From Bacteroidaceae bacterium (GTDB lineage: Bacteria; Bacteroidota; Bacteroidia; Bacteroidales; Bacteroidaceae), in the NCBI GenBank assembly GCA_017540585.1, contig JAFYAT010000082.1:1-47648 (forward strand): DNA of 47,648 bases, in the 5' to 3' direction. Under the pieces are notes generated by a model. The model had not been told where the DNA came from and made no database searches. It was given only the letters and a program-made list of their open reading frames with translations. Below, one piece after another: positions 1 through 47,648 of this stretch. How positions within the stretch are numbered: the first letter of the stretch is position 1; every line of letters starts with the position of its first letter. The translations under genes and the position numbers were made by a program.

Positions 1-134
1 ATCTATGGTGTATCTTTTGTCATCTTTCAAGCTGATTTTTTAGCGGACAGCCGTTAACACCTTTCTAAAGGGGCTTGTCCAACAAGAAAACGAGTGTGTT
101 TAGGCTCTAATGCATGTTTAGCGGACAGTAATAA
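1..134. repeat. Direct repeat copy 1, left of the CPBP protease gene
   Basis: This segment is nearly identical to 1100-1234, with only a few substitutions and one indel. It may continue to the left of the window. Each copy contains the word ttagcggacag twice (around 40-50 and 118-128). A complementary word, tgtccgctaaaaatc, stands at 972-986. Similar short ends are common at insertion-sequence and MITE termini, so this may be the remnant of a mobile element, but no transposase is visible. Confidence 0.85.
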
Positions 135-174
135 TTGAATATATAAACTTCTGAAGAACAAATAAACAAACTGT

Positions 175-792
175 ATGAAAATAAAAGGAATACTTAAGTT
201 GTTGGGAATACACATCCTATTCGGTGCAACAATAATACCAGTTTCTATTTATCTTTTTGTCTCCAATTATAATTATTATGCGGAAGCCATGTTTGTACAC
301 CAGATTATTTTGGTCTTTTTCCTGTACTGGCTATTCCGTCGTACAAGAGTTTCATTGGAATTTGAAAATACAAACGTGAAGAACGTTTTAATCGCCTTGC
401 TGCTCGGGGTTGTTGTGTTTGGAATGAACTATACAAATACGCTTTTCAATGGTTCACATGAAAATGATGATACCTTGCTCGGCTTCTTAAAGGGTGTCAT
501 GTTTGCTCCGATATTGGAAGAACTATATTTCCGTTTATGGATGACAAAGTACATGTCGAGACATGGAATAGGCACAAAGGCTATATGCCTGATTTCTTCC
601 GTATTATTCTGGCTTGGACATATACAAGAATCTAACGTATTCGGTTCTTTTGGATTATCAGTTGCAAATTGGCGTATTGATACTTTGTTCGTAGCTATCC
701 TGTTGTTTGTTCTTTACAAGAAGACCAACGACATTCGCTATTCGATTATTGCTCATTCCTTAGCAAACCTTTTGGTGAATTTATTCATTTAG
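175..792 (+). CDS. CPBP family intramembrane glutamic protease (CAAX/Abi type)
   Basis: 205-residue membrane protein with several hydrophobic segments. All three motifs of the CPBP (Rce1/Abi) family are visible: EELYFR with Glu115-Glu116 and Arg120, FWLGH ending at His149, and HSLAN with His194 and Asn198. These residues form the active site in characterised Rce1-type proteases. Bacterial members are often linked to bacteriocin self-immunity or membrane-protein processing, but the substrate here cannot be inferred. The gene is AT-rich, stands alone, and lies between two copies of a 135-bp repeat, which suggests an acquired cassette. The ATG at 175 gives a natural membrane start and no better start follows. 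Confidence 0.85.
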   Translation: MKIKGILKLLGIHILFGATIIPVSIYLFVSNYNYYAEAMFVHQIILVFFLYWLFRRTRVSLEFENTNVKNVLIALLLGVVVFGMNYTNTLFNGSHENDDTLLGFLKGVMFAPILEELYFRLWMTKYMSRHGIGTKAICLISSVLFWLGHIQESNVFGSFGLSVANWRIDTLFVAILLFVLYKKTNDIRYSIIAHSLANLLVNLFI

Positions 793-805
793 CACATCCG
801 TATGT

Positions 806-889
806 AAAGTACGGACAAAGTACGGACAAAGTACGGACGAATTACGGACGAATAACGGAGGAATAACGGACTATGAACTTTGGGACAAT
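806..889. repeat. 11-bp tandem array (6 units) with a conserved tail
   Basis: Six consecutive 11-bp units of the type aagtacggaca run from 806 to about 872 without a length change, drifting toward aataacggact. They are followed by the tail atgaacttt-g-ggacaat. The same architecture recurs at 6699-6770 with units of aagtactgact and the tail atgaacttt-a-ggacaat. It lies just after the CPBP gene stop. No coding potential is seen. Confidence 0.85.
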
Positions 890-971
890 ACGTATTACTT
901 TACGATATTATATGACGAAAAGCATGACCCGACAGCAGATGGGGGCACAAAAACTTAAAACAAATTATTGG

Positions 972-1148
972 TGTCCGCTAAAAATCTGATAACGTTTTCA
1001 AAGACATTATTTCCTCGGACAGCCGAAATACAGGATGTATATATGCCCCAATATATTGGGAAAACGACAAAATAGAGGCTCTAAATGGCAAATATAACCA
1101 TCTATGGTGTATCTTTTGTCATTTTCTAAGCTGATTTTTTAGCGGACA
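972..1148. mobile_element. Possible MITE or IS remnant with short inverted ends
   Basis: tgtccgctaaaaatc at 972-986 is matched in inverse orientation by gattttttagcggaca at 1133-1148, giving a segment of about 177 bp with inverted ends and no coding capacity. Its right end lies inside the second copy of the 135-bp direct repeat. A further cggacagcc word occurs near 1016. This is read from sequence symmetry alone. No target duplication was established. Confidence 0.4.
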
Positions 1149-1234
1149 GCCATTAACACCCTTTCTAATGGGGCTTGTCCAACAAGAAAACGAGTGTGTT
1201 TAGGCTCTAATGCATGTTTAGCGGACAGTAATAA
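1100..1234. repeat. Direct repeat copy 2, right of the CPBP protease gene
   Basis: Second copy of the repeat at 1-134, in the same orientation. The two copies bracket the CPBP gene and its downstream 11-bp array, so recombination between them would excise about 1.1 kb. Confidence 0.85.
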
Positions 1235-1287
1235 AAACAAATACATTTATCCCGAACAGATTCAAATAAAGTAAGTTTGTTGTCATA

Positions 1288-1323
1288 TTTTGATGTCGGA
1301 TAATCAAAAAATGTTTATCTTTG
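1288..1323 (+). promoter_or_regulatory. Bacteroidota-type promoter for the 54-residue gene
   Basis: TATCTTTG at 1316-1323 matches the -7 consensus TAnnTTTG, with TTTTG at 1288-1292 upstream (spacer slightly long). Transcription would begin just after 1325, so the coding start should be the ATG at 1354, not the TTG inside the promoter. Confidence 0.6.
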
Positions 1324-1353
1324 CCTCGTCAAACAAATCTTAAATGCGTAGAT

Positions 1354-1518
1354 ATGACAATTTTAGAATTAGAAGTACCAGACGATAAAATGGTGCCAAA
1401 GGTAGTTCAGGTATGCAAGATGCTTATTGGCGTGTCATCTGTAAAGGTACAGAGAGAGCCAAAGGCAAAATCTCAACACCAGTTAAACGGTGAGGATGCT
1501 TCTGAGTGTCAAAAATAG
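1354..1518 (+). CDS. Small protein of unknown function (54 residues)
   Basis: Unrecognised small protein starting MTILELEVPDD. It has a predicted short beta strand, a helix (KVVQVCKMLIG) and a charged polar tail. The N-terminal strand-helix layout recalls small DNA-binding antitoxins, but no toxin gene lies beside it, so this is only a guess. It has its own promoter (TATCTTTG at 1316-1323) and ends directly at a strong perfect-stem terminator. Together these make expression likely even though the gene is short. Confidence 0.5.
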   Translation: MTILELEVPDDKMVPKVVQVCKMLIGVSSVKVQREPKAKSQHQLNGEDASECQK

Positions 1519-1561
1519 CTGACGCTCCGTCAACAAAAATTTGACGGAGCGTCAGTTTTTT
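1519..1561 (+). terminator. Strong intrinsic terminator
   Basis: The stem ctgacgctccgtcaa pairs perfectly with ttgacggagcgtcag across a short A-rich loop, followed by six T. It begins immediately after the stop codon of the 54-residue gene. A third partial copy, attgacggagcgt, follows at 1562-1574. Confidence 0.9.
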
Positions 1562-1660
1562 ATTGACGGAGCGTGGGGGATTTGTGTCATAAACACAAAG
1601 TTTACGGATGGAAAGTAGCATGATTTATTATTGTATCTATGATTTTTCGTTATTATATGC

Positions 1661-1690
1661 TTGGGTATTGAGAAAAAGGCAGTATATTTG
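1661..1690 (+). promoter_or_regulatory. Promoter of the toxin-antitoxin operon
   Basis: TATATTTG at 1683-1690 with TTG at 1661-1663 and a 19-bp spacer fits the Bacteroidota promoter well. It lies about 30 bp before the antitoxin ATG at 1720. The downstream bases gcatcgtaaat also follow the fucose synthase promoter at 20121. Confidence 0.7.
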
Positions 1691-1719
1691 CATCGTAAAT
1701 ATTTCAAATAGTAAAGATT

Positions 1720-1917
1720 ATGGCAAGACCAATCAAAGAAACACCAATACTCTATGGTGAAGATGCACGCCGCTTTGAAGCAAGAATGAAGGAGAAACGT
1801 CGTATCTCACCAGAGGAAAGAGCACGTATAAATGAAAGTTATGAGTTATTCATGGATATGTTAAGACGTGGTGAAGAATTAAAGAGACAACGTAATGCAG
1901 CCAAAATTAAATCTTAA
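1720..1917 (+). CDS. Putative antitoxin of a GNAT toxin-antitoxin pair
   Basis: 65-residue, highly charged, mostly helical protein (MARPIKETPILYGEDA...). The N-terminus MARPIKETP resembles small Bacteroidales proteins encoded in front of GNAT acetyltransferases. Its 3' end overlaps the acetyltransferase gene by 23 bp, the tight coupling usual for type II modules, and one promoter at 1661-1690 serves both. It would bind and neutralise the downstream enzyme and probably repress the operon. The assignment as antitoxin rests on size, charge and position, not on a recognised DNA-binding motif. Confidence 0.65.
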   Translation: MARPIKETPILYGEDARRFEARMKEKRRISPEERARINESYELFMDMLRRGEELKRQRNAAKIKS

Positions 1918-2461
1918 GGATCATCAATTGGTTATTTCCAAACTTGACGAAAACGAAACCGTGAAAACATTTGATTGCGGTGATTCAGACTTGAATGACT
2001 TTATCCTTTACGAGAGTCCTCTTTATCGTAAGGAGAAGTTATCTGTTACGTATGTACTGAAGAATGCAGATGACATTAACAATGAACACATAGCTGCTTT
2101 CTTCAGTCTTTCGAATGACCGTATATCTTTGACTGACTTTGACAATAAGACAAAGTACAATCGTTTCAGCCGTCGATTCAACAATCGTAAGCGACTGAAA
2201 AGTTATCCAGCTGCAAAGATAGGCCGTTTGGGAGTTGATATCCTGTATAAAGGACAAGGAGTTGGCGGAAGAGCCTTGGATTTTGTTAAGCGTTATTTTT
2301 CAACTGACAATAAGACTGGTTGTCGTTTTATTACTGTTGATGCGTATGCTGCGGTCATTCCTTTTTATCTCCATAACGGTTTTGTACCACTCAATGACGA
2401 GGATATTGACGAACCTACTCGTCTGTTATTTTTTGACCTTAACGACTTGGATGAAGATTGA
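1895..2461 (+). CDS. GNAT family acetyltransferase, TacT/AtaT-like toxin
   Basis: 188 residues. The opening segment FDCGDSDLNDF (27-36) is typical of the TacT/AtaT branch of GNAT enzymes. The acetyl-CoA loop is GQGVGG (120-125), preceded by the strand IGRLGVD. The C-terminal FYLHNGF (157-163) carries the Tyr that is important in that branch. Known members acetylate the amino acid on charged tRNA and stop translation. The length is slightly above the usual 160-175, owing to a charged insert near 84-102. It overlaps the small upstream gene by 23 bp, supporting a toxin-antitoxin role. A non-toxic acetyltransferase is the alternative. Confidence 0.8.
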   Translation: MQPKLNLKDHQLVISKLDENETVKTFDCGDSDLNDFILYESPLYRKEKLSVTYVLKNADDINNEHIAAFFSLSNDRISLTDFDNKTKYNRFSRRFNNRKRLKSYPAAKIGRLGVDILYKGQGVGGRALDFVKRYFSTDNKTGCRFITVDAYAAVIPFYLHNGFVPLNDEDIDEPTRLLFFDLNDLDED

Positions 2462-2568
2462 AGGAAATAAAATGAAACTTCCATCACTATATCTGCCACT
2501 TTCTGCATCGTAACCATCATGTTTACGAGTAGAAAGTGGCAGTATCTCTTTGTATTAAAAGTTCGGAA

Positions 2569-2653
2569 GTTGCGCAACAACAACTCAAAAGTTGAGGACT
2601 TTGAATCAAATGTTGCGCGTCAATAACAACAAAGTCGAGAACTTTGGAATGAT
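2569..2653. repeat. Two diverged tandem units of about 43 and 42 bp
   Basis: A 43-bp unit (2569-2611) and a 42-bp unit (2612-2653) both begin gttgcgc, continue with an aacaa-rich block, then agt-gag-actttg-aat. A third partial unit (tgacgcacg) follows. Individual words are locally palindromic, for example gttgcgcaac. The unit length is close to four helical turns. The repeat is strongly diverged and could be partly accidental. Confidence 0.5.
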
Positions 2654-2697
2654 TGACGCACGTTGGCATAAAAGTGCCCATGTAGCGTCAATATTTT
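2652..2697. terminator. Probable bidirectional terminator between the GNAT and antiporter genes
   Basis: An outer stem attgacgc (2652-2659) pairs with gcgtcaat (2685-2692) and encloses an inner hairpin GGCA/TGCC (2665-2678), followed by a short T-run. The position between two convergent genes suits a terminator. Confidence 0.5.
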
Positions 2698-2739
2698 ACG
2701 CCCAAAAGCAAGATAAGATGGAAGTGAAGTTGTGTAAAA

Positions 2740-4185
2740 TCACTCTTTATGTTGGGTTATCGTGAGCAGAATGTCACCAGATTGCAATTCGACTTGTCCA
2801 TTAGGAACAATGAAAGAGTTCCCTCGCTTAATCATCATAACAAGAGTGCCGTATGAAAAGTCAAGGTCACATAGACGATGACCTTTGACAAAATCGGCAT
2901 CAGTCAAAGTTTGCTCCGCAAGTTGTGACTCCAATTCTTCAGGTAACTCTATACCAAAATCATTACCAGTCTTAGGTTCTTCTGTAGCAAGTCCAAGCCA
3001 ATGGGCTACGATGGTAATGGTTGTTCCTTGTAACGATAGCGAAAGTAATGTTATTACAAAAACGACATTGAACAGAAAACCAGCATCCTCTATGCCTGCT
3101 ATCACAGGGTATGTGGCGAAAATGATTGGCACAGCTCCACGCAGTCCTACCCATGACAGAAAGAGTTTTGCCTTTACAGGTACATGGAAAGGTTGAAGAC
3201 AGAGGAACACAGCTAATGGCCTTGAGAAGAAAATCATAAAAAGACCTATGGCGATTGCAACTAACCATACGCTAAGCATATCGCTTGGATTGACCAGCAG
3301 GCCAAGCGTAAGGAACATGACAATTTGCAAAAGCCATGTTATACCCTGCATAAATGTATTAGTCTCACGTCGGTATGACATACGGCTATTGCCTGCTACC
3401 AATCCTGCTACATAGACAGCAAGATATCCATTACCCTTCAGTAAATCTGTAAGTGTAAACATAATGAGAATCATACTCAGTACCAGTACGGGATAGAGTG
3501 CAGAATTTGGCAGGTTTATACGATTGACAATCCATACCAAAACACGACCGAGAAGATATCCGAGGAGACCACCAACAGCGAGTTGTCCTACAATCTTTGA
3601 AGCCAGTTCCATGCCAGAAAATCCACCTGATGTTACAATCATATCAACAAGGGCAATGGTCAGTACGTATGCCATCGGGTCATTTGAGCCACTCTCCAAT
3701 TCGAGTATCGGGCGCAAATTGTGCTTCAAACCGATGCCCTGTGAACGCAAGAGATTGAAAACCGATGCGGAATCCGTACTGGAGACCGTAGCTGCAAGCA
3801 ACATGGAAAGAGGCAACGACAAACCGATGTCAAGCCGTGTCCACTCGGAAAGATAATAGATTAACAAGCCGGTAATACCAGTAGTCAGCATGACACCCAC
3901 AGTCGAAAGTATCAGTCCTTGTGTCGCTATGGGCTGAATGTCACGCAACTTAGTGTCCATTCCTCCAGAGAAGAGGATAACACTAAGCGAAAGCATACCT
4001 ATGAGTTGTGCATCCTCGTGACTATGGAACTCTAGCCCAAAGCCCTCGCTGCCAAATAACATACCTGTAAAAAGAAACAGTAACAAAGTAGGAACGCCAA
4101 AACGGTAGCCCCACTTACTGATAACGATGCTTGCAAAGATTAGCACCGAACCAAGGAAAAAGATGTTTTCTGTTGTGAATGTCAT
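2740..4185 (-). CDS. K+/H+ antiporter, CPA1 type (CvrA/NhaP2) with RCK-C domain
   Basis: 481 residues. Residues 1 to about 395 form a multi-spanning sodium/proton exchanger domain with about 12 hydrophobic segments. The family's acidic core is visible in the region SGSNDPMAYVLTIALVD and in the earlier SSTDSASVF. The last roughly 80 residues are soluble and match a TrkA-C/RCK-C regulatory domain (GHRLCDLDF...NGQVELQSGDILLTI). This layout is that of CvrA/NhaP2, which exports K+ (or Na+) in exchange for protons. The gene lies 18 bp after the nhaD-type gene in the same direction, so the two are probably co-transcribed as an ion and pH homeostasis unit. Confidence 0.88.
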   Translation of the reverse strand: MTFTTENIFFLGSVLIFASIVISKWGYRFGVPTLLLFLFTGMLFGSEGFGLEFHSHEDAQLIGMLSLSVILFSGGMDTKLRDIQPIATQGLILSTVGVMLTTGITGLLIYYLSEWTRLDIGLSLPLSMLLAATVSSTDSASVFNLLRSQGIGLKHNLRPILELESGSNDPMAYVLTIALVDMIVTSGGFSGMELASKIVGQLAVGGLLGYLLGRVLVWIVNRINLPNSALYPVLVLSMILIMFTLTDLLKGNGYLAVYVAGLVAGNSRMSYRRETNTFMQGITWLLQIVMFLTLGLLVNPSDMLSVWLVAIAIGLFMIFFSRPLAVFLCLQPFHVPVKAKLFLSWVGLRGAVPIIFATYPVIAGIEDAGFLFNVVFVITLLSLSLQGTTITIVAHWLGLATEEPKTGNDFGIELPEELESQLAEQTLTDADFVKGHRLCDLDFSYGTLVMMIKRGNSFIVPNGQVELQSGDILLTITQHKE

Positions 4186-4203
4186 GCTTGTTTTGTTTTT
4201 AAG

Positions 4204-5544
4204 TTATACGAATGTCTTAATAAGCCAGTAGCATAAGATACCAGACAGATAGCCGATGAATGCAATCCAACTGATATGCTTCATATACCAGCCGAAGGTT
4301 ATTTTCTCAAGTCCCATCACAACGACACCTGCTGCCGAGCCTATGATGAGCGTGGAACCGCCAACTCCTGCACAATAAGCCAGCAACTGCCAGAAGACAC
4401 CATCTACTGCCATCTCACCAGCTTCTGCCACAGGGTACATTCCCATGCAGCCAGCTACAAGCGGAACATTATCGACGATACTGCTCAAGACTCCGATGAT
4501 ACCAGTCACGAGGTAATGATTGCCATTGAACGTACTGTCAAGCGTTTGGCCGAGAGTTGTCAGTACACCGATAGTCTCCAGACAGGCAACAGCCATCAGG
4601 ATGCCAAGGAAGAAGAGTATGGTTGACATGTCGATGCGTGTAAGCATCTGTGACACACGTTTCTGCATAGCTCCATTCTCCTCTGCGCCTTTCAGATGGG
4701 CATAGAAAACCTCGGTCAGCGTCCATAGTACTCCGAGTACTAGCAGGATACCAACGAAAGGTGGCAGATTGGTTACGCTCTTGAAAACCGGTACGAAGAT
4801 GAGACCGCCGACTCCAAGGAAGAATATCGTCTTACGCTGGAATGCTGTCAGTTCATTTGCTTTCTCACGTGTCATCTGCTGTTCTGACAACACGAGTTTG
4901 CCATGAAGCGACAAAGACAACAGCCATGCAGGAATTGCCATTGACATGATTGATGGCAGTATCAACTCACAGAGAACTCCAGCAGCTGTAATGACTCCCC
5001 TGTTCCACAGCATGATTGTCGTTACGTCACCAATCGGGGTAAAAGCGCCACCAGAGTTGGCTGCTATGACCACCATTGATGAGTATATGAGACGTTCGCT
5101 ACGATTATCCACCAGTTTACGGAGAATCATAATCATGACTATCGAAGTGGTAAGATTGTCAAGTATGGCAGACAGGAAAAACGTCATGAAGGCAATGCGC
5201 CACAACAGTTTCTTCTTTGAACGAGTCTTCATAATGTCCCGCACAAAGTTGAAACCGCCATTCTGGTCTATCAATTCGACTATGGTCATTGCCCCCATCA
5301 GGAAGAACAACGTAGTCGATGTAGAGCCAAGATGCTTTTCAATAATGTCATTTACGGTAGAAACCATGTTGTCCCCGACTGCATTTGCGATATAATTGTC
5401 AGGTGCAATCATGAAGAGAGTCCATGTGACTACCATCAGCAGCAAGGCAATTGCAGCCTTGTTGATTCTTGTCACGCCCTCTATGGCTATCAGTACATAG
5501 CCGATGCAGAAGGACGTGACAATCATTAAAGTTAATGTTGACAT
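4204..5544 (-). CDS. nhaD: Na+/H+ antiporter NhaD family
   Basis: 446 residues, about a dozen membrane segments. Hallmarks of the NhaD/ArsB ion-transporter superfamily are present: MGAMTIVELIDQNGGF in the N-terminal half, the SAILDNLTTSIVM segment with Asp-Asn-Leu-Thr-Thr, the ANSGGAFTPIGDVTTIMLW segment, and the mirrored SSIVDNVPLVAG segment in the second half. It would expel Na+ in exchange for protons at alkaline pH. It sits between the K+/H+ antiporter gene and two unrecognised genes, all on the same strand. Confidence 0.88.
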   Translation of the reverse strand: MSTLTLMIVTSFCIGYVLIAIEGVTRINKAAIALLLMVVTWTLFMIAPDNYIANAVGDNMVSTVNDIIEKHLGSTSTTLFFLMGAMTIVELIDQNGGFNFVRDIMKTRSKKKLLWRIAFMTFFLSAILDNLTTSIVMIMILRKLVDNRSERLIYSSMVVIAANSGGAFTPIGDVTTIMLWNRGVITAAGVLCELILPSIMSMAIPAWLLSLSLHGKLVLSEQQMTREKANELTAFQRKTIFFLGVGGLIFVPVFKSVTNLPPFVGILLVLGVLWTLTEVFYAHLKGAEENGAMQKRVSQMLTRIDMSTILFFLGILMAVACLETIGVLTTLGQTLDSTFNGNHYLVTGIIGVLSSIVDNVPLVAGCMGMYPVAEAGEMAVDGVFWQLLAYCAGVGGSTLIIGSAAGVVVMGLEKITFGWYMKHISWIAFIGYLSGILCYWLIKTFV

Positions 5545-5609
5545 ATCATCATTTATGTTTATGTCGTCTGCTGCCGTATGGTTTAATATACGGCAACAGA
5601 CGGAAATGC

Positions 5610-6005
5610 TTACTTGAACAGACGACTGATGATACGAGCCTCTTCACCCTCGAAGATAAGAGTCTCGGTGACAGGTTCATAGTTCAACCTGAGATATTGA
5701 TGAAGCTGGAGTGCAACAAAATTCCAATCACGTGAGCAGCAGACCTCCATCATGTAGTTGCCGTTTACGGTAGGCTTTGGATGATAGTCTCCGATGACAT
5801 CAGAAAGGATTGCTCGAGGAGAAAACATAATATGACGCAGACGTTCTCCATCTGTTGGTGTATATTCTATGGTATGAGCGTCGATAATGCTGTCTGTCGG
5901 TATGTATGTTGCCGTTGTATAGAAGCCGAAAAACGACTTTGAGATATGAACACGCACATCTCGGCAGATGTCATTCCACATCTGCAAGTTCTTTATATTT
6001 GCCAT
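5610..6005 (-). CDS. Conserved-looking hypothetical protein (131 residues)
   Basis: Unrecognised soluble protein beginning MANIKNLQMWNDICRD. It has no signal peptide or membrane segment, a mixed alpha/beta pattern, a Cys-Cys pair (MMEVCCSRDW) and several tyrosines. It lies 65 bp upstream of nhaD on the same strand, so it may be the first gene of the antiporter operon. A regulatory or sensing role for ion transport can only be guessed from the position. No clear -7 element was found in 6006-6093. Confidence 0.6.
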   Translation of the reverse strand: MANIKNLQMWNDICRDVRVHISKSFFGFYTTATYIPTDSIIDAHTIEYTPTDGERLRHIMFSPRAILSDVIGDYHPKPTVNGNYMMEVCCSRDWNFVALQLHQYLRLNYEPVTETLIFEGEEARIISRLFK

Positions 6006-6093
6006 TTGATTTTCTTTTGTTAATGATACATGAATATGCGGTTACCCAGACACGAGCAACCTACATTATAAAAACACAAAAAGGGACATGTAT

Positions 6094-6600
6094 CTAACAA
6101 AGAATGCGCCTCAACGCGATAACGTAATAATGGCGTGGAGACGCAACCACAATCCTGCTACCTGTATCAAGATGGTGCAAGAGAATGGTGAAGAAGCGGC
6201 TAAGGTGAATAGATATGTCTGAAGACAAACGTCCCAACGTTCTGCCAGACTTGCCGCCATGCGTAGGAACATGCTTGACTGTACGTGAACATACGACATT
6301 CTGTACTCCAGAACTTATGAAAGATGCAAAAGAGTTGTCGTGTGACCTGCTTTCATCCTTTCTAGCAAAAACTTTATCGGCAGAAGCACATATCTGCTCC
6401 TTCCTGTCTGTTTTATGCAAAGAGTCACCCACTCTGACTCCTGAAACAGAGCCAGAGAAACCGCTCAACATAATGAGCAAGAAGCAGATTCTAAGCAATA
6501 ATGTATTCACACTTGATTCTCTTTTTACAGGTGCAAAAGTAGAAATAATTATCAAGCATACCAAAGAAATCAGGAACAAAGTCAAGGTATGTTCTATCAT
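6094..6600 (-). CDS. Possible small membrane or secreted protein, unrecognised
   Basis: 168 residues with two N-terminal hydrophobic segments (about 5-24 and 33-50), then a polar middle rich in Ser, Arg and His. The C-terminus is basic-aromatic, ending HYYVIALRRILC. A plausible promoter element, TAAATTTG read on the minus strand, lies at 6614-6621 just before the ATG, which favours this strand. A competing plus-strand frame at 6215-6637 lacks a convincing N-terminus. The gene would head the minus-strand antiporter group. It could still be non-coding. Confidence 0.4.
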   Translation of the reverse strand: MIEHTLTLFLISLVCLIIISTFAPVKRESSVNTLLLRICFLLIMLSGFSGSVSGVRVGDSLHKTDRKEQICASADKVFARKDESRSHDNSFASFISSGVQNVVCSRTVKHVPTHGGKSGRTLGRLSSDISIHLSRFFTILLHHLDTGSRIVVASPRHYYVIALRRILC

Positions 6601-6698
6601 TGCCCCAAATCAGCAAATTTATATGATTGGAGCATGATTCAGCCATTTTCTTTTATGAATAGCATATAAGAAATATTGTATGGGAATCACATAGGTTT

Positions 6699-6770
6699 AA
6701 GTACTGTCAAAGTACTGACTAAGTACTGACGAATTAGAGACTAAGTACTGACTATGAACTTTAGGACAAT
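6699..6770. repeat. 11-bp tandem array (5 units) with a conserved tail
   Basis: Five 11-bp units of the type aagtactgact run from 6699 to 6753, followed by atgaactttaggacaat. The array matches 806-889 in unit length and tail, but the unit base has changed consistently from acggac to actgac. It lies about 170-190 bp upstream of the Ca2+-ATPase promoter. Confidence 0.85.
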
Positions 6771-6938
6771 TGACGGGTGGCAATAAGCAAATTCGTTATT
6801 CGATACGACATTATGGAATTTTATCGATTTATTCCTATATGGACAATACTGGTTGGAAAGTCGGATGTTGCAAAAGATGCTTGAAAGCGGATAAAATGGT
6901 ATTTTAGGAGTTGAGGCTATCTATTCTGTGTTGTTTTA

Positions 6939-6970
6939 TTTTGTCAGGAGGTTTATTTGGAGTAACTTTG
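6939..6970 (+). promoter_or_regulatory. Promoter of the Ca2+-ATPase gene
   Basis: TAACTTTG at 6963-6970 with TTTTG at 6939-6943 and a 19-bp spacer is a good Bacteroidota promoter. It lies 33 bp before the ATG at 7003, which fixes that ATG as the start. Confidence 0.75.
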
Positions 6971-7002
6971 TAGCAAATTCATTCAATCGTAAGTTACGTT
7001 AC

Positions 7003-9591
7003 ATGGAAATAAATTCTGGGTACTTTGCAGATTGCCTCTCGTCTGATTCGGATGAGGTGATAAAGGGCAAAGGACTAAATATCATACCTCCACCAGAGAA
7101 GGAACCACTGTGGAAAGGATTCTTGGAGAAATTCAAGGATCCGCTCATCATTGTGCTTGGTGTCGTGTTCGTGTTCTCCGTAGGCGTGTCGTTGTATGAG
7201 ATTTACTATGCTGGCAAGAGCTGGGAAGTGATGCTCGAACCAGCTGGTGTGTTCATAGCCATGATGCTTGCCACGGGTGTTGGCTTCATCTTTGAGGTCA
7301 AGGCAGGTCAGGAGTTCGACATACTGAACAAGGTCAAGGACTCGCGTCCAGTCAAGGTGATACGTCTTGTTGACGGCAAACCTGTGATGAAAGAGATACC
7401 TAAGTCGGACGTGGTCGCAGGCGACATCGTAAGGCTTGAGAGTGGCGATGAGATTCCTGCCGACGGAGTGGTGGTTGATGCCATCTCGCTCAAGGTGGAT
7501 GAGTCAATATTCACGGGAGAGCCTTATGCCAACAAGAGTGTGGAGCGTAATGAGGTAATGGAGGCAGCATATCCTGCTAATTTCCTTCTTCGTGGTGCAA
7601 CGGTCATCGAGGGTAATGCCGTGATGAAGGTTACAGCCATAGGTATGCAGACAGAGGAAGGCAAGGGTGTGGCAAAGGTACAGGAAGGTAGCGACGTAAA
7701 GACTCCGCTCAACCAGCAGCTTGACAGACTTGGCAAGATGCTTTCCTCTGCAAGTTTGGTTGTTGGTGTACTCATCATCATCGGAAAGCTGATTTTCCTT
7801 TTCAGCGATGGCAACAACTTGAACAACGATGAGCCTATCGAGGTGGTGGAGTATGTGCTTCACTCCCTGATGATAGCCGTAACGCTTATCGTTGTGGCAG
7901 TACCTGAGGGATTGCCAATGAGTATCACGGTAAGCCTTGCCATGAGTATGCGTAAGATGCTGAAGGAAAACAATCTTGTCCGCAAGCTCCATGCCTGCGA
8001 GACGATGGGTGCTGCCACCGTCATCTGTACGGACAAGACGGGTACTCTCACCAAGAACCAGATGACCGTCATGGAGCATCTGTTCTTTGGCAACACAGAT
8101 ATGAGTGCAATAGCCCGAAGCATAGCTGTCAACTCTACAGCCGAACTGACGGAAGAGGGTGGCGAGACACGCCGTATTGGTAATCCTACGGAATGTGCCC
8201 TTATCATGTGGCTTATGCAGGAAGGGTATGACTATCGTCAGTTACGTAACGAGACACACATAACCGAGCAGCAGCCGTTCAGCACCATGACCAAGTACAT
8301 GAAGACGGTTACGGCTGACGGTCATACATACTACAAGGGTGCATCTGAGATACTCCTCGAACATTGTGAGAAGATAGCAGGTGGCTGGACAAGGGAACAG
8401 ATATTTGACAGATTGCATGAGTACCAGTCGAAGGCTATGCGTACACTTGGCTTTGCCATAGACGACACATTTGTGGGCATCGTCGGTATTGCCGACCCTA
8501 TACGTGAGGATGTGGCTGAAGCCATACACGTCTGTCGTGACAACGCCAAGGTGAGAGTGATAATCGTGACGGGCGACACTCCTGGTACAGCCAACGAGAT
8601 AGGCAGGCAGATAGGACTTATCTCCGAGGGCGAGACAGGTACGACAATAACAGGCAGCGAATTTGCTGCCATGAGCGACGAGGAAGCAAGACGACTCCTT
8701 GCCATAAAGGGTGAGAGAAGTCTCAAGGTCATATCACGTGCACGACCAGACGACAAGGCACGACTCGTTACTCTCCTCCAGCAGAATGGCGAGGTGGTTG
8801 CCGTGACAGGTGACGGAACGAACGATGCGCCTGCACTCAGCAAGGCACAGGTGGGTCTCTCCATGGGTGACGGTACGGCACGTGCCAAGGAGGCATCTGA
8901 CATAACAATCATCGATAACTCATTCTCAAGTATAAACAAGGCAATACTCTGGGGTCGTTCACTCTATCAGAACATACGCAGGTTCATCATCTTCCAGTTG
9001 ACCATCAACATGTGTGCCTGCATGATAGTCATGTTCGGTGCCTTCGTGGGTATTGAGTCACCACTTGGTGTGACGCAGATGTTGTGGGTAAACCTTATCA
9101 TGGACACCTTTGCGGCTATGGCTCTGTCTTCGTTGCCTGCCGACAAGAGAGTCCTCAATGAGTCCCCACGTAATCCTGAGAGCAACATAATTGACCGTAG
9201 CATGGCAAAGATGATTCTTGGCTTTGGTATCTTGTTCTTCGGCATCCTTTCGGCTGTATGGCTTTATTTGCCACACGAGTATTTCTTCACCGTGTTCGTG
9301 GTTATCCAGTTCTGGAACATCTTCAACGTGAGGTATTACAACACGGATGGTAGCGTGATAAAGTCCGTGTGTCTGTTCTTCAAGGACAGGGAGACATTTA
9401 AGGCTAATACGAGCATAACATTTGTCTTGATTGCTTTGGTAATCCTCGTAGGACAGATACTCATCACCACCTTTGGCGGTAAGATGTTTGAGGTGGAAAG
9501 GGCACTCACCTTGCAGGAATGGTTGATGATTCTCCTATGTACAAGTCCTGTACTCGTGATACCAGACGGCCTGAGGAGAATTAAAAATTAA
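7003..9591 (+). CDS. P-type calcium-translocating ATPase (type IIB/PMCA-like)
   Basis: 862 residues from the ATG at 7003. Longer in-frame versions would start inside the promoter. The type II P-ATPase order is complete: N-terminal cation ATPase domain, actuator loop with a TGE-type motif (SIFTGEPY), the PEGLP helix 4 motif used for Ca2+ binding, the phosphorylation site CTDKTGTLT, the nucleotide domain, the hinge TGDGTNDAPAL, and six C-terminal membrane helices. It pumps Ca2+ (possibly Mn2+) out of the cytoplasm using ATP. No C-terminal calmodulin-like extension is present. It is divergent from the Na+/K+ antiporter genes, so the region looks like a cation-homeostasis block. Confidence 0.92.
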   Translation: MEINSGYFADCLSSDSDEVIKGKGLNIIPPPEKEPLWKGFLEKFKDPLIIVLGVVFVFSVGVSLYEIYYAGKSWEVMLEPAGVFIAMMLATGVGFIFEVKAGQEFDILNKVKDSRPVKVIRLVDGKPVMKEIPKSDVVAGDIVRLESGDEIPADGVVVDAISLKVDESIFTGEPYANKSVERNEVMEAAYPANFLLRGATVIEGNAVMKVTAIGMQTEEGKGVAKVQEGSDVKTPLNQQLDRLGKMLSSASLVVGVLIIIGKLIFLFSDGNNLNNDEPIEVVEYVLHSLMIAVTLIVVAVPEGLPMSITVSLAMSMRKMLKENNLVRKLHACETMGAATVICTDKTGTLTKNQMTVMEHLFFGNTDMSAIARSIAVNSTAELTEEGGETRRIGNPTECALIMWLMQEGYDYRQLRNETHITEQQPFSTMTKYMKTVTADGHTYYKGASEILLEHCEKIAGGWTREQIFDRLHEYQSKAMRTLGFAIDDTFVGIVGIADPIREDVAEAIHVCRDNAKVRVIIVTGDTPGTANEIGRQIGLISEGETGTTITGSEFAAMSDEEARRLLAIKGERSLKVISRARPDDKARLVTLLQQNGEVVAVTGDGTNDAPALSKAQVGLSMGDGTARAKEASDITIIDNSFSSINKAILWGRSLYQNIRRFIIFQLTINMCACMIVMFGAFVGIESPLGVTQMLWVNLIMDTFAAMALSSLPADKRVLNESPRNPESNIIDRSMAKMILGFGILFFGILSAVWLYLPHEYFFTVFVVIQFWNIFNVRYYNTDGSVIKSVCLFFKDRETFKANTSITFVLIALVILVGQILITTFGGKMFEVERALTLQEWLMILLCTSPVLVIPDGLRRIKN

Positions 9592-9740
9592 GAATTCAAA
9601 ATTCAAAATTTAATGTGGAATTAGAAATGAGGAATTAGGAATGAGTAATAATAAGCACCGTCAGATGTATTTAGCCGAATGGCTATTACTCATTACTAAT
9701 TGCTAATTACTCATTACACATTGCTCATTACTCATCGACA
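9582..9740. repeat. AT-rich word-repeat spacer (aattc and attactcatt words)
   Basis: The spacer begins inside the last codons of the ATPase gene (attaaaaattaag) and runs to a few bases before the CHR start. The left part repeats aattcaaaattcaaaat and gaattaggaatgag. The right part repeats attactcattactaattgc, partly the reverse complement of the left words, so a long imperfect hairpin is possible. Confidence 0.7.
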
Positions 9741-9744
9741 AGAT

Positions 9745-10278
9745 ATGGGTATATATACAGATTTGTTCGTAACATTCTCCAAGATTGGGGGCTTCACCCT
9801 TGGTGGTGGCTATGCCATGGTTCCCGTTATGGAGAAAGAGATAGTTGACAAGAAACAATGGCTCACCAAGGAAGAGTTCATGGACATCCTTGTGGTGGCT
9901 CAGAGTACGCCGGGTCTGTTTGCCATAGACATGGCTTCGCATATCGGCTATAAGTTCAAGGGTGTATCAGGAGGAATAGTGTCGGCACTCGGTGTGGCAG
10001 GTCCTTCCATCATCGCCATACTGCTTATCGCCATGTTCTTCCAGTCGTTCAAGGATAACGAATATGTGGAGAAATTCTTCATGGGCGTACGTCCTTGTGT
10101 CGTGGCACTCATCCTTGCCCCTTGCTTCAGTATGGCAAAGTCGGCAAAGATAACGTGGTACAACGTATGGATTCCTATCGTATGTGCCCTCCTCATCTGT
10201 GCCTTCGGTGTATCACCTATATGGTGTATTGTCGGAGCAGGAATAGGGGGATATGTGTATGGAAAAGTGGCCCCCTAA
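9745..10278 (+). CDS. Chromate transporter family protein, first half (CHR domain)
   Basis: 177 residues from the ATG at 9745. The CHR-domain signature is clear: FSKIGGFTLGGGYAMVP near the N-terminus and VVAQSTPG near residue 53. It is a short-chain CHR protein with one domain and works in pairs with the neighbouring gene. Family members export chromate by proton or sulfate exchange. In anaerobic gut bacteria the real substrate is uncertain. The final codons lie inside a GC-rich repeat element whose bases ggccccctaa supply Ala-Pro-stop. Confidence 0.85.
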   Translation: MGIYTDLFVTFSKIGGFTLGGGYAMVPVMEKEIVDKKQWLTKEEFMDILVVAQSTPGLFAIDMASHIGYKFKGVSGGIVSALGVAGPSIIAILLIAMFFQSFKDNEYVEKFFMGVRPCVVALILAPCFSMAKSAKITWYNVWIPIVCALLICAFGVSPIWCIVGAGIGGYVYGKVAP

Positions 10279-10401
10279 CCCCCGAAGGGGGCAGCCATTC
10301 GGAACGCTTGGTACAAACATTTGTAAAATCAGAATAAGGATTAAATAATAATGGTCTCCACCCCTATCCGGAGGCCGCCCCCTTCGGGGGTTGGGGGGCT
10401 T
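10268..10401. repeat. Pair of inverted GC-rich hairpin elements between the two CHR genes
   Basis: The left arm at 10268-10296 (ccccctaacccccgaagggg core) is matched by an inverted copy at 10373-10401 (cccccttcgggggttgggg core). About 25 of 29 bases agree after reverse complementing. The left arm ends the upstream gene and the right arm stops 3 bp before the next ATG. The same arrangement recurs at 21998-22163. Confidence 0.85.
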
Positions 10402-10404
10402 GAT

Positions 10405-10977
10405 ATGGTATTTCTAAAATTATTCATAGTATTCTCAAAGATAGGTATCTTCAACTTTGGTGGAGGATATGCTATGCTTTCACTCATACAGAACGAGGTG
10501 GTGTATAAGAACCATTGGCTCACGGTAAGCGAGTTTACGGACATCGTGGCTGTGAGTCAGTCAACGCCAGGACCTATTGGCATCAACTGTGCCACATACG
10601 CAGGTTATACGGCAGTCATAAACGAGGGTTATCCTGAATGGATGGCTGTGCTCGGAGCAGTCATAGCATCACTCAGCATCATCTGGCTACCATTCATCCT
10701 GATGATACTTATCAGCAAGGCACTCTTGAAGCATAGCAAGTCACGAGGTGTACAATCCGTATTCGGCACACTCCGTCCTGCCATCGTCGGATTACTCGTG
10801 TCGGCAGCCGTGATGCTTATGTCTGAGGAGAACTTTGGCAATCCAAAGGAATCAACATTTGTGTTTATAGTAAGCATACTCATCTTCCTGTTCTCGTTCT
10901 TCGGAACACGCAAATTCAAGATTCATCCGATACTGATGATTCTTCTTTGCGGACTTGCAGGATTGATAATATATTAA
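10405..10977 (+). CDS. Chromate transporter family protein, second half (CHR domain)
   Basis: 190 residues from the ATG at 10405. An earlier in-frame ATG at 10351 would translate the repeat element and is less likely. It has the CHR signature FSKIGIFNFGGGYAM, the SQSTPGPIGIN loop, and about five or six membrane segments. It forms the partner of the CHR protein ending at 10278, and the two would make a heterodimeric anion exporter. The loop PGPIGIN is the usual form of the second protein, whereas the first has PGLFAID. Confidence 0.85.
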   Translation: MVFLKLFIVFSKIGIFNFGGGYAMLSLIQNEVVYKNHWLTVSEFTDIVAVSQSTPGPIGINCATYAGYTAVINEGYPEWMAVLGAVIASLSIIWLPFILMILISKALLKHSKSRGVQSVFGTLRPAIVGLLVSAAVMLMSEENFGNPKESTFVFIVSILIFLFSFFGTRKFKIHPILMILLCGLAGLIIY

Positions 10978-11093
10978 GTTTGTGAGTTTATATGTTTTTG
11001 AGTTTTTTGTTTTCGCAGAATAAGCTATCCGCAAGAACATAAAAACTCACAAACTCAAAAACATAAAAACTTAAACAAACTTAAAAACTCAAA
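10978..11093. repeat. AT-rich inverted word-repeat (aaaaactcaaaaact family)
   Basis: The left arm gtttgtgagtttatatg and following bases are complementary to the right arm built of aaaaactcacaaactcaaaaac words. The element fills the whole gap from the CHR stop to the M16 start. Related words occur at 29237-29287 and 33905-33981. Confidence 0.75.
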
Positions 11094-11096
11094 GAA

Positions 11097-12368
11097 ATGA
11101 CAGAAACAAGTAATACATATACACTTGACAACGGGCTAAGGATAATCCACATATCATCACCAACCAATGTGGCATACTGTGGCGTCTCGATAGATGCTGG
11201 TACTCGTGACGAACTGGAAACAGAGCATGGTATGGCACATTTCTGCGAACACATGATGTTCAAGGGAACGGAACGCCGTAAGGCTTGGCATATCATCAAT
11301 CGTCTGGAGAGTGTGGGAGGCGACCTGAATGCCTATACCAACAAGGAAGAGACGGTCGTCTATTCTGCTTTTCTCAAGGAACATCTGCCTCGTGCCATAG
11401 AGCTGTTGGCGGATATCGTATTCCATAGTACCTATCCACAGAGTGAGATAGACAAGGAGTCGGAGGTCATAGTTGATGAGATAGAGAGCTATAACGACTC
11501 ACCATCAGAGCTTATCTTCGACAAGTTTGAGGATATCATTTACGAGAACTCTTCGCTTGGACATGACATACTCGGTACGCCAGAGATGGTTCGAGGTTTC
11601 TCGTCAGAAGATGCCAGGGCATTTGTCAATCGCCTCTACCGTCCTGACAAGATGGTGCTGTTCGTCTTTGGAGCGGTTAAGTTCAACGATGTCGTTCGTC
11701 TTGCCAAGAAATACTTCGGCAACGAGGGTACGAAGATGATAGACAAGAACAAGGAAAATGCAAATAACGAAAATGCAGATGCTCCACCACCGCCTCCACC
11801 GCCATTATGTGCTTCGGCAGGCAAGACGATAGTGGAGAATCGTGACACGCATCAGGCACACGTCATGATTGGCTGTCCAGCCTATTCGTCAGAGTCGAAC
11901 AACCGTATCGTGATGTATTTCCTCAACAACATACTCGGAGGACCAGGCATGAACTCACGCCTCAACATCGCCCTTCGTGAACACAGAGGACTTGTATATA
12001 CCGTTGAGAGTTCGCTCACGAACTATACGGACACAAGTACCTTTGCCATCTACTTCGGATGTGACGATGAAGACGTGAACAAGTGTATCAAGATTGTGCG
12101 CAAGGAGCTTGACAAGCTCATGGAAGCTCCGCTCTCCGAACGTCAGTTTGCTGCCTACATGAAGCAGATAGAAGGACAGATAGGTGTGGCTTGTGACAAC
12201 TTCGAGAATTATGCTCTCGACATGGCAAAGTGTTATCTCCATTATAATAAGTTTGAAGGTATGGAAGATACATACAATCAGCTACACAAGGTCACTCCAG
12301 AACGTCTTCACGAAGTGGCAAAGGAGATACTGGCAGAGGAAAGACTCGTGACGCTGGTGTTTAAGTAA
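11097..12368 (+). CDS. M16 family zinc metallopeptidase
   Basis: 423 residues. The inverted zinc motif HFCEH (His48, Glu51, His52) and a downstream Glu near 128 in VDEIESY give the complete M16 metal site. An N-terminal active domain and a C-terminal M16 domain (from about 245) are present, as in the pitrilysin / processing-peptidase family. No signal peptide is seen, so it is probably cytoplasmic and degrades peptides. Between the two domains lies a low-complexity insert (nt about 11745-11825) rich in Asn/Glu followed by seven prolines and LCASAGK, which looks foreign to the family. The Asn-rich segment may be a flexible linker. Confidence 0.88.
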   Translation: MTETSNTYTLDNGLRIIHISSPTNVAYCGVSIDAGTRDELETEHGMAHFCEHMMFKGTERRKAWHIINRLESVGGDLNAYTNKEETVVYSAFLKEHLPRAIELLADIVFHSTYPQSEIDKESEVIVDEIESYNDSPSELIFDKFEDIIYENSSLGHDILGTPEMVRGFSSEDARAFVNRLYRPDKMVLFVFGAVKFNDVVRLAKKYFGNEGTKMIDKNKENANNENADAPPPPPPPLCASAGKTIVENRDTHQAHVMIGCPAYSSESNNRIVMYFLNNILGGPGMNSRLNIALREHRGLVYTVESSLTNYTDTSTFAIYFGCDDEDVNKCIKIVRKELDKLMEAPLSERQFAAYMKQIEGQIGVACDNFENYALDMAKCYLHYNKFEGMEDTYNQLHKVTPERLHEVAKEILAEERLVTLVFK

Positions 12369-12370
12369 AA

Positions 12371-12515
12371 AGCCCCACCCCAGCCCTCCCCAAGGGGGAC
12401 TAATGCAATAGGTGGAGTAACAAAAAACTCTGCACTCCGCTTTCTATGTGTTGAGAATAATTAGCGAGCTTGCACTTTTAACTTTTAATTTTTAACTTTT
12501 AATTCCGTAGGAATC
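12371..12515. repeat. Composite spacer: GC-rich hairpin remnant plus aacttttaa word repeat
   Basis: The spacer begins with a remnant of the GC-rich element (ccccaccccagccctcccc). It ends with repeated ttttaacttttaattttt words and a small hairpin, attcc-gta-ggaat, directly before the ATG of murF-alr. The end of the spacer at 21440-21491 is built the same way. Confidence 0.65.
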
Positions 12516-15044
12516 ATGCATTACAGCATTTCAGATATAACCAAGATTATTGGTGCTAAACGAATTGGCAAGAACGAAAATACAATAAACTGGCTGCTTA
12601 TTGACAGCCGTTCACTTTGTTTCCCAGATGAGACCCTCTTCTTTGCTATGAGGACTCAGAAGAATGATGGACACAAGTACATCTCTGAGCTCTACAAGCG
12701 AGGTGTGAAGAACTATGTGGTGGAAAGTAAGAGTACCTTTGTTGAGAGCAAGGAGTATGAGCAGATGAAGGATGCCAATTTCCTTGTTGTTGATTCTTCA
12801 CTCAAGTCCATACAGCAGTTGGCAGCATATCATCGCAACCAGCTTGATATTCCTATCATAGCCATAACAGGTTCTAACGGTAAGACTACTGTCAAGGAAT
12901 GGTTGTACCAGCTCCTTTCAATCGACTACAACGTGTGTCGCTCTCCTCGCAGTTTCAATTCTCAGGTGGGAGTTCCTCTCAGCCTGTGGCTTGTGGATAA
13001 GCATAATGACTTTGCCATCATCGAGGCTGGTATAAGCGAAGTGGGCGAGATGGACAAGATTGAGTCTATCGTCAAGCCTACTATTGGTGTGATAACAAAC
13101 ATAGGTGAGGCTCATCAGAAGAATTTCCTCTCTTACGACATCAAGTGTACGGAGAAGATGAAGCTCTTCAAGGGTTGTAAGAACGTAGTGCTCAACTACT
13201 CTGACACAACTATCAAGCGTTGTTCAGCCATGATACCTTCAAAGGTAGAGCGATTCACATGGAATAATGCCGACAACGACTGTAACCTCACCATCCGTAG
13301 TGTGGACAAGGAAGACAACAAGACAGTTGTCAAGTTTGAGTATCGTGGTGAAATAGGTCAATACACAATCAACTTCATAGATAATGCAGCAGTAGAGAAC
13401 TCCATAACCTGCTTTGCCGTAGTCCTTGCTCTTCGTGAGTACGTAGAACAGAATAGTGGTAGCCCACGTTCAATCCTTACACTCTCAATAGAGGACTTGT
13501 GTGCAAGGATGTCACACCTTGAGCCTGTAGCCATGCGTATGGAGGTGAAGGATGGTATCAACAACTGTACACTTATCAACGATACATACAATAGCGATGT
13601 GCAGAGTCTTGACATCGCCCTTGACTTCATGTCACGTCGTCCTGACAAGAAGGAACAGACACGCACACTCATACTCTCAGATATCCTCCAGAGTGGAGAG
13701 TCGCCAAAGAGTCTTTATGGCCGTGTGGCACAGATGGCAAAGAGCCGTGGCATACAGAAGGTCATTGGAGTGGGTGAGGAGATAAGCAGTTGTGGTGGTT
13801 ACTTCCCTATGGAGTTCCATGGATTCAAGAATACGGACGAGCTTCTCGTGAGCGACGTGTTCACCAACCTTCGCAACGAGTTCATCCTTATCAAGGGTGC
13901 ACGTAAGTTCTCCTTTGACAAGGTTTCCGACTATCTCACACTCAAGGTTCACCAGACAATACTTGAGGTCAATCTATCTGCTCTCAAGGAGAATGTAAAC
14001 TACTACCGCCAGTTTATGAAGCCTGAGACAAAGCTTGTGTGTATGGTCAAGGCAAGTGCATACGGCGTAGGTTCGTTGGAGACAAGTAAGACTCTTCAGG
14101 ATGCAGGCGTGGATTACCTTGCCGTGGCTGTTGCAGATGAGGGTGCTGACCTTCGTAAGGCTGGAATAACAAGCAATATCATGATTATGAATCCTGAGAT
14201 GACTTCGTTCAAGATGTTGTTTGACTACCGACTCGAACCAGAGGTGTTCAGTTTTGAACTTCTTGAAGCACTCATTCATGCAGCCGAGAAGGAAGGTATC
14301 ACCAACTTCCCTATACATGTCAAGCTCGACACAGGTATGCACCGTCTCGGATTCAATTCTGAGAAGGACATGCCACGACTCATCGAGAGACTAAAGCGTC
14401 AGACAGCACTCGTGCCATGCTCCGTATTCAGCCACTTTGTAGGTAGCGACGGCGATGAGTTTGACGAGTTCTCACGTCATCAGTTTGCACTCTTTGACAA
14501 GGGTAGTAAGGAACTTCAGGCAGCTTATTCACATAAGATAATACGTCACATCTGCAACTCTGCTGGTATTGAGCACTTCCCAGAGTATCACCTTGACATG
14601 TGTCGTCTCGGACTCGGATTGTATGGTATCAATCCTCGCAACAACGAGGTGATACATAATGTAGCAACACTCAAGACCACTATTCTCCAGATACGTGACG
14701 TTCCGGCAGGCGACTCTATCGGCTACAGCCGTCGTACAGTACTTGAGCGTGACAGTCGTATTGCCGCTATACCAGTTGGCTATGCCGACGGACTTGACCG
14801 TCATCTTGGCAATAGAAAGTGCTATTGTCTCGTTAATGGCAAGAAGGCTGAGTATGTGGGCAATATATGTATGGACGTGTGCATGATTGATGTAACAGAT
14901 ATAGACTGTAAGGTAGGCGACTATGCCGTCATCTTTGGTGACGAGCTTCCTGTCACGACTCTTAGCGACGTGATAGGTACTATTCCTTACGAGGTACTTA
15001 CAGGTGTATCAACACGCGTTCAGCGTGTATTTGTACAGGAATAA
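12516..15044 (+). CDS. Bifunctional MurF / alanine racemase fusion
   Basis: 842 residues. Residues 1 to about 470 are UDP-N-acetylmuramoyl-tripeptide:D-Ala-D-Ala ligase (MurF), with the ATP loop ITGSNGKTTVKEW near 116-128 and the Mur ligase middle and C-terminal domains. From about 488 to the end it is a PLP-dependent alanine racemase: the pyridoxal Lys lies in VKASAYGVG near 512, and the catalytic Tyr lies in DSIGYSRRT. The fusion makes D-Ala and the ligase that consumes D-Ala-D-Ala in one chain for peptidoglycan synthesis. This fusion is established in Bacteroidota. The usual VKANAYGHG reads KASAYGVG here. Confidence 0.93.
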   Translation: MHYSISDITKIIGAKRIGKNENTINWLLIDSRSLCFPDETLFFAMRTQKNDGHKYISELYKRGVKNYVVESKSTFVESKEYEQMKDANFLVVDSSLKSIQQLAAYHRNQLDIPIIAITGSNGKTTVKEWLYQLLSIDYNVCRSPRSFNSQVGVPLSLWLVDKHNDFAIIEAGISEVGEMDKIESIVKPTIGVITNIGEAHQKNFLSYDIKCTEKMKLFKGCKNVVLNYSDTTIKRCSAMIPSKVERFTWNNADNDCNLTIRSVDKEDNKTVVKFEYRGEIGQYTINFIDNAAVENSITCFAVVLALREYVEQNSGSPRSILTLSIEDLCARMSHLEPVAMRMEVKDGINNCTLINDTYNSDVQSLDIALDFMSRRPDKKEQTRTLILSDILQSGESPKSLYGRVAQMAKSRGIQKVIGVGEEISSCGGYFPMEFHGFKNTDELLVSDVFTNLRNEFILIKGARKFSFDKVSDYLTLKVHQTILEVNLSALKENVNYYRQFMKPETKLVCMVKASAYGVGSLETSKTLQDAGVDYLAVAVADEGADLRKAGITSNIMIMNPEMTSFKMLFDYRLEPEVFSFELLEALIHAAEKEGITNFPIHVKLDTGMHRLGFNSEKDMPRLIERLKRQTALVPCSVFSHFVGSDGDEFDEFSRHQFALFDKGSKELQAAYSHKIIRHICNSAGIEHFPEYHLDMCRLGLGLYGINPRNNEVIHNVATLKTTILQIRDVPAGDSIGYSRRTVLERDSRIAAIPVGYADGLDRHLGNRKCYCLVNGKKAEYVGNICMDVCMIDVTDIDCKVGDYAVIFGDELPVTTLSDVIGTIPYEVLTGVSTRVQRVFVQE

Positions 15045-15063
15045 ACTTCTTAATTCAAACACC

Positions 15064-17574
15064 ATGCGCATAATACTATCATTTCTTCTCTCGTTGCTTT
15101 CCATCTGCACCTTTGCACAAGGCAAGGTGACGGATTACGTTGACCCTCGCATAGGAAGTGAGGGATTAGGTCGTGTGTTCATCGGTCCAAGTTGTCCGTA
15201 CGGAATGGTCAAGCCAGGTCCTGATTGTGGTGTGGACAACAACGCTGGATGGGCAACGATGCCTGCCATGGTGAGCGGCTTCTCCCAGACACATGTGAGT
15301 GGTACTGGTGGCGGTCCTAAGTATGGCAATATCCTGCTTGATATGTTCGATGAGCCACAGCATCGCACGTCGGAGGATATACGATTGGGGTATTATGCGT
15401 GCAACCTTCAGGAGAGCAAAGCTAAGGTAGAGATAACAACGGCTGAACGTGCTTCTTACTATCGTGTGACCGTTCCACATTCTTCTCCAGTAAAGCTAAG
15501 GTTCGACCTTGAGCATTTCCTTGGCAAGAGTCCTGTGCCAAAGGCTCGTGAGGCTCAGCAATACGAAGGTAGTCGTCTGTTGACTTCTACACCTGATGCA
15601 GCAAGCGGATGGCAATGTATCAGCGGAGGCTGGAACAATGGTGCGCCTTACAAGGTGTTCTTCTTTGCTAAGATGAAGAAGACAGCAGGCACAAAGGAGG
15701 ATGTGGCAGACATAAAAATTGGTATCAGTTTCGTATCTGTTGACAAGGCAAGACAGAACCTCGAAGAAGACATTCCTCATTGGGATTTCCAAAGAACATA
15801 CGATGAATGTATAGACAAATGGGAAAGGGTGCTTGGCAAGGTACAACTTGCAGAAAGCACACCTGAACGTGAGAAAAGGATGTTCTATACAGCCTTGTAC
15901 CATACCATGCTCATGCCTGTTGACCGCACAAAGGATAATGGTCTCTACGACGACTATTACGCTATATGGGACACATACCGAACAAGCACTCCTTTACTAT
16001 CGCTTATAGACCCAGAGAGGGCAACAGCTATCGCAGCCTCATTGCTTGATATCTACAAGCAGACAGGCTACATGCCTGATGCACGTAGTGGCAACTCCAA
16101 CGGAAGGACACAAGGCGGAAGTAATGCAGAGATTGTCATAGCCGATGCACTTGCCAAAGGACTCAAGCTTGACTACAAACTTGCACTCGAAGCCATGATA
16201 AAGGATGCTACCGTAGCTCCAAAGGATGATGAGGCTGAAGGTCGTGGTGGACTGAAGGAATACAATACTCTCGGCTATGTACCTTACGGAGTGGCGAGAG
16301 GTGGTAACCGTACCGTTGAATATGCCTTTTGCGACTGGGCTATTGCACAAGTGGCAAAGCATCTTGGCAATCAGAAGGTATATGACAAGTATATGGCTCA
16401 GAGCAAACGTTGGAAGAACCTATGGCGCATGGATTATGAACATGATGGGGCAAGAGGCTTTATCATGCCACGTAATGCAGAAGGCGAATGGCTTGACTCC
16501 GTTCCGTTTGGCCATAGCAGGCTAAACCCTCAGGCGTTCCACTACACTCCGGATGTAAGCTATGAAGGTCCATGGTATTGTGCATGGTGGGATTGCTTCT
16601 TCTATGAGGCAAGCAGTTGGGAATACTCGTTTAGTATCCCTCATGACATTCCTGCACTTGTGGAGGCTTGTGGAGGCAAAGAAGCCTTTGAACGCAGACT
16701 TGACACGTTCTTTGCTCATGGATATTATAATGTGGCAAACGAACCTTCGTTCCTCACGCCTTGCCTGTATCATTGGGTAGGTCGTCCTGACAAGACATCA
16801 TATCGTGTTAAGTCAATCATCAACCGTAATTATAGTGATGCTGTGGATGGTATTCCAGGTAATGATGACGGAGGAGCCATGTCAAGTTGGTATGCTTTTC
16901 ATGCTATGGGACTATATCCTAATGCGGGACATGACTATTATATTGTACATGAGCCTCTGTTAGACAGTCTTACCATTAACTTGGACAATGGCAAGAGATT
17001 AAGGATAAAGACTATCAAGGGCAATAAAAGTCAGACATTCTTTAATGGAAAGCTATTGCAAGACAATAGGATTACACATAGTCAGTTGTTGATGGGTGGT
17101 GAATTGTGCATAGAGAAGCCACAACAGTACCGCTTTGTCTATAAGCTACATGGACAGACACGCCGTTTTGATGTTACGTTCAGCGAGACAGCAGACGGAC
17201 AACTCATCCTTAGATGGGGCATAAAGCGTAACCTAAGATACTGGGAAGGCGACTACGCCATGTCTGCCTCAGCACGTGCCCATGCAACGAACATAAGCTA
17301 CATACAGCCTCTTGACGGACAGCACATAGACCTGCCTGACGCAGACCTATTCGGAGTCATATCAAGAGACGTATATAATGACATTATCAATAATGGTAAA
17401 TGTCGTATCAGCAATACCGACTACATCCTCATAGACTCTGACGATTCCCTTCTCCATATCAAGGACAACGTAGAAGGTACAGAGATGTGGATAAAGAAGG
17501 ACATTACCCTCCCTCTCATCATGCGAATGACGAACAATCCAGTAGAGATAAACTATGAGGTGAGCGAAATGTAA
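15064..17574 (+). CDS. GH92 family alpha-mannosidase, exported
   Basis: 836 residues from the ATG at 15064, which starts a clear signal peptide (MRIILSFLLSLLSICTFAQG). A longer in-frame version would begin inside murF-alr. The GH92 fold signatures are present: VDPRIGSEG near the N-terminus, YTALYHTMLMPV, AIWDTYRTSTPLL, the acidic EASSWEYSFSIPHD region, and PGNDDGGAMSSWYAF holding the catalytic Asp cluster. GH92 enzymes are Ca2+-dependent exo-alpha-mannosidases acting on host or yeast N-glycans, usually periplasmic. It follows murF-alr by only 19 bp, perhaps by chance read-through. The last 100 or so residues (from about 735) are not recognisable as GH92. Confidence 0.88.
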   Translation: MRIILSFLLSLLSICTFAQGKVTDYVDPRIGSEGLGRVFIGPSCPYGMVKPGPDCGVDNNAGWATMPAMVSGFSQTHVSGTGGGPKYGNILLDMFDEPQHRTSEDIRLGYYACNLQESKAKVEITTAERASYYRVTVPHSSPVKLRFDLEHFLGKSPVPKAREAQQYEGSRLLTSTPDAASGWQCISGGWNNGAPYKVFFFAKMKKTAGTKEDVADIKIGISFVSVDKARQNLEEDIPHWDFQRTYDECIDKWERVLGKVQLAESTPEREKRMFYTALYHTMLMPVDRTKDNGLYDDYYAIWDTYRTSTPLLSLIDPERATAIAASLLDIYKQTGYMPDARSGNSNGRTQGGSNAEIVIADALAKGLKLDYKLALEAMIKDATVAPKDDEAEGRGGLKEYNTLGYVPYGVARGGNRTVEYAFCDWAIAQVAKHLGNQKVYDKYMAQSKRWKNLWRMDYEHDGARGFIMPRNAEGEWLDSVPFGHSRLNPQAFHYTPDVSYEGPWYCAWWDCFFYEASSWEYSFSIPHDIPALVEACGGKEAFERRLDTFFAHGYYNVANEPSFLTPCLYHWVGRPDKTSYRVKSIINRNYSDAVDGIPGNDDGGAMSSWYAFHAMGLYPNAGHDYYIVHEPLLDSLTINLDNGKRLRIKTIKGNKSQTFFNGKLLQDNRITHSQLLMGGELCIEKPQQYRFVYKLHGQTRRFDVTFSETADGQLILRWGIKRNLRYWEGDYAMSASARAHATNISYIQPLDGQHIDLPDADLFGVISRDVYNDIINNGKCRISNTDYILIDSDDSLLHIKDNVEGTEMWIKKDITLPLIMRMTNNPVEINYEVSEM

Positions 17575-17596
17575 TTGCTTGTACATCAGTCATACG

Positions 17597-17711
17597 GAAC
17601 TATGTAGGTAGTCGTCGGACATACTAGCGCTAACAGGTCACGCAGACTAGTGCTAGTCTGTCATACAAACTAGTACTAGTCTGTAACGCAAACTAGCGCT
17701 AGTCTGGGCGA
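17597..17711. repeat. 23-bp tandem array of CTAG-centred palindromes
   Basis: Palindromic cores start at 17597 (degenerate), 17620, 17643, 17666 and 17689, exactly 23 bp apart. The clearest cores are cagactagtgctagtctg, caaactagtactagtctg and caaactagcgctagtctg. An outer inverted pair (caggtca / cgacctg) encloses the last three. A second array of the same family stands at 37279-37364. Confidence 0.88.
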
Positions 17712-17826
17712 CCTGTTTATGTATGTATTTTAGAGTGTCTTGATAAACTCGTCCCAGTCCTTTGCACCACCCTTCATGTATAACCTGATTTTATTCCTAT
17801 TTTTTATGTATCACGAAGTTTTTCCG

Positions 17827-17834
17827 TATTTTTG
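17827..17834 (+). promoter_or_regulatory. Probable -7 element of the ECF sigma operon
   Basis: TATTTTTG matches TAnnTTTG. It lies about 90 bp before the sigma factor ATG. The -33 element is not clear. Confidence 0.5.
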
Positions 17835-17926
17835 CACCATGAAAAAACATTATGTTGAAAAAAATTGATGATACCATTTGACTTCTGACACTTACAATCG
17901 TATAATGGTTGTAATCACTCAAGAAA

Positions 17927-18478
17927 ATGAAACAAATCGATTCTGAAATATTAACAAGATGCCAAAGTGGAGACAAGGCTGCCTTCCATATTGTGGTGCA
18001 GACATACCAGCAGATGGTGTGGTCGCTCGCTCTTAGGATGCTGTGCGACGTGGAAGAAGCCAAGGATGCCACTCAGGAGGCCTTCATCAAGGTGTGGGTC
18101 AACATCCGAAGATATGACGGGTCGAGTTCTTTCTCTACATGGGTTTACAGCATAGCGTCACGCATCTGCCTCGACAGGATGAAAAAGACAAAGAGGCTTG
18201 TACCTCTGCCAGATGACGAGACGGTACTCAGGGAATATGCTACGGTCAATGATCCACAACGGCAACTGGAAAATGGTGAATGGGTGGCAATACTGCGACT
18301 CCTGTCCGATAATCTGAGTGACAAACAACGACTGGTATTCACTCTCTCGCATCTTGAAGGACTTGATTCTACGGAGATAAGTGCAATAACGGGAATGGAT
18401 GCCAAGCAGATAAAGAGCAACCTATATGTTGCAAGACAAACAATAAGGGAACAACTTAAACGATTGGGATATGAATAA
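17927..18478 (+). CDS. RNA polymerase sigma factor, ECF type
   Basis: 183 residues. Region 2 is visible in VVQTYQQMVWSLALRML, DVEEAKDATQEAFIKVW and FSTWVYSIASRICLDRMKK. Region 4 is visible in LSDKQRLVFTLSHLEGL and the following helix-turn-helix ISAITGMDAKQIKSNL. There is no region 1 or 3, so it is a group 4 (ECF) factor. Its stop overlaps the start of the next gene by 8 bp, which points to translational coupling with a likely anti-sigma protein. The target promoters cannot be read from here. Confidence 0.9.
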   Translation: MKQIDSEILTRCQSGDKAAFHIVVQTYQQMVWSLALRMLCDVEEAKDATQEAFIKVWVNIRRYDGSSSFSTWVYSIASRICLDRMKKTKRLVPLPDDETVLREYATVNDPQRQLENGEWVAILRLLSDNLSDKQRLVFTLSHLEGLDSTEISAITGMDAKQIKSNLYVARQTIREQLKRLGYE

Positions 18479-18893
18479 GACAATAGATGACATACTCGCA
18501 GGTTTAGAGAATCAGCAACCAGTACTCCACGATGCCGACAAGCTGACGGAACAGATAATGATGAATCTGCCAGATATACAACTCGATGCTACGGACAAGA
18601 AGGTAGTAGCAAGGCAGAGACAAGGCATAGGCAAGGCAGAGGTTATCATCAATATTGTGAGAGTCGTTAGTTCCGTGGCTGCTATGTGGCTTGTTGGTCT
18701 CTTTGCCTATACGTTTGTAGATACTCCTGATAATGGAAATGAAGAGAAAGCAATTGCAAAAGTTTATATAAACACATCAAACGAGCCTTCTTCACTTTGT
18801 GGCACTCTTAAGGTTGCGTACAAAAACCACACGGAGAAGAAGACGAAATCCCTCTACTCGCTGTGGAAGGAATACAAGAAGTCTAACATCTAA
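18471..18893 (+). CDS. Putative anti-sigma factor (single-pass membrane protein)
   Basis: 140 residues. A soluble N-terminal part of about 60 residues is followed by one hydrophobic helix (about 62-82, VVSSVAAMWLVGLFAYTFV) and a short exported basic tail. It overlaps the ECF sigma gene by 8 bp, the usual arrangement for sigma/anti-sigma pairs. No zinc-binding anti-sigma motif (HxxxCxxC) is present, so the assignment depends on position and topology. Confidence 0.6.
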   Translation: MNKTIDDILAGLENQQPVLHDADKLTEQIMMNLPDIQLDATDKKVVARQRQGIGKAEVIINIVRVVSSVAAMWLVGLFAYTFVDTPDNGNEEKAIAKVYINTSNEPSSLCGTLKVAYKNHTEKKTKSLYSLWKEYKKSNI

Positions 18894-18906
18894 AAAACGA
18901 ATCATT

Positions 18907-20028
18907 ATGAAAAAGATTAATTCTATCTTCATACTCATTCTTGCACTCATAGCCATCACATCATGTGACAAAGCAAGAAACGTGAACGTCAATACAGTAA
19001 TCAACGAGGACGGTACGTGTACTCGTGAGGTCAGCTATGAAACTACGATGACTCAGGAGAATCGTGACATTAACTGGGGAAAGGGCAAGACAGGTCATGC
19101 GCTACCAGTGCCAGAGAACATCGACGTTGAGAGCATGACATTCAGCCACAACGAGATTAAGGGCGATACCGTCAAGTCTGTATTCACACAGAAGTATGCA
19201 TCCGTGGAGGAAATGCACAACAAGAGTCCTTTCATGCTTGATGGCAAGCCTTTGAAGTCAAAGGTGGAATATAAGAAGGAGAACAGCTTCTTCTATACAA
19301 CATACACCTATGCGGAGACTTTCGAAAGCCTGAAGGATGAGCTTCCTATACCTGTTGACAGCATAGGCAACAAGGACATAGTACAGTATTGGTTCAGAGG
19401 CTATCCTGATATTAATATCATGTGTGATGAGCACGGCAATTCTCTTCCAGGTTCTGAGGTTGCAGTCAGAATACAAGAGATAGAGGAAAAGGTAGATAAA
19501 TGGGTGGATAATAATATTATTACGGTTTACTTCAATACAATGGCCCAATATTACGACTCTATCCAGAATCCTCCTGTGACAAAGGATGAGTTTCTCGCAT
19601 CACGCAAAGACTTCATAAAATATTTCGAGAAGAATTTCGAGGTGAAACTTGACACGCTCGATACAGACATACGTTTGTGTTTCGATGGCTACTATAAGTC
19701 AAACGCATACGACATCTTCTTCGATGACGGCTGCAAATACAATAAGGAGATAGACGAAAAGATTATTAAGCTATTCAAAATCCTTGATATCGACATCCGA
19801 CACACAGTCACTATGCCAGGAAAAGTATGCGCAGGCAACAGAATACGTTTCAATTATGATGAAGACGGAACTGGACATTTCACAATCTCTGGCGGAGACC
19901 TTATCACAGGCGACATGTACTACTCCATATCTACCCGTCAGTATCATCCTTGGGCATTCGTCTTGACTGGTCTTGTCATCCTGATTGCCGTATGTAGCAT
20001 CATCTACGGAAAGAAGATGAAGAAGTAA
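18907..20028 (+). CDS. Lipoprotein with a C-terminal membrane anchor, unknown function
   Basis: 373 residues from the ATG at 18907. The signal has a lipobox (ALIAITSC, Cys20). The body is polar and beta-rich (NVNTVINEDGTC...). The last 30 residues form a transmembrane helix (PWAFVLTGLVILIAVC) ending in a basic tail. Carrying both a lipid anchor and a C-terminal helix is unusual. It begins 13 bp after the putative anti-sigma gene and ends at a strong terminator (20042-20075), so it is the third gene of the sigma operon. It may be the signal-sensing or effector part. The family was not recognised. Confidence 0.75.
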   Translation: MKKINSIFILILALIAITSCDKARNVNVNTVINEDGTCTREVSYETTMTQENRDINWGKGKTGHALPVPENIDVESMTFSHNEIKGDTVKSVFTQKYASVEEMHNKSPFMLDGKPLKSKVEYKKENSFFYTTYTYAETFESLKDELPIPVDSIGNKDIVQYWFRGYPDINIMCDEHGNSLPGSEVAVRIQEIEEKVDKWVDNNIITVYFNTMAQYYDSIQNPPVTKDEFLASRKDFIKYFEKNFEVKLDTLDTDIRLCFDGYYKSNAYDIFFDDGCKYNKEIDEKIIKLFKILDIDIRHTVTMPGKVCAGNRIRFNYDEDGTGHFTISGGDLITGDMYYSISTRQYHPWAFVLTGLVILIAVCSIIYGKKMKK

Positions 20029-20041
20029 CGCAAACAATATT

Positions 20042-20075
20042 ATCTGGGCAGGAAAAACTTTTTTCCTGCCCAGAT
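20042..20075 (+). terminator. Terminator of the sigma operon
   Basis: The stem atctgggcaggaaaa pairs with ttttcctgcccagat around a short loop, with T-rich bases on the descending side. It starts 14 bases after the lipoprotein stop codon. Confidence 0.85.
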
Positions 20076-20120
20076 AGTGTATTTAGAAAGATATTAGGAA
20101 AGTATGTCAATAAAATGAAG

Positions 20121-20128
20121 TATATTTG
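20121..20128 (+). promoter_or_regulatory. -7 element of the GDP-fucose synthase promoter
   Basis: TATATTTG, followed by catcgtaaat as at the toxin-antitoxin promoter near 1690. It lies 33 bp before the ATG at 20162 and rules out the in-frame TTG at 20126 as a start. Confidence 0.65.
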
Positions 20129-20161
20129 CATCGTAAATTGAAAAATATAATAATCAGGACA

Positions 20162-21367
20162 ATGTTAGATAAAAGTTGCAAGATTTATGTTGCAGGACAC
20201 AACGGACTTGTTGGTTCTGCTATATGGAATAACCTCAAGGCTCGTGGCTACAACAACCTCGTAGGTCGCAGTCACAAGGAACTTGACCTTACTGACCAGT
20301 ATGCCGTCAAGAAATTCTTCGACGAGGAAAAGCCGGATGCTGTTGTACTTGCCGCTGCATTCGTGGGCGGTATCATGGCTAACAGCCTCTACCGTGCCGA
20401 CTTCATGATGATGAACATGAAGATTCAATGTAACGTATTCTCTGAGGCTTACGCTCACGGAGTTAAGAAGTTCCTCTTCCTCGGCTCTACATGTATCTAC
20501 CCAAAGAATGCACCACAGCCAATGAAGGAGGACTGTCTCCTCACTTCCGAACTTGAATACACCAACGAGGAGTATGCCATTGCCAAGATTGCAGGTCTCA
20601 AGATGTGTGAGAGCTACAACCTACAGTATGGTACAAACTATATAGCAGTAATGCCTACAAACCTCTATGGTCCTAATGACAACTTCCACCTTGAGAACAG
20701 CCACGTCATGCCAGCCATGATGCGTAAGGTGTATCTCGCAAAGCTTATTCACGAGGGTGACTGGAAGGCAATACGCAAGGACCTCACCATCCGCCCTGTT
20801 GGTGCTACCATCCCTGAGAACGGTGAGAAGGTACGTTACGAGGTGAACGGAGAGAGCGACGAGGCAACAATCCTCAAGGTGCTTGCATGGTACGGCATAG
20901 AGAACAACAAGGTCACACTCTGGGGTACAGGTACTCCACTCCGCGAGTTCCTCTGGAGCGAGGACATGGCAGATGCCTCTGTACACGTACTCCTCAACGT
21001 AGATTTCAAGGACATCATCGGCATAGAGAAGTACTCTTCTGTTCACTACGGAGCAAGCACAGATGGTGCTGTTGACCGTAACCATAGCGCAGGACGTGGT
21101 GGTGCAATACCAAGCCTCGGCGAGATACGTAACTGCCACATCAACGTAGGTACAGGTAAGGAACTCACTATCCGTCAGCTCTCAGAACTTGTCGTTAAGG
21201 CTGTAGGCTTCGAGGGCGAGGTTGCCTTCGACTCAAGCAAGCCAGACGGTACTATGCGTAAGCTTATCGACGTAAGCAAGCTCCACTCCCTCGGATGGAC
21301 ACACAAGGTGGAAATTGAGGACGGAGTACAGAAGCTCTTCGAGTGGTATAAGGAATCAATAGCCTAA
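20162..21367 (+). CDS. fcl: GDP-L-fucose synthase
   Basis: 401 residues from the ATG at 20162. The short-chain dehydrogenase fold is clear: NADP loop VAGHNGLVGSA near residue 10, FLGSTCIYPKNAPQPMKE with the catalytic Ser, and YAIAKIAGLKMCE with the Tyr-xxx-Lys pair. It converts GDP-4-keto-6-deoxy-D-mannose to GDP-L-fucose. No gmd is adjacent, so the preceding enzyme must be encoded elsewhere. It is longer than the classical enzyme of about 320 residues. The extra length lies in the second half, around 200-250 and 295-325 (including VDRNHSAGRGGAIPSLGE). The gene uses its own promoter and ends in a word-repeat spacer. Confidence 0.9.
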   Translation: MLDKSCKIYVAGHNGLVGSAIWNNLKARGYNNLVGRSHKELDLTDQYAVKKFFDEEKPDAVVLAAAFVGGIMANSLYRADFMMMNMKIQCNVFSEAYAHGVKKFLFLGSTCIYPKNAPQPMKEDCLLTSELEYTNEEYAIAKIAGLKMCESYNLQYGTNYIAVMPTNLYGPNDNFHLENSHVMPAMMRKVYLAKLIHEGDWKAIRKDLTIRPVGATIPENGEKVRYEVNGESDEATILKVLAWYGIENNKVTLWGTGTPLREFLWSEDMADASVHVLLNVDFKDIIGIEKYSSVHYGASTDGAVDRNHSAGRGGAIPSLGEIRNCHINVGTGKELTIRQLSELVVKAVGFEGEVAFDSSKPDGTMRKLIDVSKLHSLGWTHKVEIEDGVQKLFEWYKESIA

Positions 21368-21369
21368 AG

Positions 21370-21491
21370 GCAAGTTAAAAGTTATAAGTTAAAAGTTAAA
21401 AATGCCAGTTATCATAAGGCATATTTAACTTTTAACTTCTTAACTCAACTTTTAACTTTTCATTTTTAACTTTTAACTCTCCGAAGGAGTT
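21370..21491. repeat. aagttaaaagtt word-repeat hairpin ending at a start codon
   Basis: The left arm of repeated aagttaaaag words faces a right arm of repeated taacttttaactt words around the pair atgcc/ggcat. It ends in the small hairpin ctcc-gaa-ggag, placed where a Shine-Dalgarno sequence would be, 2 bp before the response-regulator ATG. The end of the 12371-12515 spacer has the same construction. Confidence 0.8.
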
Positions 21492-22055
21492 ATGCATAAA
21501 TCCATACTTGTAGTTGATGACAACGAGGCAGTACGCGTGTCATTGAAATACCTGCTCAAGAAGATGTTTGAGAAGGTAGTACTGATTGATAATCCTGATG
21601 CCATACAGACAGCTATGGAGGAGGAGACATTCAGCGTGGTACTGCTCGATATGAACTTTGCACTTGGACTCAACACGGGTAATGAAGGACTCTTTTGGCT
21701 TGAACATATCAAGCATCTTCATCCTGAGATACCAGTGGTATTGTTCACGGCTTACGGCGACATAGAGTTGGCAGTTAGGGGACTCAAGAAGGGGGCAGCC
21801 GATTTTGTAACCAAGCCTTGGGACAACGACAAGTTGCTCTATACGCTTAATCGTGCCATAGAAGCAGAGAATGAAATCATTCCGCTTGCAGAGCTTGAGA
21901 CTAAGCATATTCGTGCAGCCATTGACAAGTGTGGCGGTAACATGAAACTTGCAGCCGAGATGCTCGGCATAAGTCGTCAGACGCTGTATAATAAGATGGG
22001 CCCCCTAACCCCCGAAGGGGGCAGCCTTCGGGTCAAGGGGTATAGGGGAAACTAA
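21492..22055 (+). CDS. Response regulator with Fis-type DNA-binding helix (no AAA+ domain)
   Basis: 187 residues. The receiver domain (1 to about 120) has the acidic pair Asp9-Asp10, phospho-acceptor Asp53 in VLLDMNF, and the KPWDND lysine near 108. A linker leads to a Fis-type helix-turn-helix (HIRAAIDKCGG...AEMLGISRQTLYNKM). It resembles NtrC without the central ATPase, like RegA/ActR, so it should not remodel sigma-54 holoenzyme. After the HTH the last 18 or so codons are read from a GC-rich repeat element (GPLTPEGGSLRVKG), so the native C-terminus was replaced. The kinase gene follows after a repeat-filled gap. Confidence 0.88.
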   Translation: MHKSILVVDDNEAVRVSLKYLLKKMFEKVVLIDNPDAIQTAMEEETFSVVLLDMNFALGLNTGNEGLFWLEHIKHLHPEIPVVLFTAYGDIELAVRGLKKGAADFVTKPWDNDKLLYTLNRAIEAENEIIPLAELETKHIRAAIDKCGGNMKLAAEMLGISRQTLYNKMGPLTPEGGSLRVKGYRGN

Positions 22056-22163
22056 CAATTGATAATTGACAATTGATAATTTAAGTTAACATAATCCGGA
22101 GGCCGCCCCGTTACTTCCCTGCGGTCAGTGAGATCGCTTCGCTAAGTTTGGGGGTCTGGAGGC
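21998..22163. repeat. Pair of inverted GC-rich hairpin elements between regulator and kinase genes
   Basis: The left arm (21998-22026) is identical in its core to the one at 10268. The right arm (about 22096-22163) carries tccggaggccgcccc and ggggg-tctggaggctt, but with about 35 foreign bases in its loop. An attgataattgac word repeat lies between the arms. The right arm ends just before the kinase ATG and places ggagg there. Confidence 0.8.
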
Positions 22164-22167
22164 TTTT

Positions 22168-23019
22168 ATGTATCACAGTTCATTATATTCCACAGCGCTT
22201 GAAGCCATACGTAATAATGACTTCTCGTTCCGTATTCCTGAGGAGAAGGCAACCTTCCCGGGCGAACGTGCTGCGATACAGACCATCAACCGCATGATGG
22301 AGGTGATGCAAGAGCAGAGGCAGAACATAGAGATGGCATCATGGGAAAGGATAACACGTATCCTTACTCACGAGATAATGAACTCACTCGCCCCAATCGT
22401 TTCGCTCAGCGATACGTTTCTTGAAGAGGAGACGATAAAGAACTCCGACCTTTATGAAGGAATGAAAGCTATTCACGACACGTCAGAAGGACTTATTTCC
22501 TTTGTGGATAGCTACCGCAAGTTCTCGTCACTTCAGAAGCCTCAACCAGAGGATGTGAATATTAGAGAGTTGCTCGACAACATTAGCAACATAGGCATAA
22601 TACCAGAAAACGTAAGTTTAGAGACAAAGATTGAACCAGAGGACATCAGCATAAATGTTGACCCTAACCTCATACGTCAGGTACTCATAAACATAGTGAA
22701 AAACGCAGTTGAGGCTGGTGCTACGCGTATTCTCATTTACGCATTCAAGTATGATGATGCTCCAGTCCGAATACGTATCTGCAATAATGGTCCTCGAATA
22801 ACGGACGAAGAGCAACGTGAGATATTCGTACCGTTCTTTACAACTAAGCGCACGGGCAATGGCATAGGTCTCAGCCTTTGCCGACAAATAATCAATATAA
22901 GTGGTGGAAGTATCACCCTCCTGCCTACTGGTACAAATGGCTGGAACGTGAGCTTCCAGATAACAGCGGCAGAAAATTCAAAATTCAAAATTCAAAATTC
23001 AGAATTGGGTGTTCATTAA
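22168..23019 (+). CDS. Sensor histidine kinase core, possibly lacking its sensor part
   Basis: 283 residues. The H-box ILTHEIMNSLAPI holds His68. The N-box QVLINIVKNAVEAG, an F-box (PFFTTKRTGNGIGLSL) and G-boxes follow. The G1 box reads NNG where many kinases have DNG. There is no membrane segment or sensor domain, and the protein begins in the short helical stretch that usually follows the membrane part in related NtrB-like Bacteroidota kinases. The upstream sequence is repeat element, so the N-terminus may have been lost. The last 12 or so codons (SKFKIQNSELGVH) are read from an aattcaaaattc word repeat. Partner of the regulator at 21492. Confidence 0.82.
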   Translation: MYHSSLYSTALEAIRNNDFSFRIPEEKATFPGERAAIQTINRMMEVMQEQRQNIEMASWERITRILTHEIMNSLAPIVSLSDTFLEEETIKNSDLYEGMKAIHDTSEGLISFVDSYRKFSSLQKPQPEDVNIRELLDNISNIGIIPENVSLETKIEPEDISINVDPNLIRQVLINIVKNAVEAGATRILIYAFKYDDAPVRIRICNNGPRITDEEQREIFVPFFTTKRTGNGIGLSLCRQIINISGGSITLLPTGTNGWNVSFQITAAENSKFKIQNSELGVH

Positions 23020-23232
23020 AACACAAAGAGCACAGAGGACTCAGAGAGTTAAAAGTTATAACACTCTCCGAGTCCTCTGTGTTTTGACTTATTAGCCGAA
23101 GCTGACGCTTCGGGCACAGTGGCAAACCAACCACGAAAAGCAACCTCAGCAAATAAGGTAACTTTATTCCTCCCCCTTGGGGGAGGTTAGGAGGGGGCTT
23201 TCCCTCCCCCACGGGGGAGATGGAGGGGGGCC
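22978..23232. repeat. Composite repeat: aattc words, cacagaggact hairpin, GC-rich hairpins
   Basis: In order it contains four aattcaaa words (22978-23007), the long hairpin acacaaagagcacagaggac with its complement agtcctctgtgtttt (23019-23094), the hairpin gccgaagctgacgcttcggg, the word aaggtaactttat, and two ctcccccacgggggag-type hairpins to 23232. The same order recurs at 26793-27022. It lies between convergent genes and would terminate both transcripts. Confidence 0.85.
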
Positions 23233-23236
23233 GTTC

Positions 23237-23905
23237 TTATTTCACCTCAATAATCCTACCGTCAAAGAGGTTTATGATTCTATCCGCGTATGCAGCATCA
23301 CGTTGATTGTGTGTAACCATGACTATGGTTGCACCTTCCTTGTGGAGTTCTGAAAGAATCTGCATTGCCTCCAGTCCGTTCTTTGAGTCGAGGTTACCTG
23401 TTGGCTCGTCGGCAAGGATGAGTTTCGGCTTGGAGATTATAGCACGTGCAAAAGCTACACGTTGCTGCTGACCGCCCGAAAGTTCGTTAGGATAGTTCTC
23501 AGCCCGATGACTCACCTCCATCCTGCGGAGAGCCTCCGTCACCAGTTCCTTACGTTCGTTGGCAGGATAATTGAGGAGCTTGAGCGGTAGTTCCACATTC
23601 TCATATACCGTAAGCTCGTCAATAAGGTTGAAAGCCTGGAATATGAATCCGAGCTTCTTGCGACGGAAGATAGTCATCTGATAATCGGAGAAACCGTCTG
23701 TATCCTCGCCATCAAGTATATATTTACCTTCTGTCGGACGGTCTATCAGTCCGAGTATATTGAGAAGTGTGGTCTTGCCAGAGCCAGAAGGTCCCATGAT
23801 GGCTACGAACTCGCCTTGTTCCACCGTGAGGCATATATCCTGAAGTGAAACTGTTTCTGATGTCTTTGAATGAAAGACCTTGCGTATATTGTATAACTTA
23901 ATCAT
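23237..23905 (-). CDS. ABC exporter ATPase, MacB/LolD type
   Basis: 222 residues from the ATG whose complement is at 23903-23905. Walker A is GPSGSGKTT, the Q-loop is in [14 protein letters not shown], the signature is [17 protein letters not shown], and Walker B is [13 protein letters not shown]. These are features of the MacB/LolD/FtsE subfamily, which drives FtsX-type permeases instead of a transmembrane channel. It starts 1 bp after the permease gene stop, so the two form an operon and one transporter. The adjacent two-component genes suggest a regulated, stress- or peptide-responsive exporter. Confidence 0.92.
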
Positions 23906-23906
23906 A

Positions 23907-25913
23907 TTATTCTGTTTTAAGTGCATTTGAAAGATTTTTATCGTTTGTGTTTATTGAGTGCAATACCACAGATATAACGATTATTGCTGTAATGATGATG
24001 AATGATACAGAAAGCAGCATCATATCAGTTAAAAAACTGTGTTTTGCCACATGAATTGATAAATAATCAGACCATCCAAAGTACAATGCATAATCTATTG
24101 CACTTGCCATGTAAAAGAATAGAATTATCTCCGCAACGATGTAATACATCACAGATGATTTAAATAGCAACTTGACGTAATGCTTTATGTTCATTATTGC
24201 AAGTTCAACATTTGTCGTGCCCAGTGCCTTGCGTATGGCAATGCTTCGGTACATATATCTGTTCTGTTGCATAATCATACAGAAAAGCGTGACGAAGATG
24301 ATGAACATACAGCTTATGCCAAAGAATACGTTTGTTGTTTGATGTTTGTCTAACTCATAATTATGCGTTAACATTTCATTTGCGATTGTATTTATTGATT
24401 TGGATATCAATCTGCACAAAGGATATAATGCCATGAAGAACTGTACACTCAGCATCCAGTTTCTTACCTTTCGCATCTTTCTGTCCATACCGACCTTTGC
24501 TTTCAGTACTCTGTCCATAGGCATACTTGTGGAGTACCACGCAGCACAGAGTCCGCACAAAGCACCAATAGACAATGCCACGAGCAATGTAATCCATACC
24601 ATCACCTTGTTGTCCTCAATACTCATACTCGTACACATGTACTGTCCAAGTTGCTTGCCAGAATCCACATAGCCTATGATGAACATTGCCAACATGAACG
24701 CCACGAATGCCATAAACATGTATCTTGCAGTCTGACACATCCATACATAACGTTTTGATGTACCTATGACCATCCTTATGTTCAGGTTCTTCATCTCCAG
24801 AGGAACAGTGGTCATGGTAATATTCACAAGACATATCACAGCCATGAACACTATTATCATCGCAAGCATGATGAAGTTGATTGAATTATTTTTATTGAAC
24901 CATCCGAAATTGTCGTACATGTTATTCTCATCGTACAAGTGGTACACAATAAACTGTGCAGGACGCTGAGAGCTAAGCATGAAGAAAGAAATCTCGGTAT
25001 CGTTCTTCTTGACGATAGAGTCTTCCTTGGCATCGTAGTTGTTAGGATTGCTAACGCCCACCTCAACGTATTCTGACTTGCTTGGCAGTTCATCGAGATA
25101 CTTGTCGATGGTGTGCTTTATTCTTTCCAATGTAAGATGACTGTTGTCTTCAAGGTCAAATATGTACTTTAACATATCATACTCCACCAATTGTAAGATG
25201 TCATCATTTGTACTCAGATAGATATTATTGGCAATACCAGTGTATTTTGGGAAGTCCTCATACACGCACACCACTTGCTCCGAATGGTAGTTTGTCCTGT
25301 CGCACCACCTGAGTGTACGACCAACGGCAGGCATGTCCTTGCCAAACACCTCGTCAGCCACGGAACGTGGGATGATGGCTCCGCACTTAATGGCAATGAA
25401 TGTGGTGTCTATGAACTTCTTAGGCTTATTTTTTATTGTTGTGTCATTCTGAGCAGTTATGTACTCAGGATTACGCATCCTGAATTTCTCACGTGAAACC
25501 TTGTTTACGAAGTCGAGCGAACCCTCAAGCACTTTCGGATGGAGTATCTTTATGTTGTTCTTTGTCACAAAGCAGAAGTCGTGGTCATCCTGATTATACA
25601 CCCCTTTCTTATAAAGGAAAGTGTTATTATAAGGAATGGTTAATACATAGTTCCTCAGCTCCAGCTTCTTGCGCATAATAGTGTCTGCAACACTTTTTAT
25701 TATATCTGTTTTCCATGGATTATTAGCTCCTGGATAGCAACTTATTACAATAAGATCCTTCTTAGCTTCACGTGAGTTTGACACGTTCAGTCCAAACGAT
25801 GACTGAATCATAAAGAAGTAGAAGGTACACAAAGCCACAATCAGAACCATCGTCATCAATGTTCTGACCACCCATGTATGAATCTTGTTTTGTCTTTGTA
25901 TGCTCATAATCAT
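23907..25913 (-). CDS. FtsX-like ABC transporter permease
   Basis: 668 residues (start at 25913 or, two codons later, 25907). One N-terminal helix (about 13-35) precedes a periplasmic MacB-like domain of some 290 residues. A helix group follows with a degenerate FtsX motif (NIRMVIGTSKRYVW), and a second FtsX group with the canonical IRKALGTTNVELA near the C-terminus. It resembles the large two-unit FtsX permeases of Bacteroidota, which usually approach 800 residues. Here the second periplasmic domain is nearly absent (only about 25 residues between helices). The promoter lies in 25914-26403, shared with the divergent HU-like gene. Confidence 0.85.
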   Translation of the reverse strand: MIMSIQRQNKIHTWVVRTLMTMVLIVALCTFYFFMIQSSFGLNVSNSREAKKDLIVISCYPGANNPWKTDIIKSVADTIMRKKLELRNYVLTIPYNNTFLYKKGVYNQDDHDFCFVTKNNIKILHPKVLEGSLDFVNKVSREKFRMRNPEYITAQNDTTIKNKPKKFIDTTFIAIKCGAIIPRSVADEVFGKDMPAVGRTLRWCDRTNYHSEQVVCVYEDFPKYTGIANNIYLSTNDDILQLVEYDMLKYIFDLEDNSHLTLERIKHTIDKYLDELPSKSEYVEVGVSNPNNYDAKEDSIVKKNDTEISFFMLSSQRPAQFIVYHLYDENNMYDNFGWFNKNNSINFIMLAMIIVFMAVICLVNITMTTVPLEMKNLNIRMVIGTSKRYVWMCQTARYMFMAFVAFMLAMFIIGYVDSGKQLGQYMCTSMSIEDNKVMVWITLLVALSIGALCGLCAAWYSTSMPMDRVLKAKVGMDRKMRKVRNWMLSVQFFMALYPLCRLISKSINTIANEMLTHNYELDKHQTTNVFFGISCMFIIFVTLFCMIMQQNRYMYRSIAIRKALGTTNVELAIMNIKHYVKLLFKSSVMYYIVAEIILFFYMASAIDYALYFGWSDYLSIHVAKHSFLTDMMLLSVSFIIITAIIVISVVLHSINTNDKNLSNALKTE

Positions 25914-26403
25914 GTTTTGTTTTGCGCAAAGTTAAGAACATTATCATTCTTTATCAAAGCTTTTTTTACCATTATGTCTTATGTGTCTAAAATAAATACA
26001 CTGTCGTGTCCAGATTTTGGACACGGCAGGTATCTCGATTGATGGAAATATACCACCTTGCGGTGGCTGTTTTTAGAACCCGCTGCCGAGGGCGGCTAAA
26101 TGCGCAATCTGCGCAATCTTTAGGCCAATCTTACCATCTTTTTATTTTATCAATTAGAAAAGTGATTAAATCAGGTTAAAATGTGGGTAGAAATTTTGTT
26201 ATGTGCAGAATAGTTCGTTAATTGGATGTGTTAAATGAAAAATTGGTGAGCCACCAACTGTAAATTGGTGAGTCACCAGTTTGAAAATGGTGGTGCACCA
26301 ATTTTGAAATGGTGAAGCACCAAATTTTAATTGGTGGTACACCAGTTTTCAATTGACCACGGTGAATGATATAAAACAACCGCATAAATATAAAGATTGA
26401 ACC
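25914..26403. other. Divergent intergenic region with palindromic 22-bp array
   Basis: 490 bp between the permease and the HU-like gene. It holds a hairpin cgtgtcca-gatt-ttggacacg (about 26007-26026), a tandem tgcgcaatc pair near 26101, a ccacc/ggtgg hairpin, and the 22-bp array at 26241-26364. No convincing TAnnTTTG promoter was found for the HU-like gene, and no further gene was seen. Confidence 0.5.
26241..26364. repeat. 22-bp tandem array of TTGGTG/CACCAA palindromes
   Basis: Five units start at 26241, 26263, 26285, 26307 and 26329, exactly 22 bp apart, followed by a sixth partial unit. Each has a core such as ttggtg-agc-caccaa, ttggtg-agt-caccag, atggtg-gtg-caccaa or ttggtg-gta-caccag. 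The arms are conserved, while the three central bases and the AT-rich linkers vary. It lies 40-160 bp upstream of the HU-like gene. Confidence 0.9.
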
Positions 26404-26796
26404 ATGTCAAAATTAAGAATGAAGGTAAGCAAGTCAAGAAAGAATAATCTTGCCAACAAGAAAATGGGCTATGTAGCCAGACTTATAACCAACGGTACAG
26501 CGTCGCTTGATGAGATGGCAGAGAATGCCAGTCACAACACGACGTTGCACAAGGCAGAGTTGAAGATGGCATTTGAGATGTTGATGGAGGAGGTGGCAAA
26601 CATGCTGGAGCAGGGTTATATTGTTGACCTCGGGCGTGTGGGCAAGATTTATCCTCGTTGTACTTCAAACTGGGTGGAAAAGGCTTCTGACCTCTCGCTC
26701 GATGACGTGAAACCTACGCTCTACTACCATCCTGGCGACGACATCGCTGGTGCCGTTCGTAGTGCCGTGCTGCAATGGAGTGAAGGCAATTCGTAA
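26404..26796 (+). CDS. HU-family DNA-binding protein (Bacteroidota-specific form)
   Basis: 130 residues. The central part (NGTASLDEMAENASHNTTLHK..., LMEEVANMLEQGYIVDLGRVGKIYP) matches the extended HU/IHF-like family common in Bacteroidota, where GR-(L/V)-GKIYPR replaces the classical HU arm. The C-terminal extension (about 95-130) is acidic. Such proteins bind DNA non-specifically and may bend it. The gene stands alone, with a 22-bp helically phased palindromic array in its upstream region, and its 3' end runs straight into an aattcat word repeat. Confidence 0.85.
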   Translation: MSKLRMKVSKSRKNNLANKKMGYVARLITNGTASLDEMAENASHNTTLHKAELKMAFEMLMEEVANMLEQGYIVDLGRVGKIYPRCTSNWVEKASDLSLDDVKPTLYYHPGDDIAGAVRSAVLQWSEGNS

Positions 26797-27022
26797 TTCA
26801 GAATTCACAATTCATAATTCATAATTCATAATTGGCTGCGCAATAGGGGAACTTAAAAACACAGAGAAAGCAGAGGACTCGGAGAGTTTAATGTTATAAT
26901 GCTCTCTGAGTCCTCTGCTCTCTGTGTTTATGCTTACTGGCCGAAGCTGACGCTTCGGGAACTGTGACAAGCAAGGTAACTTTATCTCTCCCCCACGGGG
27001 GAGCCGGAGGGGGGCCGTGGGC
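26793..27022. repeat. Composite repeat, second copy
   Basis: Same order of parts as 22978-23232: aattcataattcat words from the HU stop, the aacacagag...agaggactc hairpin (26856-26930), ggccgaagctgacgcttcggg, aaggtaactttat, and the ctcccccacgggggag hairpin with gaggggggccgt. It also lies between convergent genes and should act as a two-way terminator. Confidence 0.85.
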
Positions 27023-27034
27023 CGTAGTCCGTCC

Positions 27035-28342
27035 TTATATTATTGGAATGCTCTCACCGTTTATTTTACGGAAGAGGTCGAGTGCAAAGACGTCGGTCAT
27101 ACCAGACACATAGTCGAGGACAGCCATGATGCGTGTGTAGGTGTCGGGACTATAAACGTCGTACTGCGAACTGACACGGTTGAGCAGGAGACCAGAATAA
27201 GCCCTGTCAGGATGCATGGCTGCATCTGTGAACAGTTCGATGAGCGTGCGGATAATCTTGTAACCAGCTAACTCAATATCAACGACGTCCTTGCTATGAT
27301 AAATCTTGGCGTATGATGCTTTCACACACTTCTTGTAGGCAGCGAGTATCTCTGGACGACAATGGTCGATGAGTGCTCCCTTGAACGTACCTGCAAGGAT
27401 ATCCTCCTCGTTATCCACGAAGACGCGGACACATTCATGCTCAAGTGTTCCGATGGCGAATGAACGGAGATAGACTATTTGCTCGTTCTTGTCATCAATA
27501 CATTCCTGAATGATGCGGTTTTCTACGTCGGCACGCTTGTCTTCAGGAACGAATCCCATGAGGAGGTTGCGTGTCTCCTCAAAGGTGAGAATCTTCAACT
27601 TGTGAGCATCCTCAATGTCCATAATCTCATAACATATATCGTCGGCAGCCTCAACAAGATAGACGAGAGGATGGCGTACACCCTCGGTCAGTCCGAGTTC
27701 TTCGGCTATCTTGTGGTATGTGTCAGCCTCGTCCTGAAAGAATCCGAACTTCTGCTTCGTTGCCTTATGTGCAGGGAACGGATACTTGATGATGGATGCA
27801 AGTGTGGAATATGTGAGTACGAATCCACCTTCGCGACGTCCCTTGAACTTATGGGTGAGAAGGCGGAAAGCGTTGGCATTACCGTCAAAGTGAGTAAGGT
27901 CAGCCCACTCGTCACGTGTGAGTACACTCTTGTATTCAAGTCCTGGACCTTCTGTGAAGAATGTGGCAATGGCACGCTCACCAGAGTGTCCAAATGGAGG
28001 ATTACCCATGTCGTGGGCAAGACAAGCAGCTGACACGATGTCGCCAATCTCGCTCAGGTGTGTGTGGATGAGTTCTGGATGACGTTCGAGAAGTCGGCGT
28101 GCAGAGTCGTCACCGAGTGAACGTCCCACGCTTGCCACCTCAAGAGAGTGGGTGAGTCGGTTGTGTACGAATATGCGTCCTGGCAATGGAAATACCTGTG
28201 TCTTGTTCTGAAGTCGTCTGAATGGAGCTGAGAAGATGAGACGGTCATAATCTCTCTTGAACTCTGTGCGTTCTTCTATGCGGTTCTGGTACTTGTGTTC
28301 CTGTCCCAGACGTTTATTTGATAGTAATTGTTCCCAATTCAT
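27035..28342 (-). CDS. dgt: Deoxyguanosinetriphosphate triphosphohydrolase (dGTPase)
   Basis: 435 residues from the ATG at 28342. An upstream in-frame TTG lies in the promoter. The HD-domain metal ligands are present: the distal His in RLTHSLEVASVGRS, and the His-Asp pair in AACLAHDMGNPPFGHSGE. The family hydrolyses dGTP to deoxyguanosine and triphosphate, controlling the dNTP pool and sometimes limiting phage. A TATTTTTG element on this strand (complement at 28361-28368) serves it. It is divergent from dut, so two dNTP-pool hydrolases share one regulatory gap. Confidence 0.92.
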   Translation of the reverse strand: MNWEQLLSNKRLGQEHKYQNRIEERTEFKRDYDRLIFSAPFRRLQNKTQVFPLPGRIFVHNRLTHSLEVASVGRSLGDDSARRLLERHPELIHTHLSEIGDIVSAACLAHDMGNPPFGHSGERAIATFFTEGPGLEYKSVLTRDEWADLTHFDGNANAFRLLTHKFKGRREGGFVLTYSTLASIIKYPFPAHKATKQKFGFFQDEADTYHKIAEELGLTEGVRHPLVYLVEAADDICYEIMDIEDAHKLKILTFEETRNLLMGFVPEDKRADVENRIIQECIDDKNEQIVYLRSFAIGTLEHECVRVFVDNEEDILAGTFKGALIDHCRPEILAAYKKCVKASYAKIYHSKDVVDIELAGYKIIRTLIELFTDAAMHPDRAYSGLLLNRVSSQYDVYSPDTYTRIMAVLDYVSGMTDVFALDLFRKINGESIPII

Positions 28343-28738
28343 GTCATGTATGTTTTTGTGCAAAAATAGTCATTTTTTTTGTTTTTATCCTTTGTTTGTC
28401 ATTACAAATATGTTAAATCAGTTTATTTGGGAGTAATAATGAATCATCTATTGTGAATTATGAGGTGGCAAACGACTATTTATGAATGGTTTTTATTATC
28501 TTTGCGGAAAAATAATTATAGGAAGTTCAGCTATTGCCTGTATTATCCATACAGGAGTTAACAATTATATGTTGACAGATAAAAGTTGAGTTGAGAAGTT
28601 TTGAGTTCATGTCTGCAACGTGGAATATGGGTAATCTCAAACTTTTAGCTATTAACTTTTAATTTTTAGCTCTTACATAATGAGAATGAATAATGCAATA
28701 TAGCTTTGCTTCCATTGAAAGATAGAAATATAAACTGT
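28343..28738. other. Divergent regulatory region between dgt and dut
   Basis: About 400 bp. It holds the dgt promoter element (28361-28368, minus strand) and the dut promoter TATCTTTG (28497-28504). The roughly 230-bp dut leader contains the word-repeat pair (ttgagttgagaagttttgag near 28590, ttaacttttaatttttagc near 28655). No further gene is seen. Confidence 0.55.
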
Positions 28739-29173
28739 ATGAAAGTTCAGATAATTAACAAATCACATCATGCACTTCCTGAGTATGCCACTCCACAGAG
28801 TGCTGGCATGGATATCAGGGCTAATCTCGATGAACCAATAACGCTTAATCCGTTGGAGCGCAAGCTCATCCCTACGGGTTTGTACATGGCTCTCCCTGCT
28901 GGATATGAGGCTCAGGTACGTCCTCGTTCAGGACTTGCAATAAAGAAGGGAATCACAGTACTCAATACTCCTGGTACAGTCGATGCTGACTACCGTGGTG
29001 AGGTGTGCGTTGTCCTTGTCAACCTTTCAAACGAACCATTTGTGGTGAACGATGGTGAACGTATTGCTCAAATGGTTATTGCCAAGCACGAGCAACCAGA
29101 ACTTGTTGAAGTGGATGTGCTTGACGAGACAGAGCGTGGTGCTGGTGGATTCGGTCACACAGGAACGAAATAA
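28739..29173 (+). CDS. dut: dUTP diphosphatase
   Basis: 144 residues from the ATG at 28739. All five trimeric dUTPase motifs appear in order: [36 protein letters not shown], and the C-terminal P-loop-like [10 protein letters not shown]. It hydrolyses dUTP to dUMP, preventing uracil misincorporation and feeding dTMP synthesis. It is followed by the TPR protein, DUF4292 lipoprotein and EnvC-like genes, an order common in Bacteroidales. Confidence 0.95.
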
Positions 29174-29360
29174 ATTAAAAGTTAAAAATTAAAAGTTAAG
29201 AGTTAAGATTTTGAGGGAGTATAGAACCTGACCAAGAACTAAAAAACTTAAAAACTCAAAAACTCAAAAACTCAAGAACTTTAAAACTGATTATCCCAGT
29301 CTCTATGGTAACTTTGCCCCCTCCCCATAGAGGGGGAGGGCTGGGGAGAGGGTCTTTAAA
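29172..29360. repeat. Spacer made of two word repeats and a GC-rich hairpin
   Basis: From the dut stop: attaaaagttaaaaatt words (29172-29206), then aaaacttaaaaactcaaaaactc words (29237-29287), then ggtaactttgccccctcc with a gagggggagggctgggg hairpin (29305-29356). Three dispersed families lie side by side. The word ggtaacttt before the GC hairpin matches the composite repeats at 23158 and 26974. Confidence 0.75.
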
Positions 29361-29367
29361 TATCTAT

Positions 29368-31077
29368 ATGATGAGATTATTGACAATATTGCTTCTGTCG
29401 TTGATGTTCTGTGGCAACATGAATGCACAGAATGAAAAGAGCGACTACATACTTTTTGAGGCTTCAAGGCAGATGGCACAGGGAAACCTTTCTGCTGCCT
29501 ATGAATTGTTTGACTATGGAATGAAACTTAATCCACAGTCAGGAACGGCACGCTACTATCTTGCTACACTCAACAGGTATATGCGCAACGACAGCATTGC
29601 CTTGAAGGAGATGGAAGAGGCTGTTAGATTGTACCCTGACAACTACTGGTACAAGGACATGCTTGTCAAGTTCTACTTTAATGCTGGCAAGAAGGCTGAA
29701 GCTCAGAAGGTGCTTGAGGACATGGCTTCCACATTCCCTGACAAGTCTGATGTCTTGATGATGCTCATCGACCTCTATGCGTCAAACAATGACTATGAGA
29801 ACATGGTCAAGGCTCTTGACAAACTGGAGGTGAAAGAGGGCAAGTCTGAACAGCTCAGTATGGAGAAGTTCCGCATCTATGTACGTCTCAAGGACGAGAA
29901 GAGTGCCTTCAAGGAGATGCGCGCGCTTGCTGACGAATACCCTAATGACCTCAGATATCAGGTACTCATAGGTGACCTCTACCTTGACCAAGGTACTGAC
30001 GAGAGTAAGGCAAAGGCGTTTGAGCAGTACAAGATGGTGGAGGCAAAGGACTCTTCAAATGTCAATGTGCTTATTTCCCTTTCCAACTACTATCAGAAGG
30101 AGGGTAATGACTCACTCTGTCAGGAGTATATTCTCAAGATGGTGACCAACCCTAAGCTTGAACGCAACGTACGTCTCCAGCTCGTTGGAGGTCTCGTGTA
30201 TGAGAATCTTCAACCAGGAGGTGACTCAATAAAGATGCTAAAGCTGTTTGACAAGATTCTTGCCATGCCGCAGGAGGACGCTACGATGCACGAGTTGTGT
30301 GCAAGATACATGGCTTCGTCAAATATGTCGAAGGAACGTCTCAAACCTGTGCTCAAGGATATGCTTGCCATTGAGCCTGAGAGCGAGATTGCACGTAACC
30401 AGTTGCTTGCATACGCCATTGAGGAGAATGACTCTGCAAGTATATATTCGTTATGCAAGCCAGCCGTAGAGTATGGAGCAAGCGAGCCGATGTACTACTT
30501 CTACCTCGGTATTATATATTATCAGCAGTCAAAGTATGATGCCGCAATAGAGACATTCAATAAAGGCGTGTCACATACAGATGCCAAGACTAATCTTGAC
30601 CTTACAGTAAGGCTTCACTCACTCCTCGGTGACCTCTATCATCAGACAGGTTTCCCGGAAAAGGCGTTTCAAGAGTATGACTCATGCCTCATCTACAGAT
30701 ACGATGACGCATACGTGCTCAACAACTATTCATATTATCTCTCACTAATGAAAAAAGACCTCGATAGGGCAGAGAAGATGAGTAAGCGTTCCAACGAACT
30801 GGAGCAGGACAATGCTACTTATCTCGACACCTATGCTTGGATTCTCTTTGTCAAGAAGGACTACAGTGGAGCAAAGGAGGTAATAGAGAAGGCTCTCGGC
30901 GTCATGGGTGACGATATAGACGAGAGCGATACTACCATATTAGAGCATGCTGGCGATATATACAGCCGATGTGGTGAGAAGGACAACGCAATGAGATACT
31001 GGCTCAAGGCTAAGGAACTGGGCGGAAGCGACAATCCTAAGGCACTTGACAAGAAGATAAAGAAGAGAAAATTGTAA
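29368..31077 (+). CDS. Exported tetratricopeptide repeat protein
   Basis: 569 residues from ATG 29368 (a second ATG follows at once). A longer reading would translate the GC-rich repeat. A signal peptide (MRLLTILLLSLMFCGNMNAQ) is followed by about a dozen degenerate TPR units, for example around AAYELFDYGMKLNPQSGTAR, AIETFNKGVSH and KDYSGAKEVIEKALG. TPR scaffolds bind partner proteins. The conserved neighbours (DUF4292 lipoprotein, EnvC-like factor, LolD) point to outer-membrane or cell-wall assembly in the periplasm. It ends 2 bp before the next gene. Confidence 0.85.
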   Translation: MMRLLTILLLSLMFCGNMNAQNEKSDYILFEASRQMAQGNLSAAYELFDYGMKLNPQSGTARYYLATLNRYMRNDSIALKEMEEAVRLYPDNYWYKDMLVKFYFNAGKKAEAQKVLEDMASTFPDKSDVLMMLIDLYASNNDYENMVKALDKLEVKEGKSEQLSMEKFRIYVRLKDEKSAFKEMRALADEYPNDLRYQVLIGDLYLDQGTDESKAKAFEQYKMVEAKDSSNVNVLISLSNYYQKEGNDSLCQEYILKMVTNPKLERNVRLQLVGGLVYENLQPGGDSIKMLKLFDKILAMPQEDATMHELCARYMASSNMSKERLKPVLKDMLAIEPESEIARNQLLAYAIEENDSASIYSLCKPAVEYGASEPMYYFYLGIIYYQQSKYDAAIETFNKGVSHTDAKTNLDLTVRLHSLLGDLYHQTGFPEKAFQEYDSCLIYRYDDAYVLNNYSYYLSLMKKDLDRAEKMSKRSNELEQDNATYLDTYAWILFVKKDYSGAKEVIEKALGVMGDDIDESDTTILEHAGDIYSRCGEKDNAMRYWLKAKELGGSDNPKALDKKIKKRKL

Positions 31078-31079
31078 AG

Positions 31080-31688
31080 ATGAAAAGACTTGTAATCGTA
31101 TTATCAACAATCGTGCTCCTTGCATCATGCCGTTCGTCAAAAAATATGACGAAAGATGATGTCACGGGCAAGAAGGTGGAGACCATTACACAGACAAGGA
31201 AAGCACCATCACACAAGGAGATAGCCTCAAAGGTGAGGGTGAGGCTCGTGTATGATGGTGACAAGGAATTGTCAACCAACGGACAGCTAAAGATGAGATG
31301 GGACGATGTGATACAGATTTCACTCGTTGATCCTCTGCTTGGAGTGATGGAAGTAGGACGCATGGAAGTGTCAAAGGACTCTGTACTTGTTCTTGACAGA
31401 GTAAACAAGCGTTATATTTCCGAGACTTATCAGAAGTTAAGTTCACTTGCTGGAAGGACAATTACATTTGAGAATGTAGAGGATATATTTTGGAATCAGG
31501 TACAGAATACAGGTGCTAACGGTACAGTCACATTTACTATTCCTATGAGCAAGCCTGTGACTTTCGAACTGCGACTTGGCAACCTCAACTACGATTCTGG
31601 ATGGGACGGACATACAGCCGTGTCACCTAAATACCAGCGAGTATCTATCGAAGCTCTCTTTAAAGCAATGCTGAATTATAATGAATAG
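31080..31688 (+). CDS. DUF4292-type lipoprotein
   Basis: 202 residues. The lipobox LLASC gives acylated Cys17. The beta-rich body (KVRVRLVYDGDKELSTNGQL, MRWDDVIQISLVDPLLG) matches the LolB-like DUF4292 family found next to TPR and EnvC genes in Bacteroidota. It is probably inner- or outer-membrane attached in the periplasm. A role in lipoprotein handling is plausible given the LolB-like fold and the LolD-type ATPase downstream, but is inferred. Its end overlaps the EnvC-like gene by 8 bp. Confidence 0.8.
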   Translation: MKRLVIVLSTIVLLASCRSSKNMTKDDVTGKKVETITQTRKAPSHKEIASKVRVRLVYDGDKELSTNGQLKMRWDDVIQISLVDPLLGVMEVGRMEVSKDSVLVLDRVNKRYISETYQKLSSLAGRTITFENVEDIFWNQVQNTGANGTVTFTIPMSKPVTFELRLGNLNYDSGWDGHTAVSPKYQRVSIEALFKAMLNYNE

Positions 31689-33135
31689 AAAATACATATT
31701 ACTGCTCCTTACTCTCGTCCTTTGTCTTCCTATCTCAGCTCAGACAAAGAAGACAACTACTGCCAAGAAGCAGTCAACATCCAAGACCATAAGCAAAAAC
31801 GCTGTTAAGAGCAAAGCGCAGCTCCAGAAGGAGAAAGCCGCACTCGAGAAACAGCGTAAGGCTGCTGCACAGAAAGCGGCAGCACTCAATAAGCATATCA
31901 AGTCGAACCTCGACAGCGTGCTTATCCTCGACAACAAGATAGGCAAGCAGAAGGTGGCTATCGACAGCCTCAATACCGAGGTTAAGGTGCTCAACGACAC
32001 CATCGACTCACTCTCTGGTGAGCTTGGTCGTCTCCAGAAGGAACTTGACATCAAGAAAAAGCGTTTTGCCAAGGCTGTTGTCTATATGCGTCGTAATCGT
32101 TCGGCACAGGAGAAACTGATGTTCGTATTCTCAGCTGATAACTTCTCGCAGATTGTTCGTCGTTATCGCTACATGAAGGAATACTCAACCTTCCAAAGGG
32201 CACAAGGCGAACTTCTCAAGGAAAAGCAGATGGAAGTTACTAATACGCAGAATAACCTCCTCAATGCCAAGACCAGGGTGGAGAACAATCTCGTTAATCT
32301 ACGTGAACGCAAGCACTCGCTTGAGGTGATGAAGTCATCATGTGAAGAGCAGGTAAGCTTCCTCAACAAGAATCTCTCTGTAGTTCAAAAACAGATTCAG
32401 GATTATCAGAAGAAGGAACAGTCACTCAATGCCGAGATTGAACGCATAATCCAGATAGAGTTGGAAGCTGCTCGTAAGGCTGAGGCTGAGCGTAACCGTA
32501 AGGCAGAAGAAGCAGCAAGGGAGAAAGCTCGTAAGCTTGCAGAAGCTAAGGCTGCCAAGGCTGAGGCTGAAGCTGCTAAGAAGACTGCCAAGACTGCCAA
32601 GGAAAAGGCTGCTGCAAAGGCTGCACTTGAGAAGGCTAATGCCGACCTCAAGGAGGCTGAGGCTGAAGACAAACTCGAACGTAAGAAGATGGAAGAGTGG
32701 AAGTCAAGTAGCGCAGACGTCAAGCTATCTGGCAACTTTGCCAACAACCAAGGTAAGTTACCAATGCCTATCACAGGTTCTTACTCAGTAGTAGGTCATT
32801 ATGGAACATATAATGTGGCAGGTCTCAAAAACGTAACACTTGAGAATAAGGGTATTGACATCAAGGGACAGGAAGGCTGTAGTGCACGTGCCGTATTTGA
32901 TGGTGAGGTAAGTTCGGTATTCCAGTATGGTGGACGATACGTAGTTATGCTCCGTCATGGCTCATACATCTCTATCTACTCAGGTCTCTCTTCGGTTGCG
33001 GTATCAAAGGGACAGAAGGTCAAGACGCGTGAGTCACTTGGTACTATTGGTAAGGACACAGACGGACGTTACGTCCTTCAGTTCCAGTTACGCAAGGAGA
33101 GAACACGTCTCAACCCAGAGCAATGGGTAAGGTAA
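31681..33135 (+). CDS. EnvC-like murein hydrolase activator (degenerate LytM domain)
   Basis: 484 residues. Signal peptide ([21 protein letters not shown]), then a long coiled coil (about 45-260) and an Ala/Lys/Glu-rich helix (about 265-345), and a C-terminal LytM/M23 domain (about 370-484). The zinc ligands of active M23 peptidases are missing: the HxxxD position reads NKGID, and the C-terminal HxH position reads LQFQL. This matches EnvC, which activates amidases and does not cut peptidoglycan itself. It acts in the periplasm at cell separation. The neighbouring ATPase gene is reminiscent of FtsEX-controlled EnvC. Confidence 0.88.
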
Positions 33136-33151
33136 AAACAAAAAAAGAAAA

Positions 33152-33838
33152 ATGATTGAAATAAAGAATATAACAAAGTCATTCGGTAATCTTCAGGTGC
33201 TCAAGGGCATTGACCTGCAGATAGACAAAGGTATGGTGGTCAGTATCGTAGGACCATCAGGCGCAGGTAAGACCACACTTCTGCAGATTATGGGAACACT
33301 TGACGAGCCTGACTCAGGAAGTGTCATTATCAACGGTACAGATGTTACACGTCTCAGTCAGAACGAATTGGCTAAGTTCCGCAATCTTCACCTTGGTTTC
33401 GTATTCCAGTTTCATCAGCTCTTGCCAGAGTTTACGGCACTTGAGAACGTCATGATTCCAGGAATGATTGCTGGTCGTAACAACAAGGAACTGAAGGCTC
33501 GTGCACTCGAGCTCCTTGACTTCCTCGGTCTCAAGGAACGTGCTGAGCATAAGCCATCACAGCTCTCCGGTGGAGAAAAGCAACGTGTAGCCGTAGCACG
33601 TGCCCTCATCAACAATCCTGAGGTTATCCTTGCAGACGAGCCATCAGGAAGTCTTGACTCACAGAACAAGGCTGAGCTTCATAAACTGTTCTTTGACCTT
33701 CGTGACAAGTTCGGTCAGACATTTGTTATAGTTACTCATGACGAGCACCTTTCCGAGATAACTGATCGCACAATCCACATCAAGGATGGTGTGATTGTAA
33801 ATGAAGAGTGCGAAAAGCCAGCGGATAATAAAGAGTAG
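33152..33838 (+). CDS. ABC transporter ATPase, LolD type
   Basis: 228 residues. Walker [11 protein letters not shown]-loop in [17 protein letters not shown], signature [16 protein letters not shown] and Walker [30 protein letters not shown] is the LolD form of this subfamily. LolD powers the LolCE complex that releases lipoproteins from the inner membrane. No permease gene is adjacent, so LolCE must be encoded elsewhere. It follows the EnvC-like gene by 16 bp in the same operon. A FtsE-like partnership with EnvC is the alternative, given the neighbour. Confidence 0.88.
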
Positions 33839-33904
33839 AAACAGGAATACATAGTTTTTTAGTCAAGATAGAATGCCATCTCAACTATAGAAACTATTCC
33901 ATTT

Positions 33905-33981
33905 GTGAAAACTCACAACCAATAAGTTTAAGAGCATAAAAACTCAAAAACTTACAAACTTAAGAACTAAAGAACTCACAT
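33905..33981. repeat. aaaaactcaaaaact word repeat upstream of cvfB-like gene
   Basis: Repeated actcacaa, aaaaactc and aaacttac words run to 3 bp before the ATG at 33984. This is the same family as 10978-11093 and 29237-29287, but here only one orientation is seen. Confidence 0.7.
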
Positions 33982-33983
33982 AT

Positions 33984-34826
33984 ATGAAATTGCAACTTGG
34001 CAAGCGTAATGAGCTTGAAGTCATAAAGGAGGTAGATTTTGGTGTCTATCTCGACGGTGGGGAGATTGGTGAAATCCTTCTGCCAAAACGATATGTACCT
34101 GAAGGAACAAAGGTAGGTGACATCCTTGACGTGTTCCTTTACCTTGATAGTGAGGAGCGACTTGTTGCCACTACAGAGACTCCACTCACTCAGGTGGGTG
34201 AGTTCTCTTATCTCGAAGTCAACTGGGTCAACGATTCAGGTGCTTTCCTCAACTGGGGACTCATGAAGGACCTTTTCTGTCCGTTCCGTGAACAGAAGAT
34301 GCGTATGCAGCAGGGACGTAGTTATATAGTATATACATATATAGATGCTCTCACATACCGCATCGTGGCAAGTGCCAAGGTCGATAAGTTCCTCAGCAAG
34401 GAGATGCCGCCATACAAGGTGAATGATACTGTCAGCATACTTATCCAGCAGAAGACAGACCTCGGTTTCAAGGCTATCGTAGAAGGTAAGTACAGCGGAC
34501 TCATTTACCAGAGCGAACTGTTCCAGAACATTCATACAGGCGACCGTCTTCAGGCTTACGTCAAGAACGTAAGAAGTGACTGTAAGATAGACCTTGTGCT
34601 CCAGCAGCATGGTCGTCGTCATGTACGCTCATTTGCCGACCAGCTATTAGAGTATATTCAGGAGCACGACGGTTTCTGTCCTTATCACGACAAATCGCCT
34701 GCCGAAGACATCTACGAGGCTTTCCAAGTCAGCAAGAAGACCTTCAAACAGGCTGTAGGCGACCTCTATAAGAAAAAGAAAATCGAGCTTCTTGATAATG
34801 GACTTATGGAAATTCATAATTCATGA
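33984..34826 (+). CDS. S1 RNA-binding domain protein, CvfB family
   Basis: 280 residues. Three S1-like beta-barrels fill residues 1 to about 215, the first near MKLQLGKRNELEVIKEV, a second within EVNWVNDSGAFLNWGLMKDL, and a third in ILIQQKTDLGFKAIVEGKYSGLIY. A winged-helix domain (AFQVSKKTFKQAVGDLYKK) closes the protein, as in CvfB of Firmicutes, a conserved RNA-binding regulator of virulence gene expression. The RNA targets are unknown here. It lies alone, downstream of the LolD-type gene with a word-repeat gap. Confidence 0.88.
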   Translation: MKLQLGKRNELEVIKEVDFGVYLDGGEIGEILLPKRYVPEGTKVGDILDVFLYLDSEERLVATTETPLTQVGEFSYLEVNWVNDSGAFLNWGLMKDLFCPFREQKMRMQQGRSYIVYTYIDALTYRIVASAKVDKFLSKEMPPYKVNDTVSILIQQKTDLGFKAIVEGKYSGLIYQSELFQNIHTGDRLQAYVKNVRSDCKIDLVLQQHGRRHVRSFADQLLEYIQEHDGFCPYHDKSPAEDIYEAFQVSKKTFKQAVGDLYKKKKIELLDNGLMEIHNS

Positions 34827-34996
34827 TGCGTTATATTATGGTTATATCATCATTTTCACACGATAGTTAATCACGTTTGCAAAGATACTCCAAAATACTG
34901 AAACAATAAAAAATTTGACTTTATTTATTTTGACCTCATTAGAGTTAATATATATGGCGAAATCAAGTTTTTAAAGTGTGTCGTTCAAAACACAAT

Positions 34997-35022
34997 GAGG
35001 ATGTGCCGATTGGCACATCCTC
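34997..35022. terminator. Bidirectional terminator
   Basis: Perfect stem gaggatgtgcc / ggcacatcctc with a gatt loop, between convergent genes. T-rich flanks occur on both sides. Confidence 0.85.
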
Positions 35023-35048
35023 GTTTATCAATTTGGGCTACACGCATC

Positions 35049-36716
35049 TTATTCACACACAGCACGGATGCTTCGACCGCCTAGGCGGAAAAATATGGCA
35101 TCACCACTATTACGAGTGCTGGAAAAAAAATTTATTCCATACGCAAATTCGCAGCCATTACCATAATCATCCCCATTATAAAGAGAAGATGACCAATAAC
35201 ATCCATACGTACCGACAAGACGATACGTGTCTTCTGCATAATATCCAGCAGTAGGAAGGAATATGTGACAATCAGACAAAGAGTAATTTCCTGTACTCTC
35301 ATGTATTCCATTTTCGCGAACAAATACGCCCTTGTCTGACGGTGTTTTTGCCTTGTAAACAATGTAACCTGCTTTGTTCGTGCCCATATACTTTTTTGAC
35401 CATACCCAATAGCAATTGTTGACAAGTTCTACCCATTCTGAGCACTTTGGCATACGCCATGATTTACCCATGTTTTCACAGGCGGCATCGTCCTTGGCTT
35501 CAAGTGTAGTTTTATGGTCAACAGTGCCTAATGATTCATCCACACAATATTTTGTTAGAGTATTGTAAGCACCATTGCACCACTTGTATGTTGCCCAGGA
35601 AAAACATGTTTTTACGTATGATTGCTGATTGTTATAGTTGTAGTTCATCAAATTGGTTTCATCAGCCTCTCCCAATGCCTTAGTCTCACCCCATGCATAG
35701 TAATTACCATAGTCTAATGGACTTGTTGCTCCTACGTTCATAGTTGCCCATTTCAATCCAGAATCCAAACCAAGGTTAATGTATGGATAACCGTCATTTC
35801 TGCCAGATGCGGAGAAGCACATGTCTGATGTTTTATAGCGATACGCTTTGCCAGCTTCAAGTACCTTACTTTCGAGCAATGCGATATATTCTGTGCCATC
35901 GCTTGCTACGGCTGTAAGTTGTAGTTCACCTGTTGTAGTAGGGAGTGCCGCAAAATAAGCCACAAGTTCCTTGTTGTTCTCTGTCGTAGTTATGTTGTTA
36001 AACGCAAGGCTGACGCTTGAAGTTGTAGCTATGGATTTAATCTCACCAGTTGAGACGTTCATAGTTGCAGAAGTAACCCATACATTTTCGCCCATTTGGT
36101 TCGAGAGTGCTATGCTCTTCCATGTAGCAGCAACAGGCATGGTGAGTTTGAACTGAATAATGGCTATGGCATGATTGAAGTCAAACACAACTTCATGAGT
36201 TGAGCCATTAGCACAACCCTCCTCAGAGAATGTGGAAGGTGCATACATATAGTCATACTTCTTGCCAATGGTTGCGAGTGTGCCATCCTGCCCCGTCATG
36301 TCGATAGGTACGGATGTGTAAGGTGTAGATGATGGTATATCACCATTGTAGGGAGAATATGCTGCGTATGTATTCCCTTTCTTGAGAGCCCAACCTGCAC
36401 CGTCAAACGAAGCATAGTGAGCATCATTCTCACAATTGCCTGTGTTGATGTTCAATGCCTGTTTAGCCTGATTGTTTGACTCAGGAGTGATAGGGAACAC
36501 ACCAAGTGCATCATAGCTTGCCCATGCAAAGCTGATGCCGTTGTCCGTAGCCGTGAGTGATGTACGTGTGTCATCATCATACACGAAAGGTTTGCTCTTG
36601 ATTGTCACTCGTTCAATGTCACCCTCGGCAACATTGTTCACGTTCATGTCTGCCAGCTCCGACGTACATGAGGCAAGCAGAACCATAGGAAGGATGTGAA
36701 GGATTGTCTTTTTCAT
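35049..36716 (-). CDS. Fimbrillin-family lipoprotein with C-terminal FISUMP-like domain
   Basis: 555 residues. The lipobox LLASC gives acylated Cys16. Residues about 20-280 resemble fimbrillin/Mfa-type proteins (DDTRTSLTATDNGISFAWASYDALGVFP). Residues about 315-555 form a separate domain, starting YINLGLDSGLKWATMNVGA and continuing with SWRMPKCSEWVELVNNC and IFLPTAGYYAEDTYRLVG. These match the Fibrobacter succinogenes major-paralogous-type domain found on many Bacteroidota surface proteins. It is probably a surface adhesin or pilus tip component. A 60-residue gene precedes it by 3 bp in one operon. Confidence 0.8.
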   Translation of the reverse strand: MKKTILHILPMVLLASCTSELADMNVNNVAEGDIERVTIKSKPFVYDDDTRTSLTATDNGISFAWASYDALGVFPITPESNNQAKQALNINTGNCENDAHYASFDGAGWALKKGNTYAAYSPYNGDIPSSTPYTSVPIDMTGQDGTLATIGKKYDYMYAPSTFSEEGCANGSTHEVVFDFNHAIAIIQFKLTMPVAATWKSIALSNQMGENVWVTSATMNVSTGEIKSIATTSSVSLAFNNITTTENNKELVAYFAALPTTTGELQLTAVASDGTEYIALLESKVLEAGKAYRYKTSDMCFSASGRNDGYPYINLGLDSGLKWATMNVGATSPLDYGNYYAWGETKALGEADETNLMNYNYNNQQSYVKTCFSWATYKWCNGAYNTLTKYCVDESLGTVDHKTTLEAKDDAACENMGKSWRMPKCSEWVELVNNCYWVWSKKYMGTNKAGYIVYKAKTPSDKGVFVRENGIHESTGNYSLSDCHIFLPTAGYYAEDTYRLVGTYGCYWSSSLYNGDDYGNGCEFAYGINFFSSTRNSGDAIFFRLGGRSIRAVCE

Positions 36717-36719
36717 ATC

Positions 36720-36902
36720 TCAGTTGGAAAAGATTTGGTTAAGTTGTTTACTCTCGTCTGATGCCACGCCGTCCACTGAACGTTTACGTGCATTCCAGCC
36801 CTCAAAGTCTTTGGCTTTCACCACTTGACTGCCTGCAAGAATAGAGGCTCTAAGCCCTGACTTACGCACCTCACAAAGAGGTGCAGAATAAAATTTTGCC
36901 AT
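36720..36902 (-). CDS. Small protein of unknown function upstream of the fimbrillin-like gene
   Basis: 60 residues (MAKFYSAPLCEVRKSG...), basic, without a signal peptide. Short proteins with a YxAPxCEV-type start are frequent in Prevotella in front of surface-protein genes, but their function is unknown. It ends 3 bp before the fimbrillin-like start, and a good promoter (-7 complement 36941-36948, TACTTTTG; TTTG complement at 36968-36971, 19-bp spacer) lies upstream, so it heads a two-gene operon. Confidence 0.6.
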   Translation of the reverse strand: MAKFYSAPLCEVRKSGLRASILAGSQVVKAKDFEGWNARKRSVDGVASDESKQLNQIFSN

Positions 36903-36940
36903 CTTAGTTTTGCTTTTAGGTTTTTAGTTTATTGTCGTGG

Positions 36941-36971
36941 CAAAAGTAAACATTTTCTGTAAATTAACAAA
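36941..36971 (-). promoter_or_regulatory. Promoter of the small-protein / fimbrillin operon
   Basis: On the minus strand TTTG (36968-36971) and TACTTTTG (36941-36948) are 19 bp apart, an ideal Bacteroidota promoter. The first ATG is 39 bp downstream. Confidence 0.7.
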
Positions 36972-37094
36972 AAGAAGAGCGAGCATAATGAGGAAAAAAA
37001 AGGCGTTCTGCATAGTCCTTTGGAAATTGAATGTCAATTATTGATTTTGACCGCTCTATGTGAGTAATAAAAACATACCCAAAGTGGAGTGAAA

Positions 37095-37261
37095 ATCATA
37101 CGAGGTATGATGTGCAACATCGAACGAGGATTAATATATCACATCGAATGAGGATTGATGTGCAACATCAAACGAGGTAAGATATGCCATATCGAACGAG
37201 GTACGATGTGCAACATCGTATAAGGATTGATGTGCAACATCGATAGGTATCGAATTGGCAT
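37095..37261. repeat. 24-bp tandem array of GATGT/ACATC palindromes
   Basis: Units start at 37095, 37119, 37143, 37167, 37191, 37215 and 37239. Six are exactly 24 bp, the seventh is 23, and a partial unit follows. The shared pattern is atcgaacgagg-nn-gatgtgcaac. Across unit borders gatgt-gca-acatc forms a dyad. In the unit at 37167 both arms have changed together to gatat and atatc. Confidence 0.9.
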
Positions 37262-37278
37262 ATCGATGTTGGGTCTCT

Positions 37279-37364
37279 CAGACTAGCGTTAGTTTGTATG
37301 ACAGACTAGCGTTAGTCTGCAATACAAACTAATGCTACTTTGTTCACAAACTAGCATTAGTTTG
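37279..37364. repeat. CTAG-centred palindromic array, second locus
   Basis: Cores start at 37279, 37302, 37325 and 37347 (spacing 23, 23, 22). Two cores are perfect 18-bp dyads: cagactagcgttagtctg-type and caaactagcattagtttg. It is the same family as 17597-17711 and directly follows the unrelated 24-bp array. Confidence 0.88.
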
Positions 37365-37400
37365 AGAGACTGCTTTCATTCCGCTAAAAAACACTGAATA

Positions 37401-37447
37401 AAAAACAGAGGGCACAGAGAGCCGAAGCCCACTGTGTCCTCTGTTTT
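37401..37447 (-). terminator. Hairpin terminator of the cagaggac family
   Basis: aaaacagagggcacag pairs with ctgtgtcctctgtttt (one mismatch). It follows the YitT-RdgB gene on the minus strand and shares its core with the hairpins at 23019 and 26856. Confidence 0.8.
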
Positions 37448-37468
37448 GAAAGAAAACGAAGCGCATCG

Positions 37469-39166
37469 TTAAGCCTTCTTCTCGAAGAAGTCCTTGAGTT
37501 TGCTGAGAGCGATGGCACGCTGGCTAATCTGGTTCTTGATGTCAACGCCAAGTTCATCATAAGTCTGTTCGTAACCCTTAGGAATGAATATGGAGTCGTA
37601 GAAGAACTTAGGCTCGCTTGATGGCTGTTCAGCTATTGTTCCCTCAAGGATGCCGTCGAATATGTGTGTCTCATTCTTCATAGGGTCTATATATTCGCCA
37701 GTAACGAGTGCAACAGCTGTACGGAGATGTGCTGTACGTTCCTTACCTTGAAGCCTGTCGAGAACTTTCTCCACGTTACCCTTTACGTCATCATGCTGAA
37801 TTGGCTTGTCCTTGTTAGCCGAAGCCGTATGAAGGATGTTGAGCATCTCGTTGGATAGTTCCTCGTTATATTGCTCAGAATGGAGCTTGAACTTAGGATC
37901 GCTCAATACCTCTTCATCGTTGATGGATGTGTAGGTTGTAGAGTAGATACCTGGAAGACCATTGAGAGCGTCACATTCGAGTGCTGTGTCATCTGCTATA
38001 CAGTCAAAGCCGTAGTAACGCTTGATGAAGCGTGCTTTGAGGAGTGCATTTTCCTGAATACTGCCAGTTATGCGAGGAATGTCTATACGGCAACCTATAT
38101 CGGCAAGAGAACGCACGTCATATTTCTCGCCAAGAATGGCACGTGCCTCATTGAGCTTGTGTGTACTGTTAGTCGCAAACACAAGTGTGCGCTTGCCCTT
38201 CTGCTGTTTCTCAGCCTTGACCTTCATCTGGTCAAATCCCTCGCCCCAAACGCTGTTGGCATTACTAAGGGAAACGAAGGCAAATGGGTCGATAGATTTG
38301 ATAAGACGCTGGATATACATCTGCTCATTCTTACGCACGATACTCAAAAGCACCTTACGTTCTGAATGGGTGTACCAACCCTCACCATCAAGCATAGTCA
38401 CACCTCGTCCTGTCTTTACTATGGCATCTGCTATCTTCTGTGGATTGCGTGAGAAGATAAGGAACTGTACCGATTGGTTAGTCTTGTTGAGACAGAAATC
38501 GAGAGTGAAGCTACAGATGAAAAGAAGTACGAAGCCGAAGATTACGCGGAACCAGTCGTGAAACACAGGATAGCATGATGAGATGATGATGATATCGCAG
38601 GCAAGTATGACTGTACCCAATGACATCTGTTTGTATTTGTTCACGATGGCAGCAATAATATCGGTACCGCCAGTAGAACCATTGTTTGCAAAACAGAGGT
38701 ACAAGCCAATACCGTCGGTAATACCTCCAAGCACACATGCCATAAATGTTTCATCACCAAGAAGACGTGGGAAAACAAGGTGTCCACTTGCATCAACATC
38801 AGCTATCAAGCCTTGAAACAAACCAAGAATATAGGTCATGCTAAGCACGCCATAGATGGTCTTCAGACAGAACTTTAGACCAAGAGTCTTTACCGCCACT
38901 ATGAGCAAACATACGTTGATGATGAAGTAGGTTGTATTTACATTCCATTCTGTTACATAGAAGATGATGGTTGCAATACCTATTACGCCACCTGTAGTAA
39001 GTCCATAAGGGAGCATGAAAATATTTACGCCTAAGGCATAAATTGAAACTCCAAGGGTGATGAAGAAATAATCCTTGAGTTCAAGTTTAAGTGCATTTAT
39101 ATTGTTCTTGTTTGACAAGAATCTACGCACTTTGTCAATAACAGAAATTCTTGCAGAATCTGCCAT
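37469..39166 (-). CDS. Fusion of YitT-type membrane protein and RdgB/HAM1 nucleotide pyrophosphatase
   Basis: 565 residues in one uninterrupted frame. Residues about 25-210 are a YitT/DUF161 membrane protein with five or six helices (LMLPYGLTTGGVIGIATII-type core), and about 225-305 its soluble DUF2179 domain. Residues about 325-565 are an ITP/XTP pyrophosphatase: LVFATNSTHKLNEAR, GSIQENALLKARF, and the catalytic IADDTALECDALNGLPG (usual DDSGLEVDAL). About 30 extra residues lie between GIYS and RTAHLRTAV compared with the usual length. In other Bacteroidales these are separate neighbouring genes next to leuS. RdgB removes inosine and xanthosine triphosphates. The function of YitT is unknown. 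Confidence 0.85.
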   Translation of the reverse strand: MADSARISVIDKVRRFLSNKNNINALKLELKDYFFITLGVSIYALGVNIFMLPYGLTTGGVIGIATIIFYVTEWNVNTTYFIINVCLLIVAVKTLGLKFCLKTIYGVLSMTYILGLFQGLIADVDASGHLVFPRLLGDETFMACVLGGITDGIGLYLCFANNGSTGGTDIIAAIVNKYKQMSLGTVILACDIIIISSCYPVFHDWFRVIFGFVLLFICSFTLDFCLNKTNQSVQFLIFSRNPQKIADAIVKTGRGVTMLDGEGWYTHSERKVLLSIVRKNEQMYIQRLIKSIDPFAFVSLSNANSVWGEGFDQMKVKAEKQQKGKRTLVFATNSTHKLNEARAILGEKYDVRSLADIGCRIDIPRITGSIQENALLKARFIKRYYGFDCIADDTALECDALNGLPGIYSTTYTSINDEEVLSDPKFKLHSEQYNEELSNEMLNILHTASANKDKPIQHDDVKGNVEKVLDRLQGKERTAHLRTAVALVTGEYIDPMKNETHIFDGILEGTIAEQPSSEPKFFYDSIFIPKGYEQTYDELGVDIKNQISQRAIALSKLKDFFEKKA

Positions 39167-39174
39167 AAAATATT

Positions 39175-39405
39175 ATTTCAGATGGAGTTGAAGAAGTTAA
39201 CAAATTCTACTTTATGCAGGGAGTTAAAAAGGTATTAAAATGAAGTTAAAGTGGAGTTAAAAAGACGAATGTCCATCACTGAATAATTTCACGAACTAAT
39301 CTGCAAACAATCAAACGTCTCTTTAACTTCCTATATAACTCCTTTTTTTACTACAATTTAACTACATGCTAAAGTTGAGTTAACCAATAACTCCTTTTTA
39401 AGTAA
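39175..39405. repeat. gagttaaa word-repeat spacer between fusion gene and leuS
   Basis: Words ggagttgaagaagttaac, gagttaaaaag and gaagttaaagtgg on the left face ctttaacttcc, aactcct and aatttaactac words on the right, giving an imperfect long inverted repeat. It fills the gap without a recognisable promoter. Confidence 0.6.
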
Positions 39406-39407
39406 TC

Positions 39408-42260
39408 TTACTTCTTGAGCACGATGTTAATCATCTTGCCTGGCACGACGATAACCTTGGCAACTGTGAAGCCTTCCATCCACTTAGCTGACTGAGGATT
39501 CTCGAGTGCTGCCTTCTCGCAAGTAGCGTTGTCTGTTCCTGCAGGGAACTCAAGTGGGAAGCGTGCCTTACCGTTGAAGGCAACCATCATCTTCACGCTG
39601 TCTTCCTTGAGGTAGTCCTCGTTGAAAGCTGGCCATGGAGCATCACATACTGTACCTTCATGTCCGAGAACGTGGTAAAGCTCTTCTGCGATATGTGGAC
39701 AGAATGGAGCGATAAGAACAGCAAGCGCTTCCTTAACCTCGCGTGATGTGCTCTTAATCTTAGAAAGTTCATTGAGGCAAACCATGAATGCAGCAACACT
39801 TGTGTTGTATGAGAACTGCTCAATGTCACCTGTAACCTTCTTGATGAGAGTGTGGAGAGCCTTACGTTCCTCTGCTGTTGCATCACCATCTGTTGCCACA
39901 AGCTGGTCATCCTTGAAGAAGAAGTTCCAGAGCTTCTTGAGGAAGCGGTGGCAACCGTCAATACCGTTAGTGTCCCAAGGCTTTGACTGCTCAACAGGAC
40001 CGAGGAACATCTCGTAGAGTCGGAGTGTATCGGCGCCGAACTTCTCAACAATCATATCTGGGTTTACGACATTGAACATAGACTTTGACATCTTCTCTAC
40101 TGCCCATCCGCAGATATACTTGCCCTCATCGTTGAGGATGAACTCTGCGTTGTTGTATTCAGGGCGCCATGCCTTGAATGCCTCTACGTCGAGAACGTCA
40201 GCACTAACGATATTTACATCAACGTGGATAGGAGTAGTGTCGTAAGCATCCTTCTTGTCGAGTGATACGAATGTATTTGTATCCTTGATACGATAGACGA
40301 AGTTGCTTCGTCCCTGAATCATACCCTGGTTGATAAGCTTCTGGAATGGTTCATCCTTTACAGATACACCCATATCGAAGAGGAACTTGTTCCAGAAACG
40401 AGAGTAGATGAGGTGACCTGTTGCGTGCTCTGAACCGCCCACATAGAGGTCAACATTCTGCCAGTATTTGGCAGCCTCTGGTGAGAGGAGTGCCTTGTCG
40501 TTGTGTGGATCCATGTAGCGGAGGTAGTATGCTGAAGAACCTGCGAAACCTGGCATTGTGTAAAGCTCGATAGGGAAGACAGTCTTGTTGTCGATAAGGC
40601 TGTTGGCCACAATCTTCTTGTTTGCCTCGTCCCATGCCCACTCAGTAGCGTTACCGAGTGGTGGCTCGCCTGTCTCAGTTGGGAGGAACTTCTCTACCTG
40701 TGGGAGCTGGATAGGGAGACACTCCTCAGGAATCATGCAAGGAATGCCGTTCTTGTAATATACTGGGAATGGCTCGCCCCAGTAACGCTGGCGTGAGAAG
40801 ATAGCATCACGAAGACGGTAGTTCACCTTCACACGACCAATATTGTGCTTCTTAACGAATGTCTTTGTTGCTGCAATAGCCTCCTTAACTGTCAATCCGT
40901 TAAGGTTGAGTGACTCGCCATCATACTCTACGGCAGTCTTGCCTGGAGCTGGTGAGTTGCTCACGATACCCTCCTTTGCGTCATAACTTTCCTCGCTTAC
41001 GTCAGCACCCTCGATGAGTGGGATGATAGGGAGGTTGAAGTGCTTGGCAAAGGCATAGTCACGTGAGTCGTGAGCTGGCACAGCCATGATGGCTCCAGTA
41101 CCATAGCCAGCAAGTACATATTCTGAAATCCAGATAGGATTCTTTTCTCCTGTAAATGGGTTGATTGCGTATGAACCTGAGAATACACCTGTAACCTTGT
41201 GGTCAATCATGCGCTCACGCTCTGTACGTCCCTTGACGTATGTGATGTACTCCTCAACTGCCTTTTTCTGCTCGGCTGTAGTCACCTTCTGTACGAGGTC
41301 ACTCTCAGGAGCAAGAACCATGAATGTTACTCCGAACATAGTATCTGCACGAGTTGTGAAGATTGTGAAATACTCATCTGTACCTGCAATCTTGAACTCT
41401 ACTTCTGTACCCTCACTACGTCCAATCCAGTTCTTCTGTGTCTCCTTGATAGAGTCACTCCACTGGATAGTGTCAAGACCATCAAGAAGACGCTGTGAGT
41501 AAGCACTTACACGCAGGCACCATTGGCGCATCTTCTTCTGCTCTACTGGGAATCCGCCACGTACACTTACTCCGTCAACAACCTCGTCGTTGGCAAGTAC
41601 TGTACCGAGCTTTGGACACCAGTTGACCATTGTCTCACCAAGGAAAGCGATACGGTAGTTCATGAGTACGTCAGACTTCTTCTTCTCGTCCCATGAGTTC
41701 CATTCTTCTGCTGTGAATGTCAGGTTTTCGCTCTGAGCTACGTCAAGACCAGGGTTTCCTTCTGTCTCGAAGTGCTTGATGAGTGTCTCTATAGGAAGAG
41801 CCTTCTGCTCCTTGTTGCAGAAGAATGAGTTGTACATCTTCTGGAATGCCCATTGTGTCCACTTGTAGTAACCTGGAGCACAAGTACGAACCTCACGACT
41901 CCAGTCGAAGCAGAAACCAATCTTGTCCAACTGCTCACGATAGCGGTCGATATTGGCAAATGTAGTTACCTCAGGATGCTGTCCTGTCTGGATGGCATAC
42001 TGCTCAGCAGGAAGTCCGTAAGCGTCATAACCCATTGGGTTAAGTACGTTAAAGCCCTGAAGACGCTTGAAACGAGCGTAGATGTCGCTCGCAATATATC
42101 CGAGTGGATGACCAACATGAAGACCCGCACCTGATGGGTAAGGGAACATGTTGAGCACATAATACTTTGGCTTGCTATTATCTTCAGAGACTTGGTAAGT
42201 CTTGTTCTCTACCCAAGCCTTCTGCCATTTCTGTTCAATTTCTCTAAAATTGTAGTCCAT
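39408..42260 (-). CDS. leuS: Leucyl-tRNA synthetase
   Basis: 950 residues from the ATG at 42260 (an earlier in-frame ATG would translate the word repeat). The class I HIGH motif reads HVGHPLGY in [19 protein letters not shown], and KMSKS is present as [11 protein letters not shown]. The CP1 editing domain (about 240-480, with [12 protein letters not shown]) and the leucine-specific domain lie between, and the anticodon domain is complete. It charges tRNA-Leu. The gene precedes the YitT-RdgB fusion on the same strand, an order shared with Bacteroidales that have separate yitT and rdgB. Confidence 0.97.
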
Positions 42261-42261
42261 G

Positions 42262-42440
42262 TTTTTAAGTGAAAAGTGAAAAGCGAAAAGTGAAAAATAT
42301 ATATCACCTTCCCATTTCACTTTCTTTATACGATTTTAATTATTATCAAATTATAAACTTGTCAACCTAAGTGAAAGCTTCAGCGAACAGAGTAAAATAT
42401 ATTTTTCACTTTTCACTTTTAACTTTTCACTTAGTCTCTA
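42262..42440. repeat. gaaaagtgaaaa word-repeat hairpin between argF' and leuS
   Basis: Left words aagtgaaaagtgaaaagc (42262-42295) face right words tttttcacttttcactttt (42400-42432), a long inverted repeat. On the right it ends at the small hairpin ctctaagc-ggaac-gcttagag (about 42434-42457), which includes the last codons of the carbamoyltransferase gene. Confidence 0.75.
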
Positions 42441-42450
42441 AGCGGAACGC

Positions 42451-43479
42451 TTAGAGAGTTTCGAGCATTCTCTTCAACACTACAGTTGCAGATATCTCAC
42501 GGTTTGCAGCCTCTGGGATTACGAGACTTGTTGGAGCCTCAATCACGTCGTCTGTTACAATCATGTTACGGCGTACTGGGAGACAATGCATGAAGAAAGC
42601 GTTGTTTGTTACAGCCATCTGACGCTCACCGACTGTCCATGCAGCATAGTCGTGGTAGTCGCCAAGTACCTTACCGTAGTCCTGTGGGCGAGTAACACCT
42701 GGACAAGACCAGTTCTTTGCATAGATAAAGTCAGCACCCTCGAATGCCTTCATCTGGTCATACTCCACCTTGGCGTCACCCGCAAACTTAGGGTCGAGTT
42801 CGTAGCCCTCTGGGTGAGTTATTACGAAGTCAACGTCAGCAGCATTCATCCACTCTGCAAAAGAGTTAGGCACAGCCTGTGGAAGAGCCTTTGGATGTGG
42901 TGCCCAAGAGAGTACCACCTTAGGACGCTTGTTAGGAACACGCTCTACTGGATTACCTCCAAAGAGAGGGTTCGGAGCAACGTGTGTACAATTCTTGTAC
43001 TCCTCAATCGTGATGAGGTCGGCAAAAGCCTGAAGAGGGTGGACTGTAGCCGACTCCATGAAGAATATAGGCTTTCCAGAATACTTGATGAACTGATTGA
43101 GAATCTTCTCCTCGTAGTCATCCTCACGTGACTCGAACTTAGCGAATGAGCGTACTCCGATAATATCGCAGTAAGAGCCCATCACAGGAATAGCCTCAAG
43201 AAGATGCTCGCTCTTGTCACCCTCCATAATCACTCCACGCTCTGTCTCAAGCTTCCATGCACCAGCATTAACGTCAAGCACGATGACGTTCATGCCCAGA
43301 TTCATCGCAGCCTTCTGAGTAGAAAGGCGTGTACGCAAAGAATTATTGAAGAAAATGAGCATCGCAGTCTTGTTCTTGCCCAGTTCCTGATACTTGTATC
43401 TGTCAGCCTTTATTTCAAAGGCCTCAGCAAGTGCCTGCTTGAGGTCACCCAAATCACCTACGTTCTGAAATATTCTCAT
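42451..43479 (-). CDS. argF': N-succinylornithine (or acetylornithine) carbamoyltransferase
   Basis: 342 residues. The carbamoyl phosphate motif reads FFNNSLRTRLST (instead of STRTR), as in the Bacteroidales succinylornithine enzyme. Also present are VNAGAWKLE, the HPLQAFADL motif, and MHCLPVRRN with the Cys-Leu-Pro signature. The enzyme carbamoylates N-acylornithine in arginine synthesis. Two deviations stand out. The position that I recall as Pro90 in the B. fragilis enzyme is Ser (GDKSEHLLEA), and an insert of about 18-20 residues (NCTHVAPNPLFGG...) precedes KVVLSWAPHP. A good promoter lies at 43506-43537 (minus strand). Confidence 0.9.
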   Translation of the reverse strand: MRIFQNVGDLGDLKQALAEAFEIKADRYKYQELGKNKTAMLIFFNNSLRTRLSTQKAAMNLGMNVIVLDVNAGAWKLETERGVIMEGDKSEHLLEAIPVMGSYCDIIGVRSFAKFESREDDYEEKILNQFIKYSGKPIFFMESATVHPLQAFADLITIEEYKNCTHVAPNPLFGGNPVERVPNKRPKVVLSWAPHPKALPQAVPNSFAEWMNAADVDFVITHPEGYELDPKFAGDAKVEYDQMKAFEGADFIYAKNWSCPGVTRPQDYGKVLGDYHDYAAWTVGERQMAVTNNAFFMHCLPVRRNMIVTDDVIEAPTSLVIPEAANREISATVVLKRMLETL

Positions 43480-43505
43480 AGAGCCTGTTAGTTCTTAAAT
43501 TTCTG

Positions 43506-43584
43506 CAAAGTTACTTCTAAATTCGGTAATCAACAAATTTTTCTCTAATTTGTTTGTTATGTTCAAAAGTGTTTCATATATTTG
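43506..43584. promoter_or_regulatory. Back-to-back promoters for argF' and the small secreted protein
   Basis: Minus strand: TAACTTTG (complement 43506-43513) with TTTG (43534-43537) serves argF'. Plus strand: TATATTTG (43577-43584) with TTTG (43553-43556) and a 20-bp spacer serves the secreted protein. The two -33 elements are only about 15 bp apart, so polymerases would compete. Confidence 0.75.
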
Positions 43585-43648
43585 CATCATCAACAATCGC
43601 AAAGAAACGGCATAATTAACATAAATAACTAATAAAAAAGCATTAACG

Positions 43649-44086
43649 ATGAAAAAGGTTTTATTTTTTATCATGGCAATGGCTGCATTTGTAAATGCAA
43701 ACGCCTTCAAGTTTGACGGAATCGACCTCAATGGAACACAGCAGCAGGTAGCTCGTGAAATCAGCGTAAGGGGTTATGTTTATGACCAGGTTTCTAACAG
43801 CCTTAAAGGAAACTGCCATGGAATGGAGATTTTCCTCAGCATGGACACAGAGAACGTACAGGACCGCAGTAAGATTGGACGTCTTATTGTTGACATCCCT
43901 ATGTCAGACGCTAAGGCATACGAAAATTCAGTCGTAGTTTTCAACGTAATCTACCACCGCATCGCTTCTACAAGCGGAAACATCACTTACTCAGTTGATG
44001 ATGACGGTACAGTTATGGAGCTTGTTAAGACTAACAAGGGTATCCAGCTCGTTTACGTTACACCAAATTACAAGGCAAAGAAGTAA
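43649..44086 (+). CDS. Small secreted protein of unknown function
   Basis: 145 residues. A signal peptide (MKKVLFFIMAMAAFVNANA) is followed by a compact domain with alternating strands (FKFDGIDLNGTQQQVAREI, GRLIVDIPMSD, NITYSVDDDG). No family was recognised. It has a near-ideal promoter and a strong terminator. Its codons are drawn from a narrow, C-ending set (AAC, ATC, TAC, CGT), which suggests good expression. It is probably periplasmic or outer-membrane associated. Confidence 0.75.
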   Translation: MKKVLFFIMAMAAFVNANAFKFDGIDLNGTQQQVAREISVRGYVYDQVSNSLKGNCHGMEIFLSMDTENVQDRSKIGRLIVDIPMSDAKAYENSVVVFNVIYHRIASTSGNITYSVDDDGTVMELVKTNKGIQLVYVTPNYKAKK

Positions 44087-44155
44087 CAAGTTTACCGTTT
44101 ACCTTTACCTGTTAATCGATACCGGTAAAAGTTTTTCAACGGTATAATAATCATA

Positions 44156-44190
44156 AAAAGAGGGTGTGTCATTTCGGCACACCCTCTTTT
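44156..44190. terminator. Bidirectional terminator between the secreted-protein gene and purL
   Basis: aaaagagggtgtg pairs perfectly with cacaccctctttt around a 9-base loop, with A-rich and T-rich flanks on both sides. The genes converge on it. Confidence 0.9.
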
Positions 44191-44250
44191 GTTTTATTCT
44201 GTTCCTATCCCGCTTCTCCAGTTGGAGAAGACGGGTAGGATAGATTGCTT

Positions 44251-47200
44251 TTACTTCTTCTTAGCCTCAACCCACTTGCGAGCATTAACGAATGCTTCAA
44301 TCCATGGAGTAACCTCGTCCTTGCGACGGTCAGCTGGATAGTGTGCCTGCTGCCATGGGAATATTGCACGTTCAAGGTGTGGCATCATGGCAAGGTGACG
44401 TCCATCTGCTGAACAGAGACCTGCAACATCATAGTCAGAACCGTTAGGGTTGGCTGGATAACCTGAGTAGTTATACTTCGCAATAATGTTGTACTCGCTC
44501 TCTGCCTTTGGAAGACGGAAGTTTCCTTCTCCATGAGCAACCCAGATACCGAGCTTGTTGCCTGAGAGACTTCCGAACATTACGCTCTTGTTCTCTGGGA
44601 TAGAGAGTGAGATAAACTCTGACTCGAACTTGTGAGATACGTTGTGAAGCATCTGAGCATAGTCCTTAGCGTCTGTTACGGCGTGGTTGTTGTTGATAAG
44701 ACCAAGCTCAATCATCAACTGACATCCGTTACAGATACCGAGTGAGAGAGTGTCCTCACGAGCATAGAATGCGTCGAGGGCAGCCTTAGCCTTAGGGTTG
44801 AAGAGGAATGCACCTGCCCATCCCTTGGCAGAACCAAGAACGTCGGAGTTAGAGAATCCACCACAGAAGACAATCATATTTACGTCCTCAAGTGTCTCAC
44901 GTCCGCTTACAAGGTCAGTCATCATGACATCCTTAACGTCGAATCCTGCAAGATAGAGTGAGTAAGCCATTTCGCGCTCACCATTTGTACCCTTCTCACG
45001 GATGATGGCAGCCTTGATGCCTGTACGCTCACGACGGTCAGCAGAGATGCCGTACTGACTGAGCTTACCTGTGAAGTCAGCGTTGAACTTATGCTCGATA
45101 GGCTGGTTCTTGTAGTTCTTGAGACGCTCAGCAGCCATGCCGTTGAAGCTCTGCTTTGTATCGAGGCGATATGATGTAGAGTACCATACCTCACGAAGTG
45201 CGTCAATATCGAATGTACGTGTTCTGCCATCCTTCTTGACAGTAATATTGCGCTCGGCAGATGGAGTACCTATCTCAGAGAAGGCGATGCCCTCCTTGTT
45301 GAGAATAGCCTCAACCTCTTCCTTCTTGTCATTAGCCACCTGAATAACGACACCTGGATTCTCAGCAAAGAGTACCTTCACGATATCCTTCTCGGCAATA
45401 CCTGCGAGGTTTACGTCAATACCACCCTTCTGGTTTGCAAATGTCATCTCAAGGAGTGTAGTGATGAGACCACCTGCGCTGATGTCATGACCTGCAAGGA
45501 TAAGCTCGTTGTTTACGAGTTCCTGAACTGCAAGGAATGCGTCGCGGAAATACTCTGGGTTCTGTACTGTTGGAACATCGCTACCCACCTTGCCAAGTGT
45601 CTGTGCAAAGGCAGAACCACCAAGCTTGAGAGTGTCGAATGAGAAGTCGATATGATAGAGCGTAGTGTTCTTGTCGTTAACGAGTACTGGACTTACTACC
45701 TTCTTCACGTCGCTAACCTCACCACCTGAAGAAACGATTACAGTACCTGGGCTGATAATCTTGCTTCCGTCAGGATACTTCTGAGTCATGGAGAGAGAGT
45801 CCTTACCTGTTGGCACGTTAATCTGGAGTGCACAGCAGAAGTCTGAGAGAGCTTCAACACCTGCATAGAGACGTGCATCCTCTCCCTTCTGTGAGCGGCA
45901 AGGCCACATCCAGTTTGCAGAAAGGCTTACAGAGTCAAGACCCTCGGCAAGAGGTGCCCACACAAGGTTTGTGAGTGACTCTGCAACAGAGAGAACAGAA
46001 CCAGCAGCTGGGTCGGCAAGACCTGCCTGTGGAGCATGTCCGATAGCTGTTGCAATACCCTTTGTACCACGATAGTCGAGGGCTACCACACCACAGTCAG
46101 AGAGTGGGAGCTGAATCTCACCCTGACATTGCTGACGTGCAATCTTACCTGTTACGGAGCGGTCAACCTTGTTAGTCAACCAGTCCTTACAAGCTACAGC
46201 CTCAAGCTGGAGCACGTTCTCAAGATACTTGTCTATGTCGTTGAATGAATATGTTGCATTCTCATAAGTGCGGACAACTGTCTCGTCACGCATGTATGTC
46301 TTTGGAGAGTGACCGAACATCTGAGCCACGTCGAGGTCGAATGGACGTACGCCATCGCCTTGCTGGAATGCGAAGTGTGCATCGCCTGTACACTCACCTA
46401 CTACGTAGAGTGGAGCACGCTCACGCTCAGCAATCTTGCGTACATGCTCGATGTGCTTCTCGTCGATAAGGAGACCCATACGCTCCTGTGACTCGTTGGC
46501 AATAATCTCCTTTGCGCTGAGTGTCTTGTCACCAATAGGCAGCTTGTCCATGTGAATGAGTCCACCACAGTCTTCTACCAATTCAGAAAGACAGTTTACG
46601 TGGCCTGCACTACCATGATCGTGGATAGAGACGATAGGATTCTGTTCCTCTTCGCCCAAGGCGCGGATAACGTTATAGGTACGTTTCTGCATCTCTGGGT
46701 TAGCACGCTGTACGGCATTCAGCTCGATGCCAGAAGAATAGCGTCCTGTCTCAACAGAAGATACAGAGCCGCCACCAAGTCCGATGCGATAGTTCTCACC
46801 ACCCATTACGACAACCTTATTGCCAGGCTGTGGTGTGCCCTTGATGCAGTCGCGCTTAATGCCATAGCCAACACCACCAGCAAGCATTATCACCTTGTCA
46901 TAGGCATATTCCTCATCATTCTCTTTATGCTCGAATGTCAGCACAGAACCACAAATCAGTGGCTGTCCGAACTTATTACCAAAGTCAGAAGCACCATTAG
47001 ATGCCTTAATGAGTATCTGTTCAGGAGTCTGATAGAGCCACTTACGCTCAGGCATATTCTGCTCCCAGGCATTGTTGGTGCCCTTCTTGCGTGGATAAGA
47101 TGTCATATAGACAGCAGTTCCTGCTATAGGCCAAGAACCTACGCCACCACCCATACGGTCGCGAATCTCACCACCAGTACCTGTTGCAGCACCATTGAAA

Positions 47201-47648
47201 GGCTCTACGGTAGTAGGGAAGTTATGTGTCTCAGCCTTCAGGGAGATGACACTCTCTACCTTCTTAATATTGTAGAAGTCAGGAGCAGAGTGGTCAGCAG
47301 GCGAGAACTGCTCTATCTCAGGACCCTGGCTGAATGCCACATTATCCTTGTATGCAGACAATATCTTGTTAGGATTCTCTTGTGTTGTCTTCTTAATCAT
47401 CTGGAACAGAGACGACTCCATCTCCTTACCATCGATGATGAAGGTGCCACCGAATATCTTGTGGCGGCAGTGCTCAGAGTTTATCTGTGCAAAGCCGAAG
47501 AGCTCAGAGTCAGTCAGCGGTCTGCCCAGTTGCTTTGCCACATCATAGAGGTATGCTATTTCCTCTTTTGACAGAGCAAGACCTTCCTTGTCATTATGCT
47601 CCTCAATGTTTTCGATGTACTTTATGTCCTCTGGCTTGATGTCAATAG
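44251..47648 (-). CDS. purL: Phosphoribosylformylglycinamidine synthase (partial, N-terminus outside window)
   Basis: 1131 residues are visible. The frame stays open to the window edge, so the GTG at 47541 is an internal codon, not the start. The missing N-terminal part is about 100 residues compared with the large (PurL/PurQ-fused) enzyme of about 1240-1300. Recognised parts are ELFGFAQINSEHCRHKIFGG in the linker region, two AIR-synthase-type halves (VSLKAETHNFPTTVEPFNGA, VSIHDHGSAGHVN; SAGGLITTLLEM), and a C-terminal glutaminase with nucleophile Cys in SLGICNGCQLMIELG and the His-Glu region VAHGEGNFRLP. It makes FGAM from FGAR, glutamine and ATP in purine synthesis. Confidence 0.96.
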   Translation of the reverse strand, partial: IDIKPEDIKYIENIEEHNDKEGLALSKEEIAYLYDVAKQLGRPLTDSELFGFAQINSEHCRHKIFGGTFIIDGKEMESSLFQMIKKTTQENPNKILSAYKDNVAFSQGPEIEQFSPADHSAPDFYNIKKVESVISLKAETHNFPTTVEPFNGAATGTGGEIRDRMGGGVGSWPIAGTAVYMTSYPRKKGTNNAWEQNMPERKWLYQTPEQILIKASNGASDFGNKFGQPLICGSVLTFEHKENDEEYAYDKVIMLAGGVGYGIKRDCIKGTPQPGNKVVVMGGENYRIGLGGGSVSSVETGRYSSGIELNAVQRANPEMQKRTYNVIRALGEEEQNPIVSIHDHGSAGHVNCLSELVEDCGGLIHMDKLPIGDKTLSAKEIIANESQERMGLLIDEKHIEHVRKIAERERAPLYVVGECTGDAHFAFQQGDGVRPFDLDVAQMFGHSPKTYMRDETVVRTYENATYSFNDIDKYLENVLQLEAVACKDWLTNKVDRSVTGKIARQQCQGEIQLPLSDCGVVALDYRGTKGIATAIGHAPQAGLADPAAGSVLSVAESLTNLVWAPLAEGLDSVSLSANWMWPCRSQKGEDARLYAGVEALSDFCCALQINVPTGKDSLSMTQKYPDGSKIISPGTVIVSSGGEVSDVKKVVSPVLVNDKNTTLYHIDFSFDTLKLGGSAFAQTLGKVGSDVPTVQNPEYFRDAFLAVQELVNNELILAGHDISAGGLITTLLEMTFANQKGGIDVNLAGIAEKDIVKVLFAENPGVVIQVANDKKEEVEAILNKEGIAFSEIGTPSAERNITVKKDGRTRTFDIDALREVWYSTSYRLDTKQSFNGMAAERLKNYKNQPIEHKFNADFTGKLSQYGISADRRERTGIKAAIIREKGTNGEREMAYSLYLAGFDVKDVMMTDLVSGRETLEDVNMIVFCGGFSNSDVLGSAKGWAGAFLFNPKAKAALDAFYAREDTLSLGICNGCQLMIELGLINNNHAVTDAKDYAQMLHNVSHKFESEFISLSIPENKSVMFGSLSGNKLGIWVAHGEGNFRLPKAESEYNIIAKYNYSGYPANPNGSDYDVAGLCSADGRHLAMMPHLERAIFPWQQAHYPADRRKDEVTPWIEAFVNARKWVEAKKK

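Follow-up and report, generated by a model that had tools for sequence, protein, structure and literature searches.

Short intergenic repeat arrays with preferred unit lengths in a rumen-type Bacteroidaceae bacterium and its relatives

Described repeat elements and the arrays of the window

REP/REPIN elements are short palindromes that recur outside genes, in many cases at gene 3' ends. Porphyromonas gingivalis belongs to the same order as the bacterium studied here. The P. gingivalis MITE BrickBuilt is described as consisting of imperfect 23-nt tandem repeats with dyad symmetry and predicted long stem-loops; it has a leader and a tail outside the repeats, and occurs in ATCC 33277 as 19 dispersed, always intergenic copies among which the number of units varies (PMC4596501). 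Direct repeats of the heptamer TAACTGA have been described in Beggiatoaceae, Cyanobacteria and five Bacteroidetes as pure 7-bp tandem arrays, mostly between genes and often just before start codons; further heptamer repeats are present in some of the Bacteroidetes regions (PMC4679880). In addition, a report on PhoP gives 7-bp sites with 4-bp spacers, the 11-bp geometry of the OmpR/PhoB type (PMC4832192).

In this work, we analyzed a window of 47,648 nt (the whole of the stretch under study; contig JAFYAT010000082.1, assembly GCA_017540585.1, from a rumen-type Bacteroidaceae bacterium), together with its own genome (G000) and a set of relatives. Arrays were called with Tandem Repeats Finder (TRF) at a score threshold of 40, and genes with a home-made Markov caller that missed at least one likely gene (175-792). 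The window holds 26 arrays at this threshold. The initial annotation had listed six intergenic arrays with units of 11, 11, 22, 23, 23 and 24 bp; TRF recovered all six outside genes, and they do fall into four unrelated sequence families, the arrays at 806 and 6698 sharing one, those at 17637 and 37282 another, and the remaining two adding two more. A seventh candidate at 2569 had to be abandoned as a tandem array, as TRF made no call there at score 40 and the sequence is part of a dispersed element: besides itself, the 2555-2690 query gave seven matches at six places in the genome, three of them with E below 0.01, and the element was found on C58 (85%), C146 (84%), C9 (E 0.0015) and, weakly, C43. 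Units of 7-8 bp, present in 13 of the 26 arrays, are commoner than the six arrays first listed, and three further arrays with 14-18-bp units belong to the same A/T-rich type. Two of the 7-bp arrays lie wholly within genes, as do three with 9-11-bp units. No Rfam family reached its gathering score in the window. The main features are collected in Table 1.

Table 1. Repeat arrays and elements of the window (positions counted from its first nucleotide).
Positions	Strand	Feature	Basis
806..888	+	Family 1 element, array of 11-bp direct repeats (TACGGAC + 4) closed by the conserved 17-nt tail TATGAACTTTGGGACAA (872-888)	TRF array 806-878; genome matches; copies aligned
2555..2690		Former 42-43-bp array candidate, member of a dispersed element	Outside TRF calls
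6698..6769	+	Second family 1 element, AAGTACTGACT units and tail TATGAACTTTAGGACAA at 6753-6769	TRF array 6698-6752; orthologous copy in RGIG8147
17634..17715		23-bp dyad array 17637-17706, inverted ends CAGGTC / GACCTG (ends by eye)	TRF
21372..21478		Inverted heptad array pair, AAGTTAA followed by TTTAACT, just upstream of a response-regulator gene; represents the 7-8-bp class	TRF
26240..26355		Dyad array of 22-bp units (core TGGTG-NNN-CACCA), 48 bp upstream of an HU-HIG domain gene	TRF
37095..37243		24-bp array (24/48/72 bp), ATCGAACGAGG...GATGTGCAAC, dispersed family	TRF
37273..37370		Dyad array of 23-bp units at 37282-37364, between GTCTCTCA and TGAGAGAC (by eye)	TRF
39235..39262		Short further 11-bp array, intergenic, absent from the initial annotation	TRF
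42267..42432		Inverted heptad array pair, AAGTGAA (inside the start of a called gene) and TTTTCAC	TRF

Preferred unit lengths in the genome and in its relatives

The census of a 579-kb sample of G000 gave 194 intergenic arrays, compared with 8.5 (10 shuffles) or 10.4 (5 shuffles) per dinucleotide shuffle, which rules out chance as their source. The uneven distribution that had been anticipated was found in two respects: (i) arrays are about 20 times denser outside genes (183 per 100 kb of intergenic DNA versus 8.7 per 100 kb of coding DNA), and (ii) intergenic unit lengths are far from flat, with peaks at 7-8, 10-11 and 22 bp, 66 arrays at 10-11 bp (1.4 in shuffles) and 17 at 21-23 bp (0.8 in shuffles), including 13 at 22. 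A repeat-finder artefact can be discarded, as a 6-mer lag spectrum obtained without TRF also peaks at 7, 11 and 22; in a distant set of Bacteroidaceae this spectrum showed the series 11/22/33/44/55/66. In relaxed B-DNA, two turns take 21 bp. Arrays of 22 bp outnumber those of 21 bp by 13:1 in this genome, 20:6 in relatives and 14:4 in the distant set; 22 is preferred to 21 as a unit length, and multiples of 11 to those of 10.5. The proposal that periods cluster at whole helical turns is supported by the peaks at 10-11 and 21-23 bp, and not by the commonest single period, 7 bp (44 arrays; 64 at 7-8 bp combined), nor by the excess of 22 over 21.

The relatives' loci, 80 among the matches listed, all come from the MurF-Alr neighbourhood, one per species, and related species are not independent. 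Two samples of other Bacteroidaceae contain 31 (86 kb) and 18 (51 kb) intergenic arrays of 21-23 bp. In genus mates there are eight in 31 kb; here 20 stretches were drawn independently of the MurF-Alr place, and the order at the peak is reversed, with 23 bp (six arrays) ahead of 22 bp (two). In a separate sample of 20 stretches, one stretch proved nonexistent and one was only 1 kb long. No such array, and no 22-bp peak, was seen in 52.6 kb from 19 loci of other orders; Escherichia coli yielded a single array of 21 bp, from an intergenic sample (4.7 kb) that is too small to carry weight. Among the Bacteroidaceae sampled, units of 21-23 bp are genuinely preferred. Arrays of the 22-bp dyad kind reappear, with unrelated sequences, in Phocaeicola, Bacteroides, Prevotella and rumen relatives. 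A crude clustering, in which some joins look accidental, put 58 arrays into 43 sequence families. The observation that unrelated sequences share one type of array extends across the family, beyond what a single window could reveal. No earlier statement of a 22-bp rule for Bacteroidaceae turned up in the open-access literature searched, which is not proof of absence.

Dyad arrays, family 1 and heptad arrays

The 22-24-bp types had been noted to carry a palindrome, and dyad symmetry is indeed significant as a class in 22-23-bp units (period 22: 23 of 63 arrays at p<=0.04). Among the 10- or 11-bp units tested, none had a significant dyad, such short units giving little power. Arrays of 20-25 bp were also compared with 20 flank shuffles each for inclusion in a larger inverted repeat scoring at least 14, the rows being partly non-independent: 52 of 148 sit in such a repeat, and for 31 of these 52 no shuffle reached the score, while the 96 below it speak against whole-element inverted repeats. 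In the window, the best inverted repeat around the 17637 array (17614-17734) was reached by none of 20 shuffles and that of the 26240-26355 array was equalled in one, but the one computed for the 37273 element (37278-37342) was matched by three, which counts against it. The architecture of the latter recurs in a relative (L096, 12549-12645) with a changed core, ACTAT..ATAGT.

Dispersal is best documented for the GTAACTC family, with 22 matches at 12 places in G000 and one further place in the genome G020. In twelve copies (11 of the 12 from G000 and the G020 one), an identity of 75-96% extends over a common core that reaches about 105 bp. The flanks of most copies differ, three copies are one unit shorter, and several share end sequences outside the units, the element ends being placed only approximately. 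Three groups of copies have longer common flanks, which fits duplication of larger pieces too. At two of two loci in G020, each matched through one flank, no GTAACTC element was found beside the orthologous gene. DNA related to the 24-bp array at 37095-37243 lies on C109, C47, C60, C11, C25, C37 and C74, and the 26240-26355 array matched one other place in the genome at E<=1e-3, on C114.

We propose that the 22-24-bp dyad arrays would mostly be the interiors of small non-coding intergenic elements of about 80-190 bp, built as whole-element inverted repeats. The dispersal of the GTAACTC and 24-bp families indicates that these may be BrickBuilt/MITE-like elements spreading as units, presumably mobilised by a transposase acting in trans. 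Copies differ by a whole number of 22-bp units, a pattern presumably left by slippage or unequal exchange. The dyads are most simply seen as predicted sites for a dimeric DNA-binding protein, be it the transposase itself or one of the host. Most 22-bp families of the relatives were seen once, at the one locus read per species, so that only a few families give an indication of mobility. Like BrickBuilt, the arrays have tandem units of roughly 23 nt, dyad symmetry, dispersed copies (12 places for GTAACTC, several contigs for the 24-bp family) and, for the six arrays of the window, intergenic position. Unlike BrickBuilt, they comprise many sequence families, with 21-24-bp units usually present two to five times. 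The likeness is one of description, not letter by letter, and we claim no membership of the P. gingivalis family.

The 11-bp TACTGAC family (family 1) has a constant build, lies chiefly in divergent gaps and is probably an element distinct from the dyad arrays. It has 13 matches in G000 at E<=1e-3, the query included, and its build is nearly fixed in the aligned copies, with five or six 11-bp units followed by the tail; the units were recognised by eye in 19 of 19 copies. Nine of the 13 G000 copies lie in divergent gaps, three in tandem and one in a convergent gap, an excess with P = 4e-5 at a 17% background and 0.004 at an assumed 30%. The 6698 element has an ortholog in RGIG8147 (L096), where the zone 6681-6792 is identical at 93 of 112 positions and the flanks at 3932/3943 and 131/131. 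Family 1 is probably a regulatory site, a prediction made because its head-to-tail 7+4-bp direct repeats upstream of genes have the geometry of OmpR/PhoB-type tandem operators. It differs from these in having five or six units, a fixed tail and neighbours without an evident common function: the genes downstream are mixed (OTCase, NusB, a P-type ATPase, a lyase and others), and no shared function is evident among 10 downstream and 10 upstream genes, which makes a weak case for a regulon. No Bacteroides -33/-7 promoter was seen at a fixed distance from family 1; TAnnTTTG occurs at the left end of the array in 4 of 19 copies.

The 7-8-bp arrays, found near gene ends, are similar to the heptamer repeats already described in Bacteroidetes. 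In contrast to the TAACTGA repeats, they comprise many different heptads and octads, often as inverted pairs, and lie near stops as well as starts. In the 21372..21478 pair the inverted-partner scores of 23 and 24 compare with shuffle values of about 8 and 12, and the second array of the 42267..42432 pair scores 26. Taken together, the arrays probably comprise at least three kinds, namely candidate dyad elements of the BrickBuilt/MITE type, a separate 11-bp element, and the 7-8-bp arrays; mobile BrickBuilt-like elements plus a separate promoter-associated element would explain most of them.

Alternative readings and significance

A single process making or keeping face-aligned repeats had been invoked for all arrays. 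Arrays of every class show an excess of inverted partners, as would fit a shared origin: 22 of 66 10-11-bp arrays have an inverted partner and 3 a direct one, and the figures for the 64 7-8-bp arrays are 26 and 8. Modified, such a process could be hairpin-templated copying, in which template switching at fold-backs lays down short direct and inverted blocks of about 7-8 and 11 bp, the tandem arrays being the arms of inverted repeats. The excess of 8-mer pairs at most 200 bp apart in the intergenic DNA of this genome (29.8 direct and 21.4 inverted per kb, versus 4.5 and 4.1 after shuffling; in other orders 9.0 and 9.6, versus 4.9 and 5.1) and the 11-to-66 series of the distant set agree with it. 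The SbcD complex cuts hairpins in E. coli, and no SbcD match at E<=1e-10 was found in 12 of 12 genus members (two only 86% complete). However, SbcD is also missing in 13 of 19 searched genomes of other orders, 12 of which were in the array sample without a 22-bp peak, and has a match in the control Bacteroides ihuae, so that its loss is insufficient as a reason for long palindromes. Besides, 22-bp units show a dyad and the 10-11-bp units tested show none, the array classes occupy different places relative to genes, and the nearly fixed unit number and tail of family 1 are unlike free copying. We consider a single process unlikely, three or more mechanisms fitting better.

It is equally doubtful that every 11- and 22-bp array is a set of operators, recognised by a variety of regulators or nucleoid proteins, with selection for same-face binding setting the period. 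The geometry shared with PhoP sites (PMC4832192, accessible part) and the divergent placement of family 1 would agree with this, as would the better conservation of dyad-arm columns (0.916 versus 0.792 elsewhere, in 29 of 40 arrays), a measure biased by noisy columns pairing less often. On the other hand, (i) the 22-bp arrays of relatives lean to gene 3' ends, with 16 nearer a stop and 4 nearer a start in tandem gaps and 13 in convergent gaps where 7.9 were expected, a convergent excess not seen in the smaller sets of 10 arrays in this genome and five in genus mates, (ii) the GTAACTC family occupies convergent as well as divergent gaps, (iii) operators need no inverted ends outside the units, and (iv) 22 exceeds 21. 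Compensated double changes were dropped as proof of selection on the dyads, with 2 found and about 1.4 expected in 19 arrays, no excess over chance. By eye, such changes are visible in the array L077 181-430, outside these 19, and between the elements at 37273 of the window and 12549 of L096.

The 3'-end bias, together with chosen examples that fold stably (without a shuffled control) and the TTTTT that follows several arrays upstream of MurF-Alr in relatives, could also point to RNA hairpins serving as tandem terminators or 3'-end stabilisers. This is very improbable for the 22-bp class: on the presumed transcript strand (24 of 39 arrays with a strand) mismatches show no G.U preference, with 62 G.T and 68 A.C, and T-runs at array ends are not enriched (6/58 versus 7/58 in the opposite sense), so that the hairpin plus T-run of an intrinsic terminator is lacking in the class as a whole; nor does Rfam lend support in the window. 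Because of this absence of G.U bias, the dyad symmetry looks like a DNA-level property. Least credible of all are REP/REPIN elements moved by a RAYT (Y1 transposase), since the dyad arrays are tandem at about 22 bp and have no visible link to the genome's single Y1 match (C31:18655-19002), whose flanking palindromes on both sides, CGTAGGTTCTACGAACCCACGG and GACGGTTTCACCGTC, differ by eye from those of the window arrays, and since Y1 matches at E<=1e-3 occur in 4 of 7 genus genomes searched, over the cut-off in this one only; conversely, 81 of 118 genomes of the phylum sample have matches over the cut-off, and no 22-bp peak was seen at the 19 other-order loci.

Bacteroidaceae are common in gut and rumen, and their spacer DNA is rich in short repeats with preferred unit lengths. 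It is tempting to speculate, although we hold it improbable, that some process or factor shared across Bacteroidaceae holds the modules of otherwise unrelated non-coding elements to a length of about 11 bp or twice that. Within inverted-repeat elements, the 11-bp blocks would follow one another in the same direction or, with every second one inverted, form 22-bp dyads, sequence turning over between species and geometry staying. If true, this would imply that the machinery of recognition or copying senses symmetry and spacing, not sequence; given the preference for 22 over 21, the geometric claim can be tested directly. Should the 22-bp dyad elements form a widespread BrickBuilt-like class of constant geometry and changing sequence, they would be markers for strain typing and possible regulators of neighbouring genes, and would offer a handle on a DNA-binding or transposition factor of the Bacteroidaceae.

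Unit lengths of the intergenic arrays

The assembly comprises 3.62 Mb in 149 contigs, and the window is one entire contig (C1, 47,648 bp). TRF recovered in place the six arrays described by the initial annotation, all of them intergenic and divided among four sequence families; a seventh candidate, at 2569, fell below the same TRF threshold as a tandem array and is a piece of a dispersed element. At this threshold the window holds 26 arrays, 13 of which have 7-8-bp units, and the proposed clustering of periods at whole helical turns holds only with the 7-8-bp arrays excluded. Some arrays of this type occur in the window as inverted pairs adjoining gene starts and stops (Table).

The genome-wide census covered 579,113 bp, namely the window plus 38 stretches picked regardless of repeats (up to 20 kb from the start of each contig among C2-C23, C26-C36 and C38-C42; C24, C25 and C37, fetched as hits, were left out), with genes called by a self-trained Markov model (coding fraction 81%). 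Intergenic DNA held 194 arrays, versus 8.5 (10 dinucleotide shuffles) or 10.4 (5 shuffles) in randomized sequence, and coding DNA 41 arrays in 471 kb. Intergenic periods were 7 (44 arrays), 8 (20), 9 (9), 10 (29), 11 (37), 12 (6), 14 (9) and 22 (13), with at most 4 arrays at every other period. The expected unit-length distribution was thus only partly borne out: peaks lay near 11 and 22 and genes were array-poor, but 7-8-bp arrays (64) were as common as 10-11-bp arrays (66). A TRF-independent 6-mer lag spectrum of this genome peaked at 7, 8, 11, 14, 16, 22 and 24; among higher multiples 33, 44 and 66 were prominent, 55 was not, and 32 was raised too. A clean 11/22/33/44/55/66 series was seen in the distant Bacteroidaceae set.

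Relaxed B-DNA has 10.5 bp per turn, so that two turns take 21 bp. Strict helical phasing is unsupported, since the module lies nearer 11.0 bp and period 22 far outnumbers 21 in three of four Bacteroidaceae sets, 23 leading in the fourth. An 11-bp module would fit underwound DNA or an A-form duplex. Altogether, the observation of arrays was partly confirmed and its first interpretation partly supported.

Breadth and symmetry of the 22-bp class

The same census was run on relatives' loci, most of them MurF-Alr neighbourhoods. Intergenic 21-23-bp arrays numbered 31 in 86 kb (50 MurF-Alr neighbourhoods from related Bacteroidaceae of rumen and horse), 18 in 51 kb (29 loci from Phocaeicola, Bacteroides, Paraprevotella and Prevotella, among others) and 8 in 31 kb (20 genus-mate stretches, where 23 bp was commoner than 22), whereas 19 loci from other orders within the class contributed none in 52.6 kb; shuffles of these sets gave 0-0.2. 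Crude clustering of 58 intergenic 21-23-bp arrays yielded 43 sequence families. Counted as arrays, the 10-11-bp type was most frequent in this genome, with 66 in 106 kb; the 86, 51 and 31 kb from elsewhere in the family had 18, 5 and 5. Per kb, the 11-bp lag-spectrum signal of the distant set was as strong as that of this genome, and the signal therefore extends beyond it.

Dyads, tested at p<=0.04 with 50 shuffled units per array, were found at period 22 in 9/19 arrays of this genome, 8/30 of relatives and 6/14 of the distant set, at period 23 in 6/12 arrays of relatives, and at period 21 in 1/8, 2/18 and 3/9 arrays, respectively; the listed periods 7 to 20 gave three in total. Inverted repeats scoring at least 14 surrounded 15 of 46 and 37 of 102 arrays of 20-25 bp, rows that are partly dependent (L159 and L163 are identical in sequence, and two L097 rows have one repeat in common). 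For 8 and 23 of them the score stayed above those of all 20 flank shuffles, so the inverted repeat extends past the array. Two window arrays failed this flank test, at 26240 (1/20 shuffles reached the score) and 37282 (3/20). Minimum-energy folds of 18 hand-picked examples, computed without a shuffled control, ranged from -27 to -93 kcal/mol and mostly formed one long hairpin.

Arm mismatches showed no bias of G.T over A.C on the presumed transcript strand (62 vs 68), which suggests that DNA is the level at which selection or origin operates. Relatives' arrays tend toward gene 3' ends, and T-runs were not enriched at the 58 intergenic 21-23-bp arrays. Upstream of MurF-Alr, at about equal distance, a 23-bp dyad array occurs in each of seven relatives, with cores differing between some species (Table); TTTTT follows several of the seven.

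Conservation was higher in dyad-arm columns than in spacers in 29/40 arrays, a count to be read knowing that noisy columns pair less often, and compensated changes within arrays did not exceed chance. Two cases noted by eye run against this null result. In contig C114 of this genome (L077, 181-430), with about 11 units near 22 bp, the core TTGGTG...CACCAA becomes TTGACG...CGTCAA partway, and one element present in the window (37273-37370) and in the RGIG8147 locus (L096, 12549-12645) has arms ACTAG..CTAGT in the former and ACTAT..ATAGT in the latter.

Dispersed elements and the TACTGAC family

The GTAACTC family gave 22 matches at 12 places in this genome and one place in G020, a near relative in the same genus. 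In the 11 places compared together with the G020 copy (a short C92 match being left out), the common core reaches about 105 bp at 75-96% pairwise identity. Flanks mostly differ, longer ones being common within L192/L194/L196/L197, L199/L201 and L200/L204, and three copies (L193, L203, L204) have one unit fewer, as counted by eye. Neither of two copies tested had a GTAACTC element beside the orthologous G020 gene; one flank matched in each case, without a precise empty site. In its dispersed copies, tandem repeats and varied unit number, the family is similar to BrickBuilt, a P. gingivalis MITE described as having imperfect 23-nt repeats with a leader and a tail, long predicted stem-loops, and 19 copies that are all intergenic (PMC4596501).

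Another very abundant dispersed repeat lies in L198; this locus as query gave 76 matches in G020, most on the two stretches listed in the Table, at 67-98% identity and several at contig ends. In contig C31 of this genome (L085), a Y1 (RAYT-like) transposase gene stands among repeated palindromes CGTAGGTTCTACGAACCCACGG and GACGGTTTCACCGTC; the region is probably a REP/RAYT system unrelated to the arrays.

Features recorded in the window, this genome and its relatives
Feature	Sequence	Position
Inverted pairs of 7-8-bp-type arrays	Window	21372-21478; 42267-42432; 9579-9735; 10974-11097
65-aa ORF, then overlapping GNAT acetyltransferase gene; layout like a toxin-antitoxin pair	Window	1720-2461
Near-identical tract	Window	2738-7200
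Near-identical tract	L096	306-4700
Y1 (RAYT-like) transposase gene	L085	18649-19092
Probable REP/RAYT region	L085	17680-19200
Abundant dispersed repeat	L198	about 1885-2090; about 2095-2235
Copies of L198 repeat, among others	G020	C16:10-183; C6:9196-9355; C151:1-148
23-bp dyad array upstream of MurF-Alr	L102	9160
23-bp dyad array upstream of MurF-Alr	L104	9251
23-bp dyad array upstream of MurF-Alr	L108	9196
23-bp dyad array upstream of MurF-Alr	L110	3576
23-bp dyad array upstream of MurF-Alr	L111	9289
23-bp dyad array upstream of MurF-Alr	L113	4157
23-bp dyad array upstream of MurF-Alr	L143	8386

At E<=1e-3, a search of 45 genus genomes located the TACTGAC family 13 times in this genome and 6 times in G020, the other 43 giving no copy. 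By eye, all 19 copies share one build, in-register 11-bp units and then the tail TATGAACTTTAGGACAA or a close variant. The repeat geometry is that of OmpR/PhoB-type tandem sites, such as the PhoP sites with 7-bp direct repeats and a 4-bp spacer described in PMC4832192. The 13 copies occupy 9 divergent, 3 tandem and 1 convergent gaps, a divergent excess with P = 4e-5 against the 17% given by intergenic length, or 0.004 for a supposed true share of 30%. The genes examined downstream had no common function. By eye, half of the six G020 copies have flanks in common with a copy in this genome, and the element can thus persist at one site across species.

Among the matches listed from the collection searched, which may omit records of this genome, the nearest named relatives are the rumen Bacteroidaceae MAGs RGIG8147 (95% amino-acid identity, best segment of the MurF-Alr protein) and, next, RGIG3434 (83%, same protein). 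A tract of about 4.4 kb is near-identical between the window and RGIG8147, another species, at 99.7% on its left and against a background of otherwise roughly 85%: 3932/3943 positions agree at 2738-6680 and 131/131 at 6870-7000, falling to about 85% beyond 7200. Inside it, the 11-bp array zone 6681-6792 matches at 93/112 positions (83%), and just after it the two sequences differ in length by about 68 bp. The array may have been replaced or omitted in a recent exchange, or it may change unusually fast.

One process or several kinds of array

The view that a single process underlies all arrays finds its best support in two excesses. Within 200 bp, 10-11-bp arrays of this genome had an inverted partner in 22/66 cases vs a direct one in 3/66, and 7-8-bp arrays in 26/64 vs 8/64; in other Bacteroidaceae loci the figures were 14/31 inverted vs 4 direct, and 23/76 vs 8. 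Furthermore, intergenic 8-mer pairs, direct and inverted, exceeded shuffles about 4- to 8-fold in Bacteroidaceae and about 2-fold in other orders. Because arrays of both classes favour inverted partners and 8-mer pairs exceed shuffles, a lineage-wide single process is retained as a less likely reading. No SbcD match at E<=1e-10 was found in any of 12 genus members searched.

The most likely account has three parts: the dyad arrays would be a set of BrickBuilt-like mobile elements, the TACTGAC arrays a separate promoter-associated element, and the remaining arrays heptamer repeats of known type.
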